Positions 1-64,000 of a stretch of DNA of 64,000 bases are shown here, one piece after another. The translations under genes were made by a program, and so were the position numbers. The notes beneath the pieces were generated by a model that saw only the letters and a program-made list of their open reading frames with translations, had not been told where the DNA came from and did no database searches. The stretch comes from Actinokineospora spheciospongiae (lineage in GTDB: Bacteria > Actinomycetota > Actinomycetes > Mycobacteriales > Pseudonocardiaceae). The stretch is taken from contig NZ_AYXG01000051.1 of assembly GCF_000564855.1 (NCBI RefSeq), forward strand, positions 1 to 64,000. The letters are read 5' to 3'. Each line of letters starts with the position of its first letter. Position 1 is the first letter of the stretch.

Positions 1-210
1 TTCGCTCGCCAGGCCGGCGGTTCTCGGGGCGGTCGGCCTGCGTTCAGGACCTCCGCCCACCGGGCAGTTGCTCGCCGGGCCGGCGGTTTCGGGGGTGGGT
101 GGCTGGGCAAGCGCATCCACCCACCCGGGCAGTTCGCTCGCCAGGCTGGCGGTTGCGGGGGTGGTCGGCCGCCAAGCGCATCCATCCACCCGGGCACTCG
201 CTCGCCGGGC
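1..210. repeat. Degenerate tandem repeat, about 66-bp unit
   Basis: The heptamer GCTCGCC recurs at 4, 70, 136 and 200, giving periods of 66, 66 and 64 bp. Each unit continues with a CCGGCGGTT-like stretch and ends in a CACCCGGGCA-like stretch. About three imperfect copies are visible and the array runs off the left edge. Positions 211-332 are non-coding GC-rich sequence. No function can be assigned. Confidence 0.7.
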
Positions 211-332
211 CGGCGGTTTCGAGGTGGCCGATTGGGCTGCTGCGCCGGTGAGGTTTGGGGTGGCCGGCTGGTTGTTGCTGCGCCGGTGGGGTTTCGTGTG
301 GTTGGCCGCCGGTTGGTGGGCGGGCGGGTGGG

Positions 333-1379
333 TCAGGTGTGGTTTCGGGTCAGGTGGGGTGCTGGTTCCGTTGTGGTGCGCAGGGCGTAGCGGCGCTCGG
401 CGTAGGCGAGGTCGTCGCGCCAGAGGCGGGTGGCGCCCCAGCGCATCAGGGGGCGCAGGAGTGGAGCGATGCGGGTGGCGGTGGTGAAGCCGGGGCGGTC
501 GGAGGTGGCGATGACCGCTTCGATGACCGAGGTGCGGGCGCGGCCGTCGGGGCCGTCCGGCAGTGGGGTGGCGTGGGTTTCGACCACGCTGCCGGTGCCT
601 TCCCCGGCGGTGATGCGCATGACGACCGTGCGGGGTTCCGGGCAGTGGAACTCCGCGCGGACCGGGACGCCCAGGCGGGCGCCGAGCAGGTAGGTGACGT
701 CCACCAGGAACCGGTCGTCGGCTTCTTCGACGACTTCCGGGTTGGGGGCGTGTTCGACGGTGAGGCGGGCGAAGGCGTACGGGTGGAACCAGGAGCCGTG
801 CCAGGGGTCGAGCCGGTTGGCGATGATGTCGCCGGGTTCGCAGGTGCCCGTGGCGGTGGCCACCGCCGCGATGGCGGCGGTGGGGTCGGGGCGTTCGGGC
901 AGGACGGGGGTGGGCAGTGGCGTTTCCCCGCCCAGCCGGTCGAGGCGGACCCAGACCAGGACACCGTCGTCGTGGGCGGGCAGGGGGTTCCAGCCGAAGC
1001 CGCCCTCGCGGTCCAGGGGCATGCCGTGCCAGCGGCAGCGCAGCGTGCCGCACTCCACCTTGCCCTCGGCCAGCGGTGCACCCAGGTGCGGGCAGGCGCC
1101 CGGGCCGACCACCAGCCCGCCTCCGGCGTCGCGCCAGGCGACCAGTTCGACCGGGCCGACGTGGGTCCCGAAGGGACGGTCGGGGCGGATGTCGGTGCTG
1201 GCGGCGAAGACGAACCAGTTGCCGGACGGGCGGGCGGCGGCGCGGGCGGCGGCGGCGTCGATCAGGGCGGGCTTGGCCTCCCGGAACGTCGGGTGCTGCC
1301 GGGACCAGAACCGCCGGGCCAGCGGGCGCACCGGCACCGCGTCCGGCCACCGGTCGCGCAGCGCGTCGAGCATGGACAT
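333..1379 (-). CDS. Rieske [2Fe-2S] protein, DUF5914-like, carotenoid cluster
   Basis: 348 aa. A Rieske cluster-binding pattern is visible: C96-x-H98 and C115-x2-H118 (CPH ... CRWH). The C-terminal two thirds resemble the ligand-binding part of Rieske oxygenase-type proteins. Proteins of this kind (DUF5914) are known beside CrtU-like desaturase/methylase genes in actinobacteria, and a CrtU-like gene lies 4 kb away, so a role in carotenoid end-group oxidation is inferred. The start at 1379 is supported by GGAGGAGG about 6 nt upstream; the sequence begins MSMLDAL, so the second ATG at 1373 is an alternative. No membrane segment is obvious. Confidence 0.8.
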   Translation of the reverse strand: MSMLDALRDRWPDAVPVRPLARRFWSRQHPTFREAKPALIDAAAARAAARPSGNWFVFAASTDIRPDRPFGTHVGPVELVAWRDAGGGLVVGPGACPHLGAPLAEGKVECGTLRCRWHGMPLDREGGFGWNPLPAHDDGVLVWVRLDRLGGETPLPTPVLPERPDPTAAIAAVATATGTCEPGDIIANRLDPWHGSWFHPYAFARLTVEHAPNPEVVEEADDRFLVDVTYLLGARLGVPVRAEFHCPEPRTVVMRITAGEGTGSVVETHATPLPDGPDGRARTSVIEAVIATSDRPGFTTATRIAPLLRPLMRWGATRLWRDDLAYAERRYALRTTTEPAPHLTRNHT

Positions 1380-1420
1380 CCTCTGTTCCTCCTCCGTCGA
1401 ACCCCGCGGTTCCGCCGATC

Positions 1421-2266
1421 TCACTCCGCCGCCTGCCGCGTGGCCCGCACGCTGAGGGCGACCCGGTAGCCCAGGAGCACCAGCACGTGCAGCAGGTACA
1501 GCCACAGCGCCAGGGCCACCGCCTCCCCCACCACGCCGATGCCCGCGAACGGGACCGACCAGTCGAGCGGGAAGCTCAGGAACAGCAGGAAGCCGTGCAG
1601 GAAACCCGACACCACCGCCCCCGTCCCGAACCCGCAGGCGACCGCGGTCAGCGCGGGGAGTTCCGCAGGCGAGTGCACCACATACACGACCGACAGGCAC
1701 ACCGAGACCACCAACCAGTCCACGTGGAAGGTCGCGACCACCCCCCACACCGGCCCGGCCCCGCCCCCGGTGTACAGCGGGGCGACGGCCGGGGCGGTGA
1801 CCAGCAGCAGCACCACCAGGACCGGGCTCAGCAGCACGATCGGCAGGAAGCCGAACCGCCCCTTCCACCCCACGAGCGCCCCCGGCGGGGAGTGGGCGAC
1901 CTGCCGCATGGCCCGGCGCAGGCCCTCGCCGTAGAAGGTGGCGGGCGGCAGCGCGACGAGCAGCACCCACCACGGGCTGCGCAGCGCCGCCTCCACCAGC
2001 GCAGGCAACCCCTCCCGACCGTCGTGGGCGTCGGGCAACGCCTCGACCAGTGCCGCGACACCGTCGGCGGTGAACCGGTCGGAGGTGAGCAGGGCCGCGC
2101 CGCGCAGGGCGAGCAGCAGCACCGGCACCGCGGCGATGCAGGCGAAGAACGTCAACCCGGCCGTCCACAGCGACAGGTCCCGCCCGCGCAGGGCGCGCAG
2201 GGCGTGGCGGACGACCCGGCGGGACCGGTCGAGCACTCGGGTGGTGGGGAACACCGGGGCGGTCAT
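1421..2266 (-). CDS. YihY/BrkB-like integral membrane protein
   Basis: 281 aa, dominated by hydrophobic segments: roughly residues 30-55, 100-115, 135-165, 175-200, 205-230 and 245-270. The pattern of a polytopic protein with a YihY/BrkB-like arrangement is recognisable, but no catalytic motif is visible. Members of this family have no settled function. It lies 41 nt upstream of the Rieske gene on the same strand, so the two may be co-transcribed. It diverges from the CDP-alcohol transferase gene at 2345, with only 78 bp between the starts. The ATG at 2266 (MTAPVF) was chosen because the frame upstream overlaps the divergent gene. Confidence 0.65.
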   Translation of the reverse strand: MTAPVFPTTRVLDRSRRVVRHALRALRGRDLSLWTAGLTFFACIAAVPVLLLALRGAALLTSDRFTADGVAALVEALPDAHDGREGLPALVEAALRSPWWVLLVALPPATFYGEGLRRAMRQVAHSPPGALVGWKGRFGFLPIVLLSPVLVVLLLVTAPAVAPLYTGGGAGPVWGVVATFHVDWLVVSVCLSVVYVVHSPAELPALTAVACGFGTGAVVSGFLHGFLLFLSFPLDWSVPFAGIGVVGEAVALALWLYLLHVLVLLGYRVALSVRATRQAAE

Positions 2267-2344
2267 GGGCGGTGCGTACCCGTTCTCAGCGCGCCCCCAC
2301 CACCACGCCGTACGGTGAGGCGGTCTCGGTGGGGAGGAACACGG

Positions 2345-3055
2345 GTGGACGAGCGCGAAGAAGCCGTCGCGGGCTGGTCCCGGTTGCACGGCACCGACGT
2401 GTCCGGGAACGCCTTGGCGGTGGGCTGGCTGCGGTTGGTGCACCGCTGCGCCCACCCGCTGCGGCGGGTGTCACCGGACGCGCTGTCCGCGCTGGGCGTG
2501 CTGACCGCCTGGGCCGCCGTCGCGGTGGCGGCGCAGGGTGGGCGGTGGCCGTTGGTGGCGGGGGTGCTGGTGGTCCTCACCGGCCTGCTCGACGGCCTCG
2601 ACGGGGCGGTGGCGCTGATCACCGGCCGGGCCCGGCCGCTGGGGGCGGTGGTGGACGCCGTGGCGGACCGGTTGGGGGACCTGGGTTTCGTGGCGGTCCC
2701 GCTGGTGCTGGGCGCGGACCCGCTGTGGTGCGCGGTGATCGCGGCGGCGGTGTTCGTGCACGAGTACGCCAGGGCGCGCGCCCAAGGGGTGGGCATGGTC
2801 GGCGCGGGGGTAGTGACGGTGGCCGAACGGCCGACGCGCGTCGTCGTGACGGCGGTGATCGCGGCGGGGGCCGGTGCGTTCCCCGGTGGGACACCCTGGC
2901 TGGGGTGGTCGTGGGCGGCAGTGGGCGTGGTGCTGTGGCTCGGTGTCTCGGCCGTGGGTTTGATCCAGTTGGCGGTCGGCATCACCGCCGCCCTGGGCGG
3001 ACTGCCCTGGCCCGAACAGGATTCGCCCTCTGCCCGGGCCGACGAGCCGAGCTGA
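2345..3055 (+). CDS. CDP-alcohol phosphatidyltransferase family membrane protein
   Basis: 236 aa with several membrane helices. The family signature DG-x2-AR-x8-G-x3-D-x3-D is present as DGAVAL, then x8-G-x3-D-x3-D, so all Asp and Gly positions are kept but the Arg after Ala is Leu. Family members transfer a phosphoalcohol from a CDP-lipid or CDP-alcohol to an acceptor. The substrate cannot be told from sequence, and the Arg-to-Leu change may alter activity. The GTG start at 2345 is preceded by GGGGAGGA at 2331-2338. It sits among carotenoid-tailoring genes, but a direct role in that pathway is not established. Confidence 0.75.
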   Translation: MDEREEAVAGWSRLHGTDVSGNALAVGWLRLVHRCAHPLRRVSPDALSALGVLTAWAAVAVAAQGGRWPLVAGVLVVLTGLLDGLDGAVALITGRARPLGAVVDAVADRLGDLGFVAVPLVLGADPLWCAVIAAAVFVHEYARARAQGVGMVGAGVVTVAERPTRVVVTAVIAAGAGAFPGGTPWLGWSWAAVGVVLWLGVSAVGLIQLAVGITAALGGLPWPEQDSPSARADEPS

Positions 3056-3191
3056 TCACGCGGCGCAGCGGCCCTCGACGCGGCGGGGTGGCCCGGCGCC
3101 CACCCGAGCCCGCGCACCCCGGCCGTGGACACGGCACGAGCCGTCGGCGCCCGGTGCGGCCCATCCCGGCCCGGGCGAGGTGGAGGGCTGC

Positions 3192-4313
3192 TCACCGCGC
3201 CGCCAGTCGTCGGCCGGTGATCGGGCGGCCTTTCCACTCCAGGGTTCCCGCGCGCCTGCCGCGCCAGGTGCGGTGCAGCAGGACCAGCACCACCCCCGCC
3301 GAGGCCGGGTGCGCCCAAGCGTCCGGCCACACCCGGCCCCCGGTGCGGCGGGCGGCGACGGCGCGGCTGGCCACGGCCGCCAGGTAGCCCACCAGCCCGG
3401 CCCGGGAGCCGAACAGCGCGGCGACCGGGGGCAGCAGGTACAGCCAGCCGAACACCGCTGCGAACACCGCGGCGGCCGGTGGTGACCCGGTCGCCGACCA
3501 CAGGGACTTGGTGTAGCCGTCGCGGAGCTGGGCCCAGTCCTCGTACATCCGGCACTCGGCGACGGCGCTGCCGTCGACCGCCGCGGTGCGACCACCGCTG
3601 AGCCGGACCCGGCGGGCCAGGGCCATGTCGTCGAGGACGGCGTCGGACACCGATGCCCAGCCGCCGCAGCGGCGCAGGGCGGTGGCGTCGACGACGAGGA
3701 ACTGGCCGTTGGCCGCCGCCAGCGAGGGGCGGGTGGACTTCTCGGCCACGCGCATGGGCAGCGACACCACCAGCGACCACGGCAACAGCGGCTGCGCCAG
3801 CCTCGGCCCCCAGCCGTCGGCGAGTTGGCGGGGGAACGGGGAGACCAGGTCCAGGTCGGCCGAGCGCAGGGACCACACCGCGGACGCGATCGCCTGGTCG
3901 GTGAAGACCACGTCGGCGTCGACGAAGACCAGCACGTCCCCGGTGGCCTCGGCGGCGAGTTGGGCGCAGGCGTTCGGCTTGCCCAGCACGCCCTCGGGCG
4001 GCGGGGTGCCGGTCAGCAGGCGCACCCGGGGGTCGGCCCCGCAGACCGCGCGGACCACGTCGGCGGTGCCGTCGGTGGAGCCGTCGTCCAGGACCAGCAG
4101 TTCCAGGTCGGCGACCCCGCGCTGGGCCAGCAGGGAGCGCAGCGTCGGCTCGACCCGGTGGGCCTCGTCGCGCACCGGGAGCAGCACCGACACGCGCTCG
4201 GTGCAGGGTGGCGGGTCGGTGGGCGCGGAGCGCATCAGCCTGGCGTTGACCACCGAGTGCACGGCGCCGCCCACGGCCACGGCGGCGGCCGCGGTGGTCC
4301 AGGGTGCCCTCAC
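3192..4313 (-). CDS. Family 2 glycosyltransferase, CruG-like
   Basis: 373 aa. An N-terminal hydrophobic segment precedes a GT2 fold: a VSVLLPVRDE strand, the nucleotide-binding LDDGSTDGT, and the metal-binding DAD of VFVDADVVF near residue 135. Two or three C-terminal membrane segments follow, and the protein ends near a WKGRPITGRR stretch seen in carotenoid-associated GT2 enzymes. The GTG start overlaps the TGA of the upstream CruF-like gene by four bases, implying translational coupling. In cyanobacteria CruF (1',2'-hydratase) and CruG (2'-O-glycosyltransferase) act in sequence, so this enzyme is inferred to glycosylate a hydroxylated carotenoid. Acceptor and sugar are unknown. Confidence 0.75.
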   Translation of the reverse strand: MRAPWTTAAAAVAVGGAVHSVVNARLMRSAPTDPPPCTERVSVLLPVRDEAHRVEPTLRSLLAQRGVADLELLVLDDGSTDGTADVVRAVCGADPRVRLLTGTPPPEGVLGKPNACAQLAAEATGDVLVFVDADVVFTDQAIASAVWSLRSADLDLVSPFPRQLADGWGPRLAQPLLPWSLVVSLPMRVAEKSTRPSLAAANGQFLVVDATALRRCGGWASVSDAVLDDMALARRVRLSGGRTAAVDGSAVAECRMYEDWAQLRDGYTKSLWSATGSPPAAAVFAAVFGWLYLLPPVAALFGSRAGLVGYLAAVASRAVAARRTGGRVWPDAWAHPASAGVVLVLLHRTWRGRRAGTLEWKGRPITGRRLAAR

Positions 4314-5149
4314 CGGCGCCGCCGGGCAGCCGCGAGCGCGGTCCCCTGCCGCCACACCGACCGGGCGAACGGGAGCGCGACCGCGCCCATCAGCACCCCG
4401 CCGACCAGGGCGACCCACGGCCTGCCGAAGAAGAACGCGTGCGCCCAGACCGAGGACCCGTAGGTCCACAGGTACAGCAGCGGCGCGGGCCCCACCCGCA
4501 GGTCGAGGTCGGTCGGGCGCTCCGGCAGCGACCGGTGCAGCAGCGCGATCATGGTGACCGCGACCACCAGCCACCCGGCGAAGTTGGTCAGCGGGATGCC
4601 CTCGACCCCCGGCAGCGCGGGCGTCGGCGAGGCCCAGGACCAGTGCCCGGCGTCGACCATCTGCGGGTCGAGGAACACGTCCCAGGACGCCAGCGCCCAG
4701 CCGCCCACCAGCGCCACCGCCCACCAGCGGCGGCCCCCGACCAGGGCGCGGCCGACCAGCAGGGCGGGCCAGGCCATCATCACCCAGGCCAGCGGCACCA
4801 CCAGCGGCACGCCCGCCACCGACCACCCGAGGTCGCCGCGGTAGGCGTACTCGCCGAACGGGAACCCGGTGTGGCTGCCCAGCACCTCCACGGCGAGGCC
4901 GCCGACCCCGGCGAGGCCGAGCAGCGCCAGCACCCCCCGCGCGCCCTGCCGGGAGGCGGCGTCGAGGACGGAGGCGGCGGCGAAGGCCACCACCGTGAGG
5001 ATCGTCCACGGGATGCGCTGGCCGGGGTCGGTCCGGGAGTAGAGGATCTGGCACAGCACCGACGCCGCGCCCAGCACCGCGGCCGCCACGGGCAGGACCC
5101 GCGCGCGGACGGGGGTGGGCGGCCGACCGGTGCCGCGCGAGACGAACAT
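4310..5149 (-). CDS. cruF: Carotenoid biosynthesis membrane protein, CruF family (carotenoid 1',2'-hydratase)
   Basis: About 279 aa with seven or eight predicted membrane helices. The conserved stretches of the CruF/DUF422 family are recognisable: HTGFPFGEYAY, a WDVFLDPQMV segment with acidic residues in the membrane, and GIPLTNFAGW. CruF enzymes hydrate the psi-end of a carotenoid such as gamma-carotene or lycopene. The stop overlaps the start of the GT2 gene, matching the CruF-CruG pairing. The start is uncertain: ATG 5149 was taken, but GTG 5185 is in frame and neither has a clear ribosome-binding site. The gene is divergent from the CrtU-like gene. Confidence 0.8.
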   Translation of the reverse strand: MFVSRGTGRPPTPVRARVLPVAAAVLGAASVLCQILYSRTDPGQRIPWTILTVVAFAAASVLDAASRQGARGVLALLGLAGVGGLAVEVLGSHTGFPFGEYAYRGDLGWSVAGVPLVVPLAWVMMAWPALLVGRALVGGRRWWAVALVGGWALASWDVFLDPQMVDAGHWSWASPTPALPGVEGIPLTNFAGWLVVAVTMIALLHRSLPERPTDLDLRVGPAPLLYLWTYGSSVWAHAFFFGRPWVALVGGVLMGAVALPFARSVWRQGTALAAARRRR

Positions 5150-5247
5150 GGCGTCGAGCCTAGGGGCCCGACCGCCGCGCGGCACGGTGACCGACCGCCC
5201 GCCGGTTCATCCGGCAGGGGGTGCGCGGCTGCGCCAGACTCTGGGAC

Positions 5248-6858
5248 ATGCTGCCGTTGTGGTCCTCGTCGTCGACCCCGGGGCGGGATCGTTCCGCCAC
5301 AAGGATTCCCGGTCCCGCGGGCAGGCCGGACACCGGCCACCTCGACCGACAGCCCAGGGTCGCGGTCGTCGGCGGCGGGATCGCCGGGGTCAGCGCGGCG
5401 GTGGGCCTGGCCGAGCGCGGGGTGGCGGTGACCCTGCTGGAGCGCGAGCCGGACCTCGGCGGCCGGGTCACCGGGTGGACCGGCACCCACGCCGACGGCT
5501 CCCCCGCCACCATGACCCGCGGTTTCCACGCCTTCTTCCGCCAGTACTACAACCTGCGCGCGCTCCTGCGCCGGGTGGACCCGGACCTGGCCATGCTGCG
5601 CCCGGTCGCCGACTACCCGCTGCGCCACGACAACGGGACCGCGGAGAGCTTCGCCGGTCTGCCGCTGACCCCACCGTGGAACGTGGCGTCGTTCGTGCTG
5701 CGCAGCGAGACCTTCACCGCACGCGACCTGGTGCGGATGAACCCCGCGGCGGCGGCGCAGCTGTTCGACGTGTCGGTGCCGGGGATCTACGACGCGCTGG
5801 ACGCCGTCGACGCGGACACGTTCCTGCGCGACATCGCCTTCCCGGAGGCGGCGCGGCACCTGGCGTTCGAGGTGTTCTCCCGCAGCTTCTTCGCCCACCC
5901 CGGCGCCCTGTCGGCGGCGGAGCTGGCCACCATGTTCCACATCTACTTCCTGGGCTCCAGCGAGGGCCTGCTGTTCGACGTGCCGAGCGACCCGTACCCG
6001 ATCACGCTGTGGGGCCCGCTGCGCGCGTACCTGACCGGGCTGGGCGCCACCGTGTGCACGGGGGTCGAGGTGGAGTCGGTGGGTCGCGGCCGGGACCGCC
6101 GCCACCGGGTGCGGGCCTCGACCGCGCTCGACGGCGAGTTCGACGCGGTGGTGCTGGCCGCCGACACCGCCGGGCTGCGCGGGCTGGTCGAGCGGTCCAC
6201 CGACCTGGGCGACCCGGGGTGGCGGCAGCGGATCGCCGGGTTGCGCACCGCGCCGCCGTTCCTGGTGAGCCGGTTCTGGCTCGACCGCCCGGCCCGCCTG
6301 GACCGCGCCGCGTTCCTGGGGACCAGCGGGTACCGCTACCTGGACAACATCAGCGTGCTCGACTGCTTCGAGGGTGAGTCGGCTGCGTGGCGGGAGCGGA
6401 CTGGGGGCTCGGTGGTCGAGCTGCACGCCTATGCGCTTGAGCGGGACCCGGATCTGGATCAGGTGGTCCCTGCGCTGCTCGCTGAGGCTGAGGCGGTGTA
6501 TCCGGAGCTGCGTGGTGCCACGGCGGTGCACACCGAGCACGTGTTGCGGGATGACTGTCCGCTGTTCGCTCCGGGGACCTTCGCCGATCGACCTGCTGTG
6601 TCCACATCAGATCCCACGGTGGTGCTCGCGGGGGATCTGGTGCGGGTGGAGCTGCCTGTGGCGTTGATGGAACGGGCTGCCACCACCGGGTTTCTGGCAG
6701 CGAATGCGCTGCTTGACGGGTGGGGCGTGCACGGTCACGACCTGTGGACGGTGCCCAATCGGGGGCGCTCGTCGGTGCTGCGCCAAGGGGCTCGTCGGGG
6801 ACGCCGCTCGCGCACCCCGGCCGAGGCCCACGCGGCGCCCGGGACGGCCACGGCCTGA
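5248..6858 (+). CDS. crtU: CrtU-like FAD-dependent carotenoid desaturase/methylase
   Basis: About 536 aa. The N-terminal Rossmann motif is VAVVGGGIAG followed by a Glu at the end of the second strand (TLLE), as in phytoene-desaturase-type flavoenzymes. The C-terminal part, VALMERAATTGFLAANALL, is the FAD-binding end motif of that superfamily. Overall it resembles CrtU/isorenieratene-synthase-type enzymes, which desaturate and shift a methyl group on beta-ionone rings; the exact reaction is an inference. ATG 5248 was chosen but GTG 5221 is equally open and no good ribosome-binding site is seen. From about 6361 codon use shifts to many T-ending codons, unlike the first two thirds of the gene. 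Confidence 0.65.
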   Translation: MLPLWSSSSTPGRDRSATRIPGPAGRPDTGHLDRQPRVAVVGGGIAGVSAAVGLAERGVAVTLLEREPDLGGRVTGWTGTHADGSPATMTRGFHAFFRQYYNLRALLRRVDPDLAMLRPVADYPLRHDNGTAESFAGLPLTPPWNVASFVLRSETFTARDLVRMNPAAAAQLFDVSVPGIYDALDAVDADTFLRDIAFPEAARHLAFEVFSRSFFAHPGALSAAELATMFHIYFLGSSEGLLFDVPSDPYPITLWGPLRAYLTGLGATVCTGVEVESVGRGRDRRHRVRASTALDGEFDAVVLAADTAGLRGLVERSTDLGDPGWRQRIAGLRTAPPFLVSRFWLDRPARLDRAAFLGTSGYRYLDNISVLDCFEGESAAWRERTGGSVVELHAYALERDPDLDQVVPALLAEAEAVYPELRGATAVHTEHVLRDDCPLFAPGTFADRPAVSTSDPTVVLAGDLVRVELPVALMERAATTGFLAANALLDGWGVHGHDLWTVPNRGRSSVLRQGARRGRRSRTPAEAHAAPGTATA

Positions 6859-6902
6859 TCAGTCCCGGACCTCGCCGAGCAGTCACACCGCTCCCACGGC
6901 CG

Positions 6903-7331
6903 TCACTGCTCGGCGGGAATCCCTTCCGGACGACCGGTCGGAGCACCCGCGCGCCGGGCGATTTCGAGGTCGATGGCTGTGGCGTCGATGCCCCGGTCGG
7001 CCAGCAGGGCATCCAACTTGGCCTCCACGCGGTCGCCGCCTTCCCGCGACTGCGAGGAACCCCAGTGGTACAGCAGGGCCAGCCCCATGGCCTGCCACAC
7101 CAGTTGCAGGAATTCCGACTGCCAGTTCTCGAACGTCGACGAGAAGAACTGCGGCAAGAACTCCGCCCAGGTGAAGACGGCACCGTGTTCCTCGGCGTCG
7201 TTGGCCACCTCGATCATCTGCATGACGAACTGACCAACCCAGGACAGCAGGAACAGGGCCGCGGTGATGAGGGCGAACGAGTACGCCTTGCGGAACGGGG
7301 GCCTGATCGCCCGATGGGTTGCCGCAGTCAT
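6903..7331 (-). CDS. Small membrane protein, possibly DUF6766 family
   Basis: 142 aa. Two membrane segments are visible, about residues 17-40 and 78-95. Between them is the stretch STFENWQSEFLQLVWQ, typical of a small actinobacterial membrane family I recognise as DUF6766, of unknown function. The tail after residue 95 is polar. GGAGG lies 8 nt before ATG 7331. A stress-type promoter match (GTTG-N14-GGGTAC) lies about 60 bp upstream, so induction by stress is plausible. The gene is convergent with the CrtU-like gene, 44 bp apart. Confidence 0.7.
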   Translation of the reverse strand: MTAATHRAIRPPFRKAYSFALITAALFLLSWVGQFVMQMIEVANDAEEHGAVFTWAEFLPQFFSSTFENWQSEFLQLVWQAMGLALLYHWGSSQSREGGDRVEAKLDALLADRGIDATAIDLEIARRAGAPTGRPEGIPAEQ

Positions 7332-7391
7332 GGGAAGACCTCCACGGACGCCGGGCCCGGCCGTCGATCCGGCCGGGACTGATGCTGCGGC

Positions 7392-7415
7392 GTACCCGTT
7401 CGCCCGATGCTCAAC
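7392..7415 (-). promoter_or_regulatory. Stress-sigma-type promoter match for the gene at 7331
   Basis: Read on the minus strand: GTTG, 14 nt, GGGTAC. It fits GnnT-N14-16-GGGTA, the pattern described for actinobacterial SigB/SigH-type sigma factors. The -10 element ends 60 bp before the ATG. Confidence 0.5.
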
Positions 7416-7570
7416 CCAACTCCGGTCGGGTTGACTCGACCGGATCGACTCGGCGGGGCACCCTGGGAACGACACCTCCGATCGGCGCGGTGGGCGGCCT
7501 CCGGCACGGGATCGGGAAGAACCCGCGTGCGCGCCCACCACACACCGGGCCAGGCGCCGCCCTTCCGCCA

Positions 7571-8515
7571 CTACCGCGTGGCCACCCGGCTGCGGCGCCT
7601 GCCCGCGGGTGCCGGGGGCAGGCTGTCCGGCGACCGGCGCGCCAGGTGCAGTTCGTTGTGCTGCTCTCGCACGACCAGACCGGTGTCGGGGGGTGGTGCG
7701 GTTCCCGCGCGGAGGAACACGACGTCGGGCGCGACCTCGTTCTCCGCCGCCATCGCCGCCAGCGCCGCCGGGTCGGGCTGCCTGCCGGTGCCGTGGTGCG
7801 GGTCCGGGAGAGCGGTCAGGTCCAGGGGCGTGAGTTCGGGCAGCGGGGCCGGGGTGATCCAGGCGGTGCGGCCGGGCAGGCACAACCCGGCCAGCAGGGC
7901 GACCGACCGCCTGCGCGCCGGGTCGTTCCCGCCCAGCACCACCGCTTCCCCCTCCTGCACCCGCCACAGGAGGTCCGCCTCGGCCGGGTCGGGGTCGATC
8001 CCGAGCAGGTCGGACGCCGCGAGGGTGGTGAGGGGATCGCTGTGGCCGCGTCGCACCGGCCAGCGCGGGTAGGCGGGCAGCGGCCAACTGTAGGGCAGGT
8101 CGTCGGGTACGTCGTCACCGAACAGGGGGCGGTAGTGCGCCGGGTCTTTGCGCAGCAGTGCGGATTGGTGGCTGCGGTGCAGGTCCGGGTCGCCCAGCCA
8201 CGGGGGCAGTTGGCCCGTGGCCGCCAGGTCGTGCGGGTCGGGCACTTCGCCGTCGGTGAAGGCGAGCACTTGGGCGGAGACGGAATCGGCGTGGCCCAGC
8301 GCGGTCCACCGCTCGCACACGGCTAGGCCGTAGAGCGCCAGGGCGGGGGTGAAACCGCGCCACATGGCCACGGCCGGGTGGTTCTTCCAGCCGTAGACCG
8401 GCCACACGAGGGCGCGCAGGATCTGGACCGTTTCCACCCTCTGCTTGCCGAGCCTGCCCCGGTCGAGGGTGGCGGCGCTGGCGGTGAAGTCGGGGTGCGG
8501 GAGGAATGTCTGCAC
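7571..8515 (-). CDS. MSMEG_6728 family protein (pyrimidine-dimer glycosylase-like fold)
   Basis: 314 aa. The N-terminal half carries the conserved features of the MSMEG_6728 family: QTFLPHPDFTASAATLD, RLGKQRVETVQILRAL, HPAVAMWRGF, and later RSHQSALLRKDPAHYRPLF. This segment is related to the pyrimidine dimer DNA glycosylase fold, so a DNA-damage role is possible but unproven. Residues after about 165 are poorly conserved, rich in Ala and Pro, and may be a lineage-specific extension. The ATG at 8515 sits directly before the conserved QTFLP and is the natural start. No operon partner is apparent. Confidence 0.75.
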   Translation of the reverse strand: MQTFLPHPDFTASAATLDRGRLGKQRVETVQILRALVWPVYGWKNHPAVAMWRGFTPALALYGLAVCERWTALGHADSVSAQVLAFTDGEVPDPHDLAATGQLPPWLGDPDLHRSHQSALLRKDPAHYRPLFGDDVPDDLPYSWPLPAYPRWPVRRGHSDPLTTLAASDLLGIDPDPAEADLLWRVQEGEAVVLGGNDPARRRSVALLAGLCLPGRTAWITPAPLPELTPLDLTALPDPHHGTGRQPDPAALAAMAAENEVAPDVVFLRAGTAPPPDTGLVVREQHNELHLARRSPDSLPPAPAGRRRSRVATR

Positions 8516-8656
8516 GGGCCGTCAGGTCCGGGTCCGGGCGACCGGGGCGGGGTGACGCCGGGGTGGTGGCGGGGTGGGGCGCACTGCGTGGTCCTCTCGT
8601 TCTCGGTGCGTTGGTCCGCACCGGGGGTGTGGCTCGGCGCGGGCCATCTGTCGCGG

Positions 8657-9178
8657 TCAGCCCTCGGCGGTGCGCTTCAGCCAGTCGTAGATGAGGTGCA
8701 GCAGGTCCGCGCCGGTGACGACCGTCAGGCCGACCGCGACGAGCCGGGCGCTCTTGGGGGCGACGACCAGCCCGCCCAGCAGCGCGGTGCTGGCCCAGAC
8801 TGCGGCGCAGAAGGGGCAGGTCAGCAGCTCACCCATGGCGTGGCTGTGGCCTTGGGCGGTGACGCTCTCGTTCACCTCGCCCGCCCCCGCCGACCCCTCG
8901 AAGCGCGTCAGCGGCGCCCGCAGCGGGCTCATGATGGCGTCCTTGGTGAGCATCCTGCTCGCCTTATGCGCGGCGACAGCGGACAGCGCGATGTCCGACG
9001 CGGCATAGCGCTCCGGCAGCCGGGCGCCCGTGCCCCGGCCGATCAAGACCAGTCCCCCGACCGTGGCGGCGTAGGTGCCGAGTGCGGACAGGTAGCCCGC
9101 CAGTGGTCGGTCATCGCCGTTGTCGTAGCGCGCGCGGATCGTCAGCGCTTTGGTCTTGATGGTGTCGGTGATGCTCAC
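8657..9178 (-). CDS. DUF1360 domain protein
   Basis: 173 aa. The central part reads ALSAVAAHKASRMLTKDAI, then PLRAPLTRFEG, then the cysteine-containing ELLTCPFCAAVWAS, which is the DUF1360 signature; family members are small membrane proteins of unknown function. Two hydrophobic segments flank the Cys-containing loop. GTG 9178 (MSITDTIKTKALTIRARY) was taken as the start, since the frame further upstream runs into the region before the divergent amidohydrolase gene. No ribosome-binding site stands out. Confidence 0.75.
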   Translation of the reverse strand: MSITDTIKTKALTIRARYDNGDDRPLAGYLSALGTYAATVGGLVLIGRGTGARLPERYAASDIALSAVAAHKASRMLTKDAIMSPLRAPLTRFEGSAGAGEVNESVTAQGHSHAMGELLTCPFCAAVWASTALLGGLVVAPKSARLVAVGLTVVTGADLLHLIYDWLKRTAEG

Positions 9179-9269
9179 CCGGCCGGTATGCCCACTTTCG
9201 ACCGCGCCGACACCACGCGCGCGCTCCCCTGCCCGGAAGCGTGCGGCGTCCCCGTCGGGGCACTTTCGC

Positions 9270-9293
9270 GTGTGGAGGCCGGGCAGCGGGTAC
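9270..9293 (+). promoter_or_regulatory. Stress-sigma-type promoter match for the amidohydrolase gene
   Basis: GTGT, 14 nt, GGGTAC. The -10 ends nine bases before GTG 9303, so the transcript would have almost no leader. This agrees with the lack of a ribosome-binding site and supports that start. Confidence 0.5.
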
Positions 9294-9302
9294 CACCTGC
9301 GC

Positions 9303-10418
9303 GTGTACGCCGATGACTTGCTCCGGCCGTGGGCGCAGGCGCTCCTCGACGCCGTTCCCGACCTGTTCGTGTTCGACATTCACACCCATGTGGGTGACGC
9401 CGACCCCAGTGGGTTCACCGCGACCGTGGACGACGTGGTCGGTGCGCTCGGTGTGGTGGGCGCCCGGGCGGCGGTTTTCCCGCTCTCGGAGCCCTCCGGG
9501 TACCGCGCGGCGAACGAGGCGGTGCGCGCCGCTGCGGCGGCGCACCCGGAACTCGTGCCGTTCTGCCGCCTCCGCCCCGACGACGACCCGGTGGCGGAGG
9601 CCGAGCGGAGCACCGGGGCGGGCGCCAGGGGCATCAAGCTGCACCCGGCCAGCGACTCCTTCTCCCTGTTCGACGACCGGCTCGACGGCGTGTTCGACCT
9701 GGCCGAGCGGGAGCGGTTGCCGGTGGTGGTGCACTCGGGTCCGGAGAGCGAACCCTTCGGCGAGGCGCTGGTGGACCTGCTCACAGCACGCCCGGAGCTG
9801 CGCGTGGTCCTCGCCCACGCGGGTCTGACCGACCTGGCCTGGCTCGCCGGGCGGGTGGTGGAGTTCCCGAACCTGCTCTTCGACACCTCGTGGTGGAGCC
9901 CCAGCGACCTGCTGACGCTGTTCGCGCGGGTTCCACCCGGCCGCATCCTGCTCGGCAGCGACATCCCCTACGCCACCCCGTTGTGGGCGGTGCACACCAC
10001 GATCCGGTGCGCGCTGTACTCGGGGCTCGACCGGGACCAGATCGCCTGCGTGGTCGGCGGGCAGGCTGCGCGTCTCGTCGCCGGTGAGGACCTGCTCGAC
10101 GTCGGACCGGCCCCGGGTGGACCGGCGCCGCTGGACCCGCTCCTGGAACGCCTCTACGTCTACCTGGCCGCCGCCGTCGAGGCGGTGAAGCGCGGCGAGT
10201 CCCCCGGCGACACCCTCCCCCTGGCCCGGCACAGCTGCCGGGTCCCCGCCACCCACCCCCACCACGACCTGACCGACTCGGTGCTGGCCCTGCTCGACCG
10301 GTTCGAGAAGCACAACGCCCACGCCGAGACCGACAACACCTACGCCGCGGGCTGGGACCTGATGGCCGCCGCGACCGTCGTGACCCGAACCCCCGGACCC
10401 CCGCTGCCCGCGTTGTGA
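9303..10418 (+). CDS. Amidohydrolase (metal-dependent, TIM-barrel)
   Basis: 371 aa. DIHTHVGD near residue 27 is the metal-binding HxH of the amidohydrolase-2 superfamily. Further ligand-type positions are GIKLHPASD, VVVHSG, VVLAHAG and, near residue 218, LLGSDIPYATP with the final Asp. The last 90 residues, after the barrel, form a separate helical tail. Such enzymes hydrolyse or decarboxylate small molecules; the substrate is not predictable. The GTG at 9303 is supported by the promoter match ending just upstream. A strong hairpin follows the gene. Confidence 0.75.
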   Translation: MYADDLLRPWAQALLDAVPDLFVFDIHTHVGDADPSGFTATVDDVVGALGVVGARAAVFPLSEPSGYRAANEAVRAAAAAHPELVPFCRLRPDDDPVAEAERSTGAGARGIKLHPASDSFSLFDDRLDGVFDLAERERLPVVVHSGPESEPFGEALVDLLTARPELRVVLAHAGLTDLAWLAGRVVEFPNLLFDTSWWSPSDLLTLFARVPPGRILLGSDIPYATPLWAVHTTIRCALYSGLDRDQIACVVGGQAARLVAGEDLLDVGPAPGGPAPLDPLLERLYVYLAAAVEAVKRGESPGDTLPLARHSCRVPATHPHHDLTDSVLALLDRFEKHNAHAETDNTYAAGWDLMAAATVVTRTPGPPLPAL

Positions 10419-10498
10419 GCACCGACAGCGAGATCCGACCAACCCCGGGATGACCACTGACGGCAAGAGCTGACCAACCCCGGGGTCAAGCCGAATAG

Positions 10499-10533
10499 CC
10501 AAGGCCCGACCACTCGTCGTGGTCGGGCCTTGG
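10499..10533. terminator. Perfect 15-bp hairpin between convergent genes
   Basis: CCAAGGCCCGACCAC pairs perfectly with its complement around the loop TCGTC. It lies between the amidohydrolase end and the DUF3618 gene end, so it may serve both strands. A T-tract is essentially absent. Just upstream GACCAACCCCGGG is repeated at 10437 and 10472. Confidence 0.75.
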
Positions 10534-10587
10534 CGAAAATCGAGCACCACCGGCGATCCCAGCCCGGGGCGCGGTGAGCGCCGGGGG

Positions 10588-11226
10588 TCAGCCGCCGCTC
10601 GCGGCCTGCCGCACACCGGACTTGGCGTCCGCCGCGCTGGACTGGGCCGTTTCGCGCACGTCCTGCGCCGCCTCGGTCGCGGTGCCCTTGACCTGCTCCA
10701 CCGCCTGCTGCGCGGAGTCGCGCAGGTCGCCGCCGACGTCCTTGGCGACCTCGGTGGCGGCTTGGCGCAGCGGCTCCACCATGTCCTGGGTCTGCTCGCG
10801 GACCTGGACGGCCGCGCGCTTCTCCACCTTGGTGGCGGGGGCCAGCGACGCGGCGATCAAGCCCGCGCCGAAGGCGATCAGGCCCGCGGCGAGCGGGCTG
10901 CCCTGGGTCTGGCGCTTGATCGCGTCCGGGGCGGCCTTGACCGCCTCGGCGGTCTGCTGGGCGGCGTGCTGGGTCGACTCGGCGACCTGGCGGGACTGGT
11001 CGCGCACGACATCCACGGTGCCGCCGGGGCCGTCCCCGGGGGTGTACTCGTCCGCCACGCCCATCACCTTGTCCTTCATCCGGCGCAGGCCGCCGCGGGC
11101 GCGGTCCACCCGGCGGTTCACGATGCGGCCGGGGCTCGTGCGGTCCACCAGGCGGTCGACGTCGTGGGTCAGCTCCGCCCTGGTCTGCTCGATGCCCTGC
11201 CTCAGCTGGTCGGGTGTCGTACCCAT
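10588..11226 (-). CDS. DUF3618 domain protein
   Basis: 212 aa. The N-terminus TPDQLRQGIEQTRAELTHDVDRLVDRTSPGRIV is the DUF3618 signature. The middle and C-terminal parts are long Ala/Gln/Glu-rich amphipathic helices with a short hydrophobic segment near residues 115-135 (LAAGLIAFGAGLIAASLAP), so it is probably membrane-attached and coiled-coil-like. The start at 11226 has AGGAGG 7 nt upstream and overlaps the holin-like gene by 25 nt. It is the last gene of a three-gene set found widely in actinobacteria and thought to act at the envelope under stress. Its molecular role is unknown. Confidence 0.85.
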   Translation of the reverse strand: MGTTPDQLRQGIEQTRAELTHDVDRLVDRTSPGRIVNRRVDRARGGLRRMKDKVMGVADEYTPGDGPGGTVDVVRDQSRQVAESTQHAAQQTAEAVKAAPDAIKRQTQGSPLAAGLIAFGAGLIAASLAPATKVEKRAAVQVREQTQDMVEPLRQAATEVAKDVGGDLRDSAQQAVEQVKGTATEAAQDVRETAQSSAADAKSGVRQAASGG

Positions 11227-11660
11227 GCCGCGTCCTCCTTGAGGGTTTCGATCGTCTGCTCGGGTTTGGGGTTGACCTCGCGCATGGCGGAGCGGCCGCG
11301 CAAGAACAGCAGCGCCCCCGCGATCCCCCACAGCACGGCCACCAGCAGGGTGGCCCAGCCGAGGTCCATCACGTTCGACAGTCCATAGGCGAGGGCGAAG
11401 CTCAGCAGCAGCGCCACCATGTACCCGGCGAAGCCCGCGCCACCGAGCATCCCGGCCGCCCGGCCCGCCTTGCTCGCCTCGGCCTTGATCTCCACCTTGG
11501 CCAGCTCGATCTCCTGGCGCAGCAGTCGGGTCATGTCCGAGGTGATCTCGCTGATCAGTTCACCGAGGCTCGGCTCGGCATTCGACCCGGTCGGTTCGGC
11601 GCCCACCGCGTGGGCACCGGTCCGCGCGTACGGGTCGGTCCGCGCGTACGGGTCGGTCAC
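11202..11660 (-). CDS. Phage-holin-like membrane protein (Holin-X family)
   Basis: 152 aa. After a polar N-terminus comes the family stretch SLGELISEITSDMTRLLRQEIELAKVE, an amphipathic helix, then two membrane segments (about residues 70-95 and 102-122). The family is called putative actinobacterial Holin-X, but chromosomal copies in this context are not lytic proteins. The first residues repeat TDPYAR twice because of an 18-bp tandem duplication at 11620-11655. The ATG at 11660 overlaps the stop of the upstream gene by four bases. Confidence 0.8.
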   Translation of the reverse strand: MTDPYARTDPYARTGAHAVGAEPTGSNAEPSLGELISEITSDMTRLLRQEIELAKVEIKAEASKAGRAAGMLGGAGFAGYMVALLLSFALAYGLSNVMDLGWATLLVAVLWGIAGALLFLRGRSAMREVNPKPEQTIETLKEDAAWVRHPTS

Positions 11661-12475
11661 TGCCGCCTCCCCTCGGTCCCGGCGGGCGGCATGGAGTAAC
11701 CGGTGCCCGGGGTGGAGTACCCGGTGCCCGGCGTGGAGTAGCCGGGGTCGGGGGTGCCGTAGCCGGTGGTGGGCGTGGCGTACTGCGGGCTGCCGGGAAC
11801 GCCCATGGGCGGGGTGTTCACGTCGTACGGCGACGGGGCGCCGGGCTGCGGCGGCACGTAGGCGCCCTGCTCGTAGGGCTGCGCGCCGTACTCCGGCACG
11901 GCGGCGTGGCGGGCGCCGGTGGGCTGCGCGGCGGGGGTGGTCGGCGTGACCCGGTCCGAGCCGCTGTCGCTGGTCGCGCTGAGCCCCTTGGCGAGCCTGC
12001 CGACGGCGAACCCGGCGAGGGCCGTGCCGAACAGGAACGCCACGGGCCTGCGGCGGGCGAAGGACCGGACCTCGTTGAGCAGCTCGTCCGGGCTGCCGTG
12101 CTCCAGCCGGTCGGCCAACTGCTTGCCCTGCTGGGAAACCTGCATCACCAGGGACTTGGCCGGGGAGTCCGAATCGGACCGCTCGGCCATGGCGGACAGG
12201 TCGTCGACCCAGGTCCGCAGGACCTCGCCCGCCCGGCCGGTCTGCTTGCGGGCCTCCTCGGTGAGGCGCTGCTGCGCCTCGCCGATCAGGTTGCCCGCCT
12301 GATCCTTGGTCTCGGACACGACGTCACCGAGCCGGTCCTTGGCGGTCCCCGCGACCTGCGCGCCGGACTCCTTGACCGTGGACGCCGCGTCGGCGGCCCG
12401 TTCGGACACGCCGCCCGCGCCGTCGGTCGACCGACCGTCCTGTCCGTAACCGGACTGCGCTGGGTACTGGTCCAC
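11657..12475 (-). CDS. Envelope-stress-type protein with helical N-half and Gly/Tyr/Pro-rich repeat tail
   Basis: 272 aa. Residues 20-95 are charged amphipathic helix (AADAASTVKESGAQVAGTAK and onward). Residues 110-165 contain PAKSLVMQVSQQGKQLADRL, then FARRRPVAFLFGTALAGFAVG, a likely membrane segment. The last 75 residues are low-complexity, ending in repeats of the GYSTPGT type encoded by short tandem DNA repeats at about 11695-11770. GTG 12475 has GAGGAGG upstream. It is the first gene of the triad with the holin-like and DUF3618 genes. Function unknown. Confidence 0.75.
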   Translation of the reverse strand: MDQYPAQSGYGQDGRSTDGAGGVSERAADAASTVKESGAQVAGTAKDRLGDVVSETKDQAGNLIGEAQQRLTEEARKQTGRAGEVLRTWVDDLSAMAERSDSDSPAKSLVMQVSQQGKQLADRLEHGSPDELLNEVRSFARRRPVAFLFGTALAGFAVGRLAKGLSATSDSGSDRVTPTTPAAQPTGARHAAVPEYGAQPYEQGAYVPPQPGAPSPYDVNTPPMGVPGSPQYATPTTGYGTPDPGYSTPGTGYSTPGTGYSMPPAGTEGRRQ

Positions 12476-12681
12476 TGGCTTCCTCCTCGATTTCACGGGT
12501 GCAGCCCACACTGCGGTCGAAACGCGCCGATGCGGGGAGCCGTCCGGCTCGCCCCCCGGTCGGGGCCGCGCCCTCGTGGATGGGATGCGGTGTGCGAAGT
12601 GCTGGGGTGATTCCCGGTGTCGGGACTTTCATGCATTTCTCCCCCGAACGATTCGATCCGGGTGAGCCCCGCTGGTCGATG

Positions 12682-12706
12682 GTTGGTCCGGACGCCGCCT
12701 GGTTAT
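12682..12706 (+). promoter_or_regulatory. Variant stress-type promoter match for the SDR gene
   Basis: GTTG, 15 nt, GGTTAT. The -10 differs by one base from the GGGTAT form. It ends 34 bp before ATG 12741. Confidence 0.35.
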
Positions 12707-12740
12707 CCCGGTGCCAGAACCGAGGAGGAGCACAGGGAAC

Positions 12741-13640
12741 ATGGCACAGGACCAGTACGCACAGCAGGACCCGCGCACCCAGTACCCCCGACCGGAGGAA
12801 CAGCGGGGGCAGGAGCAGGAACACCCCGGCAGCGGGGCGGGCATGTCGCCGAAGCCGGACCACGGCGAGGAGTCCTACCGCGGCAGCGGCAGGCTCACCG
12901 GTCGCCGCGCGATCATCACCGGCGGGGACTCCGGCATCGGCCGGGCCGTGGCGATCGCCTTCGCCAGGGAGGGCGCCGACGTCCTGCTGTCCTACCTGCC
13001 CGAGGAGCAGCGGGACGCCGAGGCGACCGCGGAGGTCGTCCGGGCCGCGGGCCGCACGGCGGTGCTGGTCCCCGGGGACGTCCGCGAGGAGGAGCAGTGC
13101 GGGCGGATCGTGGCGGAGGCGGTGCGCGGGCTGGGCGGGGTCGACGTGCTGGTGAACAACGCCGCCTACCAGATGGCCCAGGAGGGCGGCCTGCTCGACA
13201 TCACCACCGAGCAGTTCGACCGGGTCCTCAAGACCAACCTGTACGCCATGTTCTGGCTGTGCAAGGCCGCCGTGCCGCACCTGCGCCCGGGGTCGAGCAT
13301 CATCAACACGTCTTCGATCCAGGCGTTCCAACCGTCGCCGGAGCTGCTGGACTACGCCACGACCAAGGGCGCGATCGTCAACTTCACCAAGGGTCTGGCC
13401 CAAGACCTCGCGGGCAAGGGGATCAGGGTCAACAGCGTCGCGCCAGGGCCGGTCTGGACGCCGCTGATCCCGGCCACCATGCCCGCGGAGAAGGTGTCCT
13501 CCTTCGGCGGTCAGACGCCCCTGGGCCGCGCGGCCCAGCCCGCCGAGCTGGCGCCGCCGTTCGTGTTCTTCGCCTCGCAGGAGTCGAGCTACGTCACCGG
13601 TGAGGTGCTCGCGGTGACCGGCGGCCAGCCGATCACCTGA
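12741..13640 (+). CDS. SDR oxidoreductase, general-stress (YghA/YdaD-like) type
   Basis: 299 aa. A 45-residue Gln/Pro/Glu-rich leader precedes a classical short-chain dehydrogenase: TGGDSGIGRAVA (cofactor-binding), NNAAYQ, the catalytic Ser in NTSSIQAF and Tyr-x3-Lys in DYATTKGA. The long polar leader and the order of motifs match the YghA/YdaD group, several of which are general-stress proteins; the substrate is unknown. AGGAGGAG lies at 12723-12730 before ATG 12741. The gene is divergent from the envelope triad and followed directly by an 18-bp perfect hairpin. Confidence 0.88.
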   Translation: MAQDQYAQQDPRTQYPRPEEQRGQEQEHPGSGAGMSPKPDHGEESYRGSGRLTGRRAIITGGDSGIGRAVAIAFAREGADVLLSYLPEEQRDAEATAEVVRAAGRTAVLVPGDVREEEQCGRIVAEAVRGLGGVDVLVNNAAYQMAQEGGLLDITTEQFDRVLKTNLYAMFWLCKAAVPHLRPGSSIINTSSIQAFQPSPELLDYATTKGAIVNFTKGLAQDLAGKGIRVNSVAPGPVWTPLIPATMPAEKVSSFGGQTPLGRAAQPAELAPPFVFFASQESSYVTGEVLAVTGGQPIT

Positions 13641-13645
13641 GCCTG

Positions 13646-13687
13646 TGTCCTGTCCCTCCGGCGATCCCCCGCCGGAGGGACAGGACA
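13646..13687 (+). terminator. Perfect 18-bp hairpin after the SDR gene
   Basis: TGTCCTGTCCCTCCGGCG pairs with its exact complement around the loop ATCCCC. It starts six bases after the SDR stop codon and separates it from the STAS gene, which has its own promoter match. Confidence 0.8.
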
Positions 13688-13738
13688 GCGCCCAGTCACC
13701 ACCGGTGATTTCGGATGGATCGCTTCACCCATCAATCG

Positions 13739-13764
13739 GAGTAGCACCCACCAATTGGGGGTAT
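13739..13764 (+). promoter_or_regulatory. Stress-sigma-type promoter match for the STAS gene
   Basis: GAGT, 16 nt, GGGTAT, ending 10 bp before GTG 13775. A near-leaderless transcript is implied. If correct, a putative sigma regulator is itself under stress control. Confidence 0.45.
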
Positions 13765-13774
13765 ATACCCCTGC

Positions 13775-14284
13775 GTGGTACCAGTTGAGCACGAAGAAAC
13801 AGCGGCATCCCCCCGCGCGCGCACGCCCGAGACGGTCGGTGTGGCAGGCATCAGAGCGGTGACCACGCCCGGGACGCCGTCCCCCCGTGACGACACCGCT
13901 GGGGCACGGGTGATCGCGTACCGCCCGGACATCGGCGTGGCCCTGCTCCGGGGCGACCTCGACCTGACCGCCGAGCAGTCGGTCCGGGACGTCCTCGCCG
14001 CCCTGCTGGAACCGACCGCCATCCTGGACCTGACCTCGGTCGGGCTGCTCTCGGCGTCCTGCCTCGGCCTGGTCGTGCGGGAGGCCGGGGAGCGGCAGCG
14101 GCGCGGTCACGCGCTGGCGCTGGTGGCCGGTGACGGGCTCGCCCTCCGCGTGCTGCGGATCAGCGGCGCGGACACGTGGATCCCGGTGTTCCCCTCCCTG
14201 TCCGACGCGGTCCGGGAAGTGGACTCGTGGGCATCGGACCAGGTGGCGGCCGGTTCACCGCACCGCACCCACTCGCCGGGATGA
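13775..14284 (+). CDS. STAS-domain protein (anti-sigma antagonist-like), deviant phosphosite
   Basis: 169 aa. A 45-residue polar leader precedes a STAS fold: IGVALLRGDLDLTAEQSVRD, AILDLTSVGLLSASCLGLVV and the final helix FPSLSDAVREV. In canonical SpoIIAA/RsbV proteins the loop is D-S-x-G-L with a phosphorylated Ser; here it reads S-A-S-C-L, so Ala replaces that Ser. The closest relative in the window is the gene at 57412-57939, which has the same deviation. GTG 13775 was chosen from the promoter position; GTG 13841 is possible. Confidence 0.75.
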   Translation: MVPVEHEETAASPRARTPETVGVAGIRAVTTPGTPSPRDDTAGARVIAYRPDIGVALLRGDLDLTAEQSVRDVLAALLEPTAILDLTSVGLLSASCLGLVVREAGERQRRGHALALVAGDGLALRVLRISGADTWIPVFPSLSDAVREVDSWASDQVAAGSPHRTHSPG

Positions 14285-14320
14285 GCTGTGGTCGGGTCCG
14301 GATGGCGACCCGACCACAGC
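14285..14320. terminator. Perfect 14-bp hairpin between convergent genes
   Basis: GCTGTGGTCGGGTC pairs with GACCCGACCACAGC around an 8-nt loop, immediately after the STAS stop codon. Confidence 0.75.
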
Positions 14321-14340
14321 AGCGACCTGACACGCAGCGA

Positions 14341-14365
14341 CCCCCACCCAGCGGACGGGTGGGGG
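14341..14365 (-). terminator. 9-bp C/G hairpin downstream of the DUF4383 gene
   Basis: CCCCCACCC pairs with GGGTGGGGG around a 7-nt loop. It lies 26 bp beyond the DUF4383 stop on the minus strand. Confidence 0.5.
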
Positions 14366-14390
14366 CGCGGGTGCGTCCGCCGGGACCGGC

Positions 14391-14843
14391 TCAGCCGGTG
14401 GCCGAGGCCCGCCTCGGCGAAGCCACCAGCAGGCCCAGTGCCAGCATGCCGATGCCGAGTACCAGGTGCAGCCAGTTGTCGGCGCTGTTCACCGGGACGA
14501 AGTTCGCGGCGCTGTCGTGGTCGATGAACAGCCCGTAGAGCCACAGCAGCAGGTAGATCGCGCCGCCACCGAGGAGGAAGGCGCGCGCCCCGGACAAGGT
14601 GCGCGCCAGCACCAGGCCCGCGACGCCGAAGGCGAGGTGGACCAGGTTGTGCAGCACGGAGACCTCGAAGATCCCGAGCAGCTTCGCCGACGAGCCGTGC
14701 CCGGCGAAGGTGAGCTGGTCGAAGTCGGTGGTCACCCCGGGGATGAACCCGAGGATGCCCACGAGCAGGAATATAGCGCCGACCACGGTGGCCGCGAGCT
14801 GACCGGGGTGGCGGGTGGTCCGGGCGGTGCGCGAAGCGGACAT
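14391..14843 (-). CDS. DUF4383 membrane protein
   Basis: 150 aa with four membrane helices (about residues 15-38, 62-82, 88-108, 122-142). The pattern VGILGFIPGV, the loop with HNLVHLAFGVAGL, and the closing NWLHLVLGIGMLALGL define DUF4383, a small actinobacterial family of unknown function often seen in stress regulons. A second member lies at 27994-28503. GAGGAG precedes ATG 14843, and a stress-type promoter match is 31 bp upstream. Confidence 0.88.
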   Translation of the reverse strand: MSASRTARTTRHPGQLAATVVGAIFLLVGILGFIPGVTTDFDQLTFAGHGSSAKLLGIFEVSVLHNLVHLAFGVAGLVLARTLSGARAFLLGGGAIYLLLWLYGLFIDHDSAANFVPVNSADNWLHLVLGIGMLALGLLVASPRRASATG

Positions 14844-14874
14844 GTCGTCTCCTCGTGACGGGTGTGTGGTGCGA

Positions 14875-14899
14875 ATACCCGGCAGACGCCGCTTGATTC
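14875..14899 (-). promoter_or_regulatory. Stress-sigma-type promoter match for DUF4383 gene 1
   Basis: On the minus strand: GAAT, 15 nt, GGGTAT. The -10 lies 31 bp before ATG 14843. Confidence 0.5.
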
Positions 14900-14973
14900 A
14901 CCCTCCCGGGATCGGCTGTACCGGCGAACGGGTGAACAGTGCGCCGATCGCCTCCGCGTGCGGCGCGCAGCCG

Positions 14974-15723
14974 TCACTCCGTGCGGCGTGCGACGTCCGC
15001 GACGAACCGCTCGGCGACGTGGCGCAGCTTCACGTTCTCCTGCTGGGACCGCGCGACCAGGAGCCGGAACGCCTCCTCCGCGCTGACACTCCGGATGGCC
15101 ATCAGCATCCCCTTGGCCTGGTCGATGACCGACCGGGAGTCCAGCGCGGTGCGGAGCTGGTCGACGGCCCGCTGGGCGGACAGGTACCGCTGGTGCCCGC
15201 GCAGCGCGGCCTCGACGGCTGTTGTGTAGAGGTCGAGCAGCCGCTCGTCGAGTTCGGCGAAACCGTGGCCGTGGGCGCTGTAGCAGTTGATCCCCCCCGC
15301 GTGGCCGTCGCCGAGGACCAGGGGCGCGGAGAGGAAGCTGCCCATGCCCGCCCGGCGCGCCTCGTCGGCGAACTCCGGCCACGACCGGGTGGCGTCCCCC
15401 AGGGTCGCCCGGATCAGCATCCCCTCCTCGGCCGCCGTCAGGCACGGCCCGGCGCCCAGGTCGTACTGGCGCAGGTCGAGCCGGGTGGCGACCTCGCTGG
15501 TCGAGGCCGCGGTGTGCGGTGCGCCGTCACGCAGCAGAGTGACGGTGGCGGCGTCGACCCCGGGAACCGCCCTGGTCACCTGGTCGCACACCCGCCCCAG
15601 CAGGTCGTTCAGGTCCTCCTCGGTGTCCAGGCACTCGGTCAGCGCCGCCAGTGCCCCGGTGACCTCGTCGAGCACCGCGGGCCACGCCCGCGAGGGGTCG
15701 ACCGGAGGATCAGGGTGCCCCAT
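14974..15723 (-). CDS. GAF-ANTAR transcription antitermination regulator
   Basis: 249 aa. Residues 20-165 form a GAF sensor domain ([25 protein letters not shown]). Residues 180-245 form an ANTAR RNA-binding domain (ALDSRSVIDQAKGMLMAIRS, then the three-helix stretch AEEAFRLLVARSQQENVKLR). ANTAR proteins bind paired hairpins in nascent RNA to prevent termination. GGGAG precedes ATG 15723. It is a paralogue of the gene at 47790-48533 and is divergent from a second GAF-ANTAR gene. The signal is unknown. Confidence 0.88.
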   Translation of the reverse strand: MGHPDPPVDPSRAWPAVLDEVTGALAALTECLDTEEDLNDLLGRVCDQVTRAVPGVDAATVTLLRDGAPHTAASTSEVATRLDLRQYDLGAGPCLTAAEEGMLIRATLGDATRSWPEFADEARRAGMGSFLSAPLVLGDGHAGGINCYSAHGHGFAELDERLLDLYTTAVEAALRGHQRYLSAQRAVDQLRTALDSRSVIDQAKGMLMAIRSVSAEEAFRLLVARSQQENVKLRHVAERFVADVARRTE

Positions 15724-15795
15724 CACAACTCCCAGCGCCGAGACGCGTTCGGCGCACCGGCCTGCCCGGGTCCCCACACGTCCTCTCAACACCAC

Positions 15796-15821
15796 TTACC
15801 CCCTGACGGTGGGTCGCAGTC
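15796..15821 (-). promoter_or_regulatory. Stress-sigma-type promoter match for GAF-ANTAR gene 1
   Basis: On the minus strand: GACT, 16 nt, GGGTAA. It is almost back-to-back with the plus-strand match at 15848, so the two divergent GAF-ANTAR genes may be co-controlled. Confidence 0.4.
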
Positions 15822-15847
15822 ATCACGACGACGTCGAATCAACAGGG

Positions 15848-15872
15848 GTTCAACTCCCGCCCGGGCGGGTAG
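15848..15872 (+). promoter_or_regulatory. Stress-sigma-type promoter match for GAF-ANTAR gene 2
   Basis: GTTC, 15 nt, GGGTAG, ending 89 bp before ATG 15962. The resulting leader of about 80 nt is long enough to hold RNA structure. Confidence 0.45.
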
Positions 15873-15961
15873 ACCCGTGCGTGTCGGGGATTGCTGTGCG
15901 CGACCACCGGTGCGGTGTCCGGGGAGCCCGGGGCTCCAGTGGGTGGTGAAAGAGGGAAGGT

Positions 15962-16684
15962 ATGGACGCGAAGCTGCCGCTCGCCGACGAACTGGCGGCC
16001 GTGTCCCTGCGGATGTCGGGGCTGCTGCTGTCCAGGGAGACGGTCGGCTCGGTGCTCGACTTGATCACGTCGCTGGCCAGGGACACCGTCGCGGGCAGCA
16101 CCGGCTCGGGCACGACGCTGATCGACCCCGACGGGAGCCGGACCAGCGCCGCGGCCACCGATCCGATGGTGGAGGCGGCCGACGGGTTGCAGTACGAGAG
16201 CGGTGAGGGCCCCTGCCTCACGGCGTGGGCGCGGCGCACGACCATCCGGGTTGACGACCTCGACGACCCCGCCGTGGCGGCCAGGTGGCCCCGGTGGACC
16301 GAGGCGGCCCGACCGCTCGGCGTCGCGGCGGTGCTCAGCGCGCCGCTGGTGGCCGGGGGCGAGGCGCTGGGGGCGATGAAGGTGTACGCGGACCGCCCGA
16401 ACACCTTCGGCCCGCACGACGAGCACCTGATGGAGCGGTTCGCCGCCCAGGCCGCGATCCTGCTGGCCAACGTGCGCACGGTCGAGCAGGCGCAGCGGCT
16501 GAGCACCGACCTGGTCGACACCATGCGCACGCGGGACGTGGTGAACATCGCCAAGGGGATGGTCATGGCCGAGGACGGGGTGGGCGAGGACGCGGCGTTC
16601 ACCGCGCTGGCCCGTTCCGCGCGACACCAGCAGCGCCCGCTGGGGGACCTGGCCCGGTCACTGGTCGAGGCCGAGCGGGCTTAG
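15962..16684 (+). CDS. GAF-ANTAR regulator
   Basis: 240 aa. The GAF domain covers about residues 30-165 (GLQYESGEGPCLTAWARR, AVLSAPLVAGGEALGAMKVY). The ANTAR domain covers about 172-235 (LVDTMRTRDVVNIAKGMVMA, then EDAAFTALARSARHQQRPL). It is of a different subgroup from the neighbour at 14974. A GAGGGAAGG stretch precedes ATG 15962. The stop is 11 nt before the SpoIIE phosphatase start, so the two probably form one transcript: a sensor or antiterminator followed by a phosphatase. Confidence 0.87.
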   Translation: MDAKLPLADELAAVSLRMSGLLLSRETVGSVLDLITSLARDTVAGSTGSGTTLIDPDGSRTSAAATDPMVEAADGLQYESGEGPCLTAWARRTTIRVDDLDDPAVAARWPRWTEAARPLGVAAVLSAPLVAGGEALGAMKVYADRPNTFGPHDEHLMERFAAQAAILLANVRTVEQAQRLSTDLVDTMRTRDVVNIAKGMVMAEDGVGEDAAFTALARSARHQQRPLGDLARSLVEAERA

Positions 16685-16695
16685 GGGTGGATCCG

Positions 16696-18156
16696 ATGAA
16701 CGCGTTCCCGGAGCACGGTCCCGACGAGCAGTGGCGGCACGTGTCCGCCGCGTTCGAGCAGACCAGCCTGCCGCTGGAACAGCTGTGGCTGCGGTACTTC
16801 TCCATCGGCGGCACGATGGGGCTGATGGAGGTGGAGGCCTACCTGCACGGGCTGATGCCGATGCCCGTTCCGCAGCGGGACATGCTGGCCCACGCCATCA
16901 ACGAGCGGCTCAACGAGATCGACGTCCCGCAGAGCGCGCCCTACAGCCTCGACCCCGTGCCGGACACCCCGGTCGCGGACCCGTTGACCGCGCTGGTGCG
17001 GCTCCTGGAGGGCGCGCACCGCACGCCACCGGAAGCCATCCCCGCGGTCGCGGCGTCCGCCGCGGAAGCCCTGGGCCTGGGGTTGACCATCTACCTGGTC
17101 GACCGCGAGCAGCACGCGCTGCACCCCTTCGTGGGTGCTCTGGAGCGGCGCCGGGTGCCGCTGCCGCTGGACACCGGGGCCGCGGGCACGGCGTTCCGGC
17201 AGGTGCGGTCCACGTACGCGCGCAACGCCGTCCACTCCCCCCTGTGGATGCCACTGCTCGACGGCGCCGACCGGTTGGGCGTGCTCAAGGTGACCGCCCG
17301 GGACGGGGCCGACCTTGAGGACCCGGAGCTGCGCACCCAGTGCCGCTGGCTGTCCGTCCTCATCGGGCACGTCGTCGCGGCGGCCGAGCGGTACGGCGAC
17401 GGCGTGCGGCGGGCTCGGCAGCCCACGGCCCCTGGTTCACTGCTCGTCCGGGAGCTGTTGCCCCCGCTGACGGCGGGCACCGACGAACTGGTGCTCACCG
17501 GCATGGTGGAGACCTGCGGCGACCTGGCGTGCGACGCCTTCGACCACAGCGTCTCGAACGCCACGGCGTCGCTGGCGATCTTCGACGCGGGGGTCGGTGA
17601 CGGCCGCGGCGGGCTGCTCGTCGCCACCGCGGTGGCCGCCTACCGCGGCGCCCGCCGGGCCGGGCTGGACCTGCCCGGGCAGGCCCACGCCATCACCGGC
17701 GCACTCACCGCCACCTTCCCGACCGGGGCAGCGGTCTCCGGTGTGCTGGCCGAGGTGGACCTGGGCTCAGGCGCACTGCGCTACCTCAACGCCGGTCACA
17801 GCGACCCACTGATCATGCGCTCCGACGGCGCGGCGGACGACCTCCCGCGCGGCCAAGGCCCCGCGTTCGGCCTGGGCCCCGCCCCGACACCCGCCACGGG
17901 CCTGCTCAACCCCGGCGACTGCCTGCTGCTCCACACCGACGGGGTGACCGACGGCCGCGACGCCACCGGAAGCCAGTTCGGCCGAACCCGGATGTCGCAA
18001 TGCCTGCGCGACGGCGTACTGACCCGGGACCCGGCCCCGGAAACCGCGCGCCGCATCGTCCACGCCGCCCTGGCCCACCAGGGCGGTGTGCCCGAAGACG
18101 ACGCCGCGGTGGTCCTGGCCCACCGCACCGGGACACCCACCCGACGAACGGGGTAG
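16696..18156 (+). CDS. SpoIIE-type PP2C serine phosphatase with GAF domain
   Basis: 486 aa. Residues 1-90 are a helical N-terminal module (SIGGTMGLMEVEAYLHGL). Residues 95-235 look like a GAF domain. Residues 255-480 are a SpoIIE/PP2C phosphatase: GDLACDAFDH, a DAGVGDGRGGLLVATAVAAYR segment in the position of the metal-binding DGMGHG loop, HTDGVTDG and the final PEDDAAVVLA. Such enzymes dephosphorylate STAS antagonists and so release sigma factors; several STAS genes lie within 45 kb. ATG 16696 has GGGGTGG upstream; GTG 16687 is an alternative. Confidence 0.85.
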   Translation: MNAFPEHGPDEQWRHVSAAFEQTSLPLEQLWLRYFSIGGTMGLMEVEAYLHGLMPMPVPQRDMLAHAINERLNEIDVPQSAPYSLDPVPDTPVADPLTALVRLLEGAHRTPPEAIPAVAASAAEALGLGLTIYLVDREQHALHPFVGALERRRVPLPLDTGAAGTAFRQVRSTYARNAVHSPLWMPLLDGADRLGVLKVTARDGADLEDPELRTQCRWLSVLIGHVVAAAERYGDGVRRARQPTAPGSLLVRELLPPLTAGTDELVLTGMVETCGDLACDAFDHSVSNATASLAIFDAGVGDGRGGLLVATAVAAYRGARRAGLDLPGQAHAITGALTATFPTGAAVSGVLAEVDLGSGALRYLNAGHSDPLIMRSDGAADDLPRGQGPAFGLGPAPTPATGLLNPGDCLLLHTDGVTDGRDATGSQFGRTRMSQCLRDGVLTRDPAPETARRIVHAALAHQGGVPEDDAAVVLAHRTGTPTRRTG

Positions 18157-18238
18157 CCCGGGAGCCAGGACGGTCTCCAGGACCTGTCCTCGCGGCCGCC
18201 GACCTATTCGGCCACCCCGGCGACCGTCAGCACACGGC

Positions 18239-19006
18239 CTAGTTGAGTGATCGGGCGTTGCCCGCCACGGAAACCGGGCGGGGGCGCTCCGCGACGAGGT
18301 GGTGGACCAAGCCGCTGATGGCCGGGGACGGGTCCAGCCCGAGTTCGCGTCGGACGAGCGCCCGGTAGTGGTGGAACTGCCGCACCGCCTCCGCTGGGTT
18401 CCCGTCAGCCAGGTGCAACTCCACCAAAGCCCGGTGCGCGCTCTCCCGCAGCGGATCGACCCGCACAGCGGCCACAGCGGTCTTGTGCGCCAGGTAGAGA
18501 TCCCCAGCACGGCGATACCGCTCACTGAGCATCTCCAACGTCCGCAGCCGCACCTGCCGGAACCACTCCCGCTCCTGCGCCACCCACGGCTCGTCCCACC
18601 CCGGCAGCAACTCCCCACCGAGCAGCCCGGAAGGCACCTCCGGCCCGGGGATCCCGTGGTCGCACGGTTCATGGGCCAGCGCGCGAACCGTCCACACGTC
18701 GACCGACACCGCGCGGTGCGCGGCGAGGGTGTCCCCGGCAGTGGTGACCAGCGGGAGCTGCCACTTCATCAGCCGCCACAGCGTCGAGCGCAGGCAGGCC
18801 GAGGCCCGCGTCGGGGTGGCACCGGGCCACAGGCTCCGCGCGGCGGCAGCGCGGCTCACCGGTTCGGCGTGCAGCACCAGGTAGGCCAGCAGCCGCTGGG
18901 CTCCCGGCACGACCGGCACCGCGGTCTCCCCGACCGTCAGCCCGAAACCTCCCAGCAGGCGCAGCCGGGGACAGTCCGCGTGGCTTTCCGGGGATTGCGT
19001 GGCCAT
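18239..19006 (-). CDS. SARP/AfsR-type transcriptional regulator with BTAD domain
   Basis: 255 aa. Residues 14-95 form the winged-helix DNA-binding part (LRLLGGFGLTVG, LLAYLVLHAEPVSRAAAARSLWP, ASACLRSTLWRLM). Residues 100-245 form the bacterial transcriptional activation domain (ESAHRALVELHLADGNPAEAVRQFHHYRALVRRELGLDPSP). There is no NB-ARC ATPase part, so it is a small SARP. SARPs usually activate secondary-metabolite clusters; no full biosynthetic cluster is adjacent, so the target is unclear. It is divergent from the manganese catalase gene. Confidence 0.88.
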   Translation of the reverse strand: MATQSPESHADCPRLRLLGGFGLTVGETAVPVVPGAQRLLAYLVLHAEPVSRAAAARSLWPGATPTRASACLRSTLWRLMKWQLPLVTTAGDTLAAHRAVSVDVWTVRALAHEPCDHGIPGPEVPSGLLGGELLPGWDEPWVAQEREWFRQVRLRTLEMLSERYRRAGDLYLAHKTAVAAVRVDPLRESAHRALVELHLADGNPAEAVRQFHHYRALVRRELGLDPSPAISGLVHHLVAERPRPVSVAGNARSLN

Positions 19007-19234
19007 CGCTACCTCACCTCACGTCGAGCCCGTCTCGCCCCGGGTGCCCACAAATCCGGTCATCCAACGTGTGGCGCACTTATTTTTCCGGTGCCCGGAG
19101 CAGCGGGGAGAACGGCGCGGTGACGCACCGGTGTTGTCGTCGCGGCGGTGCGGCGACAGGGCGTTCCTAGCGTCGGAGCCGACCACTTCCCGTCGGCGGC
19201 CCCGGCCGCCGAGCAGAGCAGAGCAGGAGTGCGC

Positions 19235-20101
19235 ATGTTCACCCACACCTCCCGACTTCAGTTCGAGGCGAAGCCGCAGGCGCCGGACCCCGTCTTCGCC
19301 CGCAAGCTCCAGGAGCTGATCGGCGGCGCCTACGGCGAGATGACCGTGACGATGCAGTACCTGTTCCAGGGCTGGAACTGCCGGATGGAGGGCAAGTACA
19401 AGGACCTGATCATGGACGTGGCCACCGAGGAGATCGGCCACGTGGAGATGCTGGCCACGATGGTGGCCCGGCTGCTGGAGGGCGCCCCCTCCGAGACCAC
19501 GGCGGCCATGGTGGGCGACGACCCGGTGCTGGCCGCGATCGTCGGCGGCATGGACCCGCAGCAGGCGATCGTCAGCGGCGGCGGGCCGACGCTGTCCGAC
19601 AGCAACGGGGTGCCGTGGAACGGCCGCTTCATCGTCGCCAGCGGCAACCTGATGGCCGACTTCCGGGCGAACGTGGCCGCCGAGGCCCAGGGCAGGCTCC
19701 AGACCGCCCGGCTCTACAACATGACCGACGACCCGGGCGTCAAGGAGATGCTGCGGTTCAACCTCGCCCGCGACACCGCCCACCAGAACATGTGGCTCGC
19801 CGCGATCGAGGAGTTGCAGGAGGACGGCCTGGAGGGGCCGATCACCCCGAGCGCCCTGTTCGACGAGGAGAACCAGGAGCACGCGGGCACCATCTGGCAC
19901 CTGTCCGACGGCACCCACGGCGCCGAGGGCCGGTGGGCGAGCGGGCCCGCGCCGGACGGGGTGCACGAGTTCTCCTACCTCCAGGAGGCTCCCCCGCTGG
20001 GCGACAAGGCGTCCGCGCCCAAGCCCGACCCGCTGCTGTACGCGACCAGCCCGGCGAACCTGGGCCTGATCGAGAAGGCCATCCGCAAGCTCACCCCGTG
20101 A
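19235..20101 (+). CDS. Manganese (non-heme) catalase
   Basis: 288 aa, the usual length for the family. Dinuclear-manganese ligands can be seen: a Glu in the first helix region (QELIGGAYGEMTVTMQYLFQ), EEIGHVEM with Glu and His, and RDTAHQNMW preceded by acidic residues. The enzyme splits hydrogen peroxide without heme. GCAGGAG precedes ATG 19235. The next gene on the same strand, 78 bp away, encodes an Nramp-type manganese importer, which fits the metal need. Divergent from the SARP gene. Confidence 0.9.
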   Translation: MFTHTSRLQFEAKPQAPDPVFARKLQELIGGAYGEMTVTMQYLFQGWNCRMEGKYKDLIMDVATEEIGHVEMLATMVARLLEGAPSETTAAMVGDDPVLAAIVGGMDPQQAIVSGGGPTLSDSNGVPWNGRFIVASGNLMADFRANVAAEAQGRLQTARLYNMTDDPGVKEMLRFNLARDTAHQNMWLAAIEELQEDGLEGPITPSALFDEENQEHAGTIWHLSDGTHGAEGRWASGPAPDGVHEFSYLQEAPPLGDKASAPKPDPLLYATSPANLGLIEKAIRKLTP

Positions 20102-20178
20102 GGTCACCCGCGCGGCCGCGCCACCCCCGGTGGTGCGGCCGCGCGACCGCGCCCGGTCCGCGCCACCAGGAGAAACCG

Positions 20179-21444
20179 ATGGTCGATTCCGTCCTCAACC
20201 ACCCGTCCCTCCCCCTCGGTGCCCGCGCCCGGGAGCCCGTCCGCGCCCGGCTGCGGTCGGTGGGGGCGCTGATGGGCCCGGCGTTCGTGGTGGCCGTGGC
20301 CTACGTGGACCCGGGCAACTTCGCCACCAACATGGCCGGTGGGGCGCAGTACGGGCACCTGCTGCTGTGGGTCATCGTGTCCGCCAGCGCGACCGCCGTG
20401 TTCGTGCAGTACCTCTCGGCGAAGCTCGGGGTGGCCACCGGGCGCAACCTGCCCGAGCTGTGCCGCGAGCACTACCCCCGGCCGGTGGTGCGCGGGCTGT
20501 GGGTGCAGGCTGAGCTGGTCACGATGGCCACCGACCTGGCCGAGTTCGTCGGCGCCGCGGTCGCCCTGAACCTGCTCTTCGGCATCCCGCTGCTGCCCGC
20601 CGCGGTCCTCACCGCCGTGGTGTCGCTGGCGATCCTGGGCTTGGCCCCGCTGCGGCGCAGGCGGTTCGAGAAAATCATCGTGACCCTGCTGAGCATAGTT
20701 CTGGCCGGTTTCGTCTACCAGACGCTGCAACTGGGGCCGCTCACCGACGCCGGGGCGGGCCTGGTGCCCGGGTTCGCGGGGGTGGACAGCGTGCTGCTCG
20801 CCACCGGGATGCTCGGCGCCACAGTGATGCCGCACGCGATCTACCTGCACTCGGCGCTGACCCAACACCGGTCCGACCCCGACCCGGCGCAGCGCAGGCG
20901 CACCCTGCGCGCCACCGTCGTGGACCTCGGGGCCGCGCTGGGGATCGCGGGCCTGGTCAACGTCAGCATGCTGCTCATCGCCGCGGACGCGCTGCACGGC
21001 AGCGCCCTGCCGTCGGACACGCTGGAGGACATGCACGGCAGCCTCGGCACCACCCTGGGCCCGGCGGCCGGGGTGGCCTTCGCGGTGGCCCTGCTGGCCT
21101 CCGGCCTGGCCGCCTCCAGCGTCGGCACCTACTCCGGCGAGGTGGTGATGGCGGGCTTCCTGCGCAGGCGGGTCCCGCTGCTGCTGCGCCGGGTGGTCAC
21201 CATGGCCCCCGCGCTGGCCGTGCTGGCCGCCGGGGTCGACCCGATGCGCGCGCTGGTGCTCAGCCAGGTGGTCCTCTCCTTCGGCATCCCGTTCGCCCTC
21301 TTCCCGCTCGTCGCCCTGAGCAGGCGCCGCGACGTCATGGGCGACCTGGTGAACCGCCGCTGGACCACCGCGGCGGGGGTGACGGCGGCCCTGTTGATCT
21401 CGGGCCTGAACCTCTTCCTGCTCCACCGCACCCTGTTCGCCTGA
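20179..21444 (+). CDS. mntH: Nramp-family divalent metal transporter (manganese importer)
   Basis: 421 aa with about 11 membrane helices. Family metal-site motifs are present: DPGN at residues 44-47 in helix 1 and MPH in helix 6 (GATVMPHAIYLHSAL). Nramp proteins co-import protons with Mn(II) or Fe(II). The gene follows the manganese catalase with AGGAG before ATG 20179, so coordinated manganese supply to the catalase is inferred. It converges on the metallo-hydrolase gene with 16 bp between the stops. Confidence 0.9.
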   Translation: MVDSVLNHPSLPLGARAREPVRARLRSVGALMGPAFVVAVAYVDPGNFATNMAGGAQYGHLLLWVIVSASATAVFVQYLSAKLGVATGRNLPELCREHYPRPVVRGLWVQAELVTMATDLAEFVGAAVALNLLFGIPLLPAAVLTAVVSLAILGLAPLRRRRFEKIIVTLLSIVLAGFVYQTLQLGPLTDAGAGLVPGFAGVDSVLLATGMLGATVMPHAIYLHSALTQHRSDPDPAQRRRTLRATVVDLGAALGIAGLVNVSMLLIAADALHGSALPSDTLEDMHGSLGTTLGPAAGVAFAVALLASGLAASSVGTYSGEVVMAGFLRRRVPLLLRRVVTMAPALAVLAAGVDPMRALVLSQVVLSFGIPFALFPLVALSRRRDVMGDLVNRRWTTAAGVTAALLISGLNLFLLHRTLFA

Positions 21445-21460
21445 GCGGGCCCCGGTGGGC

Positions 21461-22285
21461 TCAGCCGCCGACGGGGACGGTCAGGGCGACGGTCTGGCCG
21501 CGCTCCACCCGGCGCAGGTGCCCCGGTGGCTGCCTGCGGTCGAACTCGTCGGTGAACTCCGACAGCGGGGACTTCATGATCGTGTAGTCGTTGAAGTGCA
21601 CCGGGACGACCTGCCGGGGGCGCAACATCTGGACGAGGTCGACGCCCTGCCTGCCGTCCATGGTCAGCAGCAGTCCCAGGAAGCGGGTCCCGCCCAGGTG
21701 CACGACCGCCACGTCGATGCTGGGGTAGCGGTCGCGGATCTCGCGCAGTTCCCGGTGGTACAGGGTGTCGCCGCTGAGGTAGACGCGCACCGGTTCGGCG
21801 GCGGGCTCGGCCTGGTACTCCACCATCGAACCCATGACCGGGGGCAGGAGCCCGGCCAGCGGGCCCAGGGCGTGCCGGGCGGGCAGGGCGGTGACGCGCA
21901 GGGTGGCGCCCGCCTTGGTCAGCGACAGGTCGCCCCAGGTGCGCAGCGGGACCGGTTCGCGGAAACCCCAGCGGCCCAGCTTGCGGGCGGCGTGCTCGGT
22001 GGTCAGGATCGGCAGGTCGCGGGCGAGCCCGGCGCGGGCGACCCGGTCGAAGTGGTCGCCGTGCAGGTGCGACAGGACCGCGGCGTCGATCGGGGGCAGG
22101 TCGTCGATGCCGAAGGCGGGGTCGAACCGCCTGCGCGACACCAGGCCCTGGCCGATGTGGGTCCACTGGCCGCGGCGCAGGAAGTTGGGGTCGGTGAGGA
22201 GGGTGAACGGGCCGAGGCGGAGCACGGTCGTGGCATTGCCGACGAACGTGAGCGAGCAGTCGGACCGCGGTGGGGGTGTTGTCAT
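21461..22285 (-). CDS. MBL-fold metallo-hydrolase (UlaG/NAPE-PLD-like)
   Basis: 274 aa. The metal-binding motif HLHGDHFD is at about residues 73-80, preceded by the FVGNATTVLRLGPFTLLTDPN entry of the lactonase/NAPE-PLD-like branch. Later ligands are GDTLYH (Asp) and VPVHFND (His). Substrates in this branch range from lactones to phospholipids and cannot be predicted. ATG 22285 was chosen as the last start before the TFVGNA motif with a plausible upstream region. Confidence 0.83.
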   Translation of the reverse strand: MTTPPPRSDCSLTFVGNATTVLRLGPFTLLTDPNFLRRGQWTHIGQGLVSRRRFDPAFGIDDLPPIDAAVLSHLHGDHFDRVARAGLARDLPILTTEHAARKLGRWGFREPVPLRTWGDLSLTKAGATLRVTALPARHALGPLAGLLPPVMGSMVEYQAEPAAEPVRVYLSGDTLYHRELREIRDRYPSIDVAVVHLGGTRFLGLLLTMDGRQGVDLVQMLRPRQVVPVHFNDYTIMKSPLSEFTDEFDRRQPPGHLRRVERGQTVALTVPVGG

Positions 22286-22364
22286 TGCCGGGGGATTTCC
22301 CGGATTGCACCGGTCAACCGCGCCGGTTCCCCTGCCTCCCGGCGGCACTCCATTTGAAGTGTGG

Positions 22365-22422
22365 TGTCATCCGTTTGATGACAGTGTCAATGTCGTCAGG
22401 TGGATGACAGTTGGTATCATCC
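22365..22422 (+). promoter_or_regulatory. Paired palindromic operator-like sites over a putative leaderless promoter
   Basis: Two inverted repeats share the half-site TGTCATCC/GGATGACA. The first is TGTCATC-N5-GATGACA at 22365-22383; the second is GGATGA-N9-TCATCC at 22402-22422. GATGACAGT recurs at 22377 and 22403. TATCAT at 22415-22420 could be a -10 element, placing the transcript start at or next to ATG 22427. A dimeric repressor could block this promoter (inference). Confidence 0.5.
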
Positions 22423-22426
22423 GACC

Positions 22427-23578
22427 ATGACCGTTGACACCGTGGAGTCCCCCGGCATCGTGCCGCTGCGCACCGGCTTCGACGTCGTCCTGCGCGGGTT
22501 CGACCGCCACCAGGTCCAGTCCTACGTCGAGGCCGCGGAAGCCGATCTGCGCCTGGTCTCCGAGGACCGCGACGCGGCCGTGGCGCAGGCCCAGCACCTG
22601 GCGGAGGTGCTGGAGCGGACCAGGGCCGAGGTCAGCGAACTCACCGAACGCCTCGAACGGGTCTGCCGCTCCCCCGTCGACGCCGACGGGCTCTCCGAAC
22701 GGCTGCGCCGCCTGGCCGAGCTGGCGCACGCCGAAGCGGAGGAGATCACCTCGCGCGCCCGCGCCGCCGCCGAGCAGCAGTGGTCCACCGCGCGGGAGGC
22801 CACCTTGCGGTTGCGCGAGCGGCACGAGCAGGTGATCGCCGACCTCGACCGGCGGCGGGCGGAGATGGAGGCCGAGCACCGCGAGCTGATGCGGCGGGCG
22901 CACGCCGACGTCGAGGAGACGACCCGCCGGGCGGAGGCGGCGCGGCGCGGCCTCGACGAGCGGGCGGCCCGCCTGCGGGCGCGGGCCGACGCGGACTTCG
23001 AGACCGCGCTGGCGGCCCGCAGGCGGGAGGCGGACCGGGAGATCGCCGAGCGGCTCACCGGGGCCCGGGCCGAGGCGGCGCGGATCGTGGCCGCCGCCCG
23101 GACCGAGGCCGGGCAGCTGCTCGACGAGGCACGCGCGGAAGCCGCGCTGATGCGCTCCCACCGCGATCGGGTCGCCCGCTCACTGCGTGAGGCCCAGGCG
23201 CTGCTCACCGCGGCCGAACCACTGCTGGCCGACCCACCCGAGCCCCGGCCCGGCCCGACCGGGGGCCAGTCCGCCCCGGCAAGGGACCAGCTCAGCCCCA
23301 CCGGGGCCCAGCCGCACCCAGCCGGGGACCGACTCGGCCCCACCGATCCCCGGCCCCGCCCAACCGGAGATCAGCCTCATCCGACCAGGGACCAGCACCG
23401 CCCATCCGGGGAACGGCCCCACCCAGCCGCAGAACGGCTCGACCCACCCGCAGAGCGGCATGGCCCGGCCGGGAACCGCCTCGAACCACCTCAGGGCCGG
23501 TTCGACCCGCCTCGGCAGGCCGGGAAGCCGTCCCGGACCCCGGCGTTGGCCGGGGTTCCCGCCGCGGTGGCGAGCTGA
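22427..23578 (+). CDS. DivIVA-like coiled-coil protein with Pro-rich repeat tail
   Basis: 383 aa. The N-terminus LRTGFDVVLRGFDRHQVQSYVE resembles the DivIVA/GpsB membrane-targeting domain (FDxVLRGYxxxQV). Residues 35-270 are almost continuous charged coiled coil with Ala/Glu/Arg heptads. Residues 275-370 are a Pro/Arg/Gln/His-rich tail of degenerate 11-13 residue repeats of the GDRLGPT / GERPHPA type. Proteins of this design organise the cell pole or division site in actinobacteria; this is not the usual chromosomal divIVA/wag31 setting. ATG 22427 has no ribosome-binding site and may be leaderless. Confidence 0.75.
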   Translation: MTVDTVESPGIVPLRTGFDVVLRGFDRHQVQSYVEAAEADLRLVSEDRDAAVAQAQHLAEVLERTRAEVSELTERLERVCRSPVDADGLSERLRRLAELAHAEAEEITSRARAAAEQQWSTAREATLRLRERHEQVIADLDRRRAEMEAEHRELMRRAHADVEETTRRAEAARRGLDERAARLRARADADFETALAARRREADREIAERLTGARAEAARIVAAARTEAGQLLDEARAEAALMRSHRDRVARSLREAQALLTAAEPLLADPPEPRPGPTGGQSAPARDQLSPTGAQPHPAGDRLGPTDPRPRPTGDQPHPTRDQHRPSGERPHPAAERLDPPAERHGPAGNRLEPPQGRFDPPRQAGKPSRTPALAGVPAAVAS

Positions 23579-23656
23579 CCCGACCCGGGCACGTGCGTTT
23601 GATCGACAGCGCACCGGGCAACCGGAGTACCGAGACCGGTGAAAGGACGAATCGCG

Positions 23657-24307
23657 ATGACTGCTGGAGACGTGGCGGCGACGGTGACGACGGTTGTGGT
23701 GCTCGACCCGGCGGACACCAAGCCGCACAGCGACCTGCCCGGGACCTGGCGGGAGTTCGCCGAGCAGCGGAACGTGGTGTGGATCGGCGGGGAGACCGAC
23801 CCGCTGCACCGCTGGGACGCCGTGCTGGCGGACGTGACCGGCCCGTACGCGGTGGTGGCGGGCGGCCCGGAGGCGGAGGTCGCGCTGACGGTCGCCGAGC
23901 GGAGCGGTCGTCCGCCCGCGGTGGTGCTGCTGGTCGACCCGGGTGCGGACGACGCAGCGCCGGGGAGTCCGGCGTTGGCGGCGAACGAGGCGTGGCTGCG
24001 GCGCACCACCCGGCGCCGCGAGGACCTGATCTCGGCGGGCACCGACGTGCGCCTGGTCGCGGCCAGCACCGGCGGCGCGCAGGACCGGGTCAACGCGCCG
24101 CTGCCGCTGGGGCACCCGGACGTCGTGGCCGCCGTCGAGACGGCGCTCGGTGCCGCCCCCGTCCTGACCCCCGCCGCCGAACGCGAGCCCGACATCGACT
24201 CCTACGACGACCCGGAGGACTTCGCCGACGCGGTCGGGGTCGACCCGACGCCGGAGCAGGTCGACGAGTACCGCGAGCACGTGGAGCAGCGGCCCGGGAG
24301 CGCCTGA
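23657..24307 (+). CDS. Hypothetical protein, alpha/beta type
   Basis: 216 aa. I do not recognise the family. Alternating hydrophobic strands (VTTVVVLDPADTK, AVVAGGPEAEVAL, PAVVLLVDPG, VRLVAASTGG) suggest a Rossmann-like or degenerate hydrolase fold. The tail is acidic (DIDSYDDPEDFADAV). ATG 23657 has AAAGGA upstream. It is convergent with the STAS gene at 24319, with 11 bp between the stops. Its codon use is typical for the window, so it is very likely a real gene. Confidence 0.65.
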   Translation: MTAGDVAATVTTVVVLDPADTKPHSDLPGTWREFAEQRNVVWIGGETDPLHRWDAVLADVTGPYAVVAGGPEAEVALTVAERSGRPPAVVLLVDPGADDAAPGSPALAANEAWLRRTTRRREDLISAGTDVRLVAASTGGAQDRVNAPLPLGHPDVVAAVETALGAAPVLTPAAEREPDIDSYDDPEDFADAVGVDPTPEQVDEYREHVEQRPGSA

Positions 24308-24318
24308 GCGCCGTCAGG

Positions 24319-24693
24319 TCACCGGGCCGCGAGCAGGCCCGCGACGGCGTCCGCGCTGTCGGGGCGGCGGTCGAACAGCGGCAGCAGGCCGGTGAGCTCC
24401 AGCAGGCGGAGCATCATCGGCCTGCACCCCGTCAACACCAGGGGGAAGTCCAGCTTCATGGCCCTGTCCCTCGCCTCCATGAACCACGCGAGGCCCGCCG
24501 ACCCGCAGAAGGCGACTCCGGCCAGGTCGATCACCAAGCCCGGGGTGGTGGGGGTGAACAGGGGTGCCGCGGCTCGGTCCAGCAGCGGCACGGTTGCCAC
24601 GTCGAGGTCACCGCTGAGGACCGCGACGGGAACGTCGCCCACGTGGTCGACGCGGATGTCGAAGAGCCGTGGTGTGGTGTTCTCGCTGTTCAT
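24319..24693 (-). CDS. STAS-domain anti-sigma factor antagonist
   Basis: 124 aa, a complete single STAS domain. LSGDLDVATVPLLDRA is the first strand-helix, and VIDLAGVAFCGSAGLAWFMEA contains the phosphoacceptor loop with Ser in the canonical place (G-S-A-G). The closing segment PMMLRLLELTGLLPLFD is typical. In partner switching the unphosphorylated form binds an RsbW-type kinase and frees the sigma factor. The start has no strong ribosome-binding site. Confidence 0.85.
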   Translation of the reverse strand: MNSENTTPRLFDIRVDHVGDVPVAVLSGDLDVATVPLLDRAAAPLFTPTTPGLVIDLAGVAFCGSAGLAWFMEARDRAMKLDFPLVLTGCRPMMLRLLELTGLLPLFDRRPDSADAVAGLLAAR

Positions 24694-24966
24694 GGCACCC
24701 GTTTTCGTCAGGGCACGCTTCGCAGGCCACGAGCTGTGGGCTCAACACGCGACGCACAATCCACATACCGTGTCTACCGCCTTCCCACGCACGCTAACCC
24801 CCCGCACCGGACATGGCAAAGGGCGGTGTGGCCTCACGCACTCCTTCACCCATTCGGGCGACCGCTGACGACCGAAGGGTGTACCCCGGTCCACGCTGTC
24901 GAACGTGGCTGGGAGCGCTGGTCTCAGGCACCGGAGCCCGGTGCCGCGGCCTCGTCCGGCCGCGGA

Positions 24967-24991
24967 GTTTGCGAGCGCGGCGGCGGGGTAG
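24967..24991 (+). promoter_or_regulatory. Stress-sigma-type promoter match for the gene at 25002
   Basis: GTTT, 15 nt, GGGTAG, ending 10 bp before GTG 25002. Both elements are strong matches, and the position supports that start. The rest of the 24694-25001 intergenic stretch holds no recognisable gene. Confidence 0.55.
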
Positions 24992-25001
24992 ACCAGGCCC
25001 C

Positions 25002-25709
25002 GTGATCACCCCGGAGGAACGCACCGAGCCATCGCGGCCCCCCGAGCCGGAGAGCGCGGGACGCCGGGGGTGGTCGTCCTGGGTGCGCGGCGGGTTCGCG
25101 GCCCTGGGTCGGGCGCGGTCGGCGCCCGCGTTCCACCCCTCGGGCCGGGTGCTGACTGGTCGGATCAGCGCGGTCGACGGCTGCCCGCCCTGGTTTCCCC
25201 TGCCGGTGGAACCGACCCCGGCGCTGGTCCGCGTGTCCAAGGGCGTCGGCCTCCCCGGCGGAGCGCCGGACATCCTCGGCCTCGGGATCCGGACGACCGT
25301 GGACGGCCTGCCGTGGGACCTGCTGCTGTCGAGCTGCGGGCCGGGCCCGCTGCGCGGGCTGCCGTTCCCCGGGCTCGGCTGGGACCGGGCCCACTACAGC
25401 AGCATCGTGGCGCTGGTGGGTGACGGCGGCCGGGGTGTGCTGCGCGCCGTGCCGCGCGGACTGCCGTCCGGAGCGCGGCTCGACGCGGTCGTTCCCGCGC
25501 TCCCCTTCGGCTGGGACCTCCGGTTGGGCGGTGTGCGGGTCGGGCGGCTCGACGTCACCGCGCGGGCCGACGAGGAGATCAGCTTCGACCCCCTGGGCAA
25601 CGCGGCCGGGTTGGGCACGTCGCCGCGGTGGCTCACCGCCCTCCGCAAGCCCGCCTACGTGGGCAGCCAGGAGGGGCGCCACGCCGCCGAACCCGGCACC
25701 CGCCGCTGA
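25002..25709 (+). CDS. Hypothetical protein, distant catalase-fold similarity
   Basis: 235 aa. The order SAPAFHPSGRVLTGRIS, then ALVRVSKGVGLPGGAPDILGLGIRT, then WDLLLSS recalls a family sometimes annotated as phosphodiesterase and structurally close to the heme-catalase barrel. I see no heme-binding Tyr motif, so catalase activity is not claimed. The start was set by the promoter match just upstream. A 35-residue polar leader precedes the conserved part. Stress control is inferred from the promoter only. Confidence 0.6.
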   Translation: MITPEERTEPSRPPEPESAGRRGWSSWVRGGFAALGRARSAPAFHPSGRVLTGRISAVDGCPPWFPLPVEPTPALVRVSKGVGLPGGAPDILGLGIRTTVDGLPWDLLLSSCGPGPLRGLPFPGLGWDRAHYSSIVALVGDGGRGVLRAVPRGLPSGARLDAVVPALPFGWDLRLGGVRVGRLDVTARADEEISFDPLGNAAGLGTSPRWLTALRKPAYVGSQEGRHAAEPGTRR

Positions 25710-25749
25710 GGCTGAGACCGGCCACAGCAGCGGTTCAGGCGGCCGCGGT

Positions 25750-26154
25750 TCAGGGGGTGCGGCGGAAGACGGCGGTGAAGGTGGCGGGGCTGTCCTCGGT
25801 GAGCGTCACCCGATCGGCGAATCCGCTGACGACCATCCACTCCCGGGCGTCCGGGCCGCGGCCCCGCAGGGTCTCCTCGGTCCAGGAGAAGTGGTCGACC
25901 GCTGTCAGCACCACGGAGTCGTCGTCGACGTGCAGCGCGACCTCGGCCTCCAGGGTCACCAGCCGGTTCTCCCGGCGGCGCCACCCGATCGCGCTGCTCA
26001 GCGCGGTGTCGAGCACCCAGACCACGGCGTCGCTCAGCTCCTGCTGCACCGCGAACCCGCCGAGCACCGCCCGCACCCGCGCCCGGGTCGAACGCAGCAC
26101 CGACACCATCAGCGGCACCCGCATCGCGTACAGCAGGATGTCTTTCTGGGACAT
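25750..26154 (-). CDS. Hypothetical protein, possible degenerate RsbW-like fold
   Basis: 134 aa. Not recognised with confidence. The layout, a helix with MRVPLMVSVLRSTRARVRA, then QQELSDAVVWVLDTALSSAIGW, then strands LEAEVALHVDDDSVVLTAVD, faintly resembles the HATPase core of RsbW-type anti-sigma kinases, but the N and G boxes are not convincing. Upstream on the same strand GTGT-N14-GGGGAA could be a weak stress promoter variant. The gene is divergent from recQ. Confidence 0.5.
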   Translation of the reverse strand: MSQKDILLYAMRVPLMVSVLRSTRARVRAVLGGFAVQQELSDAVVWVLDTALSSAIGWRRRENRLVTLEAEVALHVDDDSVVLTAVDHFSWTEETLRGRGPDAREWMVVSGFADRVTLTEDSPATFTAVFRRTP

Positions 26155-26258
26155 GGGCGGCGGGTTCCCCGGTCGGGTCGGTTGACACCTCGATTTTCCC
26201 GGCTGTATGGGGAAGGGATCCGGTGTGTCAGTGCGGGGGCCGGTGGTACCCGGCGGCC

Positions 26259-27905
26259 GTGACAGGGCAACGGGAACACCTCGACCTCCTGCGGCGCACC
26301 GCCGAGGCCGAGTTCGGCTGGACCAGCCTGACCGGGGAGCAGCTCACCGCGATGGCGGCGGTGATGGGCGGTGAGGACGTGCTGGTGGTCCTGCCCACGG
26401 GGGCCGGGAAGTCGGCGGTCTACCAGGTTCCCGCGCTGCTGCTGCCGGGGGTGACCGTGGTGGTGTCGCCGCTGATCGCCCTGCAACAGGACCAGATCGA
26501 GGGGCTCGACGCGGGCTCGGCGGCGGTGGCGGTGAACTCGGCTCGCTCCGCCAAGGAGAACCGCGAGGCGTGGCGGGCGGTGCGCGACGGCACGGTGCGG
26601 TACCTGTTCCTGGCACCGGAGCAACTGTCCAAGGAGGACGTGCTCGACGAACTGGCCGGGTCCGAGGTGGCCCTGTTCGTCGTCGACGAGGCGCACTGCG
26701 TCTCCGCCTGGGGCCACGACTTCCGCCCCGACTACCTGCGGCTGCACCAGGCGGTCGAGCGGTTGGGGCACCCCACGACCGTGGCGCTGACGGCCACCGC
26801 GGCGCCACCGGTGCGCGACGACATCGTCGATCGGCTGCACATGCGCCGCCCCCGGCTCGTCGTGGCGGGCTTCGACCGGCCCAACCTGCACCTGACCGTG
26901 CACACGCACACCGACGACACCGAGCGCCGCACCGCGGTGGTGCACCGGGTGCGCGAGCTGGCCGCCGACGCGGCGAGCAGACCCGGCCTGCTCTACACCG
27001 CGAGCAGGCGCGACTGCGAGGGTCACCGGGACGACCTCGCCGCGGCCGGGGTCCGCGTCGCGGCCTACCACGCGGGGATGCGCAAGGCCGACCGCGAGCA
27101 GGTGCACCGCGACTTCCTCGCCGGGGACCTCGACGTGGTGGTGGCGACCTCCGCGTTCGGCATGGGCATCGGCAAGCCGGACGTGCGCTTCGTCGTGCAC
27201 GCCGCCGCCCCGGAGTCGCTGGACTCCTACTACCAGCAGATCGGCCGCGCGGGCCGCGACGGCGACCCGGCCACGGTGGAGTTGTTCTACCGGGCCGAGG
27301 ACATGGCGTTGCAGCGCTTCCTCACCGGGTCGCGCGTGCCGGAGGACACCATCGCGGAGGTGGTGTCCGCGGTGCGGTCCCACGGCGGGCACCTGACCCG
27401 CGCCGAGTTCACCGAGGAGGTGTCCGCCGCGCCCGCACGCCGCACCCGGGCGCTCAACCACCTCGACCAGGCCGGTGTGCTGGACGTGTCACCGTCGGGG
27501 GACCTGGACTACCGCGATCCGGAAGTCGGTCCCGGGCGGGCGATCGAGCTGGCGACCGAGGCGGCCGAGGGGCACCGGCGGATGGTCGGCTCGCGCCTGC
27601 ACATGATGCGCGCCTACGCGGAGACCACGGGCTGCCGCAGGCAGCACCTGCTGGGCTACTTCGGCGAGGTGCTCGACCACCCGTGCGGGGCGTGCGACAC
27701 CTGCGCGGCGGGTACGGCGAGCACCCTGACCAGGGAGGCGGCGGGCTTCGCCGTGCAGCAGGAGGTGCGGCACGCCGAGTGGGGCGCGGGCACGGTGATG
27801 TCCGTGGCGGACGACCGGGTGACCGTGCTGTTCGAGGAGCAGGGCTACCGGACGCTGTCCCTGGCGGCGGTGCAGGAGAACGACCTGCTCACCCCTGTGG
27901 GCTGA
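26259..27905 (+). CDS. recQ: RecQ-family ATP-dependent DNA helicase
   Basis: 548 aa. Helicase motifs: LPTGAGKSAVYQ (Walker A, about residue 50), VVDEAHCVSAWGHDFRPDY (DExH and RecQ loop), TATAAPP, then in domain 2 GMGIGKPDVRFVVHAAAP and YYQQIGRAGRDG (motif VI with arginine fingers). A zinc-binding module follows: C-RRQHLLGYFGE and CGACDTC. The C-terminus ends in a short beta-rich part (EWGAGTVMSVADDRVTVLFEEQGY) and has no HRDC domain. It unwinds DNA in 3'-5' direction during repair. GTG 26259 was chosen; the in-frame residues upstream look non-coding. Confidence 0.92.
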   Translation: MTGQREHLDLLRRTAEAEFGWTSLTGEQLTAMAAVMGGEDVLVVLPTGAGKSAVYQVPALLLPGVTVVVSPLIALQQDQIEGLDAGSAAVAVNSARSAKENREAWRAVRDGTVRYLFLAPEQLSKEDVLDELAGSEVALFVVDEAHCVSAWGHDFRPDYLRLHQAVERLGHPTTVALTATAAPPVRDDIVDRLHMRRPRLVVAGFDRPNLHLTVHTHTDDTERRTAVVHRVRELAADAASRPGLLYTASRRDCEGHRDDLAAAGVRVAAYHAGMRKADREQVHRDFLAGDLDVVVATSAFGMGIGKPDVRFVVHAAAPESLDSYYQQIGRAGRDGDPATVELFYRAEDMALQRFLTGSRVPEDTIAEVVSAVRSHGGHLTRAEFTEEVSAAPARRTRALNHLDQAGVLDVSPSGDLDYRDPEVGPGRAIELATEAAEGHRRMVGSRLHMMRAYAETTGCRRQHLLGYFGEVLDHPCGACDTCAAGTASTLTREAAGFAVQQEVRHAEWGAGTVMSVADDRVTVLFEEQGYRTLSLAAVQENDLLTPVG

Positions 27906-27907
27906 CG

Positions 27908-27963
27908 GCACCGACCGGGGGTCGACATCCCTGTGGAACGGGATGTCGACCCCCGGTCGGTGC
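27908..27963. terminator. Perfect 24-bp hairpin between recQ and DUF4383 gene 2
   Basis: A 24-bp arm at 27908-27931 pairs without mismatch with 27940-27963 around an 8-nt loop. It begins two bases after the recQ stop and lies between convergent genes. There is no T-tract. It is the longest hairpin in the window. Confidence 0.85.
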
Positions 27964-27993
27964 ACTCGGTCGATCCACAGCGCTGCGGGGTGG

Positions 27994-28503
27994 TCAGTCG
28001 GCGTGGCGCGGGATGTCCTTGTTGGTGCCCCGGTCCGCGCGGTCACCGGCGTAGTCGCCGTCGGCGCGGCCCTCCAGCCAGGCGATCGCGATGGAGGCGA
28101 GCAGGCCAACGCCGTGCACGACGAGGATGGGCGTGTGCACCCCGGCCGGTTCGCCGGGGGCGTTGTCGATGAGCGCGACGATGTCGTAGGCCAGCAGCGC
28201 GGTGAAGACCAGGCAGCCGAACAGGCCCGCGATGCGGGCGGCCTTGCGCAGCGCGGCGAGCAGCGCCAGCAGCCCCAGCCCGATGTGCACCAGGTTGAGC
28301 AGCGTCGAACCGCCCAGGCCGCCCACGGTTCCCTCGGCCGTGGACGCGGGTGTGCTGGCGAAGCCGTCGAGTCCGCTCTGGACCAGTCCCACCACGCCCA
28401 GCACGAGCAGGACCGCGCCCAGCGCCGCGCACAACCACCGCGCGGGCGAACGCGGTGCCGCCGCGCGCTCGTGCCGACCGTCGCCCTGTCGTTCGTCCAT
28501 CAT
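27994..28503 (-). CDS. DUF4383 membrane protein, second copy
   Basis: 169 aa with four membrane helices. LLVLGVVGLVQSGLDGFAS, STLLNLVHIGLGLLALLAAL and VHGVGLLASIAIAWLEG mark the DUF4383 fold; the first copy is at 14391. A polar tail of 22 residues follows the last helix. Two adjacent ATG codons (28503 and 28500) are possible starts, with GCGGGGCGG upstream. A stress-type promoter match lies 87 bp upstream. Function unknown. Confidence 0.85.
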   Translation of the reverse strand: MMDERQGDGRHERAAAPRSPARWLCAALGAVLLVLGVVGLVQSGLDGFASTPASTAEGTVGGLGGSTLLNLVHIGLGLLALLAALRKAARIAGLFGCLVFTALLAYDIVALIDNAPGEPAGVHTPILVVHGVGLLASIAIAWLEGRADGDYAGDRADRGTNKDIPRHAD

Positions 28504-28589
28504 CCGCCCCGCTCGTCGTGGCCATCGGTCTTCCGGTTCGGTGGGCGACGCCCCTCGGCGCGCTCGCGTCCTTTCCGGTCCGGACCGGT

Positions 28590-28613
28590 CTACCCCGTGG
28601 GCGCCGTCCGAAC
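28590..28613 (-). promoter_or_regulatory. Stress-sigma-type promoter match for DUF4383 gene 2
   Basis: On the minus strand: GTTC, 14 nt, GGGTAG. It is divergent from the match at 28712 for the P450 gene. Confidence 0.45.
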
Positions 28614-28711
28614 CCACCAGGAGCGGTGCTCCGCACGACAGGGCACCACCCACCTGCCACGAACGGGTGACCGGAACCACAGATGACGATCATCCAAATC
28701 GGCCTCCGGCG

Positions 28712-28736
28712 GTTTCGGCGCGCCCGGGACGGGTAG
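28712..28736 (+). promoter_or_regulatory. Stress-sigma-type promoter match for the P450 gene
   Basis: GTTT, 15 nt, GGGTAG, ending eight bases before ATG 28745, so the transcript would be nearly leaderless. Confidence 0.55.
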
Positions 28737-28744
28737 ACGCGCCC

Positions 28745-30001
28745 ATGGACGAATCGCTCGCTGTGCTGACGAAGGGTTACGCCTGGCTCCCGGACCGGTT
28801 GCGCGCCGAGAACGCCCCCGTCGTGCGGACACGGCTGATGGGTCAGCGCGCGGTCTGCATCCACGGTGTGGACGCCGCGCGGCTGTTCTACGACGAGCGC
28901 AACGTGCACCGCCACGGCGCGCTGCCCGAGCCGGTCAAGAGCACCCTGTTCGGCCACGGTGCCGTGCACACCCTCGACGCCGCCGACCACCGGCGCCGCA
29001 AGTCCCTGTTCACCGGTCTGCTGATGAACCGGGAGGGCATCACCGACCTGGTCGAGCGGACCACCGCGGCCTGGGACGCGACCGTGGCGAACTGGGTCGT
29101 CGACCGGCCGGTGACGCTGTTCGAGGAGGCGAGCCGGGTGCTGACCGAGGCGGTGTTCGCCTGGGTCGGGCTGCCGCTGCCGCCCGAAGAGGTCGCCCCG
29201 GTCGCGGCGGACCTGGTCACGATGGTGGACGGCTTCGCCACCCCCGCGCCCCGGCACTTCAAGGCCCGCGCCGCTCGTGGTCGCCAGGAGAAGCGCCTCG
29301 CCGACATCATCACCGGCATCCGCGACGGCTCGGTGGAGGTGGCCCCGGACAGCGCGGTCCGGGCGGTCGCCTCCCACGTCGACGAGCGCGGGGACCTGCT
29401 CGAACCCCGGGTCGCCGCGGTGGAGGTGCTCAACATCGTCCGCCCCACCGTGGCCATCTCCTGGTTCCTGACCTTCACCGGCCACGCCCTGCACCGCTGG
29501 CCCGGAACCCGGGCCCGGCTGGCGCGCGGCGACCGGGAGTACGCGGTGGCCTTCGCCCACGAGGTCCGCCGCTTCTACCCGTTCGCCCCCTTCCTCGGCG
29601 GCCTGGCCGCCCGGGACCTGACCTTCCACGGCCAGGAGATCCCGAAGGGCGCGATGGTCCTGCTCGACGTCTACGGCCACAACCACGACCCGGCGCTGTT
29701 CCCCGACCCGTACACCTTCTCCCCCGAGCGCTTCCTCGACCGCGAGATCGGTGCCTTCGAGCTGATCCCCCAGGGCGGCGGCGACCCGCGCACCGGGCAC
29801 CGCTGCCCCGGCGAGGACATCGTCATCACCATCCTCGCCGCCCTGGCACCACGCCTGGCCCGGCTCGACCACGCGGTCCCCGAGCAGGACCTCGACATCC
29901 CGCTCAACCGCATCCCCACCCTCCCCCGGAGCCGCTTCACCCTCGCGCGCACCGAGCACGAGGAGTGGGCGCTGGACACCGCGCTGACCCCGAGTGGCTG
30001 A
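28745..30001 (+). CDS. CYP152-type cytochrome P450 peroxygenase (OleT/P450-BSbeta-like)
   Basis: 418 aa. The heme-thiolate loop is IPQGGGDPRTGHRCPGE with Cys354, the form typical of the CYP152 family. The I-helix lacks the usual acid-alcohol pair and instead has Arg233-Pro234 (NIVRPTVAISW), the carboxylate-binding site of these H2O2-driven fatty-acid enzymes. E273-x2-R276 is present. His75 in HGAVHTLDAADH occupies the place of OleT His85, where the hydroxylases P450-BSbeta and SPalpha have Gln. OleT decarboxylates fatty acids to terminal alkenes, so this enzyme may hydroxylate or decarboxylate fatty acids. No redox-partner gene is nearby, as expected for a peroxygenase. Confidence 0.88.
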   Translation: MDESLAVLTKGYAWLPDRLRAENAPVVRTRLMGQRAVCIHGVDAARLFYDERNVHRHGALPEPVKSTLFGHGAVHTLDAADHRRRKSLFTGLLMNREGITDLVERTTAAWDATVANWVVDRPVTLFEEASRVLTEAVFAWVGLPLPPEEVAPVAADLVTMVDGFATPAPRHFKARAARGRQEKRLADIITGIRDGSVEVAPDSAVRAVASHVDERGDLLEPRVAAVEVLNIVRPTVAISWFLTFTGHALHRWPGTRARLARGDREYAVAFAHEVRRFYPFAPFLGGLAARDLTFHGQEIPKGAMVLLDVYGHNHDPALFPDPYTFSPERFLDREIGAFELIPQGGGDPRTGHRCPGEDIVITILAALAPRLARLDHAVPEQDLDIPLNRIPTLPRSRFTLARTEHEEWALDTALTPSG

Positions 30002-30062
30002 TCGCGACCGGTCCGGCGCACAATGCCGACCGGGTTCGCGACGACGCGCGGAGGGGAGTGAC

Positions 30063-30437
30063 ATGCCCGGAGCCGGGATCGATGTCTCCAGCGAGGAGAC
30101 GTCGTCGCACCTCATCGCCCGCTTCGCCGGGGAACTCGACCTGGCGACCGCCCCGGTGGCGCGCGCCGCGCTGGACGACGCCGTCCGGGCGGTGGGCGGG
30201 CGCCACCTGGTGGTCGACTTGACCGGGTTGACGTTCCTCGGCTCCCCCGGGCTGGGTCTGCTGGTCAACGCCTGGGGGCGCTGCGCGGGCGGCGGGGCCC
30301 CGTTCACGGTGGTGGCCCCGCCCGGTGGCGCACCCCACCGCGTCCTGGAGGTCACCGGCCTCATCGGCTCGATCACGGTCGTCGAGGGAGTGTGGGAGGT
30401 CGTCGGCTCCGAGGCGATCGACCCTCCCGGCCAGTGA
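30063..30437 (+). CDS. STAS-domain anti-sigma factor antagonist
   Basis: 124 aa. The strands LIARFAGELDLATAPVARAAL and LVVDLTGLTFLGSPGLGLLVNA show a canonical STAS domain with Ser at the phosphoacceptor position (G-S-P-G). The last helix ends at EVVGSEAIDPPGQ. GGAGGGG precedes ATG 30063. It follows the P450 gene on the same strand after 61 bp, so read-through from the P450 promoter is possible. Confidence 0.85.
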   Translation: MPGAGIDVSSEETSSHLIARFAGELDLATAPVARAALDDAVRAVGGRHLVVDLTGLTFLGSPGLGLLVNAWGRCAGGGAPFTVVAPPGGAPHRVLEVTGLIGSITVVEGVWEVVGSEAIDPPGQ

Positions 30438-30460
30438 GACGACCGGCTCACCGCATCGGT

Positions 30461-30485
30461 GGGTAAATGCGTGATGCAGGGGTAG
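30461..30485 (+). promoter_or_regulatory. Possible stress-sigma-type promoter for the GT2 pair
   Basis: GGGT, 15 nt, GGGTAG, ending nine bases before ATG 30495. The -35 match is loose. Confidence 0.35.
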
Positions 30486-30494
30486 CACTGGGGC

Positions 30495-31364
30495 ATGACC
30501 ACCTCGCGCACCACGATCGTCATCGCGACCCGGAACCGGTGCGACGGTCTGCTGCGAACCCTCCAGCACCTCGACGACGGGGCCCCCGGCTCACCGGTCG
30601 TCGTGGTGGACAACGGGTCCGCGGACGGGACCGCCCAGCGCGTCAGCGCCCGGTTCCCCCGCGTCCGGGTGTTGCGGCTGCACCGCAACCTCGGCGCCTC
30701 CGCGCGCAACCTCGGGGTTCGCGCCGCCCGAACCCCGTACGTCGCCTTCAGCGACGACGACTCGTGGTGGGCGCCCGGGGCGCTGGCGCGGGTGGAGGCG
30801 GCCTTCGACGCGCACCCGCGGTTGGGCCTGGTCACGGGGCGGACGCTGGTGGGTGAGCAGGAACGGCCCGACCCCATCAACCACCTGCTGGCCGACAGCC
30901 CGCTGGGGCGCGACCCGGACCTGCCGGGGCCGTCGGTGCTCGGCTTCCTGTGCTGCGCGGCCGTGGTGCGCCGCGAGGCCCACCTGGGGGTCGGCGGGAT
31001 ACACCCGCTGCTGTTCTTCCTCGGCGAGGAGCGGCTGCTGGCCTGGGACCTGGCGGCGGCGGGCTGGTCGTGCTGCTACCTCGACACCGCGGTCGCCCAC
31101 CACCACCCCGCGCCCCGGCGCGGCGGCGCGCACGCCCGGCGCGTGCTGGAGCTGCGCAACGACCTGCTGACGGCGTGGCTGCGCAAACCGGTGCGCGACG
31201 GTGTGGCGGCCACCGCGGCGCTGGCCCGGCGCGCCCTGGGCGACCGGGCGGCGCGCACCGCCCTCGGGGAGGCCGTGCGGCGGCTGCCCGCGGCGGCGCG
31301 CGGTCGCAGCGCGCTGCCGCACCGGGTGCTGCGCCACGTCGAGCTGGTGGAGGGCGCGGCGTGA
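30495..31364 (+). CDS. Family 2 glycosyltransferase (first of a tandem pair)
   Basis: 289 aa. TIVIATRNRCDGLLRTLQHL and VVVVDNGSADGT form the nucleotide-sugar-binding part; FSDDDSWW near residue 80 holds the metal-binding acidic triplet; a GEERLLAWDLAAAGW segment provides the acceptor-side acids. The C-terminal 80 residues are helical and Ala/Arg-rich. No membrane helix is visible, so it is probably cytosolic or peripheral. Its stop overlaps the GTG of the next, clearly paralogous gene by four bases. Sugar and acceptor are unknown. Confidence 0.85.
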   Translation: MTTSRTTIVIATRNRCDGLLRTLQHLDDGAPGSPVVVVDNGSADGTAQRVSARFPRVRVLRLHRNLGASARNLGVRAARTPYVAFSDDDSWWAPGALARVEAAFDAHPRLGLVTGRTLVGEQERPDPINHLLADSPLGRDPDLPGPSVLGFLCCAAVVRREAHLGVGGIHPLLFFLGEERLLAWDLAAAGWSCCYLDTAVAHHHPAPRRGGAHARRVLELRNDLLTAWLRKPVRDGVAATAALARRALGDRAARTALGEAVRRLPAAARGRSALPHRVLRHVELVEGAA

Positions 31365-32254
31365 GCGGGCGGGTGACCGTCGTGGTGATCACGCACAACC
31401 GGCGGGCGGAGCTGTGCCGCACGCTCGCGCACATGGCCGCGCTGTCGGACCGGGCGCCGATCATCGTGGTGGACAACGGCTCCGGTGACGGCAGCGCGAC
31501 GGCGGTGGCCCGCGACTTCCCGGAGGTGGAGCTGCTGGCCAGCCCGCGCAACCTCGGGGCGATCGGCCGCAACCTGGCGGTGGAGCGGGTGCGCACGCCC
31601 TACGTGGCGTTCTGCGACGACGACACGTGCTGGGAGCCCGGATCGCTGACCCGGGCCGCGGACCTGCTCGACGAGAACCCGGAGCTGGGCTCGGTCACCG
31701 GGCGCTGCCTGGTCGAACCGGGGCTGCGGGAGGACCCGATCACCCCGGAGATGCGCCACTCCCCCGTCCCCGGCCCCGACTGGCTGCCCGGTCCGGCGCT
31801 GCTGGGCATCATGGCCGGGCTGAGCATGGTGCGGGTCTCGGCGTTCCGCGACGTCGGCGGGTTCAGCCCGAGGCTGTGGCTCGGCGGCGAGGAGGAGTTG
31901 TTCGCCCTCGACCTGGCCGCACGCGGCTGGTGGATGTGCTGGGCCGAGGACGTGGTGATCCGGCACGCGCCGTCGCGGGCGCGCGACCCGCGGGCCCGGC
32001 GCGCCGACGGCATCCGGAACACGCTGTGGACGGCGTGGTTGCGCAGGCCGCTGCGCAGCGCCGTGCGGCACACCGCCTGGGTCCTGCGCGGGGCGCCGAA
32101 GGACCGGGCGACGGCGGGCGCGGTGGGTCGCGCGCTGCTGGGCCTGCCGTGGGTGCTCGCCGGGCGCCGGGTGGTGCCCGCCGAGGTCGAGTCGGGGCTG
32201 CGGCTGCTGGAGGCCGCCCGCGTGGGGCGCACCGCGCGCAACTACGTCGGCTGA
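31361..32254 (+). CDS. Family 2 glycosyltransferase (second of a tandem pair)
   Basis: 297 aa. Same plan as the preceding gene: VTVVVITHNRRAELCRTLAH, IIVVDNGSGDGS, FCDDDTCWEPGSL and LGGEEELFALDLAARGW. The two proteins share motif spacing and a helical C-terminus (IRNTLWTAWLRRPLRSAV against LRNDLLTAWLRKPVRDGV), so they arose by tandem duplication. GTG 31361 is coupled to the upstream stop. The two may add successive sugars to one acceptor; the heptose operon 4 kb downstream could supply one donor (inference). Confidence 0.85.
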   Translation: MSGRVTVVVITHNRRAELCRTLAHMAALSDRAPIIVVDNGSGDGSATAVARDFPEVELLASPRNLGAIGRNLAVERVRTPYVAFCDDDTCWEPGSLTRAADLLDENPELGSVTGRCLVEPGLREDPITPEMRHSPVPGPDWLPGPALLGIMAGLSMVRVSAFRDVGGFSPRLWLGGEEELFALDLAARGWWMCWAEDVVIRHAPSRARDPRARRADGIRNTLWTAWLRRPLRSAVRHTAWVLRGAPKDRATAGAVGRALLGLPWVLAGRRVVPAEVESGLRLLEAARVGRTARNYVG

Positions 32255-32267
32255 ACCCGGATCGATG

Positions 32268-32291
32268 GTTCGGCTGCCGCACAGCGGTTAC
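32268..32291 (+). promoter_or_regulatory. Variant stress-type promoter match for the DUF2795 gene
   Basis: GTTC, 14 nt, GGTTAC, ending nine bases before ATG 32301. Its -10 has the same G-to-T change as the SDR promoter at 12701. Confidence 0.35.
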
Positions 32292-32300
32292 CCGGCCGAC

Positions 32301-32492
32301 ATGAGCACAACGAACCCGATCGAACTGCAGAAGCACCTCAGCGGCGTGGACTACCCGGCGAGCCGCCAGGACCTCGTCGAGCACGCCAGGTCCGACGGCG
32401 CGAGCGAGGAGATCCTGCAAGCACTGGAGAACATGCCCGACCGGACCTACGACGGCCCGAACGCCGTGAGCCAGGCGGCGTCCAAGAGCTGA
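32301..32492 (+). CDS. DUF2795 small protein
   Basis: 63 aa. The whole length matches the DUF2795 pattern: NPIELQKHLSGVDYPASRQDLVEHARSDGASEEILQALENMPDRTYDGPNAVSQAA. These small, acidic, soluble proteins of unknown function are common in actinobacterial stress regulons. ATG 32301 follows the promoter match closely, consistent with a leaderless mRNA. The upstream in-frame codons overlap the promoter and were excluded. Confidence 0.85.
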   Translation: MSTTNPIELQKHLSGVDYPASRQDLVEHARSDGASEEILQALENMPDRTYDGPNAVSQAASKS

Positions 32493-32534
32493 CCGGCCGC
32501 CTCCCGACAACACACCGGAAGGCGCTGGCACCGC

Positions 32535-32572
32535 ACCCACCCACCGTGGTTTGAACCCCGCGGTGGGTGGGT
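32535..32572 (+). terminator. 12-bp hairpin between the DUF2795 and ABC-transporter genes
   Basis: ACCCACCCACCG pairs with CGGTGGGTGGGT around a 14-nt loop. The right arm overlaps the promoter match at 32549-32574, so it could also act as an operator. Confidence 0.5.
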
Positions 32573-32574
32573 AG
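32549..32574 (+). promoter_or_regulatory. Stress-sigma-type promoter match for the sugar ABC importer
   Basis: GTTT, 16 nt, GGGTAG, ending 28 bp before ATG 32603. Overlap with the hairpin makes the call less certain. Confidence 0.35.
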
Positions 32575-32602
32575 CCCCTGCCTTGGTCACGGGAGGGGGC
32601 GG

Positions 32603-33943
32603 ATGACTGTGGGCCGGTGGGTGCGGGTTTCAGCCGTGGTGGCGGCGGTGCTGGTGTCCGGGGGCTGCGGCGGGTTGGGTGCCTCGCCAGAAGACGCCCC
32701 CAACGCGTTGACCACCATGGGTTTCGGCCTCCCGGACGAGCACGCCACCGCCCGCGTCGCGGTGTTCCGCGACCGGTTCCCCGACACAGACCTGCGGGTC
32801 AACGAGGGCGCCTTCGACGAGCAGCAGTTCCTCTCCGCCGTCGCCAGTGGCGAGCCGCCGGACCTCGTCTACGCCGACCGGGCGAAGTTGGGTGCCTACG
32901 CGGCCAGGGGCGCGGTCGAGCCGATCGACGACTGCCTGCGCTCGCACGGGGTGGACCAGGCGCAGTTCCGGCCCGCCGCGATGCGCCAGGTCACCTACGG
33001 CGGAAAGGTCTACGGCGCACCGGAGTTCGCCACCGTGCGGCTGCTGATCATCAACAACACCGCCGTGCGCGCCGCGGGCGTCGACCCCGCCACCGTCTCG
33101 AGCACCGACTGGTCCGCCCTGGCCGACCTGAGCACCCGGTTGGCCGACAACGCCGACGGGCGGTTCCGGCGGATCGGCTTCGACCCCAAGCTGCCCGACT
33201 TCCTCCCGTTGTGGGCCAAGGCCAACGGCGTCGAGCTGATCACCCCCGACGGGCGCGGGGTGCGGCTCGACGACCCGGCGGTGGTCGAGACCCTGCGCTA
33301 CACCACGGACCTGGTGAAGTCGCAGGGCACGTGGGCGGCGTTCAAGGCGTTCAAGGACGGCTTCAACGACTTCGGCGCCGACAACGCCTACGCCAAGGAC
33401 CAGCTCGCGGTCATGCCGATGGATTCCTTCTACATCAACACCCTGGCCACCAACTCCCCCGACGTGGACGTGACGATCACCCCGTTCACCGACCGGCGGG
33501 GCGAGCCCGTCACCGAGCTGGGCGGGCAGGCGTGGGCCATCCCCAAGGGGTCGCGGCACCCGGAGCGGGCGTGCGACTTCCTGGTCACCATGACCGCCAC
33601 CGACACCTGGGTCACCGCCGCCAAGGCGCGCCGCGACGCGCTGGCCGCCAAGGGCAGGCCCTACGGCGGCACGTTCACCGCCAACCGGGTGGCGGACGAG
33701 GAGATCTTCACGACCGTGTACGCCGCGCAGGGCAACCGCATCCTGGACCAGGGCGTGCCGATCGTGCGCGCGTTGCAGGACGACTCGTTCGCCCTGCCCG
33801 CCAGCCCCGCCGGGCCGGACCTGATCCGGGCCTGGCAGCAGGCGGCCACCCGGGTGCTGACCGGGGCGCAGACCCCCGAGGAGGCCCTGGGCCAGGCGCA
33901 GCGGGAAGCCGACGCCGCGCTCGACCGGGTACTGGGGAGGTAG
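32603..33943 (+). CDS. ABC transporter sugar-binding lipoprotein
   Basis: 446 aa. A lipoprotein signal peptide ends at LVSGGC with Cys22. The mature part is a family-1 extracellular solute-binding protein (TDLRVNEGAFDEQQFLSAVASGEPPDLVYAD, YGAPEFATVRLLIINN, WAIPKGSRHPERACDFL). GGGAGGGGG precedes ATG 32603. Two permease genes follow directly, so it captures a sugar outside the membrane and passes it to them. The ligand is unknown. Confidence 0.9.
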   Translation: MTVGRWVRVSAVVAAVLVSGGCGGLGASPEDAPNALTTMGFGLPDEHATARVAVFRDRFPDTDLRVNEGAFDEQQFLSAVASGEPPDLVYADRAKLGAYAARGAVEPIDDCLRSHGVDQAQFRPAAMRQVTYGGKVYGAPEFATVRLLIINNTAVRAAGVDPATVSSTDWSALADLSTRLADNADGRFRRIGFDPKLPDFLPLWAKANGVELITPDGRGVRLDDPAVVETLRYTTDLVKSQGTWAAFKAFKDGFNDFGADNAYAKDQLAVMPMDSFYINTLATNSPDVDVTITPFTDRRGEPVTELGGQAWAIPKGSRHPERACDFLVTMTATDTWVTAAKARRDALAAKGRPYGGTFTANRVADEEIFTTVYAAQGNRILDQGVPIVRALQDDSFALPASPAGPDLIRAWQQAATRVLTGAQTPEEALGQAQREADAALDRVLGR

Positions 33944-33946
33944 GCC

Positions 33947-34843
33947 GTGAGCCGGACCGAGCGCCGGGCGCCGTGGCTGTTCCTGTCGCCGTGGCTGCTG
34001 GGCTTCGCCGCGTTCACCGCGGGCCCGATGCTGGTCAGCCTGTGGTTGTCGTTCACCCGCTACGACATGCTCACCCCGGCGGAGTTCGTCGGCACCGACA
34101 ACTACCGCGAGCTGTTCACCGACCCCAAGGTCGCCACCGCGCTGGGGAACACGCTGTTCTTCACGGTCCTGCACGTGCCGTTGCAGATCGTGCTGGCCCT
34201 GGTCCTGGCGAGCCTGCTGCGCCGGGCCGGGCGCGCGGGCGGGGTGTTCCGGACCCTGCTGTACCTGCCGGTGATGACCCCGCCGGTGGCGCTCGCGGCG
34301 CTGTTCCTGCTGCTGCTCAACGGGCAGACCGGCGCCATCAACGACGTGCTGGGCTGGTTCGGCTTCACCGGCCCGAACTGGACGACCGACCCGGCGTGGA
34401 TCAAGCCGGGCCTGGTGCTGATGAGCCTGTGGACCGTGGGCAGCACGGCGGTCATCTACCTGGCCGCGCTGACCAGGGTGCCCCCGGAGCTGTACGAGGC
34501 CGCCGAACTCGACGGCGCGAGCCCGTGGCGGCGGTTCCGGCACGTCACGCTGCCGATGATCAGCGGCACGGTGTACTTCACCGTGATCGTGAACACGATT
34601 GCCTCGTTGCAGGTCTTCACCGAGGCCTACGTCATGTTCTACGGCAACGCCCAGACCGAGGCTGGCCGCGACGACTCGGCGCTGTTCTACGTGATCTACC
34701 TGTTCCAGCAGGCGTTCGGCTCGCTGCGGATGGGCTACGCCTCGGCGATGGCGTGGGCGCTGTTCCTGGTGATCGCGCTGATCACCGCACTCCAGGTCCG
34801 GGCGAGCAGGCGGCTGGTCCACTACGAGGGTGAGGTCCGATGA
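33947..34843 (+). CDS. Sugar ABC transporter permease (MalF-like)
   Basis: 298 aa with six membrane helices. The cytoplasmic EAA loop reads EAAELDGASPWRRFRHVTLPMI at about residues 184-205, where the ATPase docks. The N-terminus APWLFLSPWLLGFAAFTAGPM is typical of the first of two CUT1-type permeases. GTG 33947 starts three bases after the binding-protein stop. The stop overlaps the next start (ATGA). Confidence 0.9.
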   Translation: MSRTERRAPWLFLSPWLLGFAAFTAGPMLVSLWLSFTRYDMLTPAEFVGTDNYRELFTDPKVATALGNTLFFTVLHVPLQIVLALVLASLLRRAGRAGGVFRTLLYLPVMTPPVALAALFLLLLNGQTGAINDVLGWFGFTGPNWTTDPAWIKPGLVLMSLWTVGSTAVIYLAALTRVPPELYEAAELDGASPWRRFRHVTLPMISGTVYFTVIVNTIASLQVFTEAYVMFYGNAQTEAGRDDSALFYVIYLFQQAFGSLRMGYASAMAWALFLVIALITALQVRASRRLVHYEGEVR

Positions 34844-35667
34844 GGACCAGGGGGCGCGGGTTCGCGCTGGCCGGGCTGGTCGTGGCGGCGGTGGCCTTCG
34901 GCTACCCGTTCGCGTGGCTGGTGAGCGCCTCGCTCAAGGACCGGGCGCACGTGTTCGACAACGCGCTGCTGCCGGTGCCGTTCGCGCCGCAGAACTTCGT
35001 CGAGGTGTGGCGGGCGGTGCCGCTGCTGACCTGGATCGGCAACAGCGTCGCGGTCGGGGTGGCCGCGGCGGTCGCGGCGACGCTGTCGAGCGCGGTCGTG
35101 GCCTACGGGTTCGCCCGCTACCGCTTCCGCGGCCGGGGCCTGCTGTTCGGGCTGGTGCTGGCGACGATGATGCTGCCCGGCGCGGTCACGATGGTGCCGG
35201 TGTACCTGGAGTGGCACGCGGTGGGCCTGGCGACGACGCAGGTCCCGCTGTGGGCGCAGAACCTGTTCGGTTCGGCGTTCTACATCTTCCTGCTGCGGCA
35301 GTTCTTCCTCGGCCTGCCCTCGGAGGTGTTCGACGCGGCCAGGGTCGACGGCGCCGGGCCGCTGCGCACCTTCACCGCCATCGCGCTGCCGCTGGCGCGG
35401 CCGGGGATGGTGGTGGTGTTCGTGTTCGAGCTGCGGTCGGCGTGGACGGACCTGATCAAGCCGCTGATCTACCTGCGCGAACCGCAGTTCTACACGTTGC
35501 CGCGCGGGTTGAAGACGGTGCTCGACCGGTTCGGCCAGGGCGGGGAGTCGCAGTGGGAGATCGTGCTGGCGGCCAGCGTGGTGGCCACGGTGCCGATGAT
35601 CGTGCTGTTCCTGTGCGCCCAGCGCTACTTCGTCCGGGGTTTGGTCACCCAGCACGTGGAGCAGTGA
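34840..35667 (+). CDS. Sugar ABC transporter permease (MalG-like)
   Basis: 275 aa with six membrane helices. GYPFAWLVSASLKDR at the start and the EAA loop EVFDAARVDGAGPLRTFTAIALP mark the second CUT1 permease. It completes the binding-protein/permease/permease operon; no ATPase gene follows. In actinobacteria a shared ATPase such as MsiK encoded elsewhere often energises such systems, which is assumed here. A 19-bp perfect hairpin lies 28 bp after the stop. Confidence 0.9.
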   Translation: MRTRGRGFALAGLVVAAVAFGYPFAWLVSASLKDRAHVFDNALLPVPFAPQNFVEVWRAVPLLTWIGNSVAVGVAAAVAATLSSAVVAYGFARYRFRGRGLLFGLVLATMMLPGAVTMVPVYLEWHAVGLATTQVPLWAQNLFGSAFYIFLLRQFFLGLPSEVFDAARVDGAGPLRTFTAIALPLARPGMVVVFVFELRSAWTDLIKPLIYLREPQFYTLPRGLKTVLDRFGQGGESQWEIVLAASVVATVPMIVLFLCAQRYFVRGLVTQHVEQ

Positions 35668-35695
35668 ATAGCCACCCATTCGGGTGAAGCGCGGA

Positions 35696-35738
35696 AACCA
35701 CGTCTCCTGTTTCCTTCCGGGAAACAGGAGACGTGGTT
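35696..35738. terminator. Perfect 19-bp hairpin after the ABC operon
   Basis: AACCACGTCTCCTGTTTCC pairs exactly with 35720-35738 around the loop TTCCG. It lies between the permease and the convergent small gene at 35754. Confidence 0.85.
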
Positions 35739-35753
35739 CTCAGTGCGCGCTGG

Positions 35754-35996
35754 TCAGCTCACAGCGGGTCCGGAATCGGAGGAACCGGCGAGCTGCGAGA
35801 GGAAGTCGTGGCACTTCTTCGCCCGCGCGGAGTCCTCCGCCATCACCTGCTCGAAGAACTCGGCGATGTCGTTCTTGCCCGCGTTCTTGGCGTCGCGGAC
35901 GTACTGGCCGTAGTCGTGCCCGGCCTTGAGCGAGTGGTACTGCACCGAGATGAGGTCGAAGGTCACGTCGTCGAAACCGGTCTCACCTGTCGCCAT
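35754..35996 (-). CDS. Small helical (ferritin-like) stress protein
   Basis: 80 aa, predicted all-helical: TFDLISVQYHSLKAGHDYGQYVRDAKNAGKNDIAEFFEQVMAEDSARAKKCHDFLSQL. The spacing of Glu/His and the hydrophobic pattern suggest half of a ferritin-like bundle. It is a distant paralogue of the 76-aa protein at 60987. AAGGAG precedes ATG 35996; an earlier in-frame start at 36035 lacks support. Function unknown. Confidence 0.7.
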   Translation of the reverse strand: MATGETGFDDVTFDLISVQYHSLKAGHDYGQYVRDAKNAGKNDIAEFFEQVMAEDSARAKKCHDFLSQLAGSSDSGPAVS

Positions 35997-36198
35997 GTCC
36001 GTTTCTCCTTCAGTCGAACCGGGGGGTGTGTCCATCGCTTCGGGGCGGCGCCCCGGGTGTCTGTGGCAGAGGTGTTCCCACTGCGCCGCGATTCATTCGC
36101 GGAGATCACCACCGATGTGCCGGTACCGCCGCACGGGGGTGGTTTCACCATTCACCAGTACGAGCGTCTGCTTACCGTCGAAGTGTTTACCAGCGAAA

Positions 36199-36735
36199 AT
36201 GCTGGATATCACTGCTCCCGTGACACCACCTCCTGCCGCTGTGCTGCTGGATCGGGATGGCACCCTCGTGCACGACGTGCCCTACAACGGCGACCCCGCG
36301 CTGGTGCGGCTGATGCCCGGCGCGATCGAGTTGACCACCGCCCTGCGGACCCGGGGCGTGCGCACCGGGGTGGTGAGCAACCAGTCCGGCATCGGCCGCG
36401 GGATGCTCACCGAGGAGCAGGTGGCCGCGGTCAACGCCAGGGTGGAGACCCTGCTCGGTCGCTTCGGCACCTGGCAGGTCTGCCCGCACCGGCCCGAAGA
36501 CGGCTGCGCGTGCCGCAAACCGCGACCCGGCCTCGTCCTCGCGGCCTGCGCGGCGCTGGGTGTGGACCCGTCCGACACCGTGGTCATAGGCGACATCGGC
36601 GCGGACGTCGACGCCGCCCGCGCCGCGGGTGCCCGCGCGATCCTGGTCCCGACCGAGCGGACGCTGCCCGAGGAGGTCGAGCGCGCGCCGGTTGTCGTCG
36701 CGGACCTGCACGCCGCGCTGGCGGTGGTCCTGTGA
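36199..36735 (+). CDS. gmhB: HAD-IIIA phosphatase, heptose-1,7-bisphosphate 7-phosphatase (GmhB-like)
   Basis: 178 aa. LLDRDGTLVHD contains the nucleophile Asp18 and acid-base Asp20. VVSNQSGIGRG holds the second HAD motif, and GDIGADVDAARAAGA the last acidic pair. The zinc-binding insert C-P-H-x5-C-x-C (CPHRPEDGCACRKPRPG) is the hallmark of GmhB. It should remove the 7-phosphate from a heptose bisphosphate. It opens an operon whose later genes encode the isomerase and kinase/nucleotidyltransferase of the same pathway. ATG 36199 is tentative; GTG 36220 lies closer to the first motif. Confidence 0.85.
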   Translation: MLDITAPVTPPPAAVLLDRDGTLVHDVPYNGDPALVRLMPGAIELTTALRTRGVRTGVVSNQSGIGRGMLTEEQVAAVNARVETLLGRFGTWQVCPHRPEDGCACRKPRPGLVLAACAALGVDPSDTVVIGDIGADVDAARAAGARAILVPTERTLPEEVERAPVVVADLHAALAVVL

Positions 36736-37721
36736 GGACATTGGTCGCCCGCCTCGACAGCGACGGGGACGTGCTGCTGGCCGGTCCCGCCGTCCGCGCC
36801 GCCGCGGCGGCGGGCGAGGTCACCCTCCTGGTCGGTCCGGCGGGTCGACAGGCGGCCGAACTGCTGCCCGGGGTGGACGACGTGCTGGTGTGGGCGTGCC
36901 CCTGGGTGGCCAACCCCGCGCCCGCGGTGGACGCCGCCGACGTGGACCGGCTGGTCGGCGCGGTGCGGGAACGCCGACCGGACGTGGCGCTGGTGTTGAC
37001 GTCCTTCCACCAGAGCCCGCTGCCGCTGGCGCTGCTGCTGCGGCTCGCGGGCGTGCCCAGGATCGTCGCCCGGTCGATCGACTACCCCGGCTCCCTGCTG
37101 GACGTGCGGCTGACCGACGACCCCGACATCCCCGAGGCGGACCGGGCCCTGGCGGTGGCGCGGGCGGCCGGGTTCGACCTCCCCCCCGGTGACGGCGGCG
37201 GTCTCGCGGTCCGCCCGCAGCCCTCGACCACCCCCGGCCCGTACCTGGTGGTGCACCCCGGCGCGTCGGTGCCCGCCCGCACCTGGTCGCCGGACCGCTG
37301 GGCCGAGGCCGTCTCGGTGCTCACCGGGCGCGGGCACCGGGTCCTGGTGACCGGCGGCCCCGGCGAACGCGCGCTGACCGCCCGGGTGGCGGGCACGACC
37401 GGGGTCGACCTGGGCGGCCGCACCACGCTGGCGGAGCTGGCCGGGCTGCTGGCGGGCGCCGACGCGCTGGTGGTCGGCAACACCGGTCCGGCGCACCTGG
37501 CCGCCGCCGTGGGCACCCCCGTGGTGTCGCTGTTCGCCCCCGTGGTGCCCGCCGCCCGCTGGGCCCCGCACGGGCCGCACGTCCTGCTCGGCGACCAGCA
37601 CGCGCCGTGCCGGGACACCCGGGCCCGCGACTGCCCGGTACCGGGTCACCCGTGCCTCGACGGGGTCGATCCCCGCCGGGTGGCCGACGCCGTCGACGAG
37701 CTGATCGGAGTCCGCGCATGA
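36732..37721 (+). CDS. Family 9 glycosyltransferase (heptosyltransferase-like)
   Basis: 329 aa. A two-domain GT-B fold: RTLVARLDSDGDVLLAGPAVRA at the N-terminus, and in the second half YLVVHPGASVPARTWSPDRWAEAVSVL, LVTGGPGERAL and VVGNTGPAHLAAAVGTPVVSLF, which are GT9 motifs for binding the nucleotide-heptose. GT9 enzymes typically transfer heptose from an ADP-heptose donor. GTG 36732 overlaps the gmhB stop. The acceptor in an organism with no LPS is unknown. Confidence 0.88.
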   Translation: MRTLVARLDSDGDVLLAGPAVRAAAAAGEVTLLVGPAGRQAAELLPGVDDVLVWACPWVANPAPAVDAADVDRLVGAVRERRPDVALVLTSFHQSPLPLALLLRLAGVPRIVARSIDYPGSLLDVRLTDDPDIPEADRALAVARAAGFDLPPGDGGGLAVRPQPSTTPGPYLVVHPGASVPARTWSPDRWAEAVSVLTGRGHRVLVTGGPGERALTARVAGTTGVDLGGRTTLAELAGLLAGADALVVGNTGPAHLAAAVGTPVVSLFAPVVPAARWAPHGPHVLLGDQHAPCRDTRARDCPVPGHPCLDGVDPRRVADAVDELIGVRA

Positions 37722-38605
37722 GGGTCCTGCTCTGGCACGTGCACGGGTCGTGGACGAACGCCTTCGTCCGCGGCGAGCACGAGTTCCTGCTGGTGGCCCC
37801 GCCCGACGGGGTGGGACTCGCCGGGCGCGACTGGCCCTCGGCGCGGGAGGTGCCGCTGTCGGACCTCGACCGCGGCAGCGCGGACGTGGCGGTCGTGCAG
37901 AACCCGCGCGAGCTGCCCCTGGTGCCCGACGGGATGCCCGTGATCTACCTGGAGCACAACACGCCCAAGGCGCCCAACGAGCGCCACCCCATGGCCGACT
38001 GGCCCGGGCGGCTGGTGCACGTCACCCACTTCAACGCGCTGATGTGGGACACGGGCAGCACCCGCACCACCGTCATCGAGCACGGTGTGGTCGACCCGGG
38101 GCCGCTCTACACCGGTGAGCTGCCCCGGGCCGCGGTCGTGGTCAACGAGCCGGTGCGCCGCGGCCGGGTCGTCGGCACCGACCTGCTGCCCCGCTTCGCC
38201 GAGGCCGCCCCGCTCGACGTCTACGGCATGGGCACCGAACTGCTGGGGCCGATGGGCCGCGGCGACCACGGCATGGCCGACCTGCACCGGGAGATGGCGC
38301 GGCGGCGGGTCTACCTGCACCCGGTGCGGTGGACGTCGCTGGGGTTGTCGCTGCTGGAGGCGATGTGCCTGGGGATGCCGGTGGTCGCGCTGGCCTGCAC
38401 CGAGGTGGGCCGCGCGGTGCCACCGGGAGCGGGGGTGGTGTCCAACGACCCGGACCGGCTGGTCCGGGGACTGCGCGAACTGGTGTCCGACCCGGACGCC
38501 GCCCGCGCGCGCGGGGTCGAGGCCAGGCGCACCGCCCTGGCCCGGTACGGGCTCGACAGCTTCCTCAAGGGTTGGGACCGCTTGCTGATGGAGGTGACCG
38601 CATGA
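37718..38605 (+). CDS. GT-B glycosyltransferase (family 4-like)
   Basis: 295 aa. The N-terminal half is short and unusual (LLWHVHGSWTNAFVRGEHEFLLV). The second half carries the donor-binding segment: VYLHPVRWTSLGLSLLEAMCLGMPVVAL with the E-x7-E-type Glu, then a helical end. It couples to the previous gene through an ATGA overlap and to the next one in the same way. A role in building the heptose-containing glycan is inferred from context. Confidence 0.8.
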   Translation: MRVLLWHVHGSWTNAFVRGEHEFLLVAPPDGVGLAGRDWPSAREVPLSDLDRGSADVAVVQNPRELPLVPDGMPVIYLEHNTPKAPNERHPMADWPGRLVHVTHFNALMWDTGSTRTTVIEHGVVDPGPLYTGELPRAAVVVNEPVRRGRVVGTDLLPRFAEAAPLDVYGMGTELLGPMGRGDHGMADLHREMARRRVYLHPVRWTSLGLSLLEAMCLGMPVVALACTEVGRAVPPGAGVVSNDPDRLVRGLRELVSDPDAARARGVEARRTALARYGLDSFLKGWDRLLMEVTA

Positions 38606-39816
38606 AAATCGCGATGGTGTCCGAACACGCCAATCCCCTCGCCGCGCTCGGCGAGGAGGACGCGGGCGGCCAGAACGTCCACGTCGCCGGCCTGGCGTCC
38701 GCGCTGGCCGCCCGGGGGCACCGGGTGACCGTCTTCGCCCGCAGGGACGACCCGGACGTGCCGGAACTGGTGCACGCCAAGGGCTACGACGTCGTGCACG
38801 TCCCCGCGGGCCCCGCCGCCCCGGTGCCCAAGGACGACCTCCTGCCGCACATGAACGACTTCACCCGGTTCCTGGCCCGGCACTGGCGCGACGACACCCC
38901 GGACGTGGTGCACTCGCACTTCTGGATGTCCGGCATGGCCTCGGTCCTCGCCGCGCGGACGGTGGAGGTGCCGGTCGTGCACACCTACCACGCGCTGGGC
39001 ACGGTCAAGCGCCGCCACCAGGGCTCGGCCGACACCAGCCCGGCCAAGCGGATCGGCATCGAGCGGATGGTCGGCAAGCAGGCCGACGCCATCGTGGCCA
39101 CCTGCACCGACGAGGTGTTCGAGCTGGTGCGGATGGGGCTGTCGCGGCAGAAGGTGACCGTGGTTCCGTCCGGGGTGGACACCCAGCGGTTCAGCCCGGA
39201 CGGCCGGGGGGCGCCCAAGAGCACCGGGCACCGCATCGTCTCGGTCGGCAGGTTGGTGCCGCGCAAGGGTTTCGCCGAGGTGATCAGCGCTCTGCGCCTG
39301 CTGCCGGACACCGAACTGGTCATCGCGGGCGGCGGCGCCGACGTCGAGGGCGACCCGCAGGCGCGGGCGCTGCTGGAGCACGCCGGGTCGGTCGGGGTGC
39401 GCGACCGGGTGCGGCTGACCGGGCGGGTGTCGCGGCGGTCCATGCCCGCGCTGCTGCGCTCGGCGGACGTGGTGGTGTGCGCGCCGTGGTACGAGCCGTT
39501 CGGCATCGTGCCGCTGGAGGCCATGGCGTGCTCGGTGCCGGTGGTGGCCACCGCCGTGGGCGGGCTGGTGGACACGGTCGTCGACGGGGTCACCGGGCTG
39601 CTGGTGCCGCCGCGGGACCCGGTGGCGCTGGCCAAGGCGCTGCGCTCGCTGCTCGCCGACCCCACCCAGCGCCAGGCCCTGGGCCTCGCGGGCTACGACC
39701 GGGTGCAGGCGCGGTACCTGTGGGAGCACGTCGCCCAGGCCACCGAGGAGGTCTACCTGCGGGTGGGCGCGGGTGCGGCGGTCGAGGCGGCGGACATGGT
39801 GGAGGTGGCCAGGTGA
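38602..39816 (+). CDS. Family 4 glycosyltransferase
   Basis: 404 aa. MKIAMVSEHANPLAALGEEDAGGQNVHVAGLA is the acceptor-side start typical of sucrose-synthase/MshA-like GT4 enzymes. VHTYHALG, VVPSGVDTQRFSP, VSVGRLVPRKGF and the donor-binding APWYEPFGIVPLEAMACSVPVVATAVGG with the E-x7-E pair follow. It is a retaining enzyme by family. Coupled by four-base overlaps on both sides, it is part of the heptose operon. Confidence 0.88.
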   Translation: MKIAMVSEHANPLAALGEEDAGGQNVHVAGLASALAARGHRVTVFARRDDPDVPELVHAKGYDVVHVPAGPAAPVPKDDLLPHMNDFTRFLARHWRDDTPDVVHSHFWMSGMASVLAARTVEVPVVHTYHALGTVKRRHQGSADTSPAKRIGIERMVGKQADAIVATCTDEVFELVRMGLSRQKVTVVPSGVDTQRFSPDGRGAPKSTGHRIVSVGRLVPRKGFAEVISALRLLPDTELVIAGGGADVEGDPQARALLEHAGSVGVRDRVRLTGRVSRRSMPALLRSADVVVCAPWYEPFGIVPLEAMACSVPVVATAVGGLVDTVVDGVTGLLVPPRDPVALAKALRSLLADPTQRQALGLAGYDRVQARYLWEHVAQATEEVYLRVGAGAAVEAADMVEVAR

Positions 39817-40424
39817 GCGCGGAGACCCAACTGGACCCGGCGGTCGACGGCGCGCTGGGCGGTCACCTCGACCGGCTCGCGGTCACCCTCGACGGGCTGC
39901 GGGCGCAGTCGCGGCTGGTGTCGCGGTGGGGCGGTGTGCTGGCCCGACGGCTGTCGGCGGGCGCGCGGCTGCTCGCCGCGGGCAACGGCGGTTCGGCGGC
40001 CGAGGCCCAGCACCTCACGGCCGAACTCGTCGGCCGCTTCCGCGACGACCGGCGGCCGTTCTCGGCGATCGCGCTGTGCGCGGAGACCTCCAGCGTCACC
40101 GCGATCGGCAACGACTACGGCTACGACCAGGTCTTCGCCCGGCAGGTCACCGCGCACGCCCGCCCCGGCGACGTGGTGCTGCTGCTTTCGACCAGCGGGC
40201 GCAGCCGCAACCTGCTGGAGGCGGCCACCGCGGGCAGGCTGGCCGGTGCCCTGGTGTGGGCGATGACCGGCCCGGGGCCCAACCCGCTGGCCGAGGCCGC
40301 CGACGAGGTGCTGTGCCTGCCGGGTGCCACGGCCAACGTGCAGGAGGCGCAACTGGTGGCCGTGCACGCGGTGTGCGCGGCGTTCGAGGCGGCGCTGCCC
40401 GGGGTGTCCTGGAGGGCGTCATGA
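39813..40424 (+). CDS. gmhA: Sedoheptulose-7-phosphate isomerase (GmhA-like SIS protein)
   Basis: 203 aa. A single SIS domain: LLAAGNGGSAAEAQHLTAELVGRF, with the phosphate-binding Gly/Ser loop and the His/Glu of the active site; SSVTAIGNDYGYDQVFARQV; VVLLLSTSGRSRNLLEAA; and ANVQEAQLVAVHAVCAAFE near the end. These are the GmhA residues. It converts sedoheptulose 7-phosphate to a D-glycero-D-manno-heptose 7-phosphate, the first committed step. GTG 39813 and the stop at 40424 both overlap neighbours by four bases. Confidence 0.9.
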   Translation: MSAETQLDPAVDGALGGHLDRLAVTLDGLRAQSRLVSRWGGVLARRLSAGARLLAAGNGGSAAEAQHLTAELVGRFRDDRRPFSAIALCAETSSVTAIGNDYGYDQVFARQVTAHARPGDVVLLLSTSGRSRNLLEAATAGRLAGALVWAMTGPGPNPLAEAADEVLCLPGATANVQEAQLVAVHAVCAAFEAALPGVSWRAS

Positions 40425-41695
40425 AGCTGGTCGTGGTGGGGGACGCGCTGCTCGACGTGGACGTGCGGGGGGCCGTGGGCAGGCTGTGCCCGGACGCCCC
40501 GGCTCCGGTGCTGGACGTGAGCGGGGAGACCGTGCGGGCCGGGGGCGCGGCGCTGGCGGCCACCCTGGCGCACACCGACGGGGTGGACGTCACCCTGGTC
40601 AGCGCCGTGGCCGACGACGAGGCGGGGCAGCGGCTGCGCGCCGCGCTCGGGGACGTGCCCGCGGTCTGGGGGCCGTCGCCGGAGCCGACGCCGGTCAAGA
40701 CCCGGTTGCGCGCGGGCGGCACGTCGCTGGCCCGCCTCGACAGCGGCGGCGGCCCGCGCCCGCCCGCGGCGACCGACGCGATGCTCGACGAGGTGCTCAG
40801 CGCCGACCTGGTGCTGGTGTCCGACTACGGCCGCGGCCTGGCCCGCGACGAGCGGCTGCGGGCGGTGCTCGACCGGGTGCCGGTCGTCTGGGACCCGCAC
40901 CCGCGCGGCCCGGCGCCCACCCCGGGCGCCCGGCTGGTGACGCCCAACGCCGCCGAGGCCGAGGCGTTCTCCGGGTTCAGCGACCCCACCGAGGCCGCGG
41001 CGGAGCTGCGGCGACGGTGGTCGGCCCGCGCGGTCGTGGTCACCCTCGGCGCCCGGGGCGCGCTGCTGCACGGTGGCGGCACCCCCACGGCGGTCCCCGC
41101 GCGGCGCATCCCGGTGCTGGACCCCTGCGGGGCCGGGGACCGGTTCGCCGCCACCGCCGCCGCCCGGCTGATGGCGGGCGCGGCGCCGGACGAGGCGGTG
41201 GCCGCCGCGGTCACCTCGGCGGCGGATTTCCTGCTGCGCGAGCACCCCGAGGCGGAGCAACCCTCCACTGTGGACGCGGTGCGGGCGCGGGGTGGCACGG
41301 TCGTGGCCACCGGCGGGTGCTTCGACATCCTGCACGCGGGCCACGTCCGCACCCTGCGCGCCGCGCGGGCACTGGGCGACTGCCTGGTGGTGTGCCTGAA
41401 CTCCGACGACTCCGTGCGCAGGCTCAAGGGCCCGGACCGCCCGGTGACCACGCAGGACGACCGGGTCGAGGTGCTCAGCGCCCTGGGCTGCGTGGACGAG
41501 GTGGTCGTGTTCGACGAGCGCACCCCGGAGCAGGTGCTCGGCGTCCTGCGGCCGGACGTGTGGGTCAAGGGCGGGGACTACTCCGCCGAGACCCTGCCCG
41601 AGGCCGACCTGGTCGCGGGCTGGGGCGGTCGGACCGTGGTGGTGCCCTACCACAGCGGTCGCTCGACAACCGGAATTCTCACGAGGAGGAGCTGA
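40421..41695 (+). CDS. hldE: Bifunctional heptose-7-phosphate kinase / heptose-1-phosphate adenylyltransferase (HldE-like)
   Basis: 424 aa. Residues 1-275 are a PfkB-type sugar kinase (VVGDALLDVDVRG, VLVSDYGRGL, TPNAAEAEAFSG, and DPCGAGDRFAATAA with the catalytic Asp). Residues 285-424 are a cytidylyltransferase-like domain (VVATGGCFDILHAGHVRTL with the HxGH motif, RPVTTQDDRVEVLSAL, VKGGDYSAETLPE). This fusion is HldE, which makes a heptose 1,7-bisphosphate and later the ADP-heptose; GmhB acts between. The adenylyl donor is inferred by family. Confidence 0.92.
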   Translation: MKLVVVGDALLDVDVRGAVGRLCPDAPAPVLDVSGETVRAGGAALAATLAHTDGVDVTLVSAVADDEAGQRLRAALGDVPAVWGPSPEPTPVKTRLRAGGTSLARLDSGGGPRPPAATDAMLDEVLSADLVLVSDYGRGLARDERLRAVLDRVPVVWDPHPRGPAPTPGARLVTPNAAEAEAFSGFSDPTEAAAELRRRWSARAVVVTLGARGALLHGGGTPTAVPARRIPVLDPCGAGDRFAATAAARLMAGAAPDEAVAAAVTSAADFLLREHPEAEQPSTVDAVRARGGTVVATGGCFDILHAGHVRTLRAARALGDCLVVCLNSDDSVRRLKGPDRPVTTQDDRVEVLSALGCVDEVVVFDERTPEQVLGVLRPDVWVKGGDYSAETLPEADLVAGWGGRTVVVPYHSGRSTTGILTRRS

Positions 41696-42376
41696 ATGCT
41701 GGGTCAGGTGCTGGTCACCGGCGGGTCGTCCGGTCTGGGCGCGGCCGTCGTGCACGCCGTGCACGAGGCGGGCGGACAGCCGCTCGTGCTCGACAAGGCG
41801 GCCCCCTCGGCCGCGGAGGTCGCCGACTTCGAGGCGGTGGACCTGTCCGACACCCGGGCGGCGGAACGGGCCGTCGCCGCCATCGCCGGGCGCAACGGCG
41901 GCCTGCGCGCCGTCGTCACCGCCGCCGGGATCGACGCGTGCGGCGCGCTGGACGTGGTGCCCGCCGAGGACTGGGAACGGGTGGTGATGGTCAACCTGTT
42001 CGGCACGGCCGCGGTCATCCGCGCGGCACTGCCGATGCTCGACGGTGGCCGGGTGGTCACCATCTCCTCCACCCTGGGCCTGCGCGCGGTCGGCGACGCC
42101 ACCGCCTACTGCGCCTCCAAGTTCGGTGTCGTCGGCTTCACCAGGGCGCTGGCCGCGGAGACCGCGGGCCGGATCGGGGTGACGCTGGTGATCCCCGGCG
42201 GGATGCGCACGCACTTCTTCGACGACCGCCCGGAGCAGTACCGCCCGGCCGACGACTCCCGGCTCAACCCACCGGAGCGGGTGGCCGACGCGATCGTGTT
42301 CGCCCTCGCGCAGCCCGCGGGGTGCGAGGTCCGCGAACTGGTCGTCGCGCACGCCGAGGAGGGCTCGTGGCCGTGA
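41696..42376 (+). CDS. Classical SDR oxidoreductase in the heptose operon
   Basis: 226 aa. VLVTGGSSGLGAAVV binds the cofactor; TAAGIDACG, TISSTLG (Ser) and YCASKFG (Tyr-x3-Lys) complete a classical SDR. GAGGAGGA precedes ATG 41696, which begins immediately after the hldE stop. It is not of the extended HldD-epimerase type (no long C-terminal sugar-binding region). It may oxidise or reduce the heptose or its product; the real substrate is unknown. The next gene is coupled by a GTGA overlap. Confidence 0.85.
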   Translation: MLGQVLVTGGSSGLGAAVVHAVHEAGGQPLVLDKAAPSAAEVADFEAVDLSDTRAAERAVAAIAGRNGGLRAVVTAAGIDACGALDVVPAEDWERVVMVNLFGTAAVIRAALPMLDGGRVVTISSTLGLRAVGDATAYCASKFGVVGFTRALAAETAGRIGVTLVIPGGMRTHFFDDRPEQYRPADDSRLNPPERVADAIVFALAQPAGCEVRELVVAHAEEGSWP

Positions 42377-43725
42377 CCCTGGACATCCGCTCCCCGCTGG
42401 ACGGCCACGAGGTCGGCTCCCTGCCCACCGCCACCGAGGACGAGGTCACCCGGGCCGTGCGGGCCGCCGTCGCCGCCCGCGGTCCCTGGGCGGACACCCC
42501 GGCCGCCGACCGCGGCGCCGCGGTCCGCGCCGCCGCCACCGCACTGCGCGCCGCGGCGGACGAACTGGCCGCGACGGTCGCCGCCGAGACCGGTCGCCCG
42601 GTCGACTCGGCCCGCGAGGGCGTGCTGGCCGGTGTGTCCACACTGGAGCAGTACGCCGAACTGGGCCCGGTCCACCGGGGCCGCTCGCTGCTCGGCTCCC
42701 CCGGCGCCACCGACCTGATGGTCCCCGAACCGCGCGGCCTGGTCGTGGCGCTGACCCCGTGGAACGACCCGGTGGCGGTGGCCTGCGGCCTGCTCGGCGC
42801 CGCCCTGGTCACCGGGAACGCTGTGGTGCACAAGCCCAGCGAGCGCTGCCCGCACACCGGCGCCCACCTCGGCGACCTGCTCTCGGAGCACTTCCCCCCG
42901 GGCGTGCTGCACACCGTCACCGGCGACGGCGAGGTCGGCGCCCGCCTGGCCGGGGACCCGTCGGTCGACGTGGTGGCCCACGTCGGCGGCACCGCCACCG
43001 GCCGCTCCATCGCCGCCGCCACCGCGCTCACCGGGGCCAAAGCCCTGCTGGAGAACGGCGGCAACGACGCCCTGCTGATCGATGCCGATGTCGACCCGGT
43101 GTGGGCGGCGGAGCAGGCCGCCCTGGGGGCGTTCGCCAACGCGGGCCAGATCTGCACCTCGGTGGAGCGCGTCCTGGTCCACCAGGACATCGCCGAGGAG
43201 TTCCTCGAAGCCCTGTGCGCCGAGGCCAGCGAGTGGAACGCCGACCCCCAGCCCCTGGTCGACCGCCGCCACCGCGAAGCCGTGCACAGCCACGTGGCCC
43301 AGGCCATCGCCGACGGCGCCGAAGCCCTGGTCGGCGGCGCGATCCCGGAAGGAGAGGGCGCCCACTACCCCGCCACCGTCCTGCGCGGCTGCACCCCGGA
43401 CATGCGGGTCATGCGGGAGGAAACCTTCGGCCCGGTCGCCCCGGTGTGCGTGGTCTCCTCGTTCGCCGAGGGCCTCGGTCTGGCCTGCCAGGACGAGCAC
43501 GGCCTGGCGGCCACGGTCCTGACCGCCTCCATGACCAACGCCCAGCGCGCCTGGCGCGCTCTGCCGGTGGGGACGGTCAAGGTGAACGCCGTGTTCGGCG
43601 GTGCCCCCGGCGGCGCCGCCCAACCGAGGGGCGCCTCCGGCACCGGGTACGGCTACGGCCCGGAACTGCTGGACGAGATGACCACCACCAAGGTCGTCCA
43701 CATCGGACTCCCCCGCCAACGCTGA
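42373..43725 (+). CDS. Aldehyde dehydrogenase family protein in the heptose operon
   Basis: 450 aa, slightly short for the family. LTPWNDPVAVACGLLGAALVTGNAVVHKPSE has the oxyanion-hole Asn and the Lys; LLENGGNDALLIDADVD the general-base Glu; and NAGQICTSVERVLV the catalytic Cys. EETFGPVAPVCVV closes the cofactor site. It oxidises an aldehyde to an acid with NAD(P). Placed last in the heptose operon beside an SDR, it suggests oxidation of a heptose-derived alcohol or aldehyde (inference). GTG 42373 is 9 nt from GAGGAGGG; GTG 42367 is possible. Confidence 0.88.
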   Translation: MTLDIRSPLDGHEVGSLPTATEDEVTRAVRAAVAARGPWADTPAADRGAAVRAAATALRAAADELAATVAAETGRPVDSAREGVLAGVSTLEQYAELGPVHRGRSLLGSPGATDLMVPEPRGLVVALTPWNDPVAVACGLLGAALVTGNAVVHKPSERCPHTGAHLGDLLSEHFPPGVLHTVTGDGEVGARLAGDPSVDVVAHVGGTATGRSIAAATALTGAKALLENGGNDALLIDADVDPVWAAEQAALGAFANAGQICTSVERVLVHQDIAEEFLEALCAEASEWNADPQPLVDRRHREAVHSHVAQAIADGAEALVGGAIPEGEGAHYPATVLRGCTPDMRVMREETFGPVAPVCVVSSFAEGLGLACQDEHGLAATVLTASMTNAQRAWRALPVGTVKVNAVFGGAPGGAAQPRGASGTGYGYGPELLDEMTTTKVVHIGLPRQR

Positions 43726-43735
43726 CCCACTTCAG

Positions 43736-43777
43736 GACGAGCGCCGCAGTGCCGTTCCCGGCGCTGCGGCGCTCGTC
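43736..43777. terminator. 19-bp hairpin (one G-U) after the heptose operon
   Basis: GACGAGCGCCGCAGTGCCG pairs with 43759-43777, with one G-U pair, around the loop TTCC. It starts 11 bases after the aldehyde dehydrogenase stop and lies before the convergent ackA region. Confidence 0.8.
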
Positions 43778-43853
43778 GTTCCAATGGTCAGGATCACCCG
43801 GCCCCCGTGAAGCCGATGCAAGCGCTGTTCTTGGACCGCGTTTCCCTGGTCAC

Positions 43854-44105
43854 TCAGCAGACAGCAGGCGCCGCTGATGGCTTTCTCGGCCGGAGAACCG
43901 CAGGTGAACGATTGTCTGCTCGATACAACGTCTGACCAAGGTCACTTTCCTGGGTTGCGAAGGCGTCGAGGTGTTGATCGACTTCGGGCTACGCGCCCGC
44001 GAACGCGGTGGCGTCCTGGTCGTGGTCTGCCCTTCGGGAACCGCCCCCACCGCACGCTCGTGGCCACGGGGCTCGACGAGGCGTTCATCCTGATCGAAGA
44101 AACTC
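43854..44105 (+). pseudogene. Decayed STAS-domain gene, partial duplicate of the gene at 59632
   Basis: From CAGCAGACAG to CGAT(A)CAACG (43854-43930) the sequence follows 59584-59658, including the GGAGAA before the GTG and the NDCLLDTT start. It then jumps straight to TCTGACC, equivalent to 59790, so 131 bp are missing and the frame is shifted. In the new frame VTFLGCEGVEVLIDFGLRARERGG matches VTFLGCTGIGVLVDAGLRARERGG of the intact gene. Homology fades after about 44050. The rest of 43778-44162 holds no gene. Confidence 0.8.
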
Positions 44106-44162
44106 GATCGTATGGGCTTCGAGGGGCTGTCGGCGTGGATCGGGGCGTCTTCACAGGTGGTG

Positions 44163-45278
44163 TCAGGACAGGGCGGTGCGGGTGTGGCGGGCGATTTCGA
44201 GGTCTTCGCGTGCGGTGACCACCAGTGTGCGCACCTCGGCGTCCGCCGTGCTGATGTCGGCGTCGGAGGTGGCCGTGTTGCGGGAGTCATCGACGTGCAC
44301 GCCCAGGTGGGCCAGGGCCGCGGTGGCGGCGGCGCGGACGCGGGGGCTGTGTTCGCCGACGCCACCGGTGAAGGTCAGGGCGTCGAGGCCGCGCAGGCTC
44401 GCGGTCATGGCGGCGATCTCACGGACCAGGCGGTGGACGTAGACGTCGAAGGCGAGCGTGGCGGCCGGATCGCCGGTGTCGGCGCGGCGCAGGATCTCGC
44501 GCATGTCCGCGGAGCCGCCCAGGCCCAGCAGGCCCGACTCGGACTCCAGGGCGTGGGTGAGCGCGCCGAGGTCCAGGCCGCTGTGTTCGAGCAGCCACAG
44601 GACCAGGCCGGGGTCGACGCTGCCGGAGCGGGTGGCCATCACCAGGCCTGCCAGCGGGGTGAAGCCCATGGTGGTGTCCACCGAGCGGCCGCCGTCGACG
44701 GCCGCCAGGGACGCGCCCGCGCCCAGGTGGCAGGTCACGATCCGCAGGTCCCGGAGCGGGCGGCCCAACAGCTCGGCCGTGCGCCGCGCCGCGTGGGAGT
44801 GGGACAGGCCGTGGAAGCCGTGGCGGCGCAGCGCCCACCGCTCGTTCCACTCGCGCGGCAGGGCGTAGGTGGCCGCGGCGGCGGGCAGGGTGGTGTGGAA
44901 GGCCGTGTCGAAGCAGGCGACCGCGGGGGTGTCGGGCAGGACCTTCCACACCGCGTCGATGCCCGCCACTCCCCTGGGCTGGTGCAGCGGCGCCAGCTCG
45001 GTCAGCGCCGCGATGGCGTCGCGGACCCCGCTGTCGAGCACCACCGGCTCGGTGAAGCGGGCGCCGCCATGCACGATCCGGTGCCCCACGACGTCGACGG
45101 TCGACTGGGCCGTGACGAACCGCTCCAGGCCGTCGGTGTCCTCGGCGCCGGACCAGTCGGTCAGGTCCAGCGAGTCGACGACGTCTTCGCCCGCGAGCAG
45201 GCGGACCTTCAGGCTGGAGGAGCCCGCGTTGACCACCAGCACGGTGTTCGGCTCGGCCACGCTGTTCGGTGCGGTCAT
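44163..45278 (-). CDS. ackA: Acetate kinase
   Basis: 371 aa. VLVVNAGSSSLKVRLL is the acetate-kinase signature 1, GHRIVHGGARF carries the active-site residues, HGFHGLSHSHAARRTAELLG is signature 2, and FTGGVGEHSPRVR binds the adenine. It converts acetyl phosphate and ADP to acetate and ATP. ATG 45278 lies five bases after the phosphoketolase stop, so the two are co-translated; the acetyl phosphate made by phosphoketolase is the direct substrate. The C-terminus is short but complete. Confidence 0.93.
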   Translation of the reverse strand: MTAPNSVAEPNTVLVVNAGSSSLKVRLLAGEDVVDSLDLTDWSGAEDTDGLERFVTAQSTVDVVGHRIVHGGARFTEPVVLDSGVRDAIAALTELAPLHQPRGVAGIDAVWKVLPDTPAVACFDTAFHTTLPAAAATYALPREWNERWALRRHGFHGLSHSHAARRTAELLGRPLRDLRIVTCHLGAGASLAAVDGGRSVDTTMGFTPLAGLVMATRSGSVDPGLVLWLLEHSGLDLGALTHALESESGLLGLGGSADMREILRRADTGDPAATLAFDVYVHRLVREIAAMTASLRGLDALTFTGGVGEHSPRVRAAATAALAHLGVHVDDSRNTATSDADISTADAEVRTLVVTAREDLEIARHTRTALS

Positions 45279-45283
45279 GGTGT

Positions 45284-47701
45284 TCAGTTCGTCCAGGCCC
45301 AGTCGAGGACCTCGGGCAGGTCCTCGCCGTGGGTCCGGGTCCAGGCGTGGTGCCGGGCCCGCTTGTCCACCATGGCCTGCCGCAGCCCGGCGGTGCGGAC
45401 GCCGAGGCCGGGGACGCGGTTGAGCACGTCGATGACCAGCCGGAAGCGGTCCATGTCGTTGAGGACCAGCATGTCGAACGGGGTCGTGGTGGTGCCTTCC
45501 TCCTTGTAGCCGCGCACGTGGAGGTTGCCGTGGTTGTTCCGCCGGTAGGTCAGGCGGTGGATGAGCCACGGGTAGCCGTGGTAGGCGAAGATGACCGGCT
45601 TGTCGGTGGTGAACAGGGCGTCGAACTCCGGGTCGGTGAGGCCGTGCGGGTGTTCGGTGTCCGGTTGCAGGCGCATGAGGTCGACGACGTTGACCACGCG
45701 GACCTTCAACGCGGGAAGGTGCTCGCGCAGCAGCGACACCGCGGCCATGACCTCCAGGGTGGGCGCGTCGCCCGCGCAGGCCAGCACGACGTCGGGCTCG
45801 CCGCCGTCCTCCGAGCCCGCCCACTCCCAGATGCCCACGCCGCGGGCGCAGTGCAGGACCGCGTCCTCGATCGAAAGCCAGTCGGGGGTGTCGTTCTTGC
45901 CCGCGACGACGATGTTGACGTAGTCGCGGCTGCGCAGGCAGTGGTCGGCCACCGACAGCAGCGTGTTGGCGTCCGGCGGCAGGTAGACGCGGATGACCTC
46001 CGCCTTCTTGTTCACGGCGTGGTCGATGAACCCGGGGTCCTGGTGGGAGAAGCCGTTGTGGTCCTGCCGCCACACGTGGGAAGTGAGCAGGTAGTTCAAC
46101 GAGGCCACCGGGCGCCGCCACGGCAGGCGCCTGCTGATCTTGAGCCACTTGGCGTGCTGGTTGAACATCGAGTCGACGATGTGGATGAACGCTTCGTAGC
46201 AGTTGAACAGCCCGTGCCTGCCGGTGAGCAGGTAGCCCTCCAGCAGGCCCTGGCACAGGTGCTCGGAGAGGACCTCGATGACCCGGCCGTCGCCGGAGAG
46301 GTGCTCGTCGGTGTCGAGGGTTCCGGCCTGCCACTGCTTGTCGGTGACCTCGTAGACCGCGTCCAAGCGGTTGGACGCCGTCTCGTCGGGACCGAAGATC
46401 CGGAAGTTGCGGGCGTCGGCGTTCTCCTCGGCGACTTCCCGCAGCCACCGGCCCAGCACCCGGGTGGGTTGGGAGGTCGATCCGCCGGGTTGGGCGACCT
46501 CGGTGGCGTGCGTGCGGAAATCGGGCAGCCGCAGCGACCGCAGAAGCAGGCCGCCGTTGGCGTGTGGGTTGGATCCCAGGCGCCGGTTGCCCGCCGGGGC
46601 CATGGCGCGCACCTGCTCGACCGGGGCGCCGGAGTCGTCGAACAGCTCCTCCGGGCGGTAGGAGCGCAGCCACTGCTCCAGCGCGGCCAGGTGTCCGGGG
46701 TTCTCCCGCACCGCGGACAGCGGCACCTGATGCGAGCGCCAAGTGCCCTCCACCGGAACACCGTCCACGTGCGAGGGGCCGGTCCAGCCCTTCGGGCTGC
46801 GGAGCACCAGCACCGGCCACCGGGGGCGGCCACTGCCGTCGCCGGTGCGCGCCCGCCGCTGGATGTCGTCGATCTCGTCCAAGGCCCAGTCCAGGGCTGC
46901 GGCCATGTCGCGGTGCATCGTCGCCGGGTCGCTGCCCGAGACGAAGCGCGGCGCGTAGCCGTAGCCGCGCAACAGCGCGTCCAGCTCGTCTTGGGGGATG
47001 CGGGCCAGCACGGTCGGGTTGGCGATCTTGTACCCGTTGAGGTGCAGGATCGGCAGGACCGCGCCGTCGGTGGCCGGGTTGGAGAACTTGTTCAGGTGCC
47101 AGCTCGCGGCCAACGGACCTGTCTCGGCCTCGCCGTCGCCGATGACGCAGGCCACGATCAACCCCGGGTTGTCGAGCGCGGCTCCATGGGCGTGGGCCAG
47201 GGAGTAGCCCAGTTCGCCGCCCTCGTGGATGGACCCGGGCACCTCCGGGGACACATGGCTGGGCACGCCGCCGGGGAAGGAAAACTGCCGGAACAGCGCG
47301 CACATGCCCGCCTCGTCCTGCCCGATGTCGGGGTAGGCCTCGCTGTAGGCGCCCTCCAGCCAGGTGTTCGCCAGCGTTCCGGGACCACCGTGACCGGGGC
47401 CGGTCACGTGGATGACGTCGCGGTCGCCCGCTCGGATCACTCGGTTGAGGTGGGCGTAGACGAAGTTCAACCCCGGGGTGGTGCCCCAGTGGCCCAGGAG
47501 CCGGGGCTTGATGTGCTCGACTCGCAGCGGCTCCCGCAGCAGCGGGTTGGCCAGTAGGTAGATCTGTCCGGCCGAGAGGTAATTGGCCGCCCGCCAGTAC
47601 GCGTCGACACCGCGGAGTTCGTCGCCCAGCAGGTCGCCTGCCCGCGGTGCACCACCGGAGAGCCTGCTGTCTCGCGGTGCCGAACCCGTTCCCCCGCCCA
47701 T
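45284..47701 (-). CDS. xfp: Xylulose-5-phosphate/fructose-6-phosphate phosphoketolase
   Basis: 805 aa, full family length. Thiamine-diphosphate and substrate motifs: [67 protein letters not shown], and [15 protein letters not shown] and [20 protein letters not shown] later. It cleaves xylulose 5-phosphate or fructose 6-phosphate to acetyl phosphate and an aldose phosphate. GGAGGAG lies 6 nt before ATG 47701. With ackA it forms the ATP-yielding end of a phosphoketolase shunt. A possible promoter (GTTT-N14-GGGGAA) is a variant of the stress motif. Confidence 0.94.
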
Positions 47702-47789
47702 CCTGGCTCCTCCATCGTGTCCGGCGAACAGCGGCGGGCAAGCGCCCCTCGGGCAGTCTTTCCCCACCGGTCGGTGGCCAAACAGGGGA

Positions 47790-48533
47790 TCAGGCGCCGT
47801 GGTCGGGTCGGCCGGTGGTGTGGGCGACGAACCGGGCGGCCAGGTCACGCAGTTTGATGTTCTCCCGCTGGGACTGCTCGGCCAGCAGGGTGAACGCCTC
47901 ATCGGCCGGGATCTGCCGCAGCGCCATGAGGATGCCCTTGGCCTGGTCGATCACCGCCCGGGTTTCCAGCGCGATGATGAGCTGCTCGGTGGTGTCGCGG
48001 GCTCGCTGGTAGCGGCGGTGCACGCGCAGCGTCGCGGTCACGGTGCTGGTGTAGAGGTCGAGCAGCTTCACGTCCAGTTCGGCGAACCCGTGTTCGGCGG
48101 CGCTGTAGCAGTTCACCGCGCCGGTGTACTCCTCGTCGATCGTCAGGGGCGCGGACAGGAAGCTGCCGAACCCGGCCGCCCGGGCGTCCTTGGCGAAGGC
48201 GGGCCACTGCTCGGCCGCTTCCTCGACCGACACCCGCACCAGGTGGCCGGTGCTCGCGGCGCGCAGGCACGGGCCGTCACCGGTGGCGTACTGGTCGCGG
48301 TCCAACCGGGCGGGGATGTCGCTGGTCGTGGCCGCGGTGCGCGGGGAACCGTCGACGAGCAGGGTGATGCTGGCCTCGTCCACCCCCGGCACGGCCCGGG
48401 TGACCTGCTCACACACCTGTTGCAGCAGCAGCGTGAAGTCCTCCACGCTGTCCAGTGCCGCGGTGAGGGACTCCACTGCGGCGGTGACCTCGTCGAGGAC
48501 AACCGGCCACGCCCGCTCGGGTTGCTGGCCCAT
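47790..48533 (-). CDS. GAF-ANTAR regulator
   Basis: 247 aa, a close paralogue of the protein at 14974. The GAF domain covers about residues 15-160 ([36 protein letters not shown]). The ANTAR domain covers 175-240 ([20 protein letters not shown], then [20 protein letters not shown]). GAGGAG precedes ATG 48533. It is upstream of xfp-ackA on the same strand, 88 bp away, so it may control those genes by antitermination; that is only suggested by position. Confidence 0.87.
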
Positions 48534-49104
48534 GACAGTTCTCCTCATCGGCCGCGCCGAACGGGAGGCAGTCGTGCACACGGAGACACGAGCGGATCAG
48601 ACGGCATCCCGAGCATGTCGGTGGCCATCCCCACCGGTGTGCGGTGGGTTCCCGGCCCGCTGCTGGACCAAGAGGACACGCGCAGCTTCCCCAGTGCGAC
48701 GAGGTTCCCACGGTGTTCGCGCGGAATCGGCATACCGCGGAGGTGACGCACCGCTGATCCGGTGCGCACGAGGAACCTCGGCCTCCACACAGTACAACAG
48801 CGCACACACGAGCATCAGCGCCTGCTCGGCGAACCAATCCGACGAGCCGGGGCTTCCACAAGCCTCACCCCCTGCGGCCACCACCGGTGAACCAGGGTCG
48901 TGCGACGAACCTCCGGGGACGCCGACTGCAACCCCACGCACAAGCGTGTGACCTGGTGGGCTGCGGGTCGAACAGGAAAGCGCCTTCCTCGAACCGTTGC
49001 CGGTCGGGGGCGCACCCGGTGTGTGAGCGGTTCATCAGGGACACCGGTACGTCGTTGGCCGGGTGTGGCGTGGTGACCATCCACAGCCGGGTGTCGATTC
49101 GGTT
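48534..49104. other. 571-bp stretch without a recognisable gene
   Basis: Lower GC than its surroundings. Several short frames exist on both strands, the best being a 72-codon one at 48865-49080 on the minus strand, but none has a family match or a good ribosome-binding site. It probably contains the control region of the GAF-ANTAR gene. Confidence 0.5.
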
Positions 49105-49476
49105 TCAGCCGGGTGCTTCCTGTGCCGTCGGCACGGACAACCCCGCGGTGTGCTCGGTGGGGTTGCCGGGGCTCGACGCTGTCGGGGCGCACCACTGGTC
49201 GGCCAGTCGGAGGAGTTCGGCGTCGGCCTCGGCGACGACCTCGTCCGGGACGTGGGCGCGCAGCGCCACCGCCACCCACAGCGCCGCGGTCGCGGGCGGT
49301 CCGTCGGCGCCGGTGGCGAGCACCCGCAGCAGCCGGGCAGCCCGTTCCAGCAGCCTGGGGTCGACGGACACACCGGGCACCGTTTCCGACCGGGGGTCGG
49401 GCGGCGGGCCCAGGCTGGGGGCGGGGCGCACGTACCGCATGGCCATCAGTGTCACCAGGTCGGCAGTCAGGTCCAT
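49105..49476 (-). CDS. Hypothetical small helical protein
   Basis: 123 aa. Not recognised. The N-terminus MDLTADLVTLMAMRYVRPAPS is followed by a Pro-rich linker, then two Ala-rich helices (DPRLLERAARLLRVLATGA and TAALWVAVALRAHVPDEVVAEADAELLRLADQW), and a loose tail. GGGAAGGA lies 7 nt before ATG 49476, which supports translation. It lies downstream of phoU on the same strand after 85 bp and may be co-transcribed. Confidence 0.55.
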   Translation of the reverse strand: MDLTADLVTLMAMRYVRPAPSLGPPPDPRSETVPGVSVDPRLLERAARLLRVLATGADGPPATAALWVAVALRAHVPDEVVAEADAELLRLADQWCAPTASSPGNPTEHTAGLSVPTAQEAPG

Positions 49477-49561
49477 GACCGCATCCTTCCCGCCCGACCT
49501 GCTCGGCGGCGGGTACGGCACGCACCCGGTCGGGTACGTTCCCGTGCTCAGTGCGAGCCGG

Positions 49562-50215
49562 TCAGCCCGAGCGGGGCAGCTCGCCGGTGGCTGCGAACTC
49601 CAACCGTGTGGCCACCGACACCGCTTGGTCGCCGAAGCGCTCGAAGAAACGGGCGACCAACGCCAGGCCGGCCGCGACGGCAGGACCGTGTCCCCAAGTC
49701 GACGCGGTGACGTGGGCCAAGACCTCACCGTGCAGGCCGTCGAGGACTTCATCAGCGGCCACGAGCTCGGCGTGCCCACCCTGCGCGGGACCGCCCACCA
49801 GCTCACCGACCCGATCGGCCATGTCAGCGGCCGTCTGCCCCATGCGGCTGAACGCCGGGTGCAGCTCGGTCGGGACGACCCGGGCGGGGTGGGCGATGCG
49901 GGCGTGGGCGGCGATGTGGGCGGCCAGGTCACCCATGCGCTCGATGCGCTCGGCACCGTGGATCGCGGCCAGCACCGCGCGCAGGTCCCCTGCCACCGGG
50001 GCCTGCAAGGCCAGCAGGGTGTTGGCCTGCTCCTCACACCGGTCACGCCGCTCGTCCAAGTCACTGTCAGCGGCCAGCACCTGCTCGGCCAAGGCCAGAT
50101 CCGACTCCAACAACGCCCGGGTGGCCCGCCGCATCGCCGTCGCGGCGTGCTCGCACATCCCGCCCAGCTCGACACCAAGCTGGACCAGGTCCCCGTGAAA
50201 AGTCTCCCGCATCAT
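49562..50215 (-). CDS. phoU: PhoU-family phosphate-response regulator
   Basis: 217 aa. Two three-helix bundles are visible: RETFHGDLVQLGVELGGMCEHAATAMRRATRALL with DLALAEQVLAADSDLDERRDRCEEQANTLLALQAPVAGDLRAVLAAIHGAERIERMGDLAAHIA, and the repeat with FFERFGDQAVSVATRLEF at the end. The (D/E)xxxD-type metal-binding positions ERIERMGD and ERFGD are kept. PhoU links the phosphate transporter Pst to a sensor kinase, but no pst or pho genes are nearby. Two adjacent ATG codons could start it. Confidence 0.88.
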   Translation of the reverse strand: MMRETFHGDLVQLGVELGGMCEHAATAMRRATRALLESDLALAEQVLAADSDLDERRDRCEEQANTLLALQAPVAGDLRAVLAAIHGAERIERMGDLAAHIAAHARIAHPARVVPTELHPAFSRMGQTAADMADRVGELVGGPAQGGHAELVAADEVLDGLHGEVLAHVTASTWGHGPAVAAGLALVARFFERFGDQAVSVATRLEFAATGELPRSG

Positions 50216-50296
50216 CCCAATCCTAGTGGACGGGCCGCGCCCGCGAAGCGTCCGTGGAACGGGCCGCTCGCGCCGCCGGCGCGTCGTCCGGGGCTC

Positions 50297-50552
50297 GTCA
50301 TGCACCAGAGGTACCACGACAAGTACCTGCGCCTGGTCCACGTTTGCGGCGTCATCCCGAACATCACCCGCCGCAGGCACTGCACACGACTCCGGCCTCG
50401 GTGTCGTCCACTGGCCGGTCGAGCACACCTTCGCCTGGCTCAAGAACCTCCGGCGCCCGCGCATCCGCACCGAACGACGAGCCGACACCCGACATACCAT
50501 CCTCTTCCTGGGCTGTTCGATCTTCTGTCCCCGCAAGCTCATCCTGAACTGA
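50297..50552 (+). pseudogene. Remnant of an IS5-family transposase (C-terminal part)
   Basis: The frame ending at 50552 reads GLGVVHWPVEHTFAWLKNL and RRPRIRTERRADTRHTILFLGCSIF, which is the C-terminal DDE-domain end of IS5-type transposases (normally RWVVERTFAWL with a catalytic Glu; here the Glu is kept in VEHTF). The part just upstream (VCGVIPNITRR) matches the same family but is in another frame. The N-terminal half and terminal repeats are missing, so the element is dead. Confidence 0.7.
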
Positions 50553-51018
50553 CTTCCAAGGCGACGGCCGCCAACCGCGTCGCCGGACTGGACCGTGCCA
50601 GTACGGTGAGGAACCAAGGAAGAACTCCAACCCGCTGAACACCTGGCCATCTCCTCGGCGGTGTTCATCTCAAGCATCCGGGCGACGATCGGGACAGCCA
50701 CCGAGCGGCTCCGGCTGCGGGGTACCACCGGTATTGGTGGCGCGGTCGTCCTCTGGTGCCCCGAGTTGCCGTTTCGCTGGTCATCGGGCGATGAGGAGTC
50801 CGTTTCGTCGAGCCCCTCCTGTTCGGTGGTGGGCTTCGCCTTGCCGACGCGCACGGCTTCTTCCTTGGGACCGGCTCCGGTGATGTCCTTCATCCGGTCT
50901 GGTACCGGACGGCCGCGAGACACGGGCGCGACGCGAACCAGCGCGGCGATGGGGCGCTGTCCCGGTGGTCAGGACGGCCGGCGACGGTGGGTCGGGTGCC
51001 CGTCCGACCTACCGCCGT
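50553..51018. other. 466-bp stretch without a recognisable gene
   Basis: A minus-strand frame from about 50893 (MKDITGAGPKEEAVRVGK and onward) has moderate codon bias but no ribosome-binding site or family, and it runs into antisense of the transposase remnant. It may be the stump of a gene cut by the insertion. Nothing else is visible. Confidence 0.4.
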
Positions 51019-52803
51019 TCACGGCTGTCGGTGTCCTTCGTCGGCGCGTTGCCGCCGCAGGTGCTCCCGTTCCGCATCGCCGTCGGGCTCCTGGTCGAGC
51101 CCTTGTCGGATCGTGTCCGCCTTCTCATCGGGCAGGTGCGGGGCGAGCAGCGGCACCGCGGGGTCCACGATCGCCTCGACGACCACCGGCCGGTCGGCGT
51201 GGAACGCCTCGTGCCACGCCTTGCCCACCTGCTCGGGTGAATCGACGCGGATGCCCCGCAGCCCGAGCAGCTCCGCGTAGGCGGCGTAGGGGAAGTCCGG
51301 CACGCGCTGCGAGGTGGGGAAGCGCGGGTCGCCCTCCATTTCCCGCTGTTCCCAGGTGACCTCGTTGAGGTCGCGGTTGTGCAGCACCAGCACCACGAAC
51401 CGCGGGTCGGCCCAGGTGCGCCACCGGTCGGCCACGGTGATCAGCTCCGGCAGGCCGTTCATCTGCATCGCGCCGTCGCCCACCAGGGCGACGACCGGCC
51501 GGTCCGGCGCGTCCAGCTTGGCGGCCAGGCCGTAGGGCAGGGCGCAGCCCATGGACGCCAGGTAGCTGGACGTGTGGGCGGGCACGCCGACCGGCAGCGC
51601 CAAGTGACGGGCGAACCAGTAGGTGGCCGAGCCGACGTCCACCGCCACCCGCACATCGGGGGGCAGGTGGCCGGACAGCTCGTGCACCACCAGCTCCGGG
51701 TTGAGCGGGTCGGCAGGCGTCTGGGCGCGTTGCTCCGCGATCCGCCGCCACCGCGCCACGGAGGTGAGCACCCGCTGCTCCCACCGGCGGTCGGGGTTGC
51801 GGCGCAACAGCGGCAGCAGCGCCCGCAGCGTCTCGGTGGTGTCCCCCACCAGCGGGGCCTCGACCGGGTACTTGCTGCCGACCACGCGGGCCTCGATGTC
51901 GATCTGCACGGCGCGCGCCTGCCCCGGCCCCGGGTAGAACTCCGTCCACGGGTCGTTGCTGCCGACGATGAGCAGCGTGTCGCAGCCCGACATCAACTCG
52001 GCCGAGGCGGTGGTGCCCAGGTGGCCCATCACCCCGGTGTGCCACGGGGCGTCCTCCGACAGCACCGGCTTGCCCACCAGCGACGCCGTCACCCCCGCGC
52101 CCAGCACCTCGACCACCCTGGTGATCTCGCGCTCCGCGCCCGCCGCGCCGCGCCCGACCAGCAGCGCGACCTTCCGACCGGCGTTGAGCACGTCGGCGGC
52201 CCCGCGCAGGTCGTCCTGGTGCGGCAGCACTCGGGGCCGGGCGACGACAGCCGAGGAGGGCACCACGCCGTGGGTGTGCGGCGGCTCGTCCACGGCGTCG
52301 GCGCGCTGCACGTCGTGCGGCACGATCAGGCACGTCGGCACCCGTTCGGAGATCGCGGTGCGCATGGCGTTGTCCAGCAGCACGGGCAACTGCTCGGGCG
52401 CGAACACGGTCTGGGAGTACTGGCCGCACACGTCCTTGAACAGCGCGTGCAGGTCCACCTCCTGCAGGTAACCGGTCCCCAGCGCGGTGGACACCACCTG
52501 CCCGACGATCGCCACCACCGGGCGGCGGTCCAGCTTCGCGTCGTACAGACCGTTGAGCAGGTGGATCGCACCGGGACCCTGGGTGGCCAGGCACACGCCG
52601 ACCTGACCGGTGTACTTGGCGTGGCCGGTGGCCATGAACGCGGCCATCTCCTCGTGCCGGGTCGGCACGAACTCCGGGTCGCCGCCCGCCCGGTGCAGGG
52701 CGGCGAGGACCGGGTCGATCCCGTCGCCCGCGTAGCCGAACACCCTGGGCACGTCCCAGGCCCGCAGGCGGCGGACGAGGGCGTCCGCGACGGTGCCGCT
52801 CAT
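51019..52803 (-). CDS. Thiamine-diphosphate enzyme, pyruvate oxidase/acetolactate synthase-like
   Basis: 594 aa. Three-domain TPP fold: residues 1-170 with the cofactor-activating Glu in TRHEEMAAFMATGHAKYTG; a central domain with VLSEDAPWHTGVMGHLGTTASAELM; and residues 360-540 with VALVGDGAMQMNGLPELITVADRW ... VLVLHNRDLNEVTWEQ, the GDG-N TPP motif. Pyruvate oxidases (PoxB) and related decarboxylases share this plan; the exact substrate is unclear. The start overlaps the alcohol dehydrogenase stop (ATGA), so the products may act together on an aldehyde or 2-oxo acid. Confidence 0.85.
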   Translation of the reverse strand: MSGTVADALVRRLRAWDVPRVFGYAGDGIDPVLAALHRAGGDPEFVPTRHEEMAAFMATGHAKYTGQVGVCLATQGPGAIHLLNGLYDAKLDRRPVVAIVGQVVSTALGTGYLQEVDLHALFKDVCGQYSQTVFAPEQLPVLLDNAMRTAISERVPTCLIVPHDVQRADAVDEPPHTHGVVPSSAVVARPRVLPHQDDLRGAADVLNAGRKVALLVGRGAAGAEREITRVVEVLGAGVTASLVGKPVLSEDAPWHTGVMGHLGTTASAELMSGCDTLLIVGSNDPWTEFYPGPGQARAVQIDIEARVVGSKYPVEAPLVGDTTETLRALLPLLRRNPDRRWEQRVLTSVARWRRIAEQRAQTPADPLNPELVVHELSGHLPPDVRVAVDVGSATYWFARHLALPVGVPAHTSSYLASMGCALPYGLAAKLDAPDRPVVALVGDGAMQMNGLPELITVADRWRTWADPRFVVLVLHNRDLNEVTWEQREMEGDPRFPTSQRVPDFPYAAYAELLGLRGIRVDSPEQVGKAWHEAFHADRPVVVEAIVDPAVPLLAPHLPDEKADTIRQGLDQEPDGDAEREHLRRQRADEGHRQP

Positions 52804-54011
52804 GCGACGTCCAGGACGGTCTTGAGCCAGCCCTCTTCGCGCCGGTCGAAGGTCCGGTACGCCTCGACGGCGTCGACGGGCTGCTCGTGCCGGGTGATGA
52901 ACGCGGTGGGGTCGACCACGCCGCTGACCACGAGGTCGAGCAGTTCGGGCAGGTAGCGGCGGTGGTTGCAGTTGCCCATCCTGATCGTGAGGTTCTTGTT
53001 CATCGCCTCGCCGATGGGGAAGCTGTCGAAGCCGGGCGGGTAGACGCCGATGATCCCGATGCTCCCGGCCTTGGCGACCGCCTGCACCGCCCACCGCAGG
53101 GCCTGGCTGGGCGCGTCGCCGGGCACCCACTGCTCGCCGCTCGGGTTCGCCTCGGGGGCGGCCTGCTGCCGTTCCCGCTCGAACTGATCGGCCTGTTGCC
53201 CGGCCTGCTCGGCGGCGGGGCCGGTCTCGGGGCGCTGGGCGTCCACGCCGACGGCTTCGATGACGCGGTCCACGCCGATGCCACCGGTCAACTCCTTGAC
53301 CAGCGCGACCGGGTCCTCGCGGTTGAAGTCGACGGTCTCGGCGTTCTGCTCGCGCGCCTTGTCCAGCCGGGAGGCGATGCCGTCGACCACGAACACCCGC
53401 CCGGCGCCCTGCCGCTTGGCCGAGGCGATGGCGAACTGCCCGACCGCGCCCGCGCCCAGCACCAGCACGCTGTCGCCCTCGCGGACCTCGGCCAGCCGCG
53501 CGCCGAACCACGCGGTGGGGAAGATGTCGGACAGCAGGATGGCCTGGTCGTCGGTCACCGCGTCGGGGATGCGCACCAGGGTCGTCATCGCGAACGGCAC
53601 CCGCGCGTACTGCGCCTGCAACCCGTCCACCGGACCGGTGGTCTGCGGGCCGCCGAAGAAGGACGTGCCCGCGGACGGTCCGTTCGGGTTGGCCGTGTCG
53701 CACTGCGCGTAATAGCCTGCCCGGCAGTACGAACACGTGCCACACCCGATCGTGGAGGTCACCACCACCCGGTCACCGCGAGAGAACCCACGCACCGCGG
53801 GTCCGACCTCCTCCACCACGCCCACGGCCTCGTGGCCGAGGACCGTGCCCTCGACCATGCCGGGCATGGTGCCGCGCACCAGGTGCAGGTCTGTGCCGCA
53901 GATCGCGCTGCGCGTGATGCGCACGATCGCGTCGCTCGGTTCCAGGATCTTCGGGTCGGGCACCTCTTCCGAGCGGATGTCCCCGGTCCCGTGCCACACC
54001 ACAGCCCTCAT
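52800..54011 (-). CDS. Zinc-dependent alcohol dehydrogenase (formaldehyde-dehydrogenase-like)
   Basis: 403 aa. Catalytic zinc ligands in AICGTDLHLV and VLGHEAVGVV; structural-zinc cysteines in GCGTCSYCRAGYYAQC; cofactor loop VLVLGAGAVGQFAIASAK. A Gln/Glu-rich insert at about residues 267-305 precedes PSQALRWAVQAVAKAGSIGIIGVYP, as in the glutathione-independent formaldehyde dehydrogenase branch. Its own substrate is not certain. GGAGGAG lies 6 nt before ATG 54011. It heads a two-gene operon with the TPP enzyme. Confidence 0.88.
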   Translation of the reverse strand: MRAVVWHGTGDIRSEEVPDPKILEPSDAIVRITRSAICGTDLHLVRGTMPGMVEGTVLGHEAVGVVEEVGPAVRGFSRGDRVVVTSTIGCGTCSYCRAGYYAQCDTANPNGPSAGTSFFGGPQTTGPVDGLQAQYARVPFAMTTLVRIPDAVTDDQAILLSDIFPTAWFGARLAEVREGDSVLVLGAGAVGQFAIASAKRQGAGRVFVVDGIASRLDKAREQNAETVDFNREDPVALVKELTGGIGVDRVIEAVGVDAQRPETGPAAEQAGQQADQFERERQQAAPEANPSGEQWVPGDAPSQALRWAVQAVAKAGSIGIIGVYPPGFDSFPIGEAMNKNLTIRMGNCNHRRYLPELLDLVVSGVVDPTAFITRHEQPVDAVEAYRTFDRREEGWLKTVLDVA

Positions 54012-54159
54012 GCCATCTCCTCCGTCGTCGTCCACGGACGGCTTCCCGCACGATCGACGGTGAAACGCGACCAACCCGGTCCGCGGGCCGGGCGTCGACG
54101 CGGCACCCGCTTCGGGGCGCGGTCGGCAACGACGCCGCGCGGCCTCGCCCGGGGCGGTG

Positions 54160-54252
54160 CGCCCAAGCACCTGCGACGTGCACCTTCCCGACGCACTTCG
54201 CGCAGTGGAACGTCCCGGCCTCCTGCGCCTTCTCCCCGGCGTGGGCGGTCAC
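54160..54252 (-). pseudogene. Truncated zinc-ribbon protein fragment
   Basis: GTG 54252, with GGAGG 8 nt upstream, begins a frame reading TAHAGEKAQEAGTFHCAKCV then GKVHV, the first half of a small actinobacterial zinc-ribbon protein with one Cys-x2-Cys knuckle. After about 30 codons the expected second knuckle (a CPxCG-like pair) is missing and the frame turns into Arg/Pro-rich sequence running toward the dehydrogenase gene. It starts 14 bp after the copper-protein stop. Probably a decayed gene. Confidence 0.45.
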
Positions 54253-54266
54253 CTCGCGAACCTCCG

Positions 54267-54683
54267 TCAGCCGGTGGCGGCCAGCAGGTCTCGGCACGCC
54301 TGTTCGCAGTTGCGGCACGCCTCGGCGCAGATGCGGCAGTGCTCGTGCATGTTCGCGTGCCGCTCGCACTCGTCCGCGCAGGACTCGCACGCCGTTGCGC
54401 ACGCCTCCAGCAACGACCGGCGGATGCCAGCGTCCCAGCCGGTGTGCCGGGACAGCACCCGCGCCGTGGTGGAGCAGATGTCGGCGCAGTCCAGGTCCGT
54501 GCGCACGCACTTGGTCAGCTCTGCCACCGAACTCTCGCTCAGGCAGGCGTCCGCGCACGCCGTGCACGCCTGGGCGCATGCGATCAGCGCATCGATCGCC
54601 GCGGCCAGCCTGCCCCGGTCCAGGTCGATCTCGGCCGGGTGGGTTTCCAGCATCAGCATCGTCGTGGTGGTCAAGCGGATCAC
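54267..54683 (-). CDS. Cys-rich four-helix-bundle copper-binding protein (YhjQ/Csp-like)
   Basis: 138 aa. Cysteines recur in helical spacing: ACAQACTACADACLSE, CVRTDLDCADIC, ACATACESCADECERH and HCRICAEACRNCEQACRD, the pattern of four-helix Csp/YhjQ proteins that store many Cu(I) ions inside the bundle. There is no signal peptide, so it should act in the cytosol. GTG 54683 was taken; ATG 54659 (MLMLETHP) is possible. Two direct repeats lie just upstream. No copper-exporting ATPase or CsoR gene is adjacent. Confidence 0.85.
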   Translation of the reverse strand: MIRLTTTTMLMLETHPAEIDLDRGRLAAAIDALIACAQACTACADACLSESSVAELTKCVRTDLDCADICSTTARVLSRHTGWDAGIRRSLLEACATACESCADECERHANMHEHCRICAEACRNCEQACRDLLAATG

Positions 54684-54690
54684 TCCTCAG

Positions 54691-54723
54691 CTCGTGTGTC
54701 ACCGGAACTCGTGTGTCACCGGA
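54691..54723. repeat. Two 16-bp direct repeats upstream of the copper-binding gene
   Basis: CTCGTGTGTCACCGGA occurs at 54691-54706 and 54708-54723, a perfect tandem repeat with a period of 17. It begins eight bases upstream of the GTG start. It may be a regulator-binding site or a recent duplication. The rest of 54724-54947 shows no gene. Confidence 0.6.
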
Positions 54724-54947
54724 CTCGGATGGGTCCGGCGTCCACCCCAGTTCGACGCAACCCCTGTCAGTGCGAGCGCGGTCAACGTCGTGGGAACCAC
54801 GCACGGGGCTTCACCCGCTCGACCCGATCACAATCGACGCGGCGTTCGGGAACTCCGTCGCGCACCCGGTGGTGGTCGATACCTGCCAACGTCGCGCAGC
54901 TGTCCCGTCCGTCCGCCTGGGAATGGGCTCACCGGGTGATGGCGTGT

Positions 54948-55637
54948 TCATGCGGCGGTGTCGGCGGCGCGGCGGACGAGGTCGGCGAAGATCCCGGGGT
55001 CGTCGTGCTCCACCACCGGGAACCCGGCGCCCTGCTCCCCCACCCAGCGCAGCCCGATGCCGGGGTTGTGCACGTCGTGGCCGTCGGCGAAGAACAGGTG
55101 CGGGCTGCCCTGCACCGCGTCCCGGTTGCCCCGGTAGTCGCGCATCATCGGCCCGCGCGCCCGGCCGTCGTCCAATGCCTCGCCCAGCGCGTCGGCGTCC
55201 ACGTGCTCGCAGTTGCGGGCGATGTCGACGATCTCGTGCCGCAGCGAGACGCACCGGCTGTCGCGGAACAGCGCCAGCCGCAGCGCCATGTCCAACTCCT
55301 CTGCCGCCCGCGGGGACTGCTCCTTCGCCGCGTGCACGGCCTCGTTGGCGGGCGCGGTGGTCACCGGCCAGTCCGCCGGGTCGCCCTGCCAGTTCTTCCA
55401 CCCCAGGTCCGGCTCCAGCGCACCCACCACCGGGATCTCCGAATCCAGGAACTTCTTCGGGATCGGGAAGGCGTTGACGTCCTCCAGCAGGAAGCACCGG
55501 TGGTCCAGGTGCACCCGGTCGACCAGGTCCAACTCGTCCCGGGCCCGCAACAACCTGACGATCGCCACCGTCGACCACGCGCACGCGACATCGGTGTAGA
55601 CCACGATCGTCCCCGGTCGCACTTCAGGTCGTGGCAT
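54948..55637 (-). CDS. DsbA-like thioredoxin-fold protein (FrnE type) with a CAWS site
   Basis: 229 aa. IVVYTDVACAWSTVAIVRLLRAR is the first strand and active-site helix of a DsbA/FrnE fold. The site reads C-A-W-S, with only one Cys instead of C-x-x-C, so disulphide exchange in the usual way is unlikely; a glutathione- or mycothiol-transferase-like or isomerase role is possible. GSPHLFFADGHDVHNPGI contains the cis-Pro loop. No signal peptide. GGAAGGTGGGG precedes ATG 55637, and a stress promoter match is upstream. Confidence 0.8.
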   Translation of the reverse strand: MPRPEVRPGTIVVYTDVACAWSTVAIVRLLRARDELDLVDRVHLDHRCFLLEDVNAFPIPKKFLDSEIPVVGALEPDLGWKNWQGDPADWPVTTAPANEAVHAAKEQSPRAAEELDMALRLALFRDSRCVSLRHEIVDIARNCEHVDADALGEALDDGRARGPMMRDYRGNRDAVQGSPHLFFADGHDVHNPGIGLRWVGEQGAGFPVVEHDDPGIFADLVRRAADTAA

Positions 55638-55669
55638 TGCCCCACCTTCCTCTCGAGCGTCCTCGGCGA

Positions 55670-55694
55670 GTACCCAGGTCGGCCGGGAAGGAAC
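55670..55694 (-). promoter_or_regulatory. Stress-sigma-type promoter match for the DsbA-like gene
   Basis: On the minus strand: GTTC, 15 nt, GGGTAC. The -10 lies 32 bp before ATG 55637. Confidence 0.5.
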
Positions 55695-55814
55695 GCGAGT
55701 ACCCCACATCGGGACTGGGCCCGCATCGAACCTGAGAGCCCGGGTAGTCGATCCTTCGGGGTGTGGTCCTGGTGGTGGGGCTGGGCCCGCGGTTGACGAC
55801 CGCCCCGGGCATGC

Positions 55815-56570
55815 TCAGTCGGCCGCGGTCGTCGAGGTGCGCAGCGTGGCCCAGACCACCTTCCCCCCGGAGGGGGTCGCCGAGGTGCCCCAGGCCGCCG
55901 CGAGGTTCGCCACCAGGCCCAGCCCGTGGAGTGCCCGCGAACGCGCCTGCTCGACCGAACGTGGTTCCGGGTGGGCCGGGTCCTCGTCGTACACGGCGAC
56001 GGAGAGGACGCCGCGGCGGTGCTCCAAGCGGACAGCGGGCGCCGACAAGGTGTGCTGGATGGTGTTCTGGACCAGTTCGGAGGCCAGCAACACGCCTTCG
56101 TGCAGGAACTCGTCCAGCCCCCAGCCTGCGAGCGTCTCGCGGACGAAGACGCGACCGATGCGCAGCGCGGAGTGGTCGTTGGGCAACTCGACCCCGGCCA
56201 CCCGGCGTATGGGAGCGGAAACGGCGGCGAGTGCCTCGTCCGTGGTGGCGTGCACGTCGAGGAATCGGCGCAGGTGGCTGTCGGCGGCCACGGCGCCGCT
56301 GTCGGCCCCGCAGACCAGCCGCAGCACCACACCGGGCCAGTGCGCGAGCTGGTGCGCGACCGTCACGAACACCGACAGCGCGATCGGGTCCGCGCACTGC
56401 ACCGCACACAGCTCGACCACCAGGGCGGTGGGCGCCTCCGCCGCGCACTTGAGCAGGTAGCCCTTGACCCGGGGATACTGCGCACGGTCGAGGCGCCCGC
56501 GCACAGCCACCACGATGGCGTCGCCCACAGCGCGGTGGCTCAGCTCCAACGGGACCGGACTGATTGCCAT
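55815..56570 (-). CDS. STAS-like/HATPase fusion, RsbW-type anti-sigma kinase candidate
   Basis: 251 aa. Residues 1-95 resemble a STAS or MEDS-like fold (AIVVAVRGRLDRAQYPRVKG, LVVELCAVQCADPIALSVFV) with no phosphoacceptor Ser. Residues 115-245 are a GHKL ATPase: N-box LLASELVQNTIQHT, G1-like VAVYDEDPAHPEP, and G2 HGLGLVANLAAAWG. RsbW-type kinases phosphorylate STAS antagonists and hold sigma factors; here kinase and STAS-like part are in one chain. AGGAGG precedes ATG 56570. It lies near three separate STAS genes. Confidence 0.8.
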   Translation of the reverse strand: MAISPVPLELSHRAVGDAIVVAVRGRLDRAQYPRVKGYLLKCAAEAPTALVVELCAVQCADPIALSVFVTVAHQLAHWPGVVLRLVCGADSGAVAADSHLRRFLDVHATTDEALAAVSAPIRRVAGVELPNDHSALRIGRVFVRETLAGWGLDEFLHEGVLLASELVQNTIQHTLSAPAVRLEHRRGVLSVAVYDEDPAHPEPRSVEQARSRALHGLGLVANLAAAWGTSATPSGGKVVWATLRTSTTAAD

Positions 56571-56759
56571 CCGGCCTCCTTCGGCTCACGGAATCGAACA
56601 TCAACCACACGGTCGGAGCCAGTCGCCACCGCAGGCACTCCGGGGACATCGAGGGGAGTCGTCCGGCATCGACGCCCACCGCGCGGACCATGGCACCCGG
56701 CCGGACAACGCGGTCACACGAGCGGCAGCGTGACTCGGGTCAGGACGTCGTTCCGGCGC

Positions 56760-57161
56760 TCATCCACCCGGTCGTGGTTTCGTTCGACCGTTGACGTACC
56801 CACCCATGCCTGTCCGTCGAACACCTGCCGTCACGGTTTCCTCAACACACATGACCGGGAAGAGGCCGGTCACTTCCAAAGCCCGTCGAGGAGGGCTGCC
56901 CGAGGGGGACACCACCGCGAATCCCCTGCCGTTGTCCACGCAGCGTTGCCTGGTCTCCAGCAACATGGCCAGGCCGGTGGAACCCATGAACGACAGGGCG
57001 GTCAGGTCGATGACCAGCGCGCGGTCCCCGCTCGTGGCCGTGGCGGTGTCCAACGCCGTGTTCACCACCGGGGCGGTCACCATGTCCAACTCCCCGCTGA
57101 TGTGCACCACCACGTGCGACGTCGTCTTGTCGACCCGAACATCGATCAGGTTCCCGTGCAC
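56760..57161 (-). CDS. STAS-domain anti-sigma factor antagonist
   Basis: 133 aa. LIDVRVDKTTSHVVVHISGELDMVTAPVVN and LVIDLTALSFMGSTGLAMLLE form a canonical STAS domain with the phosphoacceptor Ser (G-S-T-G). SPPRRALEVTGLFPVM is the final helix-strand part. GTG 57161 has GAGAGGA upstream; ATG 57182 is an alternative. A strong stress-type promoter match lies 115 bp upstream, so this candidate regulator may be induced by the sigma factor it controls. Confidence 0.83.
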   Translation of the reverse strand: MHGNLIDVRVDKTTSHVVVHISGELDMVTAPVVNTALDTATATSGDRALVIDLTALSFMGSTGLAMLLETRQRCVDNGRGFAVVSPSGSPPRRALEVTGLFPVMCVEETVTAGVRRTGMGGYVNGRTKPRPGG

Positions 57162-57275
57162 CCCGGTCCTCTCTCGGCGCATTCGGCACTCACTCCGGTT
57201 CCCGCGCGGCTTCGTCGAACCCGCGAAGCCGCCGCGGTGTCCAGGAGCACCGCCGGGCACCCGTCCACGATCGGG

Positions 57276-57301
57276 CTACCCGCGCACAGGCGCGGGGAAA
57301 C
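57276..57301 (-). promoter_or_regulatory. Stress-sigma-type promoter match for the STAS gene at 57161
   Basis: On the minus strand: GTTT, 16 nt, GGGTAG. Suggests feedback control of a sigma-factor regulator. Confidence 0.5.
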
Positions 57302-57411
57302 CGACGGAGCCCGAGACGTCCGACGATCCGCGTGAACCCTCTGCCCAGGTCCGCTGTCGCGGACACTCGACGGGGGAACGGTCGGTCACCGGGGTCGGCG
57401 CGCGCCGGGGC

Positions 57412-57939
57412 TCACCCGACGCCGTGGTCGGTGGCCTGCCGCCCCAACTCCCGCTCACCCATCTCCCGGACCGCGTCGGACAACGAGGGAAAGGTCGGGA
57501 TACAGGTGTGCGCGCCGCTCAGCCGCACCACCCGCAGGGCCAGCCCGTCCGCGGCGACCAAGGCCAGCGCGTACCCCCTCGCACCGCGCGCGGCCGCGTC
57601 CTCGACGATCAGACCGAGACAGGACGCCGACAGGATTTCCACCGCCGACAGGTCCAGGATGGCGACCGGCTCCGGCAACGCCGCGAAGACGTCGCGCAGC
57701 CCCCTCTCAGCGGTCAAGTCCAACGCCCCGCGCAGCACCGCCACGCCGATGTCCGAACGGTAGGAGACCAGACGGGCGAGCGGCGCCGCGCCCGCCGCGA
57801 GGTCACGACCAAGGGGTGAACTGTGCTCCCCTCGCACAGCCGAGTGCGCCACATGCGGTCCGGCCCCGCGGCGGTCACCGGGTCCCGCCCCGGCGACGTG
57901 TCCTCGCGCGGCCTCATTGTCACTCTTTCGTGCATCCAC
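57412..57939 (-). CDS. STAS-domain protein, deviant phosphosite (paralogue of 13775)
   Basis: 175 aa. A 65-residue polar leader precedes IGVAVLRGALDLTAERGLRDVFAAL, AILDLSAVEILSASCLGLIV and FPSLSDAVREMGE. The match to the protein at 13775 is close over the whole STAS domain, including the S-A-S-C-L loop in place of the D-S-x-G-L phosphoacceptor loop. GTG 57939 was chosen; the leader makes the start uncertain. These two proteins may form a separate subfamily that cannot be regulated by the usual phosphorylation. Confidence 0.72.
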   Translation of the reverse strand: MDARKSDNEAARGHVAGAGPGDRRGAGPHVAHSAVRGEHSSPLGRDLAAGAAPLARLVSYRSDIGVAVLRGALDLTAERGLRDVFAALPEPVAILDLSAVEILSASCLGLIVEDAAARGARGYALALVAADGLALRVVRLSGAHTCIPTFPSLSDAVREMGERELGRQATDHGVG

Positions 57940-58123
57940 GGCCGGGGCATACCCGCTCACCCGGAATCCACGTCTGTTGGGCCCAGACGGTCCATCCGTT
58001 CGGCACCAGCGCGCGGGGTCGCCCACCTGTGCGGACCGCAACGCTGGAACAGAACTCGCCGAGTACCAGGTGGGCGGGGTCGATCGTGAACGTCGAGCAG
58101 GACACGGCCGCTGCACCTGTTCT

Positions 58124-58306
58124 TCATGCTGGGCGGCGGTGGGGTGCCGGGAAGGCGGCGGCGACCCGGCCGACGAGGCAGGTGGCGAGTGCGCGGACGG
58201 CGTCGACGTCGGTGGAGCGGTCCAGTGCGGTGATGACGTGGTGGCTGCGGCTTCCGACTCGCAGTTCGTCCGTCCCGTCCTGAGAACGCAGGTCCACCTG
58301 GACCAC
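58124..58306 (-). CDS. Possible small protein, unknown
   Basis: 60 aa. Read as VQVDLRSQDGTDELRVGSRS, then HHVITALDRSTDVDAVRALA, ending in an Ala/Arg-rich helix. Codon third positions are GC-rich over its whole length, unlike most of this stretch, and AGGGGTG lies before the GTG. I do not recognise it. It would be on the same strand as, and upstream of, the STAS gene at 57412. Confidence 0.4.
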   Translation of the reverse strand: MVQVDLRSQDGTDELRVGSRSHHVITALDRSTDVDAVRALATCLVGRVAAAFPAPHRRPA

Positions 58307-58993
58307 GTGGGCACCCCTGTCCGAGATTACCGGTCGCGCGGGATCACCCCCACCACGGGCAAAGGCTCACCTCCGGCCTGGATGCCCTCGGCCCGCACGT
58401 CGGCGAGCGCGGCGCCTGGCCCATCTGGGTTGGGAACCGCCGGGCAAGGCCTCCTTCACCGAGGCCGTCGCCGGACTGACCGCCATCCGGATGAGGTGCG
58501 GAACGACCAAGCCCGCGAAGCCGGTACCATGCGGAACGCCTTCCCAGGCCGCTCGGTCCTGTGGCGCGTTGTTCCGCTGATCACCCTCACCACTGCGCGG
58601 CAGTTCCGAACTCGCACCGGATTCCCTCCGACCGCCGGAGGTCGAGCGGCCGAAGCTCCGCCACAGACACTTGCGGGCAGGATCGTCGACAATGCGGCCA
58701 CAGCGACAGCGCGCACCGAGTTCTCCTTTGCACTCGCAGGGGCCCGACGCCAACGCCATCCCCACCTCGAGCGTGCCCGTTGACCATCGCGTAGCCGCGC
58801 CGCTGTTCAGAAGGGGACCCAACAGGTGATGTCCATGTCTCGGTCGGCCAACCGGGTGTGGGTCCGCCGCAGGGTCAGTTCGCGCTGGTGGATCGCCGCC
58901 CGCAGCACGTCGGCGGGACCGGGTCACCCAGGATCACCGAAACACCACGCCACCGGATGGAGCACGCCTTGCGTTCGACACCAAAGGGTAAGA
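58307..58993. other. 687-bp stretch without a convincing gene
   Basis: Frames on both strands lack consistent codon bias. A minus-strand frame from 58716 begins with a signal-peptide-like run (RAVAVAALSTILPASVCGGA) but continues into Arg-rich sequence with no family resemblance. It may be decayed DNA. Confidence 0.45.
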
Positions 58994-59317
58994 TCACACC
59001 AACGGGTTCGGCACAAGTGAGAATCGGCCAAATCCACGTGTGTTGAACCCGGGGCCGGCTTGGTGAATGCCGATGGGTACGGGCGTGCACGTCAGCGCGA
59101 GGCGTTCCGCGCGACGGCGCAGCAGAACCCAACCGTCGCTGGCGCTTTCGACGTCGAAGCCTTGCTCGAAGTACTCGTCGAGTGCACGGCGCATCGCCGC
59201 GCCTGCGGCAACGTACAAAACAGGGCAGGGTGCCCTCGGGGCAGGCCCGCTCAGCGCGGGAACCGCTCCGGGGGCCGACGAGGTCTGGGAAAGAGCGTCG
59301 CTCACGTCACCGACCAT
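58994..59317 (-). CDS. Hypothetical small protein
   Basis: 107 aa. Not recognised. The middle has a clear secondary-structure pattern: CPVLYVAAGAAMRRALDEYF, then EQGFDVESASDGWVLLRRRA and ERLALTCTPVPIGI, which is probably alpha/beta. Third-position GC is about 75 percent, above that of neighbouring non-coding DNA. AAGGGG lies close to ATG 59317. It is divergent from the STAS gene at 59632. Confidence 0.45.
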   Translation of the reverse strand: MVGDVSDALSQTSSAPGAVPALSGPAPRAPCPVLYVAAGAAMRRALDEYFEQGFDVESASDGWVLLRRRAERLALTCTPVPIGIHQAGPGFNTRGFGRFSLVPNPLV

Positions 59318-59631
59318 GACCCCTTGTTCCCACCGCGGGGCGCGGTGAAACCTGGATCGTCCGGACAACGGTGGCAGGGCGGCCGTGCAGCCGGACCAGC
59401 CCGCCCGGGCCCGAACCACGGCACACCCACAGCACATCAACGACCCGCGCTCCCCATAGACGCTGCGCCCTGCTGCCGTTGAGGTCGCCACGCGGATGCA
59501 CCTCGAACAGGTGGGGTGAACAACGGCCCCCGCAGTGGACGAAGAAAGATTCATGTCTACGGTGACTCTCGAACGGGCGGTTGAGCAGACAGCCGTCGCC
59601 GTCGATGGCTTCCTCAACCGGAGAACTCCAG

Positions 59632-59988
59632 GTGAACGATTGTCTGCTCGACACAACGGTTGCACGGACCGCAGGATGGACCACCGTGCAGGTCAAGGGC
59701 GAGGTCGACCTCCTGACCGCGCCCGCCCTGCGGGCGGCCGTCTCCGACGGCCTCACCCGGTTGCCCTCACCCGCCGTCGTCGTGGTGGATCTGACCGGGG
59801 TCACTTTCCTGGGGTGCACGGGCATCGGGGTGTTGGTCGACGCTGGGCTGCGCGCCCGCGAACGCGGTGGTGCCATGGTCGTGTCCTGCCCCGGGGGAAC
59901 CGCGTCTCGTCGGATCTTCACGCTCCTCGGACTCGATGGCGTTCTGACCTTGATCGAGAACCTCGATGACCTGGACGGGGTGATCTGA
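59632..59988 (+). CDS. STAS-domain protein with Cys at the phosphoacceptor position
   Basis: 118 aa. TVQVKGEVDLLTAPALRAAV and VVVDLTGVTFLGCTGIGVLVDAGLRARERGG form a full STAS domain, but the loop reads G-C-T-G where active antagonists have Ser, so phosphorylation would have to use the following Thr or not occur. RRIFTLLGLDGVLTLIENLDDL is the typical end. GTG 59632 was chosen because GGAG at 59620-59623 is kept in the pseudogene copy at 43854; ATG 59605 is also open. Confidence 0.8.
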   Translation: MNDCLLDTTVARTAGWTTVQVKGEVDLLTAPALRAAVSDGLTRLPSPAVVVVDLTGVTFLGCTGIGVLVDAGLRARERGGAMVVSCPGGTASRRIFTLLGLDGVLTLIENLDDLDGVI

Positions 59989-60542
59989 GCCACCGAGAGC
60001 AACCGGGCACCGCTCCTCTCACCCGGTGGCCGCTGCTTCCGATGTCGCAGCACCACCTGCGGGGCGACAGGTACGCCGACTACAACGTCGAGGAGGACCG
60101 GCGGGCGGTCGCGGTGACCTGCGGCCCCACCCGGCTGGTGATCAGGTCACGGGCGGCCTCGTCGCTGCCCGTGACCGCGCCGCCACCCTGGCGGTCACCG
60201 GCGCCGCCGTCCATGGAACTCGTCAGCCCCGCCGACCGGTCAGCACCGGTTCCCGGCCACATCTTCGAAGGGCGAGAGGCACTTCACCACAGGCGGCCGG
60301 TTCGGTTCAGGCGGGGAGGGTGGGTCGTCGAGTTTACGTTCCATGTCCAGGGCCAGGCGTTGCACTGCCCTCTCCCGATTTCCGCCGGTGGCATCGGCGG
60401 GGGATCGCAGCCCGCCTGCGCGCCACCGGGATGCCCGTGGCACCGGCGCCGCTGCGGCACTGAGGGGGCAAGGCTCTCGCTCATGCCGTTCGTACTGGCT
60501 TCGTACTGGCATGGAGGGATGCCGTTAGGGGTGTGCACGGAC
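59989..60542. other. 554-bp stretch without a convincing gene
   Basis: Open frames exist on both strands. On the plus strand DYNVEEDRRAVAVTCGPTRL (near 60075) and on the minus strand RERAVQRLALDMERKLDD (near 60380) look briefly protein-like, but neither continues into a recognisable domain. Possibly remnants of small genes. Confidence 0.4.
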
Positions 60543-60851
60543 ATGCCGACCACGAAGGTGTCCGCGCCAAGGCAGTGGTTCGGCCTTGAACGCAACCACT
60601 ATGACCGCGTCGATCACGTCGTGCAGGGAGCGGTGTCCGCCGTCGTGGTGCGCGAGTTGTCGATCCGGTGCATTCGTCCCCTCGGTGTGGTGCGATCCGG
60701 GGCTGATCGCCCGACGACTCCGATGTGGACCGTACCCGTGGTGCTGCGTGCGCCGGGTGTCTGCCTGCTCAGCCACGAGGTGGTGGCCACCGACGGCATC
60801 GGTGGCACCACCTCGCAGACCGTCGAGCGGTACGGTGTCCCGACACTGTGA
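60543..60851 (+). CDS. Hypothetical small protein
   Basis: 102 aa, unrecognised. HVVQGAVSAVVVRELSIRCI and PVVLRAPGVCLLSHEVVATD give alternating strands, and about 80 percent of codons end in G or C. The frame is open further upstream to 60042, so the true start is uncertain; AGGGGTG lies 11 nt before ATG 60543. A 21-bp hairpin follows 78 bp after the stop. Confidence 0.4.
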   Translation: MPTTKVSAPRQWFGLERNHYDRVDHVVQGAVSAVVVRELSIRCIRPLGVVRSGADRPTTPMWTVPVVLRAPGVCLLSHEVVATDGIGGTTSQTVERYGVPTL

Positions 60852-60929
60852 GGCGCCTGGTCGGCGCCACACCCGAGTGAACACCACCCGGCAAGGTGAG
60901 CATCGTCGCGGGCGCATCCGGCCGTCGTC

Positions 60930-60980
60930 CGCACCTTGTGCCCGCGGTCCATGTGGGCGGGACCGCGGGCACAAGGTGCG
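60930..60980. terminator. Perfect 21-bp hairpin
   Basis: The arm at 60930-60950 pairs exactly with 60960-60980 around a 9-nt loop. It lies six bases past the stop of the minus-strand gene at 60987 and downstream of the plus-strand gene at 60851. Confidence 0.8.
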
Positions 60981-60986
60981 TCGCGG

Positions 60987-61217
60987 TCAGCCGTTGAGTC
61001 GTCGGGCGAGCAGTTCCTTGCCCTCTTCGGCGCCCTTGTGGCTCGCGCCCTGGGCGCGGCGGAAGAAGTCCGCCAGTTCGCTGTCGCCCGCGCGGTCGGC
61101 GTCGGCGATGTAGGTCTCCAGGCGCAGCGCGTTGCTCAGGCACGCCTCGACGAACCAGATGATGTTGTAGTCCTTGTCCTGCGTACCCGTCACCTGACCG
61201 CTCTCGTTGCCGGACAT
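60987..61217 (-). CDS. Small helical (ferritin-like) stress protein
   Basis: 76 aa. After a polar start, DYNIIWFVEACLSNALRLETYIADADRAGDSELADFFRRAQGASHKGAEEGKELLARRL forms two helices. It resembles the protein at 35754 in helix spacing (LSNALRLETYIADADRAG against SLKAGHDYGQYVRDAKNAG). GAGGAGG lies 6 nt before ATG 61217, and a strong stress promoter match is 38 bp upstream. Function unknown; a metal- or DNA-binding helper role would be speculation. Confidence 0.75.
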   Translation of the reverse strand: MSGNESGQVTGTQDKDYNIIWFVEACLSNALRLETYIADADRAGDSELADFFRRAQGASHKGAEEGKELLARRLNG

Positions 61218-61255
61218 CCGTTCCTCCTCGTGGTCGGGGTTTCCTGCCCTGCGTG

Positions 61256-61280
61256 GTACCCGTCGGAGACGGGTTGACAC
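61256..61280 (-). promoter_or_regulatory. Stress-sigma-type promoter match for the gene at 61217
   Basis: On the minus strand: GTGT, 15 nt, GGGTAC. It is divergent from the match at 61315, with 34 bp between the -35 elements. Confidence 0.55.
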
Positions 61281-61314
61281 CCATGCGCACGGGAGGAAGT
61301 GGGGCATCCGGCTG

Positions 61315-61339
61315 GTTTCCGCCGGAACGGTGCGGGTAT
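61315..61339 (+). promoter_or_regulatory. Stress-sigma-type promoter match for the erythromycin-esterase-like gene
   Basis: GTTT, 15 nt, GGGTAT: the best match in the window to the SigB/SigH-type consensus. It ends 40 bp before ATG 61380. Confidence 0.6.
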
Positions 61340-61379
61340 GCGGTTCGGACACCGGCCGACGACCGCGAGGAGGACACCC

Positions 61380-62660
61380 ATGTCCCGATACGGGGATGAG
61401 GTGGCGGCGCTGGCCGCGCCGCTGACCGATGCGGGCGATCTCGACGTGCTGCTGGATCGGGTCGGCGACGCGCGGGTGGTGATGGTCGGTGAGGCCAGCC
61501 ACGGCACGCACGAGTTCTACCGGTGGCGTGAGGCGCTGACCCGGCGGCTGATCACCGAGAAGGGCTTCTCCTTCGTGGCGGTGGAGGGCGACTGGCCCGA
61601 CTGCGGCCGGGTGGACCGGGCGGTGCGGTGCTCGCGGCACGCCCCCGAGGACCCGCGTGCGGCACTGGCGGCGTTCGAGCGGTGGCCGACGTGGATGTGG
61701 GCCAACGAGGAGGTCGTCGACTTCTGCCGGTGGTTGCGCACGCACAACAGCGGGCTCGACATCCACCGGAGGGTGGGCTTCCACGGCTTGGACGTGTATT
61801 CGCTGTGGGAATCGCTGCGCGAGATCCTGACCCACCTGCGCGAGCACGACCCCGCCGAGGTGCCCGCGGCCTTGGCCGCCTACCGGTGCTTCGAACCCTA
61901 CGGCGAGAACGCGCGGTACTACGCGTCGGCCACCCGCCTGGTGCCCACCGGCTGCGAGAACGAGGTGGTCGACCTGCTGGTGCGGCTGCGGGGGCGGGCC
62001 GCGGGCGGCGGCGCGTTCGGGGCGTGGCAGAACGCCGAGGTCGTCGCGGGGGCCGAGCGCTACTACCGGAGCATGGTCCGCGGTGGGGGTGAGGCGTGGA
62101 ACGTCCGCGACCGCCACATGGACGAGACCCTCGACCGGCTGCTCACCCACCACGGGCCGGGCGCGAAGGGGGTGGTCTGGGCGCACAACACCCACGTCGG
62201 GGATGCCCGCGCCACCGACATGGCAGTCCACGGCGAGGTCAACCTCGGCCAACTCGCCCGTGAGCGGTACGGCGCGGACCAGGTGGTGCTAATCGGGTTC
62301 GGCAGCCACCGCGGCACCGTCATCGCGGGCGACTCGTGGGGGGCGCCGATGCGCGAAATGCCCGTGCCCGCCGCCCGCCCCGGCTCCCTGGAGGACGTGC
62401 TGCACGCGGCCGCACCCACATCGGCCCTGTTCGTCTTCCCCCGCGACGACCGCCCCGACCTGCTCACCACCGAACTCGGGCACCGCGCCGTCGGCGTGGT
62501 GTACCACCCCGAACGCGAACACCGGGGCAACTACGTGCCCACCGTGCTCGGCGACCGCTACGACGCCTTCGTCTGGATCGACCGGACCCGCGCACTGCAC
62601 CCGCTCCACACCCGTCAGACGGACGCACTGGAGCCGCAGACCCATCCGACAGGCACCTGA
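61380..62660 (+). CDS. Erythromycin-esterase family protein
   Basis: 426 aa. VVMVGEASHGTHEFYRWREALTRRLI near residue 35 has the conserved Glu and His of the family; FVAVEGDWPDC and VVWAHNTHVGDARATDM hold further active-site His/Asn residues; VLIGFGSHRGTVIA follows. EreA/EreB hydrolyse macrolide lactones, but most chromosomal members, including this one, are of unknown substrate, and resistance is not claimed. GAGGAGG precedes ATG 61380. The best stress promoter in the window lies upstream. Confidence 0.85.
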   Translation: MSRYGDEVAALAAPLTDAGDLDVLLDRVGDARVVMVGEASHGTHEFYRWREALTRRLITEKGFSFVAVEGDWPDCGRVDRAVRCSRHAPEDPRAALAAFERWPTWMWANEEVVDFCRWLRTHNSGLDIHRRVGFHGLDVYSLWESLREILTHLREHDPAEVPAALAAYRCFEPYGENARYYASATRLVPTGCENEVVDLLVRLRGRAAGGGAFGAWQNAEVVAGAERYYRSMVRGGGEAWNVRDRHMDETLDRLLTHHGPGAKGVVWAHNTHVGDARATDMAVHGEVNLGQLARERYGADQVVLIGFGSHRGTVIAGDSWGAPMREMPVPAARPGSLEDVLHAAAPTSALFVFPRDDRPDLLTTELGHRAVGVVYHPEREHRGNYVPTVLGDRYDAFVWIDRTRALHPLHTRQTDALEPQTHPTGT

Positions 62661-63022
62661 CCGAACGTCCCCGGTGCAGAAACCCATGACGACAGGCCTG
62701 CCACCGACGCCACCGCTCGTGCCGCGCAATGCCCGGCGCCGTCCGCACCGTCGCCTCCCGCAGAGGCGACCCGGTTCGGCAGGCGAGGCGCCCCCCGCGT
62801 CCGCGCACCTGACACCGGTCGTCGGCGAACTCGCCGAACCAGACCTCGACCCCGACCGGCAGGCCTTCCGGTACCCCGAGCACCACCCGGGGGGCAAGCG
62901 GACCGGTCCCGGTCGGCGTGGTTCCCGCTCCTCGACCCCAACGTCCACAAGCCGTCACCTGCGGATCCCGATGGTGACAACCCGGGTGGTGAGTCGGCAC
63001 GAGCCCGACCCACCACCCCCAT
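62661..63022. other. 362-bp stretch without a recognisable gene
   Basis: Pro/Arg-rich frames on both strands have no codon bias or family resemblance. Nothing else is seen until the promoter match at 63023. Confidence 0.45.
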
Positions 63023-63047
63023 GTGGAACACGCTCGAAAACGGGTAG
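63023..63047 (+). promoter_or_regulatory. Weak stress-sigma-type promoter match for the Pro-rich small gene
   Basis: GTGG, 15 nt, GGGTAG, ending 38 bp before ATG 63086. The -10 is a full match, but the -35 has G instead of T in the last place. Confidence 0.35.
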
Positions 63048-63085
63048 ACAGAGCTGACCGCTGATCGCGAACAGGAGCGCACAAC

Positions 63086-63247
63086 ATGGTCCAGCCGACC
63101 CCTCCACAACCGGCGCAACCACCCATCCCCGAGCCGATCCCCCGGCCGCCCGGCCCCGAACCCACCCCCGGCACGGAACCACCGGTCCCGCCGACGCCCG
63201 ACCCGCCCGATCCGTCCCGACCTGAACCGCCACCCCCCAGCCGCTGA
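63086..63247 (+). CDS. Very small proline-rich protein
   Basis: 53 aa, about half of them Pro, in runs such as PPQPAQPPIPEPIPRPPGPE and PPVPPTPDPPDPSRPEPPP. AGGAG at 63072-63076 lies 9 nt before ATG 63086. Similar small Pro/Glu-rich proteins occur in other actinobacteria, with no known function. It is probably extended and disordered (polyproline II). Confidence 0.55.
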   Translation: MVQPTPPQPAQPPIPEPIPRPPGPEPTPGTEPPVPPTPDPPDPSRPEPPPPSR

Positions 63248-63340
63248 CGCCTCATCTGCCCGGGTCGGCGAAGACATCTCCACGTCCGACTCGCTGTCGA
63301 GCGGCATGAGCACGGGGACAGCCCCCGCGAGGAGAACACC

Positions 63341-63553
63341 GTGCACGAGCAGCACAACGACAAGGCGGATGAGCGGGAGTCGATCGAACTCCACAAGCGT
63401 GCCCAACTCCTCGGCCTCGTCGACCACGACGAATTCTCACCAGACCAACTGCGCGCCGCGATCCGGGCCCGCGAACAGGGAGCCGATCCTCACCAGGCCC
63501 AAGGACAGGTGGAAGAAGGGACACCACGGACGACCGGCGACGCTCACGGGTGA
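63341..63553 (+). CDS. Small charged protein, unknown
   Basis: 70 aa. Read as HEQHNDKADERESIELHKRA, then QLLGLVDHDEFSPDQLRAAI, then a Glu/Gln-rich tail. The helix-turn-helix-like spacing with LxSPDQLRxAIR recalls SAP- or Rho-N-like two-helix modules, which bind nucleic acids; this is only a hint. GAGGAG lies 9 nt before GTG 63341. It follows the Pro-rich gene on the same strand. Confidence 0.5.
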   Translation: MHEQHNDKADERESIELHKRAQLLGLVDHDEFSPDQLRAAIRAREQGADPHQAQGQVEEGTPRTTGDAHG

Positions 63554-63658
63554 GCTACTGCAAGGGCCGAGTCGGGCGGAAGGCAGGCCTGGTAGACTGG
63601 ACGCGGACCAGTGCACTTCCGGCAGGCAGGGCGCACCGGTCGTCGGCCGACACCGCGA

Positions 63659-64000
63659 TCAGTCCGGCGCGATCGGGTGGTCGATACCCGCGGCGAGCAG
63701 TTGCGCCAAGTGGATCCCCTCATGGCCACCGCTGTCGAGCTGGTGGACCTGGGTGCGGCAGCTGAACCCGTCGGCGAGCAACGGGGTGTCGGTGCCGGTG
63801 TCGCGCAGGCGGGGCAGGAGCACGCGTTCGGCGCAGGCCTCGCTGACCTCGAGGTGACCGCGTTCGAAGCCGAAGTTGCCCGCCAGGCCGCAGCAGCCCG
63901 AGTCCAAGCGGTCGACGTCGACCCCCGCCCGGCGCAGCAGTTCGGCGTCGGCGTCCCACCCCATCACCGCGTGCTGGTGGCAGTGCACCTGGGCCAGCGC
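63659..64000 (-). CDS. FAD/(Fe-S) oxidoreductase, C-terminal part (D-lactate/glycolate dehydrogenase-like)
   Basis: The last 113 codons of a gene that continues beyond the right edge. QVHCHQHAVMG, then DSGCCGLAGNFGFERGH with the CCG motif, and ADGFSCRTQVHQL are typical of the C-terminal cysteine-rich domain of large FAD-plus-Fe-S enzymes of the GlcD/Dld type. They oxidise 2-hydroxy acids and pass electrons to the membrane. The N-terminal FAD domain is outside the window. Confidence 0.8.
   Translation of the reverse strand, partial: ALAQVHCHQHAVMGWDADAELLRRAGVDVDRLDSGCCGLAGNFGFERGHLEVSEACAERVLLPRLRDTGTDTPLLADGFSCRTQVHQLDSGGHEGIHLAQLLAAGIDHPIAPD

Follow-up and report, generated by a model that had tools for sequence, protein, structure and literature searches.

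The first 64,000 nucleotides of contig NZ_AYXG01000051.1 from Actinokineospora spheciospongiae (in the following, the window) carry a recurring GNNT-N14-16-GGGTAN pattern ahead of genes on both strands. This raises the question whether the sites are promoters of a stress sigma factor, and whether a stress regulon is gathered here. The promoter type is already known; its density in one place is unusual. We consider the sites very probably real promoters of SigB/SigF/SigH-type general-stress sigma factors, concentrated in the window as a stress island, some of them predicted to give leaderless mRNAs. Many genes lie close together here that appear to be under the control of a single family of general-stress sigma factors.

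Candidate promoters and their genes

A sequence-only reading had listed 18 sites for about eighteen genes. The pattern or a near variant was present at all 18, and was exact at 14/18. The site at 55670 has a spacer of N17, and those at 12682 and 32268 carry GGTTA in place of GGGTA, with the -35 element best taken as GGTT one base earlier. Sites were scored with an independent matrix, trained solely on 24 SigB-family promoters that had been mapped in Streptomyces coelicolor. Seventeen of the 18 have a gene downstream and scored 9.2 to 16.9. These predicted SigB-type promoters are:

7392..7416, minus strand: DUF6766 gene 6903-7331; score 11.0; ATG 60 nt on, Shine-Dalgarno-like sequence
9270..9293, plus strand: amidohydrolase-family gene; 12.0; in-frame GTG 9303, 9 nt past hexamer, predicted leaderless; caller's start 9270
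12681..12706, plus strand: variant GGTT-N16-GGTTAT, SDR gene 12741-13640; 11.7; ATG 34 nt on, Shine-Dalgarno-like sequence
13739..13764, plus strand: STAS gene; 12.6; in-frame GTG 13775, 10 nt past hexamer, predicted leaderless
14875..14899, minus strand: DUF4383 gene 14391-14843; 12.1
15796..15821, minus strand: weak site, GAF-ANTAR gene 14974-15675 (start uncertain); 9.2
15847..15872, plus strand: GAF-ANTAR gene 15962-16684, then SpoIIE-type phosphatase gene 16696-18156; 13.2
24967..24991, plus strand: gene 25002-25709; 14.1; GTG 25002, 10 nt past hexamer, predicted leaderless
28590..28614, minus strand: second DUF4383 gene 27994-28503; 10.6
28712..28736, plus strand: CYP152-type fatty-acid peroxygenase gene 28745-30001; 14.5; ATG 8 nt past hexamer, predicted leaderless
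30461..30485, plus strand: glycosyltransferase gene 30495-31364; 11.1; ATG 9 nt past hexamer, predicted leaderless
32267..32291, plus strand: variant GGTT-N15-GGTTAC, DUF2795 gene; 9.9; ATG 32301, 9 nt past hexamer, predicted leaderless; caller's start 32265
32549..32574, plus strand: solute-binding protein gene 32603-33943, then two genes to 35667; 16.9
55670..55696, minus strand: N17 site, DSBA-like gene 54948-55604; 10.3; ATG 32 nt past hexamer, Shine-Dalgarno-like sequence
57276..57301, minus strand: STAS gene 56760-57182; 15.7
61256..61280, minus strand: small protein gene 60987-61217; 12.9
61315..61339, plus strand: erythromycin-esterase-family gene 61380-62660; 16.6

The sites at 9270 and 32268 lie within ORFs as drawn by the gene caller and become upstream sites only with the start shifted to the in-frame codon 9 nt past the hexamer. 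No Pfam match was found for the gene 25002-25709 (part 25083-25709 searched), and the DSBA score of 54948-55604 is under the Pfam cut-off. The eighteenth position, 63023..63047 on the plus strand, was not supported as a promoter: it has GTGG where GNNT is expected, a score of 7.3 and no same-strand gene nearby.

The window has 20 distinct sites that match the exact N14-16 form, of which 14 are among the 18 positions; the others are at 6310, 8048, 27690, 55723, 58966 and 59057. Of the proposed genes 17 were borne out, but the GGGTA-only pattern had overlooked at least nine further predicted sites:

9188..9213, minus strand: GTGT, GGGCAT; DUF1360 gene 8657-9178; score 13.0; GTG 9 nt on, predicted leaderless
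22296..22319, minus strand: GGTT, GGGAAA; metallo-beta-lactamase-fold gene 21461-22225; 12.1; in-frame ATG 22285, 10 nt on, predicted leaderless
23597..23621, plus strand: GTTT, GGGCAA; gene 23657-24307 (no Pfam match); 15.5
24881..24904, minus strand: GTTC, GGGTAC; STAS gene 24319-24693, 187 nt on; 12.3
26164..26188, minus strand: GTGT, GGGAAC; gene 25750-26154 (no Pfam match); 12.2; ATG 9 nt on, predicted leaderless
36185..36209, plus strand: GTTT, GGATAT; HAD hydrolase gene 36241-36735; 16.6; in-frame GTG 36220, 10 nt on, predicted leaderless
47759..47783, minus strand: GTTT, GGGAAA; phosphoketolase gene 45284-47701, then acetate kinase 44163-45278; 15.5
54042..54066, minus strand: GTTT, GGGAAG; alcohol dehydrogenase gene 52800-54011, then TPP enzyme 51019-52803; 15.0
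59326..59351, minus strand: GTTT, GGGAAC; ORF 58994-59317; 16.9; ATG 8 nt on, possible leaderless small gene

The last ORF is absent from the gene caller's output and has no Pfam match. As for the gene kinds that had been named, DUF4383 (14875, 28590), DUF2795 (32268) and SDR (12682) genes do lie downstream of sites, and the small protein 60987-61217 has no Pfam match. The assignment links DUF4383, DUF2795, DUF1360, DUF6766 and the CYP152 peroxygenase to the predicted general-stress regulon.

The window also holds partner-switching genes. Five STAS genes score above the Pfam cut-off (13910, 24319, 30063, 56760, 59686) and two just under it (55815, 57412); 55815 has a weak HATPase_c_2 match too (20.1 bits, cut-off 27.4). 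A SpoIIE gene starts at 16696. With queries taken solely from outside the window, 5/11 STAS-like genes in a 1.21-Mb sample fell in the window. Since the STAS, SpoIIE and GAF genes are of the kind that feeds partner switching, some of the input to the sigma factor is probably under its own control.

Enrichment, start-codon register and conservation

The sequence-only reading would have been undermined by a motif as frequent inside genes as upstream of them. This was not the case: in the window, same-strand upstream DNA carries GNNT-N14-16-GGGTA at 1.73 per kb and coding DNA at 0.038 per kb, an approximately 45-fold difference. In 1.03 Mb of other contigs, the upstream density of this pattern was 0.25 per kb. 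For matrix sites at a threshold of 12, the upstream density in the window exceeded that in coding DNA 88-fold. As a control, the GNNT-N14-16-GGGTA pattern was searched backwards in upstream DNA, which gave 0.27 (window), 0.18 (contig C28) and 0.18 (other contigs) per kb. Spacer length peaked at 15-17 in upstream DNA, and coding DNA had no such peak.

A genome-wide search against a control, also proposed, did not separate the loose pattern from background (741 matches, backwards control 793); this pattern is therefore informative only at upstream positions. Of its matches, 25 are in the window, compared with 741 in 7.53 Mb (Poisson P ~1.5e-8). The tight form GTTT-N15-16-GGGTA was found 32 times in the genome versus 3 in the backwards control, and the tight motif exceeded its control in 16/16 genomes of the genus.

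Start codons cluster at 9-10 nt past the hexamer (30/104 sites, 2.5 expected); for TANNNT at 6-8 nt the count was 183/660 versus 23. This sharp peak supports the earlier remark that several sites are too close to the start codon for a leader. With a spacing of 8-10 nt, transcription should begin at the codon itself. Roughly a third of the promoters are placed in this way and appear, on strong positional evidence, to give leaderless mRNAs. The fixed 9-10 nt register makes start codons re-annotatable from promoter sequence.

The gene 28745-30001 is a CYP152-type fatty-acid peroxygenase by sequence comparison, with full-length similarity to a solved CYP152 enzyme (P450 152A1, 1izo; alignment over residues 1-401 of 418, E 2.8e-98). 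Its orthologs have a site in 25/30 loci, compared with 0/30 for an in-gene control, and in 24/25 of these the start codon follows after 8-10 nt. For DUF4383, GNNT-N14-17-GGGTA was found in 44/80 named actinobacterial loci (backwards control 2/80, opposite strand 6/80). If the sites had arisen by chance, or through the base composition of GC-rich DNA between genes, this would fit the genome-wide count of the loose pattern, but would leave the upstream-only enrichment with flat controls, the spacer peak, the start-codon register and the conservation at CYP152 and DUF4383 without a cause. We regard this explanation as scarcely credible.

Concentration in the window and in other genomes

A strong upstream site was found at 17/65 genes in the window versus 28/870 genes on other sampled contigs (p 6e-10). 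The proposal of a stress regulon in one place holds for this concentration, but not for the whole regulon: the window contains only 8/76 of the genome's tight sites and is thus a hot spot. Contig C28 is a second one.

Part of the neighbourhood is found again, rearranged, in another member of the genus and in distantly related Actinobacteria. At a matrix threshold of 10, a site was present in 16/24 orthologs of site-bearing window genes versus 4/19 orthologs of siteless ones (p 0.005). The contrast was significant at thresholds 10 and 11; at 12 the counts were 8/19 versus 4/24 (p 0.09). The exact pattern turns over, being kept by 5/18 orthologs of motif genes and 11/40 of other genes. Some DUF4383 neighbourhoods are poor in sites (0/58, 2/52 and 1/34 genes in G007, G013 and G014), which also speaks against the stress-island reading.

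Typical SigB-regulon families might simply be co-located, so that the concentration would be a by-product of gene content, arising without selection for clustering. Content and sites do go together, since among the 80 named loci those that share more window genes are also denser in sites (39/756, 36/374, 22/187 and 31/151 genes). Against this, other genera have sets of window genes within 20 kb (12 shared genes in locus L136, 11 in L112), as expected of a neighbourhood that has been retained; in L112, however, just 1/23 genes has a site. We rather doubt the by-product explanation, while giving it considerable weight.

Under the stress-island reading, the window would be an apparently accessory island that gathers SigB-type promoters. 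More broadly, and tentatively, Actinobacteria may carry a recurrent, reshuffled accessory stress island that gathers genes along with SigB-type promoters, including the anti-anti-sigma genes by which the sigma factor is switched on. Its leaderless members would all follow a single rigid layout: GGG as an extension of the -10, and TA at -12/-11 fixing the start codon as base +1. If this layout is true, genes could move as a promoter and start codon cassette without a 5' leader. The recurring neighbourhood raises the question why the genes of a stress regulon remain side by side.

Sigma factors and comparison with known systems

Three SigBFG-type sigma genes score above the NCBIfam TIGR02980 cut-off in the genome (contigs C104, C181 and C134); with this profile none was found on the contig of the window (C51). 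The gene just upstream of each, which it overlaps or adjoins, encodes an RsbW-like ATPase domain, one of the three domains scoring below its cut-off. The pairs C181:27640 and C134:5026, both with the domain over cut-off, have a site upstream (matrix scores 16.6 and 19.3), a promoter of the autoregulation type as judged from sequence. At C104, three genes were tested, and in the 300 nt upstream of each no site reached a score of 10. The match to a SigB/SigH-type consensus that had been proposed is upheld by the matrix fit at 17/18 sites and by the same promoter ahead of two of the three pairs. By analogy with the family, the three sigma factors would be freed by partner switching, and RNA polymerase would then read a -35 GNNT and a -10 GGGNA.

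The sites could instead be genuine promoters that a different sigma factor recognises. Three more distant ones match the SigBFG model below cut-off (C56 twice, C73), and C56:24380 has a weak sense-strand site upstream (10.1) and a stronger one on the opposite strand (12.6). For the other two, no site reaching 10 lies in the 300 nt upstream, whereas the promoter heads two SigBFG-type pairs and the SigB-family matrix fits. Another sigma factor is thus very unlikely.

SigB-type promoters might also answer developmental sigma factors of the SigF/SigN kind, in sporulation rather than environmental stress. Promoters are shared among members of the SigB family, and in S. coelicolor those specific to sporulation (SigF, SigH and SigN) favour a GTTT -35 (PMC8346170); 5/32 of the genome's GTTT-N15-16-GGGTA sites are in the window. 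The S. coelicolor SigF target sspA is leaderless, with the mapped TSS at the translation start and a GTGT-N16-GGTTAC promoter (PMC4282423). On the other hand, the window's Mn catalase, CYP152 peroxygenase, phosphoketolase and PhoU resemble stress regulons, and in Mycobacterium smegmatis an Mn catalase and a PhoU, encoded outside the SigF-dependent cluster described below, depend on SigF (PMC4694148); the Mn catalase gene of the window has no listed site. A sporulation role is unlikely, although far from negligible.

With general-stress sigma factors as the preferred reading, the outcome is a precise, RNA-testable predicted map of a general-stress regulon in Actinokineospora, a genus for which a limited literature search found no paper on SigB, stress or sigma factors. 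The nearest precedent, in the parts of PMC4694148 that describe it, is the SigF-dependent cluster MSMEG_1758-1807 of M. smegmatis, where many neighbours fall in a sigF mutant. Its promoters have GTTT, GTGT or GGTT, N15-17 and GGGNA, several at 8-11 nt from the start codon, and among its genes are one for a P450, whose site is at 9 nt, one for RsbW and many for unknown proteins. Like the window (17/65 versus 28/870 genes), it is dense in neighbouring genes with this promoter and has partner-switching genes inside; unlike the window, it contains sigF. A search of 297 Mycobacterium genomes (the genus to which locus L074 belongs) gave no match to the window CYP152 at 1e-60, so it is not established that both P450s are the same gene.

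S. coelicolor SigB-family promoters have a -35 of GNNT or GTTT, a spacer and a -10 of GGGTA, GGGCA or GGGAA (PMC8346170), elements shared by the window sites (17/18 at 9.2 or more on its matrix); unlike in the window, clustering of targets is not described in that paper's passages on these promoters. Among hypoxia-induced TSSs of M. smegmatis, GGGTA stands in the -10 region of 56 promoters, assigned to SigF (PMC6448022). Those TSSs are experimental, whereas the promoters of the window are predicted, and the passages concerned do not describe clustering. The window sites at 12682 and 32268 resemble the GGTTAC promoter of sspA (PMC4282423). There, however, a single gene is concerned, whereas the window presents a population of such predicted promoters in one fixed register.

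SigB-type promoter sites in the window

Gene calls for the genome (7.53 Mb in 262 contigs, the window being part of contig C51) were made with our own script, which yielded 65 genes in the window with approximate starts and small genes; a Pfam scan took in 50 window ORFs. For comparison, 17 other contigs or contig parts were used, a non-random sample that included C104, C181, C134, C56 and C73, chosen for the sigma genes they carry. The sequence-only reading had listed 18 coordinates for GNNT-N14-16-GGGTA, and this pattern or a near variant was present at all of them. Upstream of window genes, on the same strand, the pattern occurred 1.73 times per kb; the rate was 0.038 in window coding DNA, and 0.25 in upstream DNA across 1.03 Mb of other contigs. 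The pattern was thus not equally frequent inside genes. As a control, the backwards pattern gave 0.27, 0.038 and 0.18 per kb, respectively. Spacer lengths peaked at 15-17 in upstream DNA and showed no such peak in coding DNA. Chance or base composition as the source of the sites was rejected on controls with the backwards pattern, a wrong hexamer and a wrong spacer.

A genome-wide motif search had also been proposed, and its outcome depended on the form of the motif. The tight form GTTT-N15-16-GGGTA exceeded its backwards control in 16/16 genomes of the genus (narrowest margin 32 vs 20), while the loose pattern gave no excess over the whole genome (741 vs 793 for the backwards control). Sites of the form G[GT]TT-N15-16-GGGTA were upstream of genes in 8/8 cases in the window and in 9/13 cases on other contigs. 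Genome-wide there were 76 distinct tight sites, eight of them in the window vs 0.65 expected. Another dense spot was seen on contig C245 (32872-33626), with three tight SigB-type sites in 0.8 kb.

The sites were then scored with a matrix trained on 24 SigB-family promoters from S. coelicolor (PMC8346170 Table 2), which is independent of the listed coordinates. At a threshold of 12, site density in the window was 88 times higher upstream than in coding DNA. Strong sites, i.e. upstream matches of at least 12, preceded 17/65 window genes, 4/49 genes in the remainder of C51 (p 0.015) and 28/870 genes on other contigs (p 6e-10), in agreement with the earlier claim that such promoters are gathered in one place. 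A second dense region was contig C28 (loci L013-L015), where 9/52 genes had strong sites; this share is biased because C28 was picked for a density already apparent in the pattern scan. One listed site, 63023, was discarded, with a score of 7.3 and no same-strand gene nearby; site 15796 scored weakly. The matrix added at least nine sites, seven with GGGCA or GGGAA, one GTTC-GGGTA and one GGATA. For eight of these nine a called gene lies in position, and for one, 59326, an uncalled ORF does.

Genes preceded by the sites that the matrix added in the window
DUF1360 gene
metallo-beta-lactamase-fold gene
gene 23657
STAS gene 24319
gene 25750
HAD hydrolase gene
phosphoketolase-acetate kinase
alcohol dehydrogenase-TPP enzyme
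58994-59317, minus strand, small uncalled ORF

Left off this list were geneless non-coding matches of at least 12 at 110 (plus strand) and 13765 (minus strand), matches below 12 and matches in coding DNA. At 13758-13771 the palindromic sequence GGGGTATATACCCC forms two opposed -10 elements, of which the minus-strand one scores 13.4 and has no gene in position. The ORF 58994-59317 may be a leaderless small gene of 107 aa, without Pfam match and missed by ORF scoring; its site scores 16.9 and its ATG lies 8 nt past the hexamer. Positions 56001-60000 have a lower GC content (0.694), with convincing genes scarce at about 57750-59680. A perfect 12-bp inverted repeat at 35703-35731 (TCTCCTGTTTCC / GGAAACAGGAGA), terminator-like, lies between the convergent gene ends 35667 (plus) and 35754 (minus).

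Candidate sigma factors and the start-codon register

Three genes, on C104, C181 and C134, passed the NCBIfam SigB/F/G cut-off; none did so in the window. The gene preceding each of them matched HATPase_c_2 (RsbW-like): on C181 and C134 the match exceeded the Pfam cut-off, and on C104 it reached 20.3 bits, under the cut-off of 27.4. A site heads the sigma pair on C181 (matrix score 16.6) and on C134 (19.3). For the C104 pair, the 300 nt before each tested gene contained no site of at least 10. Autoregulation is expected of the SigB family and is stated for S. coelicolor in extracts from PMC3184153. The sites before two sigma pairs are what autoregulation predicts and tie the motif to these SigB-type sigmas. 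The assignment to the SigB-type promoter class thus held, given the upstream/coding ratio in the window and the same promoter before two of three sigma pairs. SigB-type sigmas would be the factors that read the window sites, and stress would be the inducing signal.

The distance to the start codon was surveyed in 1.21 Mb of the own genome and 19 regions of relatives. An in-frame ATG or GTG lay exactly 9 or 10 nt past the hexamer in 30/104 GNNT..GGGTA sites, compared with 2.5 in shifted controls, and start codons at 7, 8, 11 and 12 nt were at background. With the matrix at 12, the start was in register at 27/123 sites vs 3.3. The element TANNNT gave a start-codon peak at 6-8 nt (183/660 vs 23). 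If transcription starts at the first nucleotide of the start codon in both peaks, the TA of GGGTAN and that of TANNNT would occupy nearly the same position (-12 and -11), with GGG as an upstream extension of the -10 element. At the register sites transcription would begin at the start codon; the leaderless mRNAs proposed earlier are predictions backed by positional evidence. Leaderlessness as a peculiarity of SigB-type promoters was not supported, as starts at peak distance were found for 30/104 SigB-type and 183/660 TANNNT sites. Extracts from PMC8780764 put the leaderless share at 22.2 percent for S. avermitilis, and those from PMC6448022 put it at 24 percent for M. smegmatis.

In the window, 11 of 26 supported sites have a start 8-10 nt past the hexamer. 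A Shine-Dalgarno-like sequence ahead of a usable start was found for 13 of the remaining 15 (exceptions 28590 and 24881), where the choice of start was a matter of judgement and ambiguous for 15796 and 23597.

Conservation and clustering in relatives

CYP152 fatty-acid peroxygenases are H2O2-using P450s. The gene at 28745-30001 has a P450 Pfam match, and its product can be aligned to CYP152 enzymes over residues 1-401 (1izo, E 2.8e-98). It is patchy in the genus, with a strong match in 3/16 genomes and the rest no better than 4e-11. Among the best 30 of 39 match rows, a site of at least 10.5 was present at 25/30 CYP152 loci vs 0/30 for one in-gene stretch, and in 24 of these 25 the start lay 8-10 nt past the hexamer. 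The SigB-type promoter layout of CYP152, predicted to be leaderless, is thus conserved across the family.

DUF4383 homologs at 80 named actinobacterial loci carried GNNT-N14-17-GGGTA in 44/80 cases (backwards 2/80, opposite strand 6/80). With the matrix at 11, 31/80 against 1/80 named loci and 10/21 against 0/21 genus loci had a site. Conservation between orthologs was partial. The exact pattern showed no difference in the genus between orthologs of motif genes (5/18) and of other genes (11/40). With the matrix, and with orthologs below 45 percent identity excluded, retention was 16/24 vs 4/19 at threshold 10 and 11/21 vs 3/22 at threshold 11; threshold 12 did not discriminate (8/19 vs 4/24). 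DUF4383 alone gave up to ten of the pairs.

The neighbourhood was also compared. In genome G004, 24 window genes have their reciprocal best hits inside 80 kb, in partly changed order, and 14/77 genes of that stretch have strong sites. The DUF4383 region of G008 had 12/57, and those of G007 (0/58), G013 (2/52) and G014 (1/34) were poor in strong sites; random G013 stretches had 8/138. Across the 80 DUF4383 loci, genes with strong sites numbered 39/756 with one shared window gene, 36/374 with two, 22/187 with three or four and 31/151 with at least five. The extremes differ with p 1.1e-8, a statistic that ignores phylogeny, and three of eight loci in the top group were site-poor (L112 1/23, L096 1/23, L075 0/13).

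With outside-window queries, eleven STAS-like proteins were found in a 1.21-Mb sample; the window has five of them, C28 has three, and two lie next to the C134 sigma pair, so that site-dense regions coincide with partner-switching genes. A count of 6/12 in the window was set aside as biased by window-derived queries. On C28, several starts lie 9 nt past a hexamer. DUF4383 is present in 13/16 genus genomes; G011, one of the genus, carries it together with CYP152. At 1e-30 the other 15 genus genomes gave no match to the GAF-ANTAR protein 15962-16684, which was therefore unusable for comparison. Judging from the distribution of CYP152 and this gene, the island is probably accessory. Selection may hold it together.

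Comparison with known systems

Title and abstract-start searches found no literature on SigB-regulon clustering or a "stress island" in Streptomyces, and no paper was found on Actinokineospora jointly with SigB, stress and sigma factor. One paper mentions DUF4383. We do not claim the 9-10 nt register as unpublished, our literature search on leaderless mRNA, SigF/SigB and clustering being too small for this.

In M. smegmatis, extracts from PMC4694148 describe a long gene run, within MSMEG_1758-1807 around sigF, that is decreased in a sigF mutant. Its promoters combine GTTT, GTGT or GGTT with GGGNA, several lie 8-11 nt before the start, and that of a P450 lies at 9 nt. Identity of this P450 with the window CYP152 was not supported, with 0/297 genomes of that genus matched at 1e-60, an empty result that carries no weight alone; at the same cut-off the query matched 37/297 genomes of the own family. 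An Mn catalase and a PhoU are likewise SigF-dependent in M. smegmatis (PMC4694148, same extracts). Both families also occur in the window, where neither gene has a listed site. In S. coelicolor, the SigF-dependent sspA has a mapped transcription start at the start codon and the promoter GTGT-N16-GGTTAC, according to extracts from PMC4282423, and is a precedent for window sites 12682 and 32268. With these precedents, the window is a further example of a kind already described.
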